In this document: one piece after another, positions 1 through 25,618 of the stretch
How positions within the stretch are numbered: the first letter of the stretch is position 1
Layout of the letters: each line of letters starts with the position of its first letter
IMG/VR virus record: IMGVR_UViG_3300021197_002025
Coordinates: 1-25,618 of that record
Source of the DNA: a virus
DNA length: 25,618 nucleotides
Direction: 5' to 3' (one strand)
Position numbers and translations under genes: made by a program
Notes under the pieces: model-generated
Told to the model about the DNA's origin: nothing
The model's database searches: none
Seen by the model: only the letters and a program-made list of their open reading frames with translations

Positions 1-71
1 ATTTGTCTAACTAATAATTCAAACAGTACCCCGGTGTTTTTTATCTTTGAATGTTTTATATTTTTTCCCAC
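1..71 (-). CDS. Conserved T4-like phage protein, N-terminal fragment (GTG start)
   Basis: This gene begins at a GTG at 71-69 and runs off the left edge, so only 23 codons are visible. The readable protein begins MGKNIKHSKIKNTGVLFELL and continues VRQ. A clear Shine-Dalgarno (AAGGAG, with 8 nt between GGAG and the GTG) supports the non-ATG start. I recall an N-terminus of the type KHSKxKNTGxLFELLxRQ from uncharacterised proteins near the portal and prohead genes of T4-like marine phages, but I cannot confirm that here. The gene follows the portal after a 60-nt gap holding a copy of the intergenic 12-mer, so it probably starts a new transcription unit. Function is unknown; a capsid assembly role would fit the position only. 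Confidence 0.7.
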   Translation of the reverse strand, partial: MGKNIKHSKIKNTGVLFELLVRQ

Positions 72-107
72 TAAAAGTTCTCCTTTTTCAGTACATACTT
101 ATATTCA

Positions 108-119
108 TATATAAATATA
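108..119 (-). promoter_or_regulatory. Intergenic 12-mer TATATTTATATA (putative late promoter)
   Basis: The coding strand reads TATATTTATATA. It lies 36 nt upstream of the GTG-initiated gene at the left edge, with a normal Shine-Dalgarno in between. It is one of six near-identical copies, all intergenic. The promoter role is inferred from the distribution. Confidence 0.6.
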
Positions 120-131
120 TTAAAATTCCTG

Positions 132-1985
132 TTATGTTAACTCTCTATCTATTAAATTAGACTCGTCTAACAAGTCTGTACTTTCTTTTAATATAGATGG
201 TTTATTTTTAAATAATTCTATTGAATTTGCAATTTCTCTAGCTAAAGGGCTTCCACCTTTATACTTGTGCTTAATTCCTCTATCTCTATTTTTAACGTCA
301 CGCTTCATTTTTTCATTACCAAGCGGATCTCTTCCTCTAGCTCCATTGTCTGTTCCATAGTAGTCTCCTTCTACGGGTCTTCCAACGTCTGCATCTGTTT
401 TTCCACCTCTTGTTTTTCTAGTATCTCCTGAAGCTCTGAGTCTATCTCGTTTATTTTTTTCTTTTGCTTCTTCAGATACAGTAGGCTCTTTTGCAGGATC
501 TTTTCCTTCGTTTTCAATCATACTTCTTCTATATTTTTGTATAGTGTCTTCAACAACTTTTTCTCGTTCAAGTTTAACTTCTTCGTCAGACATTCCAAAT
601 ATTTTATCATATACCCAATCTTCAGAAAGCATTTGACCGCTTCTCATATCGTCAGCTAACCTGTTTTTAGAAGACCAAAGCTCTATTTTTTCTTGTTCGT
701 ATATTGTTGATGGATTTGTCAACTCTAATTTAAAGTCAACTAAGTCTTCATCAGTATATCCTTGGGTGTATAGATGCACAAGTGCTATTTTTGTTAATTC
801 AGAAGTAGCAATTCTTTGAATTCTTTCTATTGTTCTTGCAAATCTAACATCCATAGCTGCTAAGGTTGCTTTTCCATCTACTCCTTCTTCGTATCCAACA
901 AAAGCTTTTGGAACCCTAAGGGCTGCTAGCATTCTATTTTTAAGATATTCTATATCTTCTGTACCTGTCCATTCCATTCCGCCTAATGAATCTATACTAG
1001 TACCACTGTTTCCTCCTCTTGTTGGCAAGTAAAAGTCTTCCATCATGTTTTGAAGATTAAATTTAAGGTTGTAGTCTCCAGTATTTTGATCAATGTATGG
1101 AGTTTTTTTCATTCTGTTTACTACTTGTTGCATATAGTTATCAACTTCGCTTGGTGGTATATTTCCAATATCAATATTAAATACCCTTTTTTCAGGTGCT
1201 CTCATAATTCTATGAATCATCATGGCATCTTCCATAAGACTAAGCTGTTTCCATGTTTTTCTAGCGCCTTCTAATACAGATTTACCGTATGGCAAAAAGT
1301 TTGTATCACTAAGCATTCTAAAATGAGCTATCTCATAGTTTTCAAAGTAAGTTTTTGCCGTTGCAGTTTTATGGTAATTTGAACCTTGTCCTCCAAAAGT
1401 AGGGTCATGCATAAATCTAACATATTCTGGTTTTGTTGGATCTGTTCCTTCTTCTCTTACGACTTCGTAAACCGATATTGGTTGAACACCAGTCACACCA
1501 ACCTTTTCTAAAATATCCATCTTTAGATAAAAATCGCCGTATTTAACCATATTTCTTATCCATGGCCATAAATTAAATTCAATATTTAAAACATCGTAAA
1601 ATAAATTGTTGAGTATATCCTTTATCTCTTCTTTACCGGTTGTGATTTTTAATACATCTCCAAATTCGTTTTTTATTGTTGATTCATCAGAGTATATATC
1701 TAATGCTGAAGAAATTATTGAATCGCTATCCATTGACTCATACTCTGAAAACAGTTCCATTCTCATTTGGGCAAATGCATTGCTTGGGTTATAAACGCTA
1801 TTGCTATTTGTTCCAGATGTGTGTAATCTATTATATCTGTCTACTAATGAGTTAGATGCTAAGTTTCCAGACGATTGTAGTCTAGATGGATCTACCACCT
1901 TTAATTTATTATCTCCAACCTTTCTAACGACTGTAGATGTTGAAAATGCTTTTTTTAATCTTCCAAAAAATGTTTTATCTGCCAT
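132..1985 (-). CDS. gp20: Portal vertex protein, T4 gp20-like
   Basis: This is the dodecameric portal through which DNA is packaged and to which the neck attaches. At 617 aa it is longer than T4 gp20 (524 aa). Family features are the region around residues 78-101 (ELFSEYESMD..ISSALDIYSDE), APEKRVFNIDIGNIPP at 263-278, MEDFYLPTRGG at 315-325, and the GKATLAAMDVRFARTIERIQ stretch at 371-390, which matches the gp20 core pattern. The C-terminal ~130 residues (about 490-617) are highly charged and low in complexity, ending in a helix-prone tail, and account for most of the extra length. The start has a good Shine-Dalgarno (AGGGGA) 16 nt after the terminase stop, so the two are probably co-transcribed. 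T4 separates these genes by the tail sheath and tube genes, which are absent here. Confidence 0.93.
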   Translation of the reverse strand: MADKTFFGRLKKAFSTSTVVRKVGDNKLKVVDPSRLQSSGNLASNSLVDRYNRLHTSGTNSNSVYNPSNAFAQMRMELFSEYESMDSDSIISSALDIYSDESTIKNEFGDVLKITTGKEEIKDILNNLFYDVLNIEFNLWPWIRNMVKYGDFYLKMDILEKVGVTGVQPISVYEVVREEGTDPTKPEYVRFMHDPTFGGQGSNYHKTATAKTYFENYEIAHFRMLSDTNFLPYGKSVLEGARKTWKQLSLMEDAMMIHRIMRAPEKRVFNIDIGNIPPSEVDNYMQQVVNRMKKTPYIDQNTGDYNLKFNLQNMMEDFYLPTRGGNSGTSIDSLGGMEWTGTEDIEYLKNRMLAALRVPKAFVGYEEGVDGKATLAAMDVRFARTIERIQRIATSELTKIALVHLYTQGYTDEDLVDFKLELTNPSTIYEQEKIELWSSKNRLADDMRSGQMLSEDWVYDKIFGMSDEEVKLEREKVVEDTIQKYRRSMIENEGKDPAKEPTVSEEAKEKNKRDRLRASGDTRKTRGGKTDADVGRPVEGDYYGTDNGARGRDPLGNEKMKRDVKNRDRGIKHKYKGGSPLAREIANSIELFKNKPSILKESTDLLDESNLIDRELT

Positions 1986-2001
1986 AATTTTCCCCTATAA
2001 C

Positions 2002-3585
2002 CTATTTAATTAACCAGGTTAAATCTTCGTCTGAGCCGTTTATCTTTTGGCTCCATTGATTTTTATTTAAACCTGTATTAGTGTATATTCCGCCAGATGA
2101 TTTTCCAATTCTATTTATTGCTAATTTATCCAGTTCTATACCTTGTTGTTTTAATTTTAATGCAGTGTCTCTAACCCACATACCAATACTAAATGCCATT
2201 ACTAGGTCATCATTGTATCCTCTTTGGGCTTCTGCTTTACTTCCATTCCACACGAATACTCTGAGCTCTTCTAGTAATCTTTTTGACCTAATTACACACC
2301 CTTTTTCTCTTAAATAAATATCAAGTTTAGAGATTAAAAGTGGTCTGGTTTTGCTAGATGTTGTAAATCCTGGTGTCATTTGACTTCTAGATTTTAGATC
2401 ATAACCTTTTGTTAACTGAGTCGTGGCATCTGTAACTCCATCTTGTTTATATGTATAATATAAGTTTTTATAATCTCTATCAATAGCACTCTGTATTGCT
2501 CCAAAACCTACACTTGCATTTTCAATAACTAATAATGCATCGTTATATTCTGTTGCAACACCTACTAGCATGTTTCCAAAGTCTTTAGGGGTCAATTGAC
2601 CTCTATATTCTGCAACTTGAGTTACTGTTTCAACGTCTAATACGTGAAAAGTAGAGTAATCACTACCATCACCTCTAGCAACATCAGCTACTACCATGTA
2701 ATTTCTAGTATAGTCACAAGATTCCCAAATCCAATAATTTCCATCAAATCCTCTTTGTTCTTTAGGATTTTGCATTTGAGATTCTTTAAACCATTCGAGT
2801 AAGCTTCCATCAACAACACTATTACCTGAACTAATGAAATCACAATCACATTCTTGTGAAGCTAATTTTGGTCCTAATAGTTCATCTTGCTCGTTTCTCC
2901 AATCTTGATTTCTTTCTGGATGAACTGACCAGTGAAGTCTTATTGTATTAAAGCTATTTGTACCTTCTTCTGCCTTTACCCACGTTTTGTGAAAGAAATT
3001 ACCTATACCATTTGGGGTGGATAAAACAATTGCTTTACCTCCTGTTGCTAATGTTTGCTGTGCTGATGCCCATATTTCTTCAACACCTTTAATAAAAGCT
3101 GCTTCATCTATGATTAATAATGAAAGTGCTTCAGATCTACCAGCATCTCCTGAACTAGAAACTGCCTTTATCTGAGAGCCGTTTTTAAATCTAAGACTTA
3201 ATTTATTGTCTTCAACAGTAACCCCCTTTAACCAACTAGGAAGATAGTTGTGCATTTCTCTTACTTTGGTTACTAGGTTTTTTGCAACTTCTTGTTTTGT
3301 TGCAATTACAAGAACATTTTTATCTTGTTGAAATAGCATTAGCCAAAGAGAATATCCAGCTGATATTGTAGAAATACCTAATTGTCTAGATTTTAATATT
3401 ATATTATAGTCGTGGTGTTTAAATTGTTCAAGAGATCTTTCTTGAAACTGATACAAATTAAATGGAATTCTTCCGCGGGTTGGGTGTTGAATCTGACAAT
3501 ATTTTCTCATAAAGTAGACTGGGTCTTGAGCGCACTTTATGTATTCGTCTTTTATTACCTGCTTAAGGCCTTTAGTCTTCTTCAT
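2002..3585 (-). CDS. gp17: Terminase large subunit, T4 gp17-like
   Basis: This is the ATP-driven DNA packaging motor and headful nuclease. The 527-aa protein has an ATPase domain with the Walker A variant SRQLGIST (66-73), Walker B LLIIDE (156-161) and coupling motif LSTPNG (188-193). The nuclease domain follows, with MVVADVARGDGSDYS (297-311, candidate metal ligand D301), LLVIENASVGFG (351-362) and YNDDLVMAF (457-465, D459/D460). It is shorter than T4 gp17 (610 aa) but all catalytic elements are present. Its ATG at 3585 has no Shine-Dalgarno: the 12-mer TATATTTATATA ends one nucleotide before it. It leads a two-gene unit with the portal. No small terminase (gp16) is recognisable in the window. 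Confidence 0.95.
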   Translation of the reverse strand: MKKTKGLKQVIKDEYIKCAQDPVYFMRKYCQIQHPTRGRIPFNLYQFQERSLEQFKHHDYNIILKSRQLGISTISAGYSLWLMLFQQDKNVLVIATKQEVAKNLVTKVREMHNYLPSWLKGVTVEDNKLSLRFKNGSQIKAVSSSGDAGRSEALSLLIIDEAAFIKGVEEIWASAQQTLATGGKAIVLSTPNGIGNFFHKTWVKAEEGTNSFNTIRLHWSVHPERNQDWRNEQDELLGPKLASQECDCDFISSGNSVVDGSLLEWFKESQMQNPKEQRGFDGNYWIWESCDYTRNYMVVADVARGDGSDYSTFHVLDVETVTQVAEYRGQLTPKDFGNMLVGVATEYNDALLVIENASVGFGAIQSAIDRDYKNLYYTYKQDGVTDATTQLTKGYDLKSRSQMTPGFTTSSKTRPLLISKLDIYLREKGCVIRSKRLLEELRVFVWNGSKAEAQRGYNDDLVMAFSIGMWVRDTALKLKQQGIELDKLAINRIGKSSGGIYTNTGLNKNQWSQKINGSDEDLTWLIK

Positions 3586-3586
3586 A

Positions 3587-3598
3587 TATATAAATATA
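3587..3598 (-). promoter_or_regulatory. Intergenic 12-mer TATATTTATATA abutting the terminase start
   Basis: This is an exact copy of the recurrent element, in the 34-nt gap between the holin-like gene and terminase. It ends 1 nt before the terminase ATG, leaving no Shine-Dalgarno and implying a leaderless or very short leader if it is a promoter. Confidence 0.6.
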
Positions 3599-3619
3599 TT
3601 TCTAAGACAATTTTAGTAC

Positions 3620-4012
3620 TTATTTTTTTCTTTTTTCGAATGATCGTCCACCAAAGTAAGCACCGATAACCGTTATTAATACTAATTGTAATAGGTCAGT
3701 CCATTTTTCTTCTACTTCAAAATGAATTGTACCAGCATCGATAAATATCATTAACACTGTACATACAACTAAAAATATAAGAACCATTGGCCTTACATTT
3801 TTTGATAGCCAAGAGTCTGAATTCATATCTGATTTCCACCTATCAGTTATATTGGCTTCCATCTTAGTTTCATAGTCAGATATTAATTTTTGAATTTTTT
3901 GTTCAGCAGCTAGTTTTTCTTCTTTTGACGTATGCAAATTATCTATCACTCCGCCAACGCCTTTTACCAGGTCAGCTGCACCGCCTGAAAATAACTTTGT
4001 TAGTATACTCAT
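3620..4012 (-). CDS. Putative holin (3TM/GTA holin-like membrane protein)
   Basis: This 130-aa protein probably sits in the host inner membrane and may act as a holin. Residues 1-60 are polar and helical (E/K-rich, 28-60). The junction SDSWLSKNVRPMV (65-77) is followed by two hydrophobic segments at about 76-93 and 104-121 and a basic tail ending FEKRKK. An acidic helix, then a SWL..RP motif, then membrane segments resembles the 3TM holin family known from gene transfer agents and many phages; this is family resemblance judged by eye. It has a strong Shine-Dalgarno (AAGGAG) and begins 16 nt after the 309-aa gene, so the two are likely co-expressed. No endolysin or spanin is recognisable next to it, so the lysis role is inferred and not proven. 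Confidence 0.6.
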   Translation of the reverse strand: MSILTKLFSGGAADLVKGVGGVIDNLHTSKEEKLAAEQKIQKLISDYETKMEANITDRWKSDMNSDSWLSKNVRPMVLIFLVVCTVLMIFIDAGTIHFEVEEKWTDLLQLVLITVIGAYFGGRSFEKRKK

Positions 4013-4028
4013 AACTTTTTCTCCTTAT

Positions 4029-4958
4029 TTAGTATTCAAATGGAGGTGTTCCGTAATCTTTTTGTTGAATACCATACCAAGTGTTTCCAACCTGATAGTA
4101 CCACCAACCATGTTTGTTGTCTTCTATAATTTTAAACTTACCTTTTGGTAATGGTGAATCTTTTTTAGAAGCTCTTGCGATGTATTTAAGAACAGGAACA
4201 CCATCGTCAAATGTTTTATCTGTTTTTCTAGCCTTTACAGATTTTCTATTATCTGTGTTTGTTGCCATATGAAGTTTAAATGCTGGGTCATCACTAAGAA
4301 AAGACTTAAATACATCTTCGTTTATTCCTTTTTTTGAAACAGATTCATTTTGCATATTATATACTACATCTTCTTCAAAGTCATCGGCAGTAAATTTTCC
4401 GTAGTCTTTAAAAAAGCTTTTAGCATTTCTTTTTGCTATTGACTCTAATGATTTAACATAATCTTTAGCGTATCTAGTTGGAACCCCTCCTGACTTTATA
4501 GCCTGTTTTAATCCTTTGTCTAATTTTTGCATAATTTCTCCATATGGAGAAGTTGTTTTGCCTTCTTTATTTATAGACCTAGCAGCTTTTACTGCTTTTT
4601 TGTGTGCTTTACTTCCTTTTTTAGCTGGCTTTTCGCCTCTTTTTCTTTTGGCATGTATATTTGCCCAAAGGCCTTGACTTTTTTCAGTTAAATCATCTAT
4701 TGGTTCACTAGTAACCGCTTTATTAAAATCTTTTTCTGCTTGCTCTACTTTCTTGTGAAGGCTTATTAAAGATTTCTTAAAGGTTTCTTTCTTTTTAGGA
4801 TCCTTTTCAGCAACAAACTTTTTTCTAAGTTCTTGCTGCTTTAATTGTATTGATTGAAGAGCTTCGACAGCCTTTTGAAACCTTTTTGTTATTGAAGCTT
4901 CAGATAAAACAGATTCTACTTCCTCGCTTAGTATTTTTTTAAATTGTTTTATATTCAT
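4029..4958 (-). CDS. Lysine-rich protein of unknown function with GLWANIHAKRKRGE motif
   Basis: I do not recognise a function for this 309-aa protein. It starts MNIKQFKKILSEEVESVLSE, an amphipathic helix. The 801-aa protein and the kinase also begin with short helical leaders. A charged coiled-coil-like region covers residues 24-85. The basic motif GLWANIHAKRKRGEKPAKKG lies at 96-115; I recall similar LWxNIHxKRxR motifs in other phage virion-associated proteins. A lysine-rich middle follows, and the last ~55 residues are aromatic (WWYYQVGNTWYG at 285-296), suggesting a small SH3-like beta domain. The many basic residues suggest nucleic-acid or capsid-core association, which is inference. It is preceded by the ATATTTATTGTA element and is followed at 16 nt by the holin-like gene. 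Confidence 0.8.
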   Translation of the reverse strand: MNIKQFKKILSEEVESVLSEASITKRFQKAVEALQSIQLKQQELRKKFVAEKDPKKKETFKKSLISLHKKVEQAEKDFNKAVTSEPIDDLTEKSQGLWANIHAKRKRGEKPAKKGSKAHKKAVKAARSINKEGKTTSPYGEIMQKLDKGLKQAIKSGGVPTRYAKDYVKSLESIAKRNAKSFFKDYGKFTADDFEEDVVYNMQNESVSKKGINEDVFKSFLSDDPAFKLHMATNTDNRKSVKARKTDKTFDDGVPVLKYIARASKKDSPLPKGKFKIIEDNKHGWWYYQVGNTWYGIQQKDYGTPPFEY

Positions 4959-4990
4959 AGTTTAATCCCAGTAAATTATTCTTATTATAC

Positions 4991-5003
4991 TACAATAAAT
5001 ATA
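4991..5003 (-). promoter_or_regulatory. Intergenic element TATATTTATTGTA (sister form of the 12-mer)
   Basis: The coding strand reads TATATTTATTGTA in the 48-nt gap upstream of the 309-aa gene, 32 nt before its ATG. The same 13 bases occur at 15861-15873 before the 587-aa fibre. It shares the ATATTTAT core with the six 12-mers. Confidence 0.5.
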
Positions 5004-5006
5004 GTA

Positions 5007-5597
5007 TTAGTCTTTGTTATTCAACTTTTCTAACTGAGAAGTTATTTGACTCTTTATATTCTCAACGTTTTCGTCTACTATTGTTTTAATTTCATCTTTA
5101 TTTTGACTTGACCAATCTTCTATTTTTCCTGTTTCAGTAATATAACCTTTTCTATTTGTTTCTGAAATAAAATCTTGAGCAACCTTAGTTAAATCTTCTA
5201 TCCAATCTTTTGCGTTTTCAGATCTTATTTTATTTGCATATTCTATATAGTTTCCACCAATTTTTAATTTAGTTTCATAACTTATTCTACAATTAGAACA
5301 CTCACTATACAATTTCCAAAATAGTTTATCCATTTGCCCTTTCATATGTTTTTTCTTACACTTTGGGCAAAATAAAGGCATTAGTGCAGTACTTCTGGCT
5401 TTGTCTAGTTTTGTTAGTGTTTGAGTAATTCCATTCTTTATTGTCCAGGTTTTTCCGCTTTCTTCCCAAATGTCTCCTTCAACATGGTCTGTTTCTACTT
5501 TTCCATAACCTACTTGTACTTTTGTTTTTGCACCAAACTTTTTTGTTGCTAAATTTCTCATTCTTTGAACTTTATGTTCAGGAATATATTTTTTCAT
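5007..5597 (-). CDS. Zinc-ribbon protein of unknown function
   Basis: This is a 196-aa soluble protein. A four-cysteine zinc-binding site is visible: CPKC (C77, C80) and CSNC (C100, C103), 19 residues apart, typical of a zinc ribbon. The N-terminal 25 residues are basic, and the C-terminal ~75 residues are predicted helical and acidic (EDLTKVAQDF..., IKSQITSQLEKL). Zinc ribbons often bind nucleic acid or mediate protein contacts; neither can be told apart here. It follows the 801-aa protein by 13 nt with a strong Shine-Dalgarno (AAAGGAG), so it is the third gene of the kinase-nucleotidyltransferase unit. I considered small terminase subunit but see no supporting helix-turn-helix signature. 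Confidence 0.8.
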   Translation of the reverse strand: MKKYIPEHKVQRMRNLATKKFGAKTKVQVGYGKVETDHVEGDIWEESGKTWTIKNGITQTLTKLDKARSTALMPLFCPKCKKKHMKGQMDKLFWKLYSECSNCRISYETKLKIGGNYIEYANKIRSENAKDWIEDLTKVAQDFISETNRKGYITETGKIEDWSSQNKDEIKTIVDENVENIKSQITSQLEKLNNKD

Positions 5598-5610
5598 AAC
5601 CTTTTCTCCT

Positions 5611-8016
5611 TTAGAAAGTCATCATACCAGCAATTTGATTTACTGGGGCAAATGCTCCTGTTAATTTATATGTGTTTCCTTTATATATAAAAACTAATCC
5701 TTCACTTGGAATTATAGTTTTAAATCCTCCAATAGCATTAATTTTTTGTAATTGTTGAGTCATTCTATTTAATTTCTTAAGGTCTCCACCTTTTCTAACA
5801 TCACTTATTGCTTTTGCTACCTGTTTTCTAACATTTTGAATTGCTTTATCTGGATTAGCTGCTAAGAATCCTTCTACGTTTTTAAGTACTTCAGCTCCTA
5901 ATTCAAAAAATAATGTTTCAAAAGGAAGCATATTATCTTTTACTTGGTTTGCATGTTTTAACTTATCAAATTCTTTTGCTTTTTTAAGTAAGTCTTCACT
6001 AGGTATAGTTTTTTTATCTAATCTAAATGACTTATCAAAAAATGCCCAACGTTTAACCAATCCAATCTTAATTGTATTATCAACACCTTTCATTTTTTTA
6101 TCAACAAAGTTTTCCCACCAGGCTTGGTGATATTCGGCAAAGGTTGATGTGTCTTTCATGTTAAACTTTTTCATAAGTTTTTTAAGTTTTCCAGTGAAAT
6201 AAGGTTTTTTTGCTGAATAGTCTTGGTGAGGTTTCATTTTAAGAATCTTAGGTCCAATTATAGAAAAGTTTTTTTGAACACTTTGATTTATTTGTGTAAT
6301 CATTCCTGCAAGAATTCTTGCTCCGTCTTGAACTGACCCTATGGCTTTACCATCTTTATATTGTAATACATTATGAAACTGTAGGTATGGTGCATCATAC
6401 GTAATCACATTAGCAGAGGCAGGAAACATTATTTCCATATTTACCCAGTTATTACCGCTATTAAATATTTTTTCTTGTTGTTTGGCATTAAGACCTCCAA
6501 TTGCTTTTGCTAGATCTTTCATTGCAAAAGTAAAAGCTTTTTCTATATTACCTCTACCTTTAAATTTTGCAGCAACGGCTTTATAATCCATTCCACCCTT
6601 TTTTAAGTCTCCAGTATTTCTAGCAGCTAACATTTTACCATTCCAGCTAATAAATAAGTTTTGACCATCTGTTTTTTCTGTTGCTGCTTTTTCTAAATCT
6701 AGATTTCCTTGAAGAGCTAGGTCAATAATATTCTTAAAATCTCCAAATGTTAGTCCTCTATCATCGAATGGATGTGACATGTGACCGTATGCTCCACCCT
6801 CAGTTAGCATTATTTGGTTAGCTAGCCATTCTCCTAAACTTTCATCTATAGAGTGTATTGATGTTGGTTTAACAACCGTTGTTTTTTGGTTTGATGGTTT
6901 TAGATTTTTTTGTTTGTCCAATGTTTTTTGTAGTTTTTTCATTTCTTTATCTTGCTTTATCGGCTCATTTACACTTTGGACTGACGAGATTTCAGCGCCT
7001 AAAAAGTTTAAAAATTCATATCCAGCAGATTGAGCTATATATTTTGACCAACTACTCCATCTAGTATAAGCGTCTCTTCCTTTTTTATCTTGAAGGTAGT
7101 TTGTTCCTGCTACTACGTTTTTTTCTCCCGTGGCTGGAATTCCAACTGGAAAATATGAAACTGCAGCGGTTGGTCCTCCAGTAAAATCTTTTTTAAATGC
7201 TGTATCATGTTGGAAAAATTCTTCTTCTCCAACTATATAATTTAAGACTTCCATTCCCATTTTTTCAGCTAAGTCTTTATTATCTGTCCGATATGATTTT
7301 TGAGTACCATAAAAATATCTTGGTCCATCGTCAACATCAGCTGATCCAGGAGCCGTTTTTGAAGCTTCACTTATTATATCCAATATATTGCTATTTTGGC
7401 AAAAGTCTTCAATTGTTTCGTTTAATTTTTCTAGCTTATTTACTATAAAGTCATAATTTTTTGTGTGGCCGAATATCCCTCTAAAAACCTTTAACTTTTC
7501 AGTCTTGCTTAATTCTTTATCTCCTAAAGCCTTTCTAATTGCAGTGCCACTCATTTCTCCATATCCTGGTACATTCATTGAAACATGAGGGGCAAGTATG
7601 AGATATGCTCCATCTTTATATCCAACCTCAGCTTTGCCTTTCCAATCTTGAAAAAACTTTCCTTTAAGTCTTCCTGCGTCTTTTGAACCTACCATAAATA
7701 CGGCAGCAGTAGTTTTAGGGTCGTATTTTTTTAATATTTCTTCTGCTTTATATGGGTTTTTTACTTTTACAACATTTTTTATTCCATGGGAATTTATTAT
7801 TTTCTTTTTTTCAACAAATGAAAATGGTGATTTTGGTAAATTTACTTTATCGCTTGTTCCAACATAAGAGTCTTTAAACTTTGACTGGAGCCACTTAAAT
7901 GTTTTTGCGTGGTGAGCTCCCATAGGTTGAAATCTTCCAGGATATATTGCAACAATAGTTTTAATATTGGTTTCCTCAAGTAAAATTTTATCTACTAAAT
8001 AGTTTCCTAAACTCAT
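5611..8016 (-). CDS. Fusion of cytidylyltransferase-like and nucleic-acid-ligase-like domains
   Basis: This 801-aa protein has at least three parts. Residues ~18-200 form a cytidylyltransferase/NMNAT-like Rossmann domain: GRFQPMGAHH (27-36) stands where the family has GRFQPxHxGH, and MSGTAIR (155-161) matches its (I/M)SxTxxR motif. The first histidine of HxGH is replaced, so catalysis is uncertain. Residues ~225-345 are an unrecognised middle domain, followed by a charged linker. Residues ~400-801 carry the order of covalent nucleotidyltransferase (ligase) motifs: KTDG (448-451, motif I lysine K448), RNTGD (466-470), NMEIMF (526-531, motif III glutamate E528), EGLVFIYK (772-779, motif IV) and K784 (motif V). 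This suggests an RNA/DNA ligase-like fold. The start codon overlaps the kinase stop as ATGA, and a Shine-Dalgarno-like AGGAAA lies inside the kinase gene, so the two are translationally coupled. Possible roles are nucleic-acid end repair or nucleotide/NAD chemistry. Confidence 0.8.
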   Translation of the reverse strand: MSLGNYLVDKILLEETNIKTIVAIYPGRFQPMGAHHAKTFKWLQSKFKDSYVGTSDKVNLPKSPFSFVEKKKIINSHGIKNVVKVKNPYKAEEILKKYDPKTTAAVFMVGSKDAGRLKGKFFQDWKGKAEVGYKDGAYLILAPHVSMNVPGYGEMSGTAIRKALGDKELSKTEKLKVFRGIFGHTKNYDFIVNKLEKLNETIEDFCQNSNILDIISEASKTAPGSADVDDGPRYFYGTQKSYRTDNKDLAEKMGMEVLNYIVGEEEFFQHDTAFKKDFTGGPTAAVSYFPVGIPATGEKNVVAGTNYLQDKKGRDAYTRWSSWSKYIAQSAGYEFLNFLGAEISSVQSVNEPIKQDKEMKKLQKTLDKQKNLKPSNQKTTVVKPTSIHSIDESLGEWLANQIMLTEGGAYGHMSHPFDDRGLTFGDFKNIIDLALQGNLDLEKAATEKTDGQNLFISWNGKMLAARNTGDLKKGGMDYKAVAAKFKGRGNIEKAFTFAMKDLAKAIGGLNAKQQEKIFNSGNNWVNMEIMFPASANVITYDAPYLQFHNVLQYKDGKAIGSVQDGARILAGMITQINQSVQKNFSIIGPKILKMKPHQDYSAKKPYFTGKLKKLMKKFNMKDTSTFAEYHQAWWENFVDKKMKGVDNTIKIGLVKRWAFFDKSFRLDKKTIPSEDLLKKAKEFDKLKHANQVKDNMLPFETLFFELGAEVLKNVEGFLAANPDKAIQNVRKQVAKAISDVRKGGDLKKLNRMTQQLQKINAIGGFKTIIPSEGLVFIYKGNTYKLTGAFAPVNQIAGMMTF

Positions 8017-8717
8017 CTTGATTTCCTAAGCTCTATTTCTTTTTTAATCCACTGTTTTGCTATATGATTCTGTACTGGTCTTGATACAAATTCTCTAGCC
8101 TTTGACTTAACAACGTCTGCAAAATCTTTATATTCTGAATTGTCGACTACCAACATATTACTAGAACCAAATAAACTTTGAAATTTACCTAAATTATTTT
8201 GTACCGCTTGCCAAGAAGATTTTACTAATTCACTTGGTAACTTTCTTTCTCTTTGTTGATTTCTTTCAAGTGCTACATCAAGGTCAGTATTTACAAAAAT
8301 CATAAAACAATCATAACCTACTTCTTGTAATCGTTTTTTCTGTTTTGCTATGTTTGGATAGTTTTTACCGGTTCCGTCTATTAGTAAACCTAGTCTTCCG
8401 TTTATATAGTTTTTTAAAGCTGCATCTCTAACTTTTTTACTTTTTTGCCTTAGTTCCATTGCTTGAGAATATTCTGACGGTTTTAATTTTGCTATGTCTT
8501 GGCTTAATCCTTTCATTTGTAAAAAAGTTTCAAAATACTTATCACTGTTAACCGACTTTAATCCCTGTGCAGAAACAAAAGGCATTTTTTCCGGCATACC
8601 AAATAGTGTGGATGCTGCATATGATTTTCCTGAACCTGGGCCTCCTGCCGTAAACACCGCTTTAAATATACCTGGGTCATATACGCCTTCGTTTAATATG
8701 TCTGCTAGTTTAATCAT
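8013..8717 (-). CDS. P-loop kinase (polynucleotide-kinase / zeta-toxin-like)
   Basis: This is a 234-aa NTP-binding protein. A perfect Walker A, GGPGSGKS, sits at 25-32 after a hydrophobic strand. VNSDKYFE (56-63) provides an acidic residue (D59) placed like the substrate-binding aspartate of zeta-type kinases. LLIDGTGKN (111-119) is the second strand/Walker B-like region, and ERNQQRERKLP (151-161) gives the arginine-rich lid seen in polynucleotide and small-molecule kinases. The fold call is firm but the phosphate acceptor is not known. It overlaps the 801-aa nucleotidyltransferase/ligase-like gene by 4 nt, so a kinase and a ligase-like enzyme are made together. Its ATG has no Shine-Dalgarno: the 12-mer ends two bases before it. 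No antitoxin-like partner is adjacent, arguing against a toxin role. Confidence 0.85.
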   Translation of the reverse strand: MIKLADILNEGVYDPGIFKAVFTAGGPGSGKSYAASTLFGMPEKMPFVSAQGLKSVNSDKYFETFLQMKGLSQDIAKLKPSEYSQAMELRQKSKKVRDAALKNYINGRLGLLIDGTGKNYPNIAKQKKRLQEVGYDCFMIFVNTDLDVALERNQQRERKLPSELVKSSWQAVQNNLGKFQSLFGSSNMLVVDNSEYKDFADVVKSKAREFVSRPVQNHIAKQWIKKEIELRKSR

Positions 8718-8719
8718 TT

Positions 8720-8731
8720 TATATAAATATC
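8720..8731 (-). promoter_or_regulatory. Intergenic 12-mer GATATTTATATA abutting the kinase start
   Basis: The gap between the 188-aa gene and the kinase is only 15 nt, and this element fills 12 of them. It ends 2 nt before the kinase ATG with no Shine-Dalgarno. Confidence 0.6.
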
Positions 8732-8732
8732 A

Positions 8733-9299
8733 TTATTCTACTGTTATTTTACCGCTATCTAATGTTATTGTTCCAGATTCTATGGTTATGGTTTTAGTTC
8801 CTATTGGAGTCTGTATTGATACATTAATAAATATGTCTGCTAAAATTAACCTAAATTGAGCACCTGATCCAGTTTCACCTGCAACAGAAAATGTTAGCTC
8901 AAGACCGTTTACATTATCGGTAGTTAATGCCGTTCCGTCAGTATTAACCGTTAATTCAGGTAGTTCTACGTCTACTAAAGAAAGCGATTCAACTGAGGTA
9001 GGCACAGCACTATAACTGCCTAAATTATCAGAAATAGTAGAGGTTATTTTCATATTGCCTCTAAACTTTCTACACCTAAATACCAATGATATTGAATTTA
9101 TAGTTGCAGCTACAGGTATTAAACCAAGATCTCCAAAAACAATGGAAGTGACCTCACAAGGATCGTCTGCTTGAGTTACGATAGTGCCGTCGAGTCCGTC
9201 GTTTATTTTACCTATAAATTGAGTTAAGTCTCCAGTATCCCATCCTGCAATTGATGTTACAGAACTTGGTTTTAATATTTCAGTTGATAGTATTGGCAT
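8733..9299 (-). CDS. Beta-rich, probable fibre-associated virion protein
   Basis: This 188-aa protein has no recognised family. It is rich in T, S, V, I and G with alternating hydrophobic strands throughout, as expected for a beta-sandwich or jelly roll. The C-terminal tail, KTITIESGTITLDSGKITVE, is a strand repeat resembling the end of the 222-aa protein at 12622-13290 (LNNGRYKLTAGKLTIKQ), which suggests a common attachment or capping element. It is the last gene of the unit 105 aa - 192 aa - 732-aa fibre - 58 aa - this protein. A fibre-tip, receptor-binding or decoration role is inferred from composition and context. The Shine-Dalgarno is weak. Confidence 0.7.
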   Translation of the reverse strand: MPILSTEILKPSSVTSIAGWDTGDLTQFIGKINDGLDGTIVTQADDPCEVTSIVFGDLGLIPVAATINSISLVFRCRKFRGNMKITSTISDNLGSYSAVPTSVESLSLVDVELPELTVNTDGTALTTDNVNGLELTFSVAGETGSGAQFRLILADIFINVSIQTPIGTKTITIESGTITLDSGKITVE

Positions 9300-9314
9300 A
9301 TTATTGTTAACCGA

Positions 9315-9491
9315 CTATTGGTTTTTTAAAATATTTATTTCAGCAATTAATTCTTCTATTTTTTCTTTTAATAAATAAACTAAATGGTGATCTCCATTAT
9401 TTTCTCTTGTTTCTGTATCATTTAGAAAATTAGATATATTTGATAAAGATCCTGATGTTATTTCCTGTGTTATTGTTTTAATATTTGCCAT
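9315..9491 (-). CDS. 58-aa coiled-coil microprotein, paralogue A
   Basis: This short gene encodes a 58-aa protein. It starts MANIKTITQEITSGSLSNIS and ends with a heptad-like helix LLKEKIEELIAEINILKNQ (41-58 region). A second copy lies at 13857-14021 (MADIKTITETIASGS ... LLKEKIDELVAEVNTLK). Both sit directly 3' of a fibre gene; here the ATG comes 3 nt after the 732-aa fibre stop. There is no close Shine-Dalgarno, so translation probably depends on coupling with the fibre. Conservation of both ends between the two copies argues strongly that it is real. The position and coiled coil suggest a fibre assembly chaperone or trimerisation factor, analogous in size and context to T4 gp57A/gp38 accessory proteins. 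No homology to these is claimed. Confidence 0.75.
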   Translation of the reverse strand: MANIKTITQEITSGSLSNISNFLNDTETRENNGDHHLVYLLKEKIEELIAEINILKNQ

Positions 9492-9494
9492 AAT

Positions 9495-11693
9495 TTATAA
9501 TGATGTTTTTCCTGATAGTGTCCATGTCCACTTTTGAGCTATACTTTCACTACCATCAGTATTGTTATTTACTTTAAAAGGATTCCAAAATATGTATATT
9601 TCTTCTCCAGCACTAGCTGTCATATTAGTAACGTAAGGATGACTTCCCGTTATATCGCAGTTATAGAATTTACTAGCTCCTATAGTGGCATTATCTATCG
9701 TTGAACCCGATGCCATGAATAGAAAATTATCACTAAAAGATGCACCACCATCTTGTCTTGGTTTCTTAGCTATCCAAAAAGCTCCTTGAGAATTATCTAT
9801 GTTTAGTCTAACAGAAGCTCTAAATTCAATATCTTTTACATCAAAAGGAACTACAAAAGAATTATGTTGAGCTCCTTGATTTAAACTAGTATCTACTCCT
9901 GTTTCAGGAGCAACTGAAATAAAATTATTCATTGTATGGTACAATCCTTGAGTATTATTTCCATAATAGAATCTATCTCCCGATGTTGCACTTCCTAAAT
10001 ATTCACTATTATTTAATAATACTACAGGTACACCTGAATATCCTAAAGCTTCAACTGTTCCACTTGCACTTATATTACCTGAGGCTGTTACGTGAGCTGA
10101 ATCTCCTGGTGTTCCTAATCTTATTGATGAGCCTGATATTTTTGTTACTGTTACTCGATTACCAAATACTCGTGAACTATCATCTACATAGATAACTTTT
10201 GAATTATTTAATTTATACCCTGTTGCACCTTGAGATGCATCATAATACTCTGCTATTACATTTCCACTTGAACTTATATTACCTGAGGTTGTTATTTCAG
10301 TTGTTGTTATATTACCACTTGCACTTATATTACCTATTACTGTTAATTTTTCGACTGGTGAAGTTGTTCCTATACCGACACCAGTAGTATTTAATGCTAA
10401 CACATGAGAATTACTATTGTCAACATGCATTCGGATAAAATCATCATCTTCATTACCAACTATTCTTACTCTACCAGTATTTCCATCTCCTATATCCGCA
10501 AATGTTATTTGTTTATTATTTTCTAATTGTAAATCACCGCCGTCTATACTTAATATATCTGTACCACCTGTTGTTCCTACCTGTAATTTATCTGTTTTAA
10601 CATAATCAAATGAACCAGTAACTCCTATAATATCTCCACTTGCACTTATATTACCTGCTACTTGTAGTTTTTCTGTTGGTGAAAATGTTCCTATACCAAC
10701 ATTACCAGACGTATCCATTGCGAAATGTTCAGTACCTGTTGAGCCATCATTTATAATCTTTAAAACATCTGTTCCCCCATCATATGTAATAATACCTTTT
10801 ACCGAGCTAGCTTCAGCAAGATGTATTATAGCATCTCCACTACTTCCACCGTCTACTACTAAAACTGCATTTTTTCCTGAAAAATCATTTTCAATTTTTA
10901 ATTTAACATCATCGTTTACGTTTCCATAAATGTGGAGTTTTTCACTAGGACTAGTAGTTCCTATACCAACCTTTTCTGCAAATCTACCATCGCTAAATGA
11001 ACCTGTTCCACTTGCACTTATATTGCCTGAAGCTGTTATTGCTCCTAGTACGTTTAGTGATACTTCATCTCCACCTCCTTTTAATGTAGAGGTATGTATG
11101 TGGGAACTTGCACTAATTATGCTTGAAGTAACTTGAAGTATATTTGCAGACTCTCCTCTAAACTCTCCTCCGCCCTGTACTCCTTGTCCTAGGTGAATGT
11201 TAACTCCTGCAGATGCTGATAGATGACCTCCTATACCAAAGGTGTATCGAGTAGATGCACCTTCTACTATAGCCATTTTAGTTTCTCCAACTGCTGATGA
11301 ATTATGTTTTATCGTATAATCAGAGCCGGCACCAAATTTTATTCCTTGATTATCTCCCGTTCTTAAATCTTTATTTACTATAATTTGTCCACCAGTTGAC
11401 TGGAGAACCATCATTGAATCTCCACCAGCAAATATTTGAGGCGCAGTAGAATCAAAATTTAGATTGCTTGCAATATTAAAGTCGTTTTCAGCAGCTGATG
11501 CAGTTTGCGCGTAAGATGAAGATGTTTCAAAGGTTATTTCATGAGAAGCAGATACAGCAAAAGATGCCGTAACGTTTAGTAGTTCAACAAGGGATCCTGT
11601 CCCATCTGCTAATTGACCACTAGATGATAGTTGTAATACTCGTTGATAAGTATCTTGAATATTTTGGCCTGTAAAGTTGTCTGATCCAGCCAT
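9495..11693 (-). CDS. Tail fibre protein (732 aa)
   Basis: This is a long, S/T/G/N-rich repeat protein. The N-terminus MAGSDNFTGQNIQDTYQRVL begins a likely attachment domain (1-70). The shaft contains three VGIGTxSPxEKLxVxGN units (KVGIGTTSPSEKLHIYGN, NVGIGTFSPTEKLQVAGN, GVGIGTTSPVEKLTVIGN) and many NISASGN repeats. The C-terminal ~170 residues lose the repeats and contain FVVPFDVKDIEFRASVRL, resembling LPFDISGVEVQCSLRP in the 587-aa fibre, probably a beta-sandwich head that contacts the host. No S74 chaperone domain is visible. A Shine-Dalgarno (AAGGG) precedes the start, 11 nt after the 192-aa gene. The coiled-coil microprotein follows immediately. Which of the T4 long, short or other fibres it replaces cannot be decided. 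Confidence 0.88.
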   Translation of the reverse strand: MAGSDNFTGQNIQDTYQRVLQLSSSGQLADGTGSLVELLNVTASFAVSASHEITFETSSSYAQTASAAENDFNIASNLNFDSTAPQIFAGGDSMMVLQSTGGQIIVNKDLRTGDNQGIKFGAGSDYTIKHNSSAVGETKMAIVEGASTRYTFGIGGHLSASAGVNIHLGQGVQGGGEFRGESANILQVTSSIISASSHIHTSTLKGGGDEVSLNVLGAITASGNISASGTGSFSDGRFAEKVGIGTTSPSEKLHIYGNVNDDVKLKIENDFSGKNAVLVVDGGSSGDAIIHLAEASSVKGIITYDGGTDVLKIINDGSTGTEHFAMDTSGNVGIGTFSPTEKLQVAGNISASGDIIGVTGSFDYVKTDKLQVGTTGGTDILSIDGGDLQLENNKQITFADIGDGNTGRVRIVGNEDDDFIRMHVDNSNSHVLALNTTGVGIGTTSPVEKLTVIGNISASGNITTTEITTSGNISSSGNVIAEYYDASQGATGYKLNNSKVIYVDDSSRVFGNRVTVTKISGSSIRLGTPGDSAHVTASGNISASGTVEALGYSGVPVVLLNNSEYLGSATSGDRFYYGNNTQGLYHTMNNFISVAPETGVDTSLNQGAQHNSFVVPFDVKDIEFRASVRLNIDNSQGAFWIAKKPRQDGGASFSDNFLFMASGSTIDNATIGASKFYNCDITGSHPYVTNMTASAGEEIYIFWNPFKVNNNTDGSESIAQKWTWTLSGKTSL
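10060..11028 (-). repeat. Dispersed 21-bp NISASG-encoding repeats in the 732-aa fibre gene
   Basis: A 21-base plus-strand sequence beginning CCACTTGCACTTATATTACC (coding GNISASG) recurs at 10060-10080, 10264-10284 (one change), 10315-10335, 10636-10656 and 11008-11028 (one change). Near copies also occur in other fibre genes at 15230-15250, 17034-17054, 21188 and 21239. The DNA-level identity is greater than the protein repeat requires. Confidence 0.75.
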
Positions 11694-11704
11694 TTATATA
11701 ACCC

Positions 11705-12283
11705 TTATTTTCTTTTTGAAAGTACTTTTACAACATTGTTGATAACGTTTCCTGCTTCATTTATAGGATTAGTACTAACATATTCTGCTACTATTTTATT
11801 TAGCTTATTTTTCTTTACAGAGAGATTGTTTAAGTTTATATCTTCCTTTATAAGCAATTTTAATATATTTATTATGTGTTGCTTTTCTGATAAGGTTACT
11901 GCTTCTTCCTTTATTCCGCTAACAACAACGTTTGGAGTAGTAGATTCTTGTATAGTTTCTTTTTTAGATTGATTTTGACTAACTACCTCAACAGTTACTT
12001 TTTTTGATTGTTGAACTTCAAAGTCGCTTTGCCATGGAATAAAATAAGTATCTTCGGCTATTACCTCTAATTTAATACTTCCCTTAGAAGATTCATCTAT
12101 TAACCCTCTCAATTTTTTTATTGGCACTACACATTTTCCATTAGAATCAACTTTACCTTTAAAAAGTAAATTTAATTCTGGAGTTTCAACTATTAGCCTG
12201 GCTGATGTTTTTGCCATACTTGCTCCTGAAATATTAATATCGCACTCAAATAGTTCCGTTTTATCAGTAAATAATTTATACAT
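11705..12283 (-). CDS. Putative virion structural protein (FECDINISGAS family)
   Basis: This is a 192-aa protein. Residues 1-91 (starting MYKLFTDKTELFECDINISG, then KTSARLIVETPELNLLFKGK, ending with a W-containing strand around 85) form a compact beta domain. I recall similar sequences from conserved virion proteins of T4-like marine phages. Residues 92-192 are polar, with a helical C-terminal half rich in K, I, N and V. The start overlaps the stop of the 105-aa gene by 8 nt (ATGTATAA), so the two are translationally coupled. The 732-aa fibre follows after 11 nt. A structural or assembly role is likely from context, but no enzymatic motif is visible and no function is assigned. Confidence 0.75.
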   Translation of the reverse strand: MYKLFTDKTELFECDINISGASMAKTSARLIVETPELNLLFKGKVDSNGKCVVPIKKLRGLIDESSKGSIKLEVIAEDTYFIPWQSDFEVQQSKKVTVEVVSQNQSKKETIQESTTPNVVVSGIKEEAVTLSEKQHIINILKLLIKEDINLNNLSVKKNKLNKIVAEYVSTNPINEAGNVINNVVKVLSKRK

Positions 12284-12593
12284 CTATATTCTCCGCTAAT
12301 ATTTTAGCCTTTATTTCCTTTATTAGTAGTTCAACGTCTTCTACTTTTATTTCTATATCTTTTACTTCTTTATGTTCGTCATACATTTTTATACCTTTTC
12401 TCTTAAGTATTAAACGTATTAGTTTTTTCTTTTTCTTTTCAGGTAATTTATCAACTACCTTAGATACCGATCCACCACCATCAAGTTGATCAGCAACTTC
12501 TTGAATCAGCTGAACATCATCCCAAGTATATGGATTATCATCCCACGCAAAATTTGCCGTGTTCCATTTAAATGTTGTTATATTTGGTGCCAT
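12276..12593 (-). CDS. Conserved small phage protein, function unknown
   Basis: This 105-aa protein begins MAPNITTFKWNTANFAWDDN and continues PYTWDDV. These repeated W-N/D-D elements are an N-terminal signature that I recall from small marine T4-like phage proteins. A lysine-rich helix (PEKKKKKLIRLILKRKGIK, about 51-69) and an acidic helix (70-105) follow. It heads a transcription unit: the 12-mer GATATTTATATA overlaps its ATG by one base and there is no Shine-Dalgarno. The 3' end overlaps the 192-aa gene by 8 nt, implying partnership. A minor structural or fibre assembly role is possible. No domain is recognised. Confidence 0.75.
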   Translation of the reverse strand: MAPNITTFKWNTANFAWDDNPYTWDDVQLIQEVADQLDGGGSVSKVVDKLPEKKKKKLIRLILKRKGIKMYDEHKEVKDIEIKVEDVELLIKEIKAKILAENIDV

Positions 12594-12604
12594 ATATAAA
12601 TATC
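12593..12604 (-). promoter_or_regulatory. Intergenic 12-mer GATATTTATATA overlapping a start codon
   Basis: The coding strand reads GATATTTATATA, and its last A is the first base of the ATG of the 105-aa gene. It lies in the 28-nt gap after the 222-aa gene. There is no Shine-Dalgarno for the downstream gene. Confidence 0.6.
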
Positions 12605-12621
12605 AAGTTTTATTCTATTTA

Positions 12622-13290
12622 TTACTGCTTTATTGTTAATTTACCAGCCGTTAACTTATATCTTCCGTTATTCAGTTTAATGTATGGTGGAACAGCCACA
12701 ACTTCATCATAGGTTATTTTCATTATTCCGCTAAAATTAACAAGATTAGTAACGTCTCCATCTTCTGATAAGCCTTGATCGTTAAAATCAAGTCCTGTAA
12801 TTAAGGCTATTGTAAAGGTGCTGTTATTATTAATATCCGATGCTGCGTCTGAATTTAATGCTACATCATTAGTTCCAGATGACGCATATAACCATTCCGT
12901 TCCTGTTGCTGATTGAGAATATAAGTTTGCTGCTCCAAAAGAAAGATTATTAAAATCTTCGTCGGCAAGAGTACTGTCTTCTCCAGTAAAAGCATCTGAT
13001 TTTACAACAAAAACGTTGTCTGCATCTGAATTAGAGACAGCTGCTGCTTTTTGTATGTTTAGTACAACATTAGTAGCATTGGTAATACTAGACGTGTCAA
13101 ATCTAATAAAGGTTCTAATGTATCTAAATGTACCACCGCCTCTACCTGCAGATTGAAAATATTGCATGCCGGTTTGGTCTCCTGACGGTGCGTTATTTGC
13201 TGTACCTGAAGTTGCATCTCTTGCCTCTTCTTGATTAGTTTGTGAGGATCCTACAATAATTCCGAAAGCAGCTGCATTTTGTGATGGCAT
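12622..13290 (-). CDS. Beta-rich virion protein, probable fibre tip or decoration
   Basis: This 222-aa protein is rich in S, N, T, D and A and low in K. Its pattern FRYIRTFIRFDTSSITNATN (55-74) followed by long strands resembles the 'disaggregatase/DNRLRE-like' jelly-roll modules that begin with a radical RxxIRFD strand. This is a structural guess, not a family assignment. The C-terminus LNNGRYKLTAGKLTIKQ resembles the tail of the 188-aa protein at 8733-9299. The ATG follows the methyltransferase stop with no gap (TAAATG), with AAGGAA inside the methyltransferase 3' end as Shine-Dalgarno. It closes the 587-fibre unit. A role in surface binding is inferred. Confidence 0.72.
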   Translation of the reverse strand: MPSQNAAAFGIIVGSSQTNQEEARDATSGTANNAPSGDQTGMQYFQSAGRGGGTFRYIRTFIRFDTSSITNATNVVLNIQKAAAVSNSDADNVFVVKSDAFTGEDSTLADEDFNNLSFGAANLYSQSATGTEWLYASSGTNDVALNSDAASDINNNSTFTIALITGLDFNDQGLSEDGDVTNLVNFSGIMKITYDEVVAVPPYIKLNNGRYKLTAGKLTIKQ

Positions 13291-13857
13291 TTAAAATTCC
13301 TTTTTCGGTAAATAATAGACTGTATTATTAAAATAACTATTGCTTGGTGGATCTACGGTTATTGCCTGATAATTAACGTTAGGTATATTATAATAATTAG
13401 TTTCTGTAATATTATTATTCCACCAAGTTGTTTTAGCTCCTGGGTTTGCAAGGTTGCTTAGGGATGAACTAAAATTTTTCATGTTTTGGTCTCCAAAAGT
13501 ATCATAAAATATACCGTCATAGGTTGATAAAGAATCTTTAACATCATACCAGCTACTAGTTATAATATTTACATTTGATTTACCTGAAGCCCATGATAAA
13601 GCTTTAGGTATTATATTAGGATGATTTTCTATTATGGTGTGACTTGAAATAGAATGGGATTGAATATATCCTGCAGAGATTCCCATTCCATATCCTATTT
13701 CTAATATATCTCCTCCGTTTTCGCAAACATATGCAGCTGAAGCTGACATTAGAGAATCTTCCCAATCCATCATTACTTCAAATTCTCCTCCAAAAGATGT
13801 ATCTGTATAATATATTTTAGATGTATTAAACGTTAATGTTCTGGTTAAATAAGTCAT
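13291..13857 (-). CDS. Class I SAM methyltransferase, guanidinoacetate N-methyltransferase-like
   Basis: This 188-aa enzyme shows a GAMT-type layout. VMMDWEDSLMSASAAY (28-43) matches the GAMT substrate-binding strand pattern (RWETPYM...); E33 aligns with the GAMT glutamate that binds the guanidino group. The SAM motif DILEIGYGMGISAGYIQ (50-66) matches VLEVGFGM...; HTIIENHP (73-80) supplies E77 for the ribose. DGIFYDTFGD (114-123) supplies D119, equivalent to the second guanidino ligand. It is shorter than human GAMT (236 aa), mainly in the C-terminal half, but it keeps an ending with PP and YF residues as in GAMT. The start overlaps the microprotein stop (TAATG) with a strong Shine-Dalgarno (AAAGGAG). 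The substrate is unknown: a guanidino compound, an arginine side chain or something else. Its place among fibre genes suggests virion or surface modification. Confidence 0.82.
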   Translation of the reverse strand: MTYLTRTLTFNTSKIYYTDTSFGGEFEVMMDWEDSLMSASAAYVCENGGDILEIGYGMGISAGYIQSHSISSHTIIENHPNIIPKALSWASGKSNVNIITSSWYDVKDSLSTYDGIFYDTFGDQNMKNFSSSLSNLANPGAKTTWWNNNITETNYYNIPNVNYQAITVDPPSNSYFNNTVYYLPKKEF

Positions 13858-14021
13858 TAGTCTCCTTTAAGAGTATTAACTTCTGCAACTAGTTCATCTA
13901 TTTTTTCTTTTAAAAGTTTTATTGTTAAAACCTCTGGAATTTCATCATTTCTAAGAAAATTTTCTTCAGTGTCATATGAACCAGAAGCTATTGTTTCCGT
14001 TATTGTTTTTATATCTGCCAT
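13857..14021 (-). CDS. 54-aa coiled-coil microprotein, paralogue B
   Basis: This short gene encodes MADIKTITETIASGSYDTEE followed by a variable centre and a heptad helix LLKEKIDELVAEVNTLKGD. It is a paralogue of the 58-aa protein at 9315-9491, conserved at both ends and different in the middle. Its ATG comes 1 nt after the 587-aa fibre stop, with GAGG close upstream. Its own stop overlaps the methyltransferase start (TAATG). Being 3' of a fibre gene in both instances suggests it acts with the fibre, for instance as an assembly chaperone or trimeric coiled-coil partner. The function is inferred from synteny and the predicted helix only. Confidence 0.78.
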   Translation of the reverse strand: MADIKTITETIASGSYDTEENFLRNDEIPEVLTIKLLKEKIDELVAEVNTLKGD

Positions 14022-14022
14022 T

Positions 14023-15786
14023 TTACCTCGCCACTATTGTTATATTCATTAATCCTCTTGCGTTTTTTGCAGGGGTACCTGATGTTTCAGATCCTACGCC
14101 AACAAATATCATAGATCCTTTATCTAAATTTCCAGTATAAGTTAAATCATTTGTAGCATAATTGGCGTTATTAAATGTATCTGATTGATGAGCTACTTTA
14201 GTTAACGTAATATTTGTATTACTATCATTTGATCTGTTTGCTGTATAAATTGCCAGTGAAAAATCATCACCTGTTACTGAACCACCTCCAGCTGGTCTTA
14301 AAGAACATTGTACCTCAACACCAGATATATCAAAAGGTAATATATAACCCCAGTTCATATCATCTTCAGCTATATCAAAGTTGGCTGTACTAGAAATAGC
14401 TCCTCCAACTGCTTGAGGGTCGTTCCAATTTGAGTTTTGATGTCCTAAATTTCCACCAAAGTATAATGAATTTTGAATCATTGGGTCATCGTTAATATAG
14501 AATGATGCCGCTTTTAAAATGTGCTTTGTTCCTTGGAATGCTGATCCTGTTATTGGTCCATCAACCTCTAGACTAGTTTCTGTACCTACTCCGTGTAATT
14601 CTACAAAGGCTCCAACTCCGGCTGTTATTGTGCTTGTTGCCGAGGCAGATATATTAGATCCTGCTGAAGATGTTACGTGACCATCGAACCTTGTTTTACC
14701 TGTAATTTGATGAGTATCATTTGCTGCTGAATTTCCTGCAGTAAGATCATTAGCTGTAGTAATATCTCCAGAAGTATCTACTGAAAAGGCGCCATTAGCA
14801 AGTTTAAATTCATCTGCTATTACTGTTGCGCTTGAGCTTATATCTCCTCTAACATCTAATCTAATTCCGTTAAGAGACTGGGCTGAACCCGATATAAGAA
14901 CTGTACCTGAGCTACCTATGCTTGGGTTAGATGGGTTATGATTTGGAATTAAGTTAATACCTTGACCATTTCCCATTTGAGATATATTAACGGCGCCACC
15001 ATTACCTTCAATATTTATAGCTCCAATAGTAGCCGTAAGATGATTATCTGTGCCGTCATGAAGTATTTTAAAATCAGTGGTGGCACCAGAAGATGGACCC
15101 GTTCCAAAACGAAGTTCAACATTATCTTGTATCCGTATATCATCACCAAATACAATTGGAGATGCATCAGATCCTCGAATTGCACCACCAAATGATGCAG
15201 ATAAAATTGTTCCTTCAAAACTTATATCACCACTTGCACTTATATCACCCTCTACTTGAAGAGCTTTTGTTGGGTTTTCTGTTCCTATACCTGTATTACC
15301 ATCATCGTTAAAGAATGCAAATCCAGAGTAATTATCATTACCTATTTTCATTCCAGCATTACTTATTGCTTGAATAAACGAACCATAATAACCTTGAGTT
15401 GTGTTTGTTCTTACATTTCCACCAATATGAAGTTTCTCTGTTGGGTTGGTTACGTTTATTCCTACGTCACCAGCTGTGTCAATTCTAAGCCTTTCACTAC
15501 CTTCACCTTCTATACTTAAATGATTATCATTTATAATTTCCCAGTCTGAACCACCTCTTCTTAAATGTAGTTTTGCTTGGTGAGTACCAGCGTCCTCATG
15601 TATTTTTATAGCAACGGCTGCACCATTAGCATAAACTTCAAGCTGTTCGCCAGGGCTTTGAGTTCCAATACCAACATCACCTCCAAATACATGTGTTTCT
15701 CCGTTTGCTTGAATATTACCTGAGGCGGTTAAGTGTCTTACTTCTACGGCTGATCCACTGACCAGCACTTTTTTCCAATTAGGCAT
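14023..15786 (-). CDS. Tail fibre protein (587 aa)
   Basis: The N-terminus MPNWKKVLVSGSAVEVRHLT shares its layout with the 653-aa fibre (MASWKKVIVSGSSAEFAHVS), probably the same virion docking module. The shaft includes DVGIGTQSPGEQLEVYANG, DVGINVTNPTEKLHIGGN and NTGIGTENPTKALQVEGDIS units. The C-terminal ~170 residues are non-repetitive and contain LPFDISGVEVQCSLRP, resembling the 732-aa fibre head. The protein ends in beta-rich sequence (GLMNITIVAR). No S74 autoprotease is visible. The start lies downstream of the sister promoter-like element and a 97-nt gap, with GGAG upstream. The gene heads a unit with the 54-aa microprotein, the methyltransferase and the 222-aa protein. Confidence 0.88.
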   Translation of the reverse strand: MPNWKKVLVSGSAVEVRHLTASGNIQANGETHVFGGDVGIGTQSPGEQLEVYANGAAVAIKIHEDAGTHQAKLHLRRGGSDWEIINDNHLSIEGEGSERLRIDTAGDVGINVTNPTEKLHIGGNVRTNTTQGYYGSFIQAISNAGMKIGNDNYSGFAFFNDDGNTGIGTENPTKALQVEGDISASGDISFEGTILSASFGGAIRGSDASPIVFGDDIRIQDNVELRFGTGPSSGATTDFKILHDGTDNHLTATIGAINIEGNGGAVNISQMGNGQGINLIPNHNPSNPSIGSSGTVLISGSAQSLNGIRLDVRGDISSSATVIADEFKLANGAFSVDTSGDITTANDLTAGNSAANDTHQITGKTRFDGHVTSSAGSNISASATSTITAGVGAFVELHGVGTETSLEVDGPITGSAFQGTKHILKAASFYINDDPMIQNSLYFGGNLGHQNSNWNDPQAVGGAISSTANFDIAEDDMNWGYILPFDISGVEVQCSLRPAGGGSVTGDDFSLAIYTANRSNDSNTNITLTKVAHQSDTFNNANYATNDLTYTGNLDKGSMIFVGVGSETSGTPAKNARGLMNITIVAR

Positions 15787-15883
15787 GCATTATATCTCCA
15801 ATTATGGTTGGTTACTCTTGGCGAGCCCACTTCCTTTTCAGGCCAATAATTAATACTATATACAATAAATATAATTTATAAGG
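15787..15883 (-). promoter_or_regulatory. Longest intergenic region (97 nt): putative promoter and leader of the 587-aa fibre
   Basis: This is the largest gap in the window. The sister element TATATTTATTGTA lies at 15873-15861, 74 nt before the fibre ATG, so the leader would be unusually long. The leader contains a GC-rich stretch around 15817-15842 (GGAAGTGGGCTCGCC on the coding strand), unlike its surroundings. A GGAG precedes the ATG. I see no convincing terminator hairpin and no ORF. Confidence 0.5.
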
Positions 15884-16048
15884 TTATTTATTATTGTTTG
15901 CTTCTTGTTTTTGTATTTTTTTATTTTCTTTTTCTATTTGCCTTTCTAATTTTTGAATTATAGAAGCAACAAAAAATGCATCAGAACCTTTTATTTGTGT
16001 ATTATGAATTGCGGCCATTATAAAGCCGTATTCTCTTAAATTAAACAT
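15884..16048 (-). CDS. 54-aa microprotein with C-terminal charged helix
   Basis: The protein begins MFNLREYGFIMAAIHNTQIK and ends in a K/E/Q/N-rich helix (KLERQIEKENKKIQKQEANN). It starts 2 nt after the 62-aa gene, with the Shine-Dalgarno AAAGGAG lying inside that gene's last codons, so it is real and co-translated. Its pattern (I-x5-N/T-x3-GS-x8-IIQKLE) resembles the C-terminal half of the 62-aa protein (LLELIKNSNFGG...AKLQKEY), suggesting an old duplication. It lies 3' of the 653-aa fibre. The function is unknown; a small helical fibre-assembly or regulatory role is possible. Confidence 0.75.
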   Translation of the reverse strand: MFNLREYGFIMAAIHNTQIKGSDAFFVASIIQKLERQIEKENKKIQKQEANNNK

Positions 16049-16050
16049 AA

Positions 16051-16239
16051 CTATTCTCCTTTAATGTATTCTTTTTGAAGTTTTGCTGTGAGATGGTACA
16101 TTGAATCTATCATGTTTCCACCAAAATTAGAATTTTTTATTAATTCTAAAAGTATTGTAATTTCTTCTCTAGATAGTTGAACTAGAGCTATATTAGACTT
16201 TTTTGTCTCTTCTGCTCTGTTCCTTGAAATAATTCCCAT
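16051..16239 (-). CDS. 62-aa conserved phage microprotein (KLQ helical family)
   Basis: The protein begins MGIISRNRAEETKKSNIALV, then LSREEITILLELIKNSNFGG and ends MYHLTAKLQKEYIKGE. The pattern LSxEEIxxLLxxIKxSxFxG...KLQxxY is one I recall from small proteins near tail genes in many phages; their function is not established. It probably forms two helices. It starts 19 nt after the 653-aa fibre stop with AAGGG as Shine-Dalgarno, and the next microprotein follows after 2 nt. Both are part of the 653-aa fibre unit. Confidence 0.8.
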   Translation of the reverse strand: MGIISRNRAEETKKSNIALVQLSREEITILLELIKNSNFGGNMIDSMYHLTAKLQKEYIKGE

Positions 16240-16258
16240 AATAACCCTTTTTATTTTT

Positions 16259-18220
16259 TTAACTAAATATATAAATGTCCTCAGAATCTGTATCTACAAC
16301 CATTAATCCTGCTCGTGATGCTTGATCGGCACCAAAACCAACAGGGTTTCCAGTTGGGGCTCCAGCTGATTGTGAAATTGCAGCAACATGATAATCTGCA
16401 ACAACTGCAGTTGAGTTCCAAGCTGCTTGATCTTCATATGCTAATCCCCATCTTTTTAAAGAATCATCATAAAACATAGAAGTACCAATACCAGCAGCTC
16501 CGGTTTGAACAACAATACCACCGTCTCCAGAAGTTGAACCGCTATTCATAAGTATAAACTGGTCATCTACGTTTAAGTTGGTTACTTGTAGAGATACTAA
16601 ATCTCCAGTTACAGTAAGATCACCAGTAACGGTTGCATCTCCAGTAACGGTTAAAAGACTTCCGTCAAAAGTAAGATTAGCTTCACTATTCATTGCATCT
16701 GTACCAGTTGCAGTTACGATTCTATTGTTTGCGCCGTTTGACATAAAGTCAGAAACGTCTACTGCAATTGCATTTGCAGAGACATCAAGACCAGTACCTA
16801 CGCCAACAGCTAGTGCAGAACCTCCACCACCAGTTAATCCGTTTCCTGCTACAGCGGCTGCTAAAGCATCTGCATCTACACCACCATCTTTAATACTAAT
16901 TGTTCTTGCCGCAGAACCGTTATAGGTAGTGCCTGAATTTAATTGAATTGTTGCATTGTCAACCGTTAAATTATTACTAACATTAGTTGCTGTTCCTGTT
17001 AAATCTCCAACAAAAGCGTTTGCTGTAATAGTACCACTTGCACTTATATTAAGAGAGGCTGTTATATGTGAAGCGTTAAAATCACCGTCTACAGTAAGTC
17101 TACTAAGACCGGCATCAACACCGCCTACTGTAACTAATCTACTACCATCTGTTATCTTAACTGTAGTACGACTACCATCCTCTGCAACATCACCAAAACT
17201 AAGGTCTCCGGCGTTCGAACCAGATATGATTTGTGAACCATGTGCAGAATACGTTCCTGTATTATCTAATGTACTTCCGTCAAAAGTAAGGTTAGCTTCT
17301 GCATTCATTGCATCTGTACCTGTTGCAGTTACGATTCTATTGTTAGATCCATTTGCCATAAAGTCAGAAACATCTACTGCAATTGCATTTGCAGAGACGT
17401 CAATACCTGTACCAGCTCCAACTGCTAAGGCAGATCCACCTCCACCAGTAAGTCCATTACCTGCTACTGCTGCATTTAGTTGGTCTACGTTTACACCAGC
17501 TGCTTTTATAGATATTGTTCTATCTGCTGACCCATTAAACTCAGTTCCACTATTCAATGCTAGTGATGAATTATCTACACTTAAAGTTCCTGTTGTTGAG
17601 TCAGAGCTAATTCCAGTTATACCGGATCCATCACCGACAAAGGAGCCTGATATTGTTGATCCACTGACGATATTTCCAGTTATAGTTGATTCAATATCTA
17701 AATCACCACTGGCAGTAATATTACCTGTTATATTTAATACGGAACCATCAAATGTTGCTTTTGCTTCCGCATTCATTGCGTCTGTACCTGTTGCGGTAAC
17801 AATTCTATTATTAGAACCATTTGCCATAAAGTCAGAAACGTCTACTGCAATTGCATTTGCAGAGACATCAATACCTGTACCAGCACCAACAGCAAGAGTT
17901 CTTGTTGCAGCTATTGTACCTCCTCCAGTTAAACCATCTCCTGCCGTTATTGTAACGCCACTGTGATCGATGTGCTCGTTCGCTACAAAACCACTTAAAT
18001 TATCGTGAACAATAGCACTATCATCAGTAGTTACTGTAGCGGCTGCTGATCCATTATACGTGAAATCTGCTATACCTGTACCATCTGTTAGTGCACCACC
18101 CAAGGTACCTTGTATTGAAGCTGCTGATATTGTGCCAACTACATCAAGGTTACCAGAAGAACTTACGTGAGCAAATTCTGCAGAAGAACCACTAACTATT
18201 ACTTTTTTCCATGAAGCCAT
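16259..18220 (-). CDS. Repeat-rich tail fibre protein (653 aa)
   Basis: The N-terminus MASWKKVIVSGSSAEFAHVS shares the docking module of the 587-aa fibre. The body holds three ~68-residue repeats of the form NGLTGGGGSALAVGAGTGID followed by VSANAIAVDVSDFMANG and NNRIVTATGTDAMNAEA. The second and third are extended by a preceding SVDNSSLALNSGTEFNGSAD-type segment, giving units of about 110 residues. The C-terminal ~110 residues (LQVTNLNVDDQFILMNSGS..., ending IYIFS) are non-repetitive and probably form the tip. Composition is G/A/S/T/N-rich with few K and no C. It is preceded by a 12-mer element and by AAGGG. It resembles trimeric beta-helical fibres, but its place in the tail cannot be assigned. 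Confidence 0.85.
   Translation of the reverse strand: MASWKKVIVSGSSAEFAHVSSSGNLDVVGTISAASIQGTLGGALTDGTGIADFTYNGSAAATVTTDDSAIVHDNLSGFVANEHIDHSGVTITAGDGLTGGGTIAATRTLAVGAGTGIDVSANAIAVDVSDFMANGSNNRIVTATGTDAMNAEAKATFDGSVLNITGNITASGDLDIESTITGNIVSGSTISGSFVGDGSGITGISSDSTTGTLSVDNSSLALNSGTEFNGSADRTISIKAAGVNVDQLNAAVAGNGLTGGGGSALAVGAGTGIDVSANAIAVDVSDFMANGSNNRIVTATGTDAMNAEANLTFDGSTLDNTGTYSAHGSQIISGSNAGDLSFGDVAEDGSRTTVKITDGSRLVTVGGVDAGLSRLTVDGDFNASHITASLNISASGTITANAFVGDLTGTATNVSNNLTVDNATIQLNSGTTYNGSAARTISIKDGGVDADALAAAVAGNGLTGGGGSALAVGVGTGLDVSANAIAVDVSDFMSNGANNRIVTATGTDAMNSEANLTFDGSLLTVTGDATVTGDLTVTGDLVSLQVTNLNVDDQFILMNSGSTSGDGGIVVQTGAAGIGTSMFYDDSLKRWGLAYEDQAAWNSTAVVADYHVAAISQSAGAPTGNPVGFGADQASRAGLMVVDTDSEDIYIFS
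16658..16861 (-). repeat. Copy 3 of the ~0.2-kb fibre repeat
   Basis: It encodes the third NGLTGGGG...TFDGS unit of the 653-aa fibre. It is nearly identical in DNA to copies at 17273-17474 and 17741-17946, with scattered synonymous changes. Confidence 0.8.
17273..17474 (-). repeat. Copy 2 of the ~0.2-kb fibre repeat
   Basis: This is the second unit of the 653-aa fibre. Its similarity to copy 3 extends upstream in the reading direction (about 17475-17590 against 16862-16975), so the duplicated segment was larger than 0.2 kb. Confidence 0.8.
17741..17946 (-). repeat. Copy 1 of the ~0.2-kb fibre repeat
   Basis: This is the first unit of the 653-aa fibre. The GTGIDVSANAIAVDVSDFMA core is shared with the other copies, and the flank (GGGTIAATRTLAVG) has diverged. 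Confidence 0.75.
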
Positions 18221-18252
18221 TTATTTTCCCTTTTTATTTTCCTAATGTATCA

Positions 18253-18264
18253 TATATAAATATA
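18253..18264 (-). promoter_or_regulatory. Intergenic 12-mer TATATTTATATA upstream of the 653-aa fibre
   Basis: This copy lies in the 56-nt gap after the 117-aa gene, 32 nt before the fibre ATG, with AAGGG as Shine-Dalgarno between them. Confidence 0.6.
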
Positions 18265-18276
18265 ATTTTAAAAGTT

Positions 18277-18630
18277 TTAATTTCCGTCTCCGAGATAAAA
18301 TATTGATTGACTATAATATATACCTCCTTCAACTGCTGTTGGAGCACTATCTGGGGCTCCTAAAACAACAATTCCTTCTGAATTTACTTTAAGCTTTTCT
18401 ACGTCTCCTCCAATTTGATCCATTGCTATTACAAACGGACTAGTAGATACCGAACTAGATAATATAAAACTTCCAGAAACCACTACACCGGAATCTGCGT
18501 TAAGATTTAGTGATGCCGTTGCTGAAATAAGAAAAGATTCAATTGACGCAGATGTAAATGCAACTTGTTCGTTGTTTGAGCCTGAGAATTGAATTACTCC
18601 TGATGTTGGTATTATTCTAATATCAGCCAT
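18277..18630 (-). CDS. Small fibre-associated protein (117 aa)
   Basis: The protein begins MADIRIIPTSGVIQFSGSNN and is S/T/V/I/G-rich, with strand-like repeats such as SATASLNLNADSGVVVSGSF. The C-terminal part (LKVNSEGIVVLGAPDSAPTA, then VEGGIYYSQSIFYLGDG) resembles short tail-tip proteins of marine phages. Its start follows the 585-aa fibre stop by one nucleotide (TAGCATG), so it is probably coupled to that gene. It is the last gene of the 1364-585-117 unit. It is most likely a short fibre or fibre-tip protein, with no defined function. Confidence 0.75.
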   Translation of the reverse strand: MADIRIIPTSGVIQFSGSNNEQVAFTSASIESFLISATASLNLNADSGVVVSGSFILSSSVSTSPFVIAMDQIGGDVEKLKVNSEGIVVLGAPDSAPTAVEGGIYYSQSIFYLGDGN

Positions 18631-18631
18631 G

Positions 18632-20389
18632 CTATTTTATTTTTTCTAGTGGAGCAACATCTTTTCTGGTTCCATGAACAAGAAAAAATGCATTTATTGC
18701 TTTAAAAATTAAATTATTGTTTTTAATAAATATAGCGTTGTCTTTTATTTCTTTAACTATTAGTTTTTGATCTGATCCTATTGGAGTAAGTTGTACTGTT
18801 ATAGACTTTTCGTCTACTAAACCTGTCCATTCTTCTGGCAATGTAATAGTATTGCTGGTAGTTTTTCCCCTATAATACACCGCATGTTCTGGTCCTTCTA
18901 GTACACCGTATCTTAACTTTTTACCGTCTTGAGTAGGGTGAGGAATAACAAATGATTTTACAGCAGCCTCTAGTGTTCCAGTTGTTGTAATGTCTGCGTT
19001 TGAAGTTATTGATCCAGTAACTACTAGTAGTCCTCCTACATGCGTGTTTCCAGTTACATCTAACATTACATCATTTCGAGGCGTAGTTGTTCCAATACCT
19101 AGTCTTGTGTTGTCTGAATTACCGTCCGATGTTGCTGTTATAAAAGAAAATCCTTTTGCAGATAATCTTATCTTTTGTGTTCCGTCATCATATAATAATA
19201 GTCTACCTATTTTTTGATCGGCACTATTTGTACCATATCTAAAAATACCACCCATATGATTACCTGTAGGTCCTTCTAACGTAATGTCGCCTGCTGTCGT
19301 ACTTGATCCACCAATTGTTAGAGATCCTGTAAATTCGTGATTGTCACCAGCATCAAGTACAAATCTTTGTACTGATGTTCCTGTTTGGTCTGCTACACTG
19401 AATATTAAATCTCCACGAACTCCTGTTGCATCAGCACTATGAACAACTGACTTTATGGATGCTGCTTCTCCAGTTATCCTATCGTTAAATCCTTCACCAA
19501 CAGCAGTTGAGCCTGATTCAGCTACAAATCTTAGAGATCCTATAACATCGCCTACTTGAGGTAAAGCATTAAATCCGTTTGCTTCTGCTTTTTCTAATAT
19601 TGCGTTTTGGTCTTGGGGTCTTTGAGCTTGAAAAAATGTTACTGCAGCTTCATCATTTGCAAAAATAGCTGAAGGAAAGACTGAATTCATCATTCTCTTG
19701 TCTACTACAGCCCCTCTAGAATATCTTAATACAAATTCACTACCTGTTGCAGCTGTTTCTGAATCTTTATTAAAGCTTTCAATGTTTCCGTCTTCATTTA
19801 TCTTAAGACCTTTTCTTTTACCTTTTGTTTGAAATTGTGCTTGTTTTACAACGGCATCAAACTCAGATTGCGGATCATCTGTATTAAATCCAATTCGACC
19901 ACTTTCTGAAACATATAGTGAAGACGTATAGCCACCACTACCAGATATTTCTAAGGCTATATTAAATGACCCTGGCACCGCTCTTAATCTAACTTTTTCT
20001 CTGTCATCTTCAAAATCACCGTTGGAAGGATCAGTTTCTGTAGATTCAAAAAATGATATTAATCCTTCTTTAATAGATATAGGTTTGCCGTCTGGTCCTG
20101 AAACAAATACGTCTCGGGTTTGAACAGTTCCATCTACTTCAAGAAGAGACTGTGGAGTAGTTGTTGATATTCCTATATTACCAGACGAAGAGATAAAAAA
20201 TGGAGTTGCGTCTGCTGTTAAGTTAGGGTTTAAAGTTCCACTTGGTTGGTTTATCGAAATACTTCCGTCAGTGCTTCCATTTCCACCAATTACAAATGAA
20301 TAGCTTCCAGTTGTTTGGCTATAAAAAAACGGCTCTGGATATCCTTCAGAGAAGTTTGTAATAAATATAGATCCTAAAATATTATTCAT
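18632..20389 (-). CDS. Tail fibre protein with LEGPEHAVYYRGK C-terminal domain (585 aa)
   Basis: Shaft repeats include NIGISTTTPQSLLEVDGTVQ, RIGFNTDDPQSEFDAVV and RLGIGTTTPRNDVMLDVTGN. The C-terminal domain (about 473-585) begins AAVKSFVIPHPTQDGKKLRY and contains GVLEGPEHAVYYRGK. I recall this KSFxIxHP...EGPEHxVYxRG module at the ends of many phage and giant-virus fibre proteins, where it is usually of unknown function. The final ~60 residues are more hydrophobic and basic. There is a strong Shine-Dalgarno (AAAGGAG), and the gene starts 11 nt after the 1364-aa gene. A role as a receptor-binding or connecting fibre is inferred. Confidence 0.85.
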   Translation of the reverse strand: MNNILGSIFITNFSEGYPEPFFYSQTTGSYSFVIGGNGSTDGSISINQPSGTLNPNLTADATPFFISSSGNIGISTTTPQSLLEVDGTVQTRDVFVSGPDGKPISIKEGLISFFESTETDPSNGDFEDDREKVRLRAVPGSFNIALEISGSGGYTSSLYVSESGRIGFNTDDPQSEFDAVVKQAQFQTKGKRKGLKINEDGNIESFNKDSETAATGSEFVLRYSRGAVVDKRMMNSVFPSAIFANDEAAVTFFQAQRPQDQNAILEKAEANGFNALPQVGDVIGSLRFVAESGSTAVGEGFNDRITGEAASIKSVVHSADATGVRGDLIFSVADQTGTSVQRFVLDAGDNHEFTGSLTIGGSSTTAGDITLEGPTGNHMGGIFRYGTNSADQKIGRLLLYDDGTQKIRLSAKGFSFITATSDGNSDNTRLGIGTTTPRNDVMLDVTGNTHVGGLLVVTGSITSNADITTTGTLEAAVKSFVIPHPTQDGKKLRYGVLEGPEHAVYYRGKTTSNTITLPEEWTGLVDEKSITVQLTPIGSDQKLIVKEIKDNAIFIKNNNLIFKAINAFFLVHGTRKDVAPLEKIK

Positions 20390-20400
20390 TTTTATCTCCT

Positions 20401-23400
20401 TTATGCTGGGTAATAATTTCCATAACTACCACTTCTATCGTATGATACCTCAAGTGTTATGTTTATGTTTTGTATACCACCTTGGTTATCCATAAATGAA
20501 TCTTGGAATTTTGCCGGAGATCCATCTGTTTTCGACTTAAATATGTTTACCTTTAGCCTATCTCCAGGATGAACCTTATGGGTACCTTTATTATATGTTC
20601 TTTCCCAAGAAACTCTGCCAAAGTAACTTTTCGTTAACGCATTAGATCCAAAAACGTCAGTTGGTAGTGTTGGACCAGTTTCACTGTATAGGTTAATTAA
20701 AGATCCACTAAAACCATGTTGTGCATGGTCAACTTGAGTTGAAACTGGAACTAATGTGTCATGTGCATATGCTGCATCTCCATCAAAACCTGTTGCATCA
20801 GTATAAAACGGTCCTGGAACACCTGAACCGGATCTAAATACACTAGCAGATACAGCTATACAACTCTCTGCCATAAAAAAGCAATGTATCATTGTATAGT
20901 CTACCTTCATTCCAGTTATACTTCCACTATGTAGTACGTTTATTCCTTCAACATACTGTCTGGAATCAGCTGCATTTGCATATTGTTGGTATATTGTGTC
21001 ATCCGATAAATGGGCCTGAGGAACATTTTGGTATAAATTCATAGCTGCAATTGCGTTTAATGTTCCTTGTTTAAAAACATATTCTTGTGTTGTTTGGAAA
21101 ACTGTTCCACCTACATCTAAGTCTCCCGATGCTGAAATATTTATTGGGGAAAAATTATCTACTTGTAGCTCGTTGGCTATTAAAGTACCACTTGAGCTTA
21201 TATCGCCGTGTACTTGTAGCTCGTTAGCTATTACAGTACCACTTGCGCTAATGTCAAGAGATGCAGTTATACTACCTATAAATTCATGGGTATCATCTCC
21301 AACATCTCCAAAAATATTAGAACCTGAAGTTTCAATTGTTGAAGAAGTAATGTGAGATGAAGTTATTGAGGTTACAGTGATGCTTTCAACATTGTTAATA
21401 CTAAAGCCTCCCATATCTAGATCTTCTGTTGCAGTGTGATCTCCAAGATTATCTGCAGAACCTCCGCCAGTTCCTCCTACTCCATAACTACCAGTTAGGT
21501 ATAAGTCACCATTTGCATCTACAACTAAAACACTATTGTCTGTAGTATCTCCTCTATCGTTTAGTCCTTCAATTCTTATTTTAGAAAGTGGAGATTCGCC
21601 ACTTTGAGAAATTTGAAGTATATGCGTGTTTACTGAAATTGAACTATTTTCATCAAAAGAATCCCCTATAAATACAACTCGTCCTTCTCCTGTTGTTGTA
21701 TTTCTAGACTGAGATATATAATTGGATGCTATAAACCAGTCTCTATCTGCTCCTAAACTTAATGCAGTTGCAGTATCTCTAAATGACATTGAAACAAGTC
21801 TTCCTAAATTATTTTCAACAACAATCATTTGAGCATCTGCTCCGGCGTCTGCTCCTGGAGCTTGAGGATAATATATAGATCCACTTGAAACCATCATACT
21901 TCCAGAAACATTTAGCTCAAATCCAAAATGATACGGAGTAAAGGGTCCAGATAAAACGTCGTCATACCCAATATATACACTACTAGGAGTAGAGTCAGCT
22001 TTTCCGTCGTATGCTACCTGTAATCCAACCTTTCCTCCAACACCTATGGCAATGGAGTTTGCGTTTCTTTCATGAATAGTAAAACTTCCGGCTGGAGCGC
22101 CATCAAAAGTTGCTCCACCTGGGTCTAAATTAACTGTGTCAGTGTATCCTATTATTGAAGAAGTTGTTGCATTATTATGGTCAAATATAACCATTGCATT
22201 TTTTTGGTTTGCTAATCCTGCCCCATTAACATCAGATGCTAAATGTAGAATTGACGAGGAATATGATTCAAGCTTTAATGTTGCGTTTCCTTCATTAGTT
22301 AATTTTTTTACATGTAAAGGAAATCCTGGTTCAGATGTTAAAAAATTACCTATACCAACAGAACCACTGTGGTATATACTTCCCGTAAGATTTGGTTGAA
22401 ATTGTGCTTGGTCTCCTTGAGTAGTAAATGGTTTAACCCAGTCAGAATCACCCATAGGTGTTGCACCAATAAATTCTCCAATACTTGCACTAGTAAAATA
22501 AGCATTAGTTGCCGTGAAGGTAAACTCATTGTCAAATTCTATGTTTGGTATATCTGCAGTATAGACTGCCTTGTTGTGTTCATCATTGTAAAATTCAAAC
22601 TTAAAATCTAAAGCATCTACTTGACCTACATTTGCTTTTGTTGTAGGGATTATCGCGTCAAAAAAGTGAGGAGTATATCCGTGTTCATAATATGGTTTAA
22701 CGGTTACGTCAAATAAAAACCATAATCCTTGTTCAATTTTAAACCTTAAATATGCAAATTCAGTTGCATCTGCTTTATAGGTAAATCGTAAAGCTGATGT
22801 TTCGTATTCATTAAAAGGATCTTCTGTAACGACTAATTCTTGATTTTCAATATCGGTTATTTCACCAATCATTTGACCAAAATCGTCTCCATCATCATTT
22901 ATTGCCGAGCCATACATGTATATTTTTAAAATTGGAGTATTAGAATTTACCCTTTGACCAAAACACTTAAATTCTACCTGGTAATATTGATCTTGCCTAT
23001 GTTCTATTGGTATGGTAGAGTCTACTAATATATGGTTAGTACCATCAAGTTGGCCAACCTCATGGGCTAAAATAGAATCACCTATTTGTAATGAATCTGG
23101 GATTGGATTATTTACATTTCCAACTAGTTGTCTAAATACCTGTAAATTTTCATTTGCAAACCCTAGTCCATCAGATGAAGAAGCAGACCAGTAATTATCG
23201 ACTGATCCACTTACTCCAAACTGTGAAAAGTCTCCTGCAGAATGCCTGGTTACCAGCGATTCAGATTGTATTAATAAGTTTTGTGAAACTACAGGATTAT
23301 CTCCAACCAAAAAGTAGTCTGTGGCTGTTTGGTCGTTTCGTATAAATGTTTTTACTCTAGTCACGTCTCCAACTAACGGTGTTAAACCATTAAAAGAAAC

Positions 23401-24495
23401 TTTTGCATATGATGTTGCAAAGTTATTACTTCCACTAGCTAATGGATTACTTCTAGAAACAGGAGACTGTGCAAAATCTAATCTAAAATTACTAGCATTA
23501 AATCTTCTATGGAATACTTCTTTTTGGTTTGCTCTACCTATTCCTTGAAAAGTAGTATGTGGACTATTTACTCTTATCCTTAATGGAGAAACAACCTCTG
23601 ATATAATTGTATTAAACGCTCCTTGATTAGTGTATTGTTGAGTGTTTTCATCTATCTCTCCAGTACCATCTCCAGTCTCTATTTCGTTATATAGTGCAGG
23701 ACCAGTAGGACTGTTAAACGCGCTTGGAAAAGGGCTTTGAGGGGTTGGAATAAAAATTGTTCCTCCAACCATATCATTTGTAAAACCTCCAAAATCTGGA
23801 GCTTCTGTTGAAACTAAATAGTATTTGTCGCCGGCTGTTTCGTACCTAACGTTTGCTGTTGTATTTACTACTCCTTCAGATCCAGTAGAACATAGTGTAA
23901 ATAAAGATCTAGAGTTTGAAGCTGAAAGCTCTGCGTTATAGTGTAATTGAAAGTATGGCCTTTTTATTTCTTCTATTGTTATATCTGGCTTTTCAAAATA
24001 TACTATTTCGTCGGTGTTTCTTCGCCTAGGATAACAATTTAATCTTTTTGTCCAGCGTATATTAAATGTTCCTCTATACCTTGGAGGAGCTGGTTCAGAA
24101 ATATCTCTTTGCCTTTCTGAGTCAAAACCTACTTTTCCTTTTGCAACACCTACAATAGAGATTCGAGCATCTCCTTCAGGTACTTCTTTTCCGATCTCTA
24201 TTGCAAATATTCTTTCGTTTCCTTCTCCTATATGGTCATACGTTCTGATTGGTATAGTATCGCCATTTGCATCTAAAACTTCTATGGCTATTTCTGAGCC
24301 AGGAACAAGATTTTGTGTACCTGTAAAAGAAATTAAATTCCGTCCGGCCGTTAATTCTCTTGGAAATCTAGTTATTCCAAAATAATCATATGAGTCTGGG
24401 GATCCATCCTCTATAAATACGGGGATCGTGTCTAATCCTCTATAATCTAAAGGTTGAAACTTTAAAGGTTCTTTAAAACGTATTACTTTTGCCAT
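20401..24495 (-). CDS. Giant tail/baseplate fibre protein (1364 aa)
   Basis: This is the largest gene in the window. Residues 1-~120 form an Ig-like, probably baseplate-docking region (MAKVIRFKEPLKFQPLDYRG; FTGTQNLVPGSEIAIEVLDA). A basic, arginine-rich segment with RWTKRLNCYPRRRN (147-160) follows, then beta-rich sequence. About residues 700-1130 are shaft-like, with SVGIGNFLTSEPGF, NISASG and TVIANELQVHGDISSSG repeats, including a 51-bp tandem DNA duplication. The last ~200 residues are non-repetitive and end in a beta domain (HPGDRLKVNIFKS...). Unlike the smaller fibres it has a long unique N-terminal half, so it may bridge the baseplate and distal fibres, similar in placement to a proximal fibre; this is inference. 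It has a good Shine-Dalgarno (TTAGGAGT) and a 12-mer 21 nt upstream, and it heads the unit with the 585- and 117-aa genes. Confidence 0.85.
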   Translation of the reverse strand: MAKVIRFKEPLKFQPLDYRGLDTIPVFIEDGSPDSYDYFGITRFPRELTAGRNLISFTGTQNLVPGSEIAIEVLDANGDTIPIRTYDHIGEGNERIFAIEIGKEVPEGDARISIVGVAKGKVGFDSERQRDISEPAPPRYRGTFNIRWTKRLNCYPRRRNTDEIVYFEKPDITIEEIKRPYFQLHYNAELSASNSRSLFTLCSTGSEGVVNTTANVRYETAGDKYYLVSTEAPDFGGFTNDMVGGTIFIPTPQSPFPSAFNSPTGPALYNEIETGDGTGEIDENTQQYTNQGAFNTIISEVVSPLRIRVNSPHTTFQGIGRANQKEVFHRRFNASNFRLDFAQSPVSRSNPLASGSNNFATSYAKVSFNGLTPLVGDVTRVKTFIRNDQTATDYFLVGDNPVVSQNLLIQSESLVTRHSAGDFSQFGVSGSVDNYWSASSSDGLGFANENLQVFRQLVGNVNNPIPDSLQIGDSILAHEVGQLDGTNHILVDSTIPIEHRQDQYYQVEFKCFGQRVNSNTPILKIYMYGSAINDDGDDFGQMIGEITDIENQELVVTEDPFNEYETSALRFTYKADATEFAYLRFKIEQGLWFLFDVTVKPYYEHGYTPHFFDAIIPTTKANVGQVDALDFKFEFYNDEHNKAVYTADIPNIEFDNEFTFTATNAYFTSASIGEFIGATPMGDSDWVKPFTTQGDQAQFQPNLTGSIYHSGSVGIGNFLTSEPGFPLHVKKLTNEGNATLKLESYSSSILHLASDVNGAGLANQKNAMVIFDHNNATTSSIIGYTDTVNLDPGGATFDGAPAGSFTIHERNANSIAIGVGGKVGLQVAYDGKADSTPSSVYIGYDDVLSGPFTPYHFGFELNVSGSMMVSSGSIYYPQAPGADAGADAQMIVVENNLGRLVSMSFRDTATALSLGADRDWFIASNYISQSRNTTTGEGRVVFIGDSFDENSSISVNTHILQISQSGESPLSKIRIEGLNDRGDTTDNSVLVVDANGDLYLTGSYGVGGTGGGSADNLGDHTATEDLDMGGFSINNVESITVTSITSSHITSSTIETSGSNIFGDVGDDTHEFIGSITASLDISASGTVIANELQVHGDISSSGTLIANELQVDNFSPINISASGDLDVGGTVFQTTQEYVFKQGTLNAIAAMNLYQNVPQAHLSDDTIYQQYANAADSRQYVEGINVLHSGSITGMKVDYTMIHCFFMAESCIAVSASVFRSGSGVPGPFYTDATGFDGDAAYAHDTLVPVSTQVDHAQHGFSGSLINLYSETGPTLPTDVFGSNALTKSYFGRVSWERTYNKGTHKVHPGDRLKVNIFKSKTDGSPAKFQDSFMDNQGGIQNINITLEVSYDRSGSYGNYYPA
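21161..21262 (-). repeat. 51-bp tandem duplication in the 1364-aa gene
   Basis: Two adjacent 51-bp units (21161-21211 and 21212-21262) each encode a 17-residue step of the form ISSSGTLIANELQVHGD. They begin with ACTTGTAGCTCGTT on the plus strand and differ at only a few bases. They correspond to about residues 1078-1112. Confidence 0.85.
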
Positions 24496-24516
24496 TGAGT
24501 ACTCCTAACTATTCAA

Positions 24517-24528
24517 TATATAAATATC
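24517..24528 (-). promoter_or_regulatory. Intergenic 12-mer GATATTTATATA upstream of the 1364-aa gene
   Basis: This copy lies in the 47-nt gap after the gp46-like gene, 21 nt before the ATG, followed by TTAGGAGT as Shine-Dalgarno. The spacing fits a promoter with a short leader. Confidence 0.62.
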
Positions 24529-24542
24529 AAATAACGGCGTAA

Positions 24543-25618
24543 TTAGTGCTCAACATGGCTATAACCTTTCTTGTTTGATATTTCCAAAAGGTTATCAGTA
24601 GCATCTTTCATTAAATCTATGTGTGATATTACTGTTATAAAGTCAAAATTTAGTTTTAAATATTCGAATAATCTAAAAATTGCGTTTAAGTTGTTTGAAT
24701 CTAAATTTCCAAATCCTTCATCTATTGCTAAAAAATTTGGACACGGTAAATTAGATACATTTATTAATGCTGCTCGTATTGCAAGTGAGCTTACAAATTT
24801 TTCCATTCCACTAGTCATTTCTAAAGGCCATTTTTCTGAATCGCTATATACTATATACGTATTTATGTTTCTACCGTCTGTTTCAAATTGTATTGAAAAG
24901 TCTGATATTTGAGAAAGAATAACGTTTACCTCTTCTTCAACATAAGGAAGTATTTCTGAAATTAACTCGTACGGAACTCCGTCTCTTTGTATTGCACTAA
25001 GATAATATTCGTACGCTTTAAGTCTTTCTTCTAGGTCGTGTGCTCTTTCAATTGACTCATGAATAGATTGAATAGTTTTTTCACAAACTTTAATGTCACT
25101 ATATGCTTGTTGTTGCTTTGAAGCTACTTCTTGTAAGTTTTCAGTTATTTCTTCTAACTCTAATTCTTTTTGTTCTATCTTTTCATTTATTTTATTATTT
25201 GAAACTATAGATCGCTTATTTTCAAAAAACTTATCAATTGAACTTTTTGTGTTTTTTATATCTAATTCTTTAGAAGATATGTTAGATTCTCTAGTAACTT
25301 TTTTTACCTTTATTTCAGATTGATATTTTACGTGTAATGCTAGTTTAGATTCTAGGTTTATTAATTTTTGCAGCCTGGTAACTGAAGGTTTTAAATTATT
25401 TTTTTCAGTTTCAAGATTATTTTTTTCAAATAAAAGTTTTTCAGTTTCTATTTTTAGTTTTGGAAGTTCTTGTTTGGCAGTTTCTGCATTTTTTACAAAT
25501 ACATTGTCTCGGCAGTATTCACAGTCTGGATCGTACTCATGACTATGTAATCTTTTAACGGTATCTAACTTATTTTTAACTTCTTCCTTCATTAAGTCTA
25601 TCATATTATTTACTTTTT
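24543..25618 (-). CDS. gp46: Recombination endonuclease ATPase subunit, T4 gp46-like (C-terminal part)
   Basis: This is the SMC/Rad50-family ATPase that, with gp47, processes DNA ends in recombination-dependent replication. The visible part has a zinc hook CEYC (C28 and C31 counted from the first internal ATG at 25604), a coiled coil (about 38-200), the ABC signature SGMEK (265-269), Walker B FLAIDEGFGNLD (291-302) and the H-loop histidine in VISHID (H328). The Walker A half is missing. The frame stays open from 25604 to the window edge with no stop and no Shine-Dalgarno at 25604, so that ATG is internal and the gene continues beyond the window. T4 gp46 is 560 aa, consistent with ~200 residues lost. 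It abuts the fibre genes and marks the end of the replication/recombination side. Confidence 0.9.
   Translation of the reverse strand, partial: KVNNMIDLMKEEVKNKLDTVKRLHSHEYDPDCEYCRDNVFVKNAETAKQELPKLKIETEKLLFEKNNLETEKNNLKPSVTRLQKLINLESKLALHVKYQSEIKVKKVTRESNISSKELDIKNTKSSIDKFFENKRSIVSNNKINEKIEQKELELEEITENLQEVASKQQQAYSDIKVCEKTIQSIHESIERAHDLEERLKAYEYYLSAIQRDGVPYELISEILPYVEEEVNVILSQISDFSIQFETDGRNINTYIVYSDSEKWPLEMTSGMEKFVSSLAIRAALINVSNLPCPNFLAIDEGFGNLDSNNLNAIFRLFEYLKLNFDFITVISHIDLMKDATDNLLEISNKKGYSHVEH

Follow-up and report, generated by a model that had tools for sequence, protein, structure and literature searches.

The intergenic element that recurs through the window, by which we mean the whole 25,618-nt stretch analysed, is best read as a late promoter of a broad group of T4-like phages, part of a divergent T4-type late promoter system (probability roughly 0.87, judged from sequence comparison). 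Its working part would be a -10-like box oriented with the genes, the octamer K-ATATTTA (extended core NATATTTAT), with no fixed -35/-33 box at the late copies. The DNA at this box would most likely be opened by the group's own gp55-like sigma together with host RNA polymerase, and transcription would begin a few bases downstream. The initial annotation had proposed a late promoter, and this idea is supported by the orientation of the element, its constraint, its position before late genes and its conservation in relatives. A literature search found no description of a KATATTTA late promoter and nothing useful on Microcystis phage Mel-JY01 or on promoters of Flavobacterium phage immuto, two of the relatives used below.

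Re-searching the window recovered six 12-mers and two sister 13-mers at the positions first reported, all on the minus (coding) strand and none on the plus strand, against 0.01 matches expected by chance for each form in dinucleotide shuffles of the window. With the small ORFs at 9315-9491, 13857-14021 and 15884-16048 included in the gap count, the gaps longer than 20 nt measure 97, 59, 56, 48, 47, 34 and 28 nt and hold one copy apiece, and the sole remaining copy lies in the 15-nt gap preceding a kinase-like gene. This is the arrangement originally described, except that the present gene calls make the first gap 59 nt and not 60. Seven copies are intergenic as claimed; the copy at 12593-12604 overlaps the ATG of the next gene by its last base, the A. 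On the sense strand of the window, the core ATATTTAT occurs 8 times in 506 intergenic bp and 5 times in 25,112 coding bp (Fisher p = 3e-11), so the copies are not strewn inside genes, the finding that would have spoken against the proposal.

The best-conserved target, which also served as the anchor for comparison, is the terminase large subunit of the T4 gp17 type (2002-3585, minus strand). Its ATG lies 5 nt past the core (3591-3598) of the 12-mer TATATTTATATA at 3587-3598, without a Shine-Dalgarno site, and the copy in this position is kept in most relatives. The gp20-type portal gene (132-1985, minus) is not preceded by a separate copy and would be transcribed by read-on from the terminase unit; genes internal to the blocks have ordinary Shine-Dalgarno sites and no element ahead of them. 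Two further short-spaced copies are of the form GATATTTATATA: one at 8720-8731 (core 8724-8731) serves the kinase-like gene 8013-8717, whose ATG follows the core by 6 nt without a Shine-Dalgarno site, and one at 12593-12604 (core 12597-12604) serves the gene 12276-12593, whose ATG follows by 3 nt, its A being the final base of the 12-mer. Leaders with a ribosome-binding site are found elsewhere. The TATATTTATATA copy at 108-119, with its core octamer TATATTTA at 112-119, precedes a minus-strand gene that starts at GTG 72 and runs off the window (protein MGKNIKHSKIKNTG...); its leader is long and includes an AAGGAG Shine-Dalgarno site. Two fibre-like genes, 14023-15786 and 16259-18220, are served respectively by the sister form TATATTTATTGTA at 15861-15873 (core 15866-15873; leader about 75 nt long, containing a GGAG site) and by TATATTTATATA at 18253-18264 (core 18257-18264; leader with a purine-rich site). 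The 1364-aa gene 20401-24495 has a GGAG site in its leader behind GATATTTATATA at 24517-24528 (core 24521-24528), and the second TATATTTATTGTA copy, at 4991-5003 (core 4996-5003), serves the gene 4029-4958.

Because the window is the whole record, the wider genome search for the 12-mer was run in relatives. All of its 140 occurrences in 75 related viral loci were in coding orientation. In immuto and a second large relative, G001 (55% terminase identity between the two), copies stand ahead of nine orthologous genes, which include those for terminase, tail sheath, tail tube, baseplate hub and GroES. The structural half of the immuto genome holds 13 copies and the early region at 60-78 kb none. 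Seven immuto copies fall within the first 60 kb, and six copies in G001 lie in an apparent early region, behind a common upstream block; the core alone is therefore not exclusive to structural genes. The early region of immuto has 16 promoters of its own, in which the same TATATTTA core is joined by an upstream TTG at fixed spacing in 16 of 16. The extended early motif of immuto reads TATATTTAGG. No conserved upstream box was found at the late copies of G001, immuto or Mel-JY01, and a TTG, seen at 2 of the 8 copies in the window and 6 of the 21 in immuto, has no fixed position. Since the TTG box at fixed spacing goes with the early promoters of immuto, the upstream box separates early from late.

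This layout brings up an alternative, namely that KATATTTA is a Bacteroidota-type -7 box read by unmodified host sigma, with no use of a phage sigma. The Bacteroidota sigma-A promoter consists of TTTG or TTG at -33 and TAnnTTTG at -7 (PMC7366714, PMC9723704); TATATTTA agrees with the latter save for the last fixed base, which is A and not G (PMC9723704), and the immuto early promoters with their fixed-spaced TTG look host-type. The late copies, however, lack the -33 box, and the core recurs unchanged in Mel-JY01, a phage recorded from a cyanobacterium (Microcystis), and in phages that, unlike immuto, often bear Shine-Dalgarno sites. Moreover, every large relative encodes a conserved phage sigma-like protein. 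Accordingly, we consider recognition by host sigma alone very improbable.

The sigma-like protein resembles sigma region 2 and has orthologues in all five large relatives (four plus Mel-JY01) and over 430 matches among viral contigs. Among PHROG gp55 models, the sole match was a weak one to the immuto protein, gp118 (phrog_234, E = 0.008), which was used as the seed from which the orthologues in the other relatives were found. When a profile of the family was searched, gp55 proteins were the only non-orthologues above threshold (E = 0.002 for T4 gp55, 1.8e-6 for L229). The reverse search with gp55 profiles did not recover the family and the hhalign probability was low; Pfam and PHROG scans of individual members gave only weak matches to sigma-70 region 2 and AT-hooks, and the family profile found nothing among PDB sequences. 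In its predicted structure the protein is similar to sigma region 2 and to phage sigma factors, with no single structural match significant. It is longer than gp55, its N-terminus resembles an AT-hook, and its C-terminus has an additional helical domain; a model of this domain by itself (pLDDT 87) had no PDB match, and the domain is therefore not called region 4. Taken together, the protein appears to be a distant relative of gp55 with a weak sequence relation, and it is most likely the factor that reads the KATATTTA box. A search for gp55 homologues, suggested in the initial annotation, yielded a distantly related sigma-like protein in the relatives and none inside the window.

In T4, late transcription is activated by the sliding clamp gp45 with gp33, a small and fast-evolving protein, as co-activator, and the clamp couples late transcription to replication. 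No match to clamp models (phrog_223, PF02916, PF02767) was obtained in G001, G002, G003, immuto or Mel-JY01, which may be a further difference from T4 beside the strong divergence of the sigma. In Mel-JY01 a clamp loader is encoded next to an unannotated 250-aa protein, which could be a diverged clamp. We put forward, as a speculative extension, that a gp55-like sigma anchored to DNA by parts of its own, the AT-hook-like N-terminus and the additional C-terminal domain, might drive late transcription clamp-free, at least in immuto and other PolA-type relatives, and yield several late mRNAs that are near-leaderless. If true, this would break the T4 rule of replication coupling through the clamp.

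The T4 late box spans -13 to -6, has a variable first base and needs no upstream box (PMC1524935), and the present element shares this short -10-like form as well as its place before head, tail, packaging and baseplate genes in phages that encode a putative gp55-like sigma. The initial annotation was puzzled that the coding strand seemed to carry the reverse complement of the T4 octamer, having set the middle of the element, TATTTATA, against the reverse complement of TATAAATA. This was an error of register: read in sense, the first eight bases, KATATTTA, share 6 of their 8 positions with TATAAATA, the mismatch being the central AA changed to TT, and the first base varies as in the cyanophage octamer NATAAATA. 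A conserved T after the octamer is a second difference from T4. A precedent is phage Aeh1, a T4-like phage whose late motif CTAAATA diverged alongside its gp55 (PMC1524935), although the substitution there is another one and Aeh1 is far closer to T4. With the centre of the octamer changed and the layout kept, sigma-promoter pairing becomes comparable across T4-like lineages.

Taken literally, the plus strand does read TATAAATA where the copies lie, and this octamer is what gp55-type sigmas normally recognise, so that the element might instead be an antisense T4-type late promoter firing back into the upstream genes. The substitution map, from which the core ATATTTAT was derived, argues otherwise. 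In intergenic regions of six genomes or contigs this core occurs 111 times in sense and 10 times in antisense, nearly every substitution abolishes the bias, and the two bases 5' of TATTTAT, which NATAAATA would not require, are as strongly constrained as the remaining positions. Sense to antisense counts of NATATTTAT in six members of the group were 7:0, 33:4, 14:0, 15:1, 20:1 and 21:4. The late regions of T4 and S-RIM8, true T4-type phages used as controls, have NATAAATA in sense orientation (8:0 and 7:0, respectively) and lack sense NATATTTAT, whereas sense NATAAATA is unenriched in the present group; neither octamer was present in the 50 kb of RM378 examined. Terminators reading in the gene direction stand immediately upstream at 15 sites, against 2 in a mirrored control; an automatic scan placed them by a minority of copies only, and they are therefore support for direction and not a general feature. 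The copies also follow gene direction and adjoin start codons at ordered distances. We rejected the antisense reading on three grounds, the constraint on the core, the placement of the terminators and the spacing to start codons, and regard it as very unlikely.

Least probable of all is an RNA-level signal for translation initiation, processing or termination at gene boundaries: the copies do occupy the space between one gene's stop codon and the next one's start codon, in places right at the ATG, but their distance to the start codon spans 3 to 96 nt, the terminators stand upstream of the element and are not built from it, genes within the same blocks do with Shine-Dalgarno sites alone, and at immuto early genes a related core is paired with a promoter-like box a fixed distance away.

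Under the late promoter reading, some late mRNAs would start at or a few bases from the AUG and others would bear a leader with a Shine-Dalgarno site. At strict copies, the spacing to the start codon is either 3-9 nt or at least 18 nt, and Shine-Dalgarno sites accompany 1 of 21 short-spaced and 38 of 65 longer-spaced cases (p = 8e-6), which suggests that some late mRNAs are near-leaderless. In T4 the transcription start lies 6 nt past the octamer and is used late in infection. The 3-nt class would need a start 4 nt past the core, nearer than in T4, which counts against the promoter reading; we infer late timing, start position and leaderless translation at the copies from their sequence setting. 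The element offers a simple rule for locating late transcription units in widespread uncultured T4-like phages, and the group a natural test of late transcription with no detectable clamp and with near-leaderless mRNAs, for which an isolated pair exists in Flavobacterium sp. LMO8 and immuto. Immuto seldom uses Shine-Dalgarno sites; other phages with the same core, the window included, often do. Given this difference, no flavobacterial host is concluded for the window, though one was weighed.

The repeated element is by far best read as a divergent late promoter of the T4 type that uses its own, likewise diverged, sigma factor; for it we infer sigma binding, start sites and timing. A sequence search of the window recovered the eight coordinates of the initial annotation exactly, six for the strict 12-mer and two for its 13-nt sister form, all on the coding strand, where 0.01 matches were expected by shuffle for each form. 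With small ORFs counted, one copy lies in each gap longer than 20 nt and an extra copy in the 15-nt gap before the kinase, as first described; the copies had also been called intergenic, which holds for their placement at gaps, except that the copy at 12593 shares one base with a start codon, the A of its ATG. Fibre-related genes are separated by three small ORFs, each 54-58 codons long (window 9315-9491, 13857-14021 and 15884-16048), of which the first two are clearly similar to each other (MANIKTITQEITSGS, MADIKTITETIASGS).

Because the window is the entire 25,618-bp record, genome-wide tests were made on relatives. The best isolate matches of its terminase are Microcystis phage Mel-JY01 (58%) and Flavobacterium phage immuto (55%); 75 viral loci were matched, nearly all complete ones at 59-100%. 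Both isolates and the related viral contigs G001 (171 kb), G002 (67 kb) and G003 (80 kb) were examined over their full length. Across the 75 related loci, all 140 occurrences of the strict 12-mer have coding orientation and none is reversed; in most of some 60 loci, ATATTTATATATATG, preceded by variable sequence, directly adjoins the ATG of the terminase gene.

The apparent reversal relative to the T4 late promoter, a puzzle of the initial annotation, disappears once the first eight bases, KATATTTA, are taken as the core: six positions are shared with T4 TATAAATA in the sense direction. The sister form begins with the same eight bases, and the first base is likewise variable in late promoters of cyanophages (PMC2984593) and of several T4 relatives (PMC1524935). 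Counted over the intergenic regions of six sequences, the window and five relatives, ATATTTAT has 111 sense and 10 antisense copies, a bias lost with nearly every single substitution; partial exceptions are last-place G (20:3, sense:antisense), which the putative early promoters of immuto carry, and first-place C (16:4). Late regions of T4 and S-RIM8, used as controls, show the opposite of the present group, with sense NATAAATA at 8:0 and 7:0, respectively, and no sense NATATTTAT. The 11 intergenic ATATTTATA copies of Mel-JY01 are without exception in sense orientation; one of them is on the minus strand, where it precedes a gene of that strand.

The core precedes the immuto genes for terminase, a scaffold-like protein, structural proteins, tail sheath, tail tube, baseplate hub, GroES and others, and nine genes orthologous to immuto's carry copies in G001 (gp117, gp107, terminase, scaffold-like gp067, tail sheath, tail tube, baseplate hub, GroES and gp182). 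Immuto has 13 core copies in the 37 gaps of its structural half, 7 in the 36 gaps of its first 60 kb and none in the 28 gaps at 60-78 kb; the motif ATATTTAGGTA occurs 0, 1 and 11 times, respectively. Terminators reading the same way lie directly upstream of some late copies (15, versus 2 in a mirrored control). The ATATTTAGGTA-type motif has TTG at one fixed upstream distance in 16/16 immuto copies, a feature that late-type copies do not show, so the TATATTTA core is common to both classes and the upstream box sets them apart. These 16 copies, TTG...TATATTTAGGTA (often ...GGTATCAATAATTAAAA; immuto locus L094, record positions ~60955-76215), stand mostly before small genes at 61-76 kb and, from position and host-type layout, look like early promoters. 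G001 deviates in that six copies outside the structural region follow a shared TTTTTTCCCAA...TAGT block (loci L079, L081 and L082: 64266, 117795, 118339, 125127, 126515 and 130699), perhaps a separate promoter class, possibly with its own activator. It also repeats an intergenic TTTTATTGTCAA-N8-9-AGTTATATTA-like motif (L078, L080 and L083: 43275, 47158, 47571, 85400 and 139179); compared with the immuto promoters, its TTG is nearer the TATATT box.

From core end to start codon, strict copies, whose counts are dominated by orthologues of few genes, are spaced 3-9 nt or at least 18 nt, with none between; a looser core across genomes gives some 10-17 nt spacings, mainly in immuto and Mel-JY01. 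SD sites, hardly used in immuto, accompany 1/21 short-spaced genes versus 38/65 at 18-60 nt (p = 8e-6). This is consistent with transcripts whose 5' end is at the AUG or immediately before it, or that otherwise have room for an SD site, though the SD site would also be displaced if the element simply took its position. In one Flavobacterium, 5.5% of mRNAs are leaderless (PMC9723704). Under the late-promoter reading, the 3-nt class, eight copies from a single gene family, would need a start 4 nt past the core; the T4 late start at the 6th nt (PMC1524935) and the Bacteroidota start at the 5th (PMC9723704) are farther. SD-like sites occur in 12/16 element-less genes of the window versus 10/204 genes of immuto (NC_055915), which suggests that the hosts differ in their translation signals.

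The initial annotation had proposed looking for homologues of gp55, the T4 late sigma factor; among the relatives, immuto gp118 gave a weak PHROG late-sigma match (E = 0.008) and has orthologues in G001, G002, G003 and Mel-JY01. Viral contigs hold over 430 matches to this sigma-like family (L094:28174-28872 for gp118, L083:1999-2682, L088:1035-1820, L091:6301-7143, L100:8764-9534). When its profile was run against several hundred phage proteins, gp55 proteins were the only non-orthologues above threshold (T4 gp55, E = 0.002; best gp55, 1.8e-6), and the alignment paired KGKAFSYF with gp55 KxxNPFAYxTQ. The reverse search from the gp55 side fails to recover the family, so homology, judged from profiles, is likely and not proven. 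An AlphaFold2 model (pLDDT 78) is nearest to sigma-E region 2 and phage sigma factors (target TM-scores 0.54-0.60), with no individually significant PDB match. Unlike T4 gp55, the family has an AT-hook-like N-terminus (RGRPRK in 73/85 sequences) and, at the C-terminus, an additional helical domain, for which the PDB gave no match. A NATATTTAT copy lies 5-12 nt past the sigma stop codon in 39/80 sigma loci, as it does in immuto and G001, where it opens the baseplate block.

No homologue of gp45 (the T4 sliding clamp) or DnaN was found in the relatives, whose polymerases are PolA-type in immuto and PolB in G001 and Mel-JY01; such searches might overlook a diverged clamp, and clamp independence of late transcription is therefore no more than a possibility. 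Between the PolB and clamp-loader genes of Mel-JY01 lies WWT39363 (L098:25755-26507; 250 aa, no Pfam match), which could be an unannotated, diverged sliding clamp.

Follow-up and report, generated by a model that had tools for sequence, protein, structure and literature searches.

The gene at positions 5611–8016 of a 25.6-kb viral DNA fragment (25,618 nucleotides, IMG/VR record IMGVR_UViG_3300021197_002025; hereafter the window) is best read as encoding a capsid-targeted polyprotein that would be cut by a prohead protease into free enzymes and injected with the DNA, a reading to which we give a probability of about 0.7. The open reading frame is intact, encodes 801 residues and runs on the minus strand from 8016 to 5611, at the place and length given by an earlier note on this sequence. 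That note described a three-part fusion of a cytidylyltransferase-like and a KxDG ligase-like domain, situated among virion genes. Both named domains stand, and the terminase and portal genes are indeed nearby, in keeping with packaging, but a third domain between them (about residues 218–355) had escaped notice, as had the [I/L]xE sites at the domain junctions. The features are as follows.

5611–8016, minus strand: gene of the 801-residue polyprotein, comprising a candidate capsid-targeting sequence (CTS), a nucleotidyltransferase (domain A), domain B and an RNA-ligase-like domain (domain C); defined by the open reading frame and its homologues
7975–8016, minus strand: residues 1–14, MSLGNYLVDKILLE, a capsid-targeting-like propeptide ending in [I/L]xE (E14 in 66/69 homologues)
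7423–7965, minus strand: domain A (residues 18–198), predicted HxGH-superfamily nucleotidyltransferase, NMNAT/NadM-PPAT-like (Foldseek, phrog_395)
7909–7920, minus strand: GAHH at the HxGH site (residues 33–36), H36 invariant in the homologue alignment
7534–7551, minus strand: SGTAIR motif (residues 156–161), with S156, G157, T158 and R161 invariant
7366–7419, minus strand: A/B linker with two conserved [I/L]xE sites, E200 and E217, otherwise variable in the homologue alignment
6952–7365, minus strand: domain B (about residues 218–355), uncharacterised, with a DDGP signature and no Pfam match
6799–6951, minus strand: hypervariable B/C linker with LTE406 immediately before GGAYGHM (E406 in 83/84; junction test)
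5614–6798, minus strand: domain C (residues 407–801), predicted Rnl1-like covalent nucleotidyltransferase with a helical insertion (AlphaFold, Foldseek)
6664–6675, minus strand: motif I, KTDG (K448), with K, D and G invariant in 96/96
6427–6441, minus strand: motif III, NMEIM (E528), E528 invariant in 96/96
5722–6249, minus strand: helical insertion between motifs III and IV (about residues 590–765), seen as helices in the AlphaFold model
5689–5703, minus strand: motif IV, EGLVF (E772), conserved in the domain C alignment
5665–5667, minus strand: motif V lysine K784 (YKLTG; the second motif V lysine is Thr), from the domain C alignment
8013–8717, minus strand: P-loop kinase (zeta/PNK-like; Pfam Zeta_toxin, 1.2e-10), overlapping the polyprotein gene by 4 nt
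8688–8717, minus strand: kinase residues 1–10, MIKLADILNE, CTS-like, with Glu-Gly kept in homologues
4899–4958, minus strand: CTS-like N-terminus, MNIKQFKKILSEEVESVLSE followed by AS, of a 309-residue ORF at 4029–4958, recognised from its sequence

Domain organisation

Searches with the whole protein (Pfam, PHROGs, NCBIfam, PADLOC and PDB sequences) returned weak matches to domain A only, and no tRNA or Rfam RNA was found in the window. As judged from its relatives, domains A, B and C are separable units: domain C occurs by itself in LR756500, and Microcystis phage Mel-JY01 has domains A and C with domain B absent. LR756508 carries an extra ParB-like stretch at the N-terminus, and larger relatives of up to about 1600 residues have added Nudix and weakly matched Pol-beta-like modules, so that kinase, nucleotidyltransferase, Nudix and ligase domains are shuffled in varied combinations. 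The kinase is encoded upstream of the polyprotein in the window and is fused into it in some relatives; the Glu-Gly before its conserved start is kept whether it is separate or fused. Because the homologues share ancestry, the counts across them given here and below are not independent.

The nucleotidyltransferase domain

Foldseek matched domain A to PPAT, NMNAT and NadM structures, which bears out the cytidylyltransferase-like domain of the earlier note. The full-length AlphaFold model, from a first run with 39 sequences, was used for this domain only, because motifs I, IV and V of domain C fell below pLDDT 50. In profile searches, phrog_395, annotated as 'cytidyltransferase', matched domain A at 2.3e-5 and the NCBIfam NMNAT match was below cut-off. 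A Rossmann-like fold, as indicated by the PPAT and NadM matches, and the SGTxIR motif of the HxGH superfamily are present, but in place of the (H/T)xGH motif the protein has GAHH. This substitution and the retained SGTAIR had both been read correctly from the sequence; GAHH is one of several variants among relatives at this site (GxHH in 65, HSGH in 8, HRGH and TLGH in 1 each). The assignment of domain A as an HxGH-type adenylyltransferase fold, NMNAT/PPAT-like according to the predicted structure, holds up.

The RNA-ligase-like domain

K448, D450, G451, E528, E772, G773 and K784 are ordered and unchanged in 84/84 family members and likewise invariant in 96/96 non-redundant C domains, and the motifs are therefore not a product of chance. 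Motifs I, III, IV and V thus have the correct order claimed for them; the III–IV distance is 244 residues (528 to 772) and not the earlier estimate of about 190, and the insertion proposed on that basis is present in the model as a long helical segment. Modelled by itself, domain C gave a pLDDT of 88 and a pTM of 0.83. Foldseek against the PDB placed T4 Rnl1 first, then a Palaeococcus RNA ligase and T4 Rnl2, as expected for the KxDG ligase-like domain that had been suspected, and the ten best matches are all RNA ligases (probability 0.66–0.92, E 0.009–0.03, with a global TM of only about 0.25). Among the viral predicted structures of BFVD, relatives were followed by annotated RNA ligases. The model has an adenylation fold, whose absence would have counted against the ligase assignment; since motif V lies only 17 residues from the C-terminus, domain C has no OB domain. 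T4 Rnl1 is not known to have one either.

At the sequence level, Pfam RNA_ligase matched weakly in 37/96 members, and hhalign of domain C with T4 Rnl1 was not significant (E 0.24), with motifs I and III in register (NMEIM against NFEFV for motif III). Alignment with T4 DNA ligase gp30 by hhalign was not significant, and a profile search of PDB sequences with domain C returned unrelated chains only. The E-values behind the ligase relationship are modest. Domain C has what defines the covalent nucleotidyltransferase/RNA ligase superfamily, namely KxDG, the motif III Glu, the motif IV Glu-Gly, the motif V Lys and the adenylation fold; the K-x-K of motif V and the C-terminal Rnl1 domain, which characterise the T4 Rnl1 family proper, are absent. 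It resembles T4 RNA ligase 1 and other phage and archaeal RNA ligases in motif order, in the short IV–V spacing and in being matched structurally to them above all else, and differs from them in that its helical domain sits between motifs III and IV instead of at the C-terminus, and in the Thr that replaces the second motif V Lys. Because of this Thr, and of the Gly that replaces the first HxGH His in domain A, enzyme activity is not certain.

Paride protein P0002 was considered as a family member and set aside, its motif layout being the same but its similarity borderline. A hypothetical protein of Pseudomonas phage Paride (L156:2408-3748) has a ligase-like KxDG...VEGYVIR...VKIVD layout with a long III–IV insert and no Pfam match.

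Protease-type sites at the domain junctions

In the 39-member alignment, [I/L]xE is found in at least half of the sequences solely at E14, E200, E217 and E406, that is, at the N-terminus, twice in the A/B linker and at the residue directly preceding domain C; at the E14 position the motif occurs in 89% of the sequences. Apart from these sites, the linkers rank with the most variable stretches of the alignment, and one homologue (L083) lacks the E406 site. The junctions were assessed in 222 ORF segments, with distinct 25-residue windows preceding each domain. [I/L]xE occurs within 25 residues upstream of the kinase, nucleotidyltransferase, B and ligase domains in 76, 85, 99 and 89% of these, compared with 30, 39, 33 and 57% after shuffling and 5% in windows of the same size inside the ligase domain. 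The scarcity of [I/L]xE within domains gives weak support, because [VM]xE and [ST]xE are low in domain A too.

Cleavage by T4 gp21 follows L/I-X-E, and the initial ten residues of IPIII are enough for targeting to the capsid (PMC9026906). As a sequence pattern, the [I/L]-x-E junction motif is the gp21 prohead-protease motif. In the T4 record, IPII and IPIII begin MKTYQEFIAE followed by A, and gp23 has an FLTE site also followed by A; the start of the kinase, MIKLADILNE followed by G, resembles that of IPIII. The gp23-type major capsid proteins (MCPs) of related viruses carry a conserved NQA(K/R)(Q/E)LI(S/D/K)E near residue 60, followed by Ala, Ser or Asn. A gp21-family protease (PF03420) is encoded in 12/15 related records; no such gene lies within the window, which is a fragment. 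The occurrence of [I/L]xE where domains meet, calibrated against capsid proteins of the viruses themselves, offers a simple rule for finding packaged effectors.

An internal start at the ligase junction

In an M-type subset of homologues, Met replaces the Glu before GGAYGHM, and the junction is not cleavable at that position; the gene in the window has the Glu form. The codons before the in-frame ATG are constrained in the M-type segments: GAG is present in 44/44 and (AAG or AGG)-GAG in 43/44, against a background in the same ORFs of 25% AAG among Lys codons and 24% GAG among Glu codons, and the Leu codons that follow vary synonymously. The M-type junction thus reads as a Shine-Dalgarno sequence placed at the usual distance upstream of an in-frame ATG; translation from there would give Met-GGAYGHM. 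Removal of Met is expected where Gly follows, and the N-terminus of the M-type product would then be that of the protease product. Parsimony on the tree gives at least 12 changes between the E and M states, a count that recombination could inflate. Internal starts are also annotated within genes 17 and 21 of the T4 record.

Proposed packaging and processing

We propose that the gene product is a precursor from which internal head proteins of a T4-type marine phage are made. Its first 14 or so residues would act as a capsid-targeting sequence that brings the precursor into the prohead core, where a gp21-type prohead protease would cleave behind the [I/L]-x-E sites ending at 14, 200/217 and 406, freeing the nucleotidyltransferase, domain B and the Rnl1-like ligase inside the head. 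Together with the separately targeted kinase, the freed enzymes would be ejected with the DNA and be active during the first minutes of infection. The domains, the conservation of their motifs, the junction sites, the codon constraint, and the protease family and alternative internal start of relatives are shown by the data; cleavage, packaging and injection are inferred for this virus and quite probable. The most likely task would be healing and sealing of RNA, for example of tRNA cut by a host defence nuclease. In its favour, domain C is similar to RNA ligases and the kinase to polynucleotide and tRNA kinases, among others; the task is speculative, and we hold it with somewhat less than even confidence.

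More tentatively still, an abundant marine T4-type lineage may carry a capsid RNA-repair kit of kinase, nucleotidyltransferase and ligase, made as one polyprotein that the head-maturation protease cleaves; protease sites and internal ribosome starts would then have evolved as exchangeable means of releasing the ligase at one and the same residue. If the proposal is true, head packaging of the T4 style would no longer be confined to single internal proteins but would include a modular polyprotein, and an RNA ligase and a nucleotidyltransferase would be delivered at the onset of infection, before any phage gene expression.

Comparison with known systems

As in T4 IPI–IPIII and Alt, which are CTS-directed, cleaved by gp21 and ejected, the protein begins with a short targeting-like peptide whose last residues are [I/L]xE, the propeptide expected of T4-type internal head proteins with a CTS (E14 as listed above), and relatives have a gp21-type protease and a gp23-type MCP. 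By analogy with Alt, enzymes would be delivered with the DNA. Unlike in these T4 proteins, a single precursor joins three domains, separated by additional cleavage-type sites, and the enzymes are a nucleotidyltransferase and a ligase.

Packaged multidomain effectors are already known as a concept from the polyvalent proteins, whose processing was ascribed to a built-in metallopeptidase (Iyer et al. 2017, PMC5512222). Like these, the present family consists of shuffled multidomain effector enzymes whose genes lie among those for the virion and whose packaging is predicted; in relatives, a zeta-like kinase and ParB-like and Nudix domains occur as partners. In contrast to them, a self-processing metallopeptidase was not found here, a zincin-like metallopeptidase (MPTase) domain having no match in Pfam or NCBIfam, and a prohead protease acting in trans, or an internal translation start, would take its place. 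Our literature search, with incomplete coverage, returned no description of a ligase-bearing arrangement of the prohead-protease type.

Cyanophages pair an HxGH-type nucleotidyltransferase with a KxDG ligase-like protein, although as adjacent separate genes, T4-GC190 (cytidyltransferase) and T4-GC71 (DUF6267, a KxDG...EGxV...VK protein), or, in S-PM2, as one fusion of opposite order (S-PM2d138). T4-GC190 also starts with a CTS-like peptide in S-SM1 (MKKFSAFLNE, then A), P-SSM2 (MKSFSQFLTE, then T) and S-SSM5 (MKKFSAFLTE, then A), and was detected by mass spectrometry in purified S-SM1 virions (Sullivan et al. 2010, PMC3037559); the P-HM1 protein is without such a peptide. In P-SSM2, an annotated tRNA ligase is found four genes downstream. 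DUF6267 (PF19782) resembles domain C by fold and motif layout only, with no detectable sequence relation, and hhalign of domain C with the cyanophage DUF6267 profile was not significant. The fold suggests that cyanophage DUF6267 is an enzyme of ligase type whose partner is a nucleotidyltransferase carried in the virion. DUF6267 proteins at L307:3992-5197, L310:27296-28270 and L242:3486-5261 have KxDG, EGxV and VK motifs like those of covalent nucleotidyltransferases.

Alternative explanations

The earlier note, sound in its domain assignments, pictured a single bifunctional enzyme. Such an enzyme would stay uncut in the cytoplasm, the nucleotidyltransferase making a cofactor or activating a small molecule and the ligase using the product, with LxE as the ends of linker helices. 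The fusion in S-PM2 and the adjacent genes of other cyanophages speak for it and indicate that the two domains probably work together, and the ligase-like proteins of S-PM2 and P-HM1 have no clear CTS at the N-terminus. Against it stand a Glu that is invariant within hypervariable linkers, an internal start convergent on the same residue, the same motif in capsid proteins and the ligase alone in LR756500. Because protease-type sites or an internal start part the domains, which also occur separately, we do not favour a single enzyme and regard it as quite unlikely.

The two other explanations concern the task of the products. A packaged set might restore NAD+ in the face of NADase defences, with the kinase and the NMNAT-like domain as a NadR-like pair and the ligase in a separate task; phage NadR joins NMNAT to a P-loop kinase (PMC9503650), domain A resembles NadM and NMNAT, and some relatives have a Nudix domain. 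The kinase, however, is closest to zeta, PNK and seryl-tRNA(Sec)-kinase-like families rather than nicotinamide riboside kinase, HxGH here has Gly for its first His, and the window yielded no recognisable NMN-making enzyme. We regard NAD+ restoration as possible but unlikely. Least probable is that domain C serves as an assembly factor or is a ligase with altered catalysis. The annotation of T4 rnlA is double, RNA ligase 1 and tail fiber attachment catalyst, the polyprotein gene adjoins long repeat-rich, tail-fibre-like ORFs, and motif V is without its second Lys; yet all tested site residues for covalent nucleotidyl transfer are invariant, and a structural role alone would not need them. The capsid-packaged polyprotein remains the preferred reading.

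Distribution and additional observations

The family is present in at least 580 IMG/VR contigs, widespread yet almost absent from cultured phages, among which Microcystis phage Mel-JY01 was the sole named relative found. A search of genome contigs gave only two matches, on MAG contigs of unlike taxa that may be misbinned viral contigs.

A 192-residue ORF in the window (11705–12283, minus strand) has 9 [I/L]xE sites where 2.9 are expected by shuffling; it could possibly encode a head-core protein cut at many sites, or the excess could be due to chance. In Microcystis phage Mel-JY01, a ribosomal protein S21 gene (L223:7184-7411) lies between the prohead protease and capsid genes. In the 309-residue ORF at 4029–4958, the stretch GLWANIHAKRKRGEKPAK is closely like GLYANIHAKRARGESPAK in P-HM1 PHM1_163 (T4-GC 534). 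Finally, a module of about 45 residues (for example GDTILVGKFKNKK..VKDIGKDxHGMPTINGRKATTFRI) recurs in many of the larger polyproteins, sometimes directly before a junction (L129, L130, L111, L102, L097).
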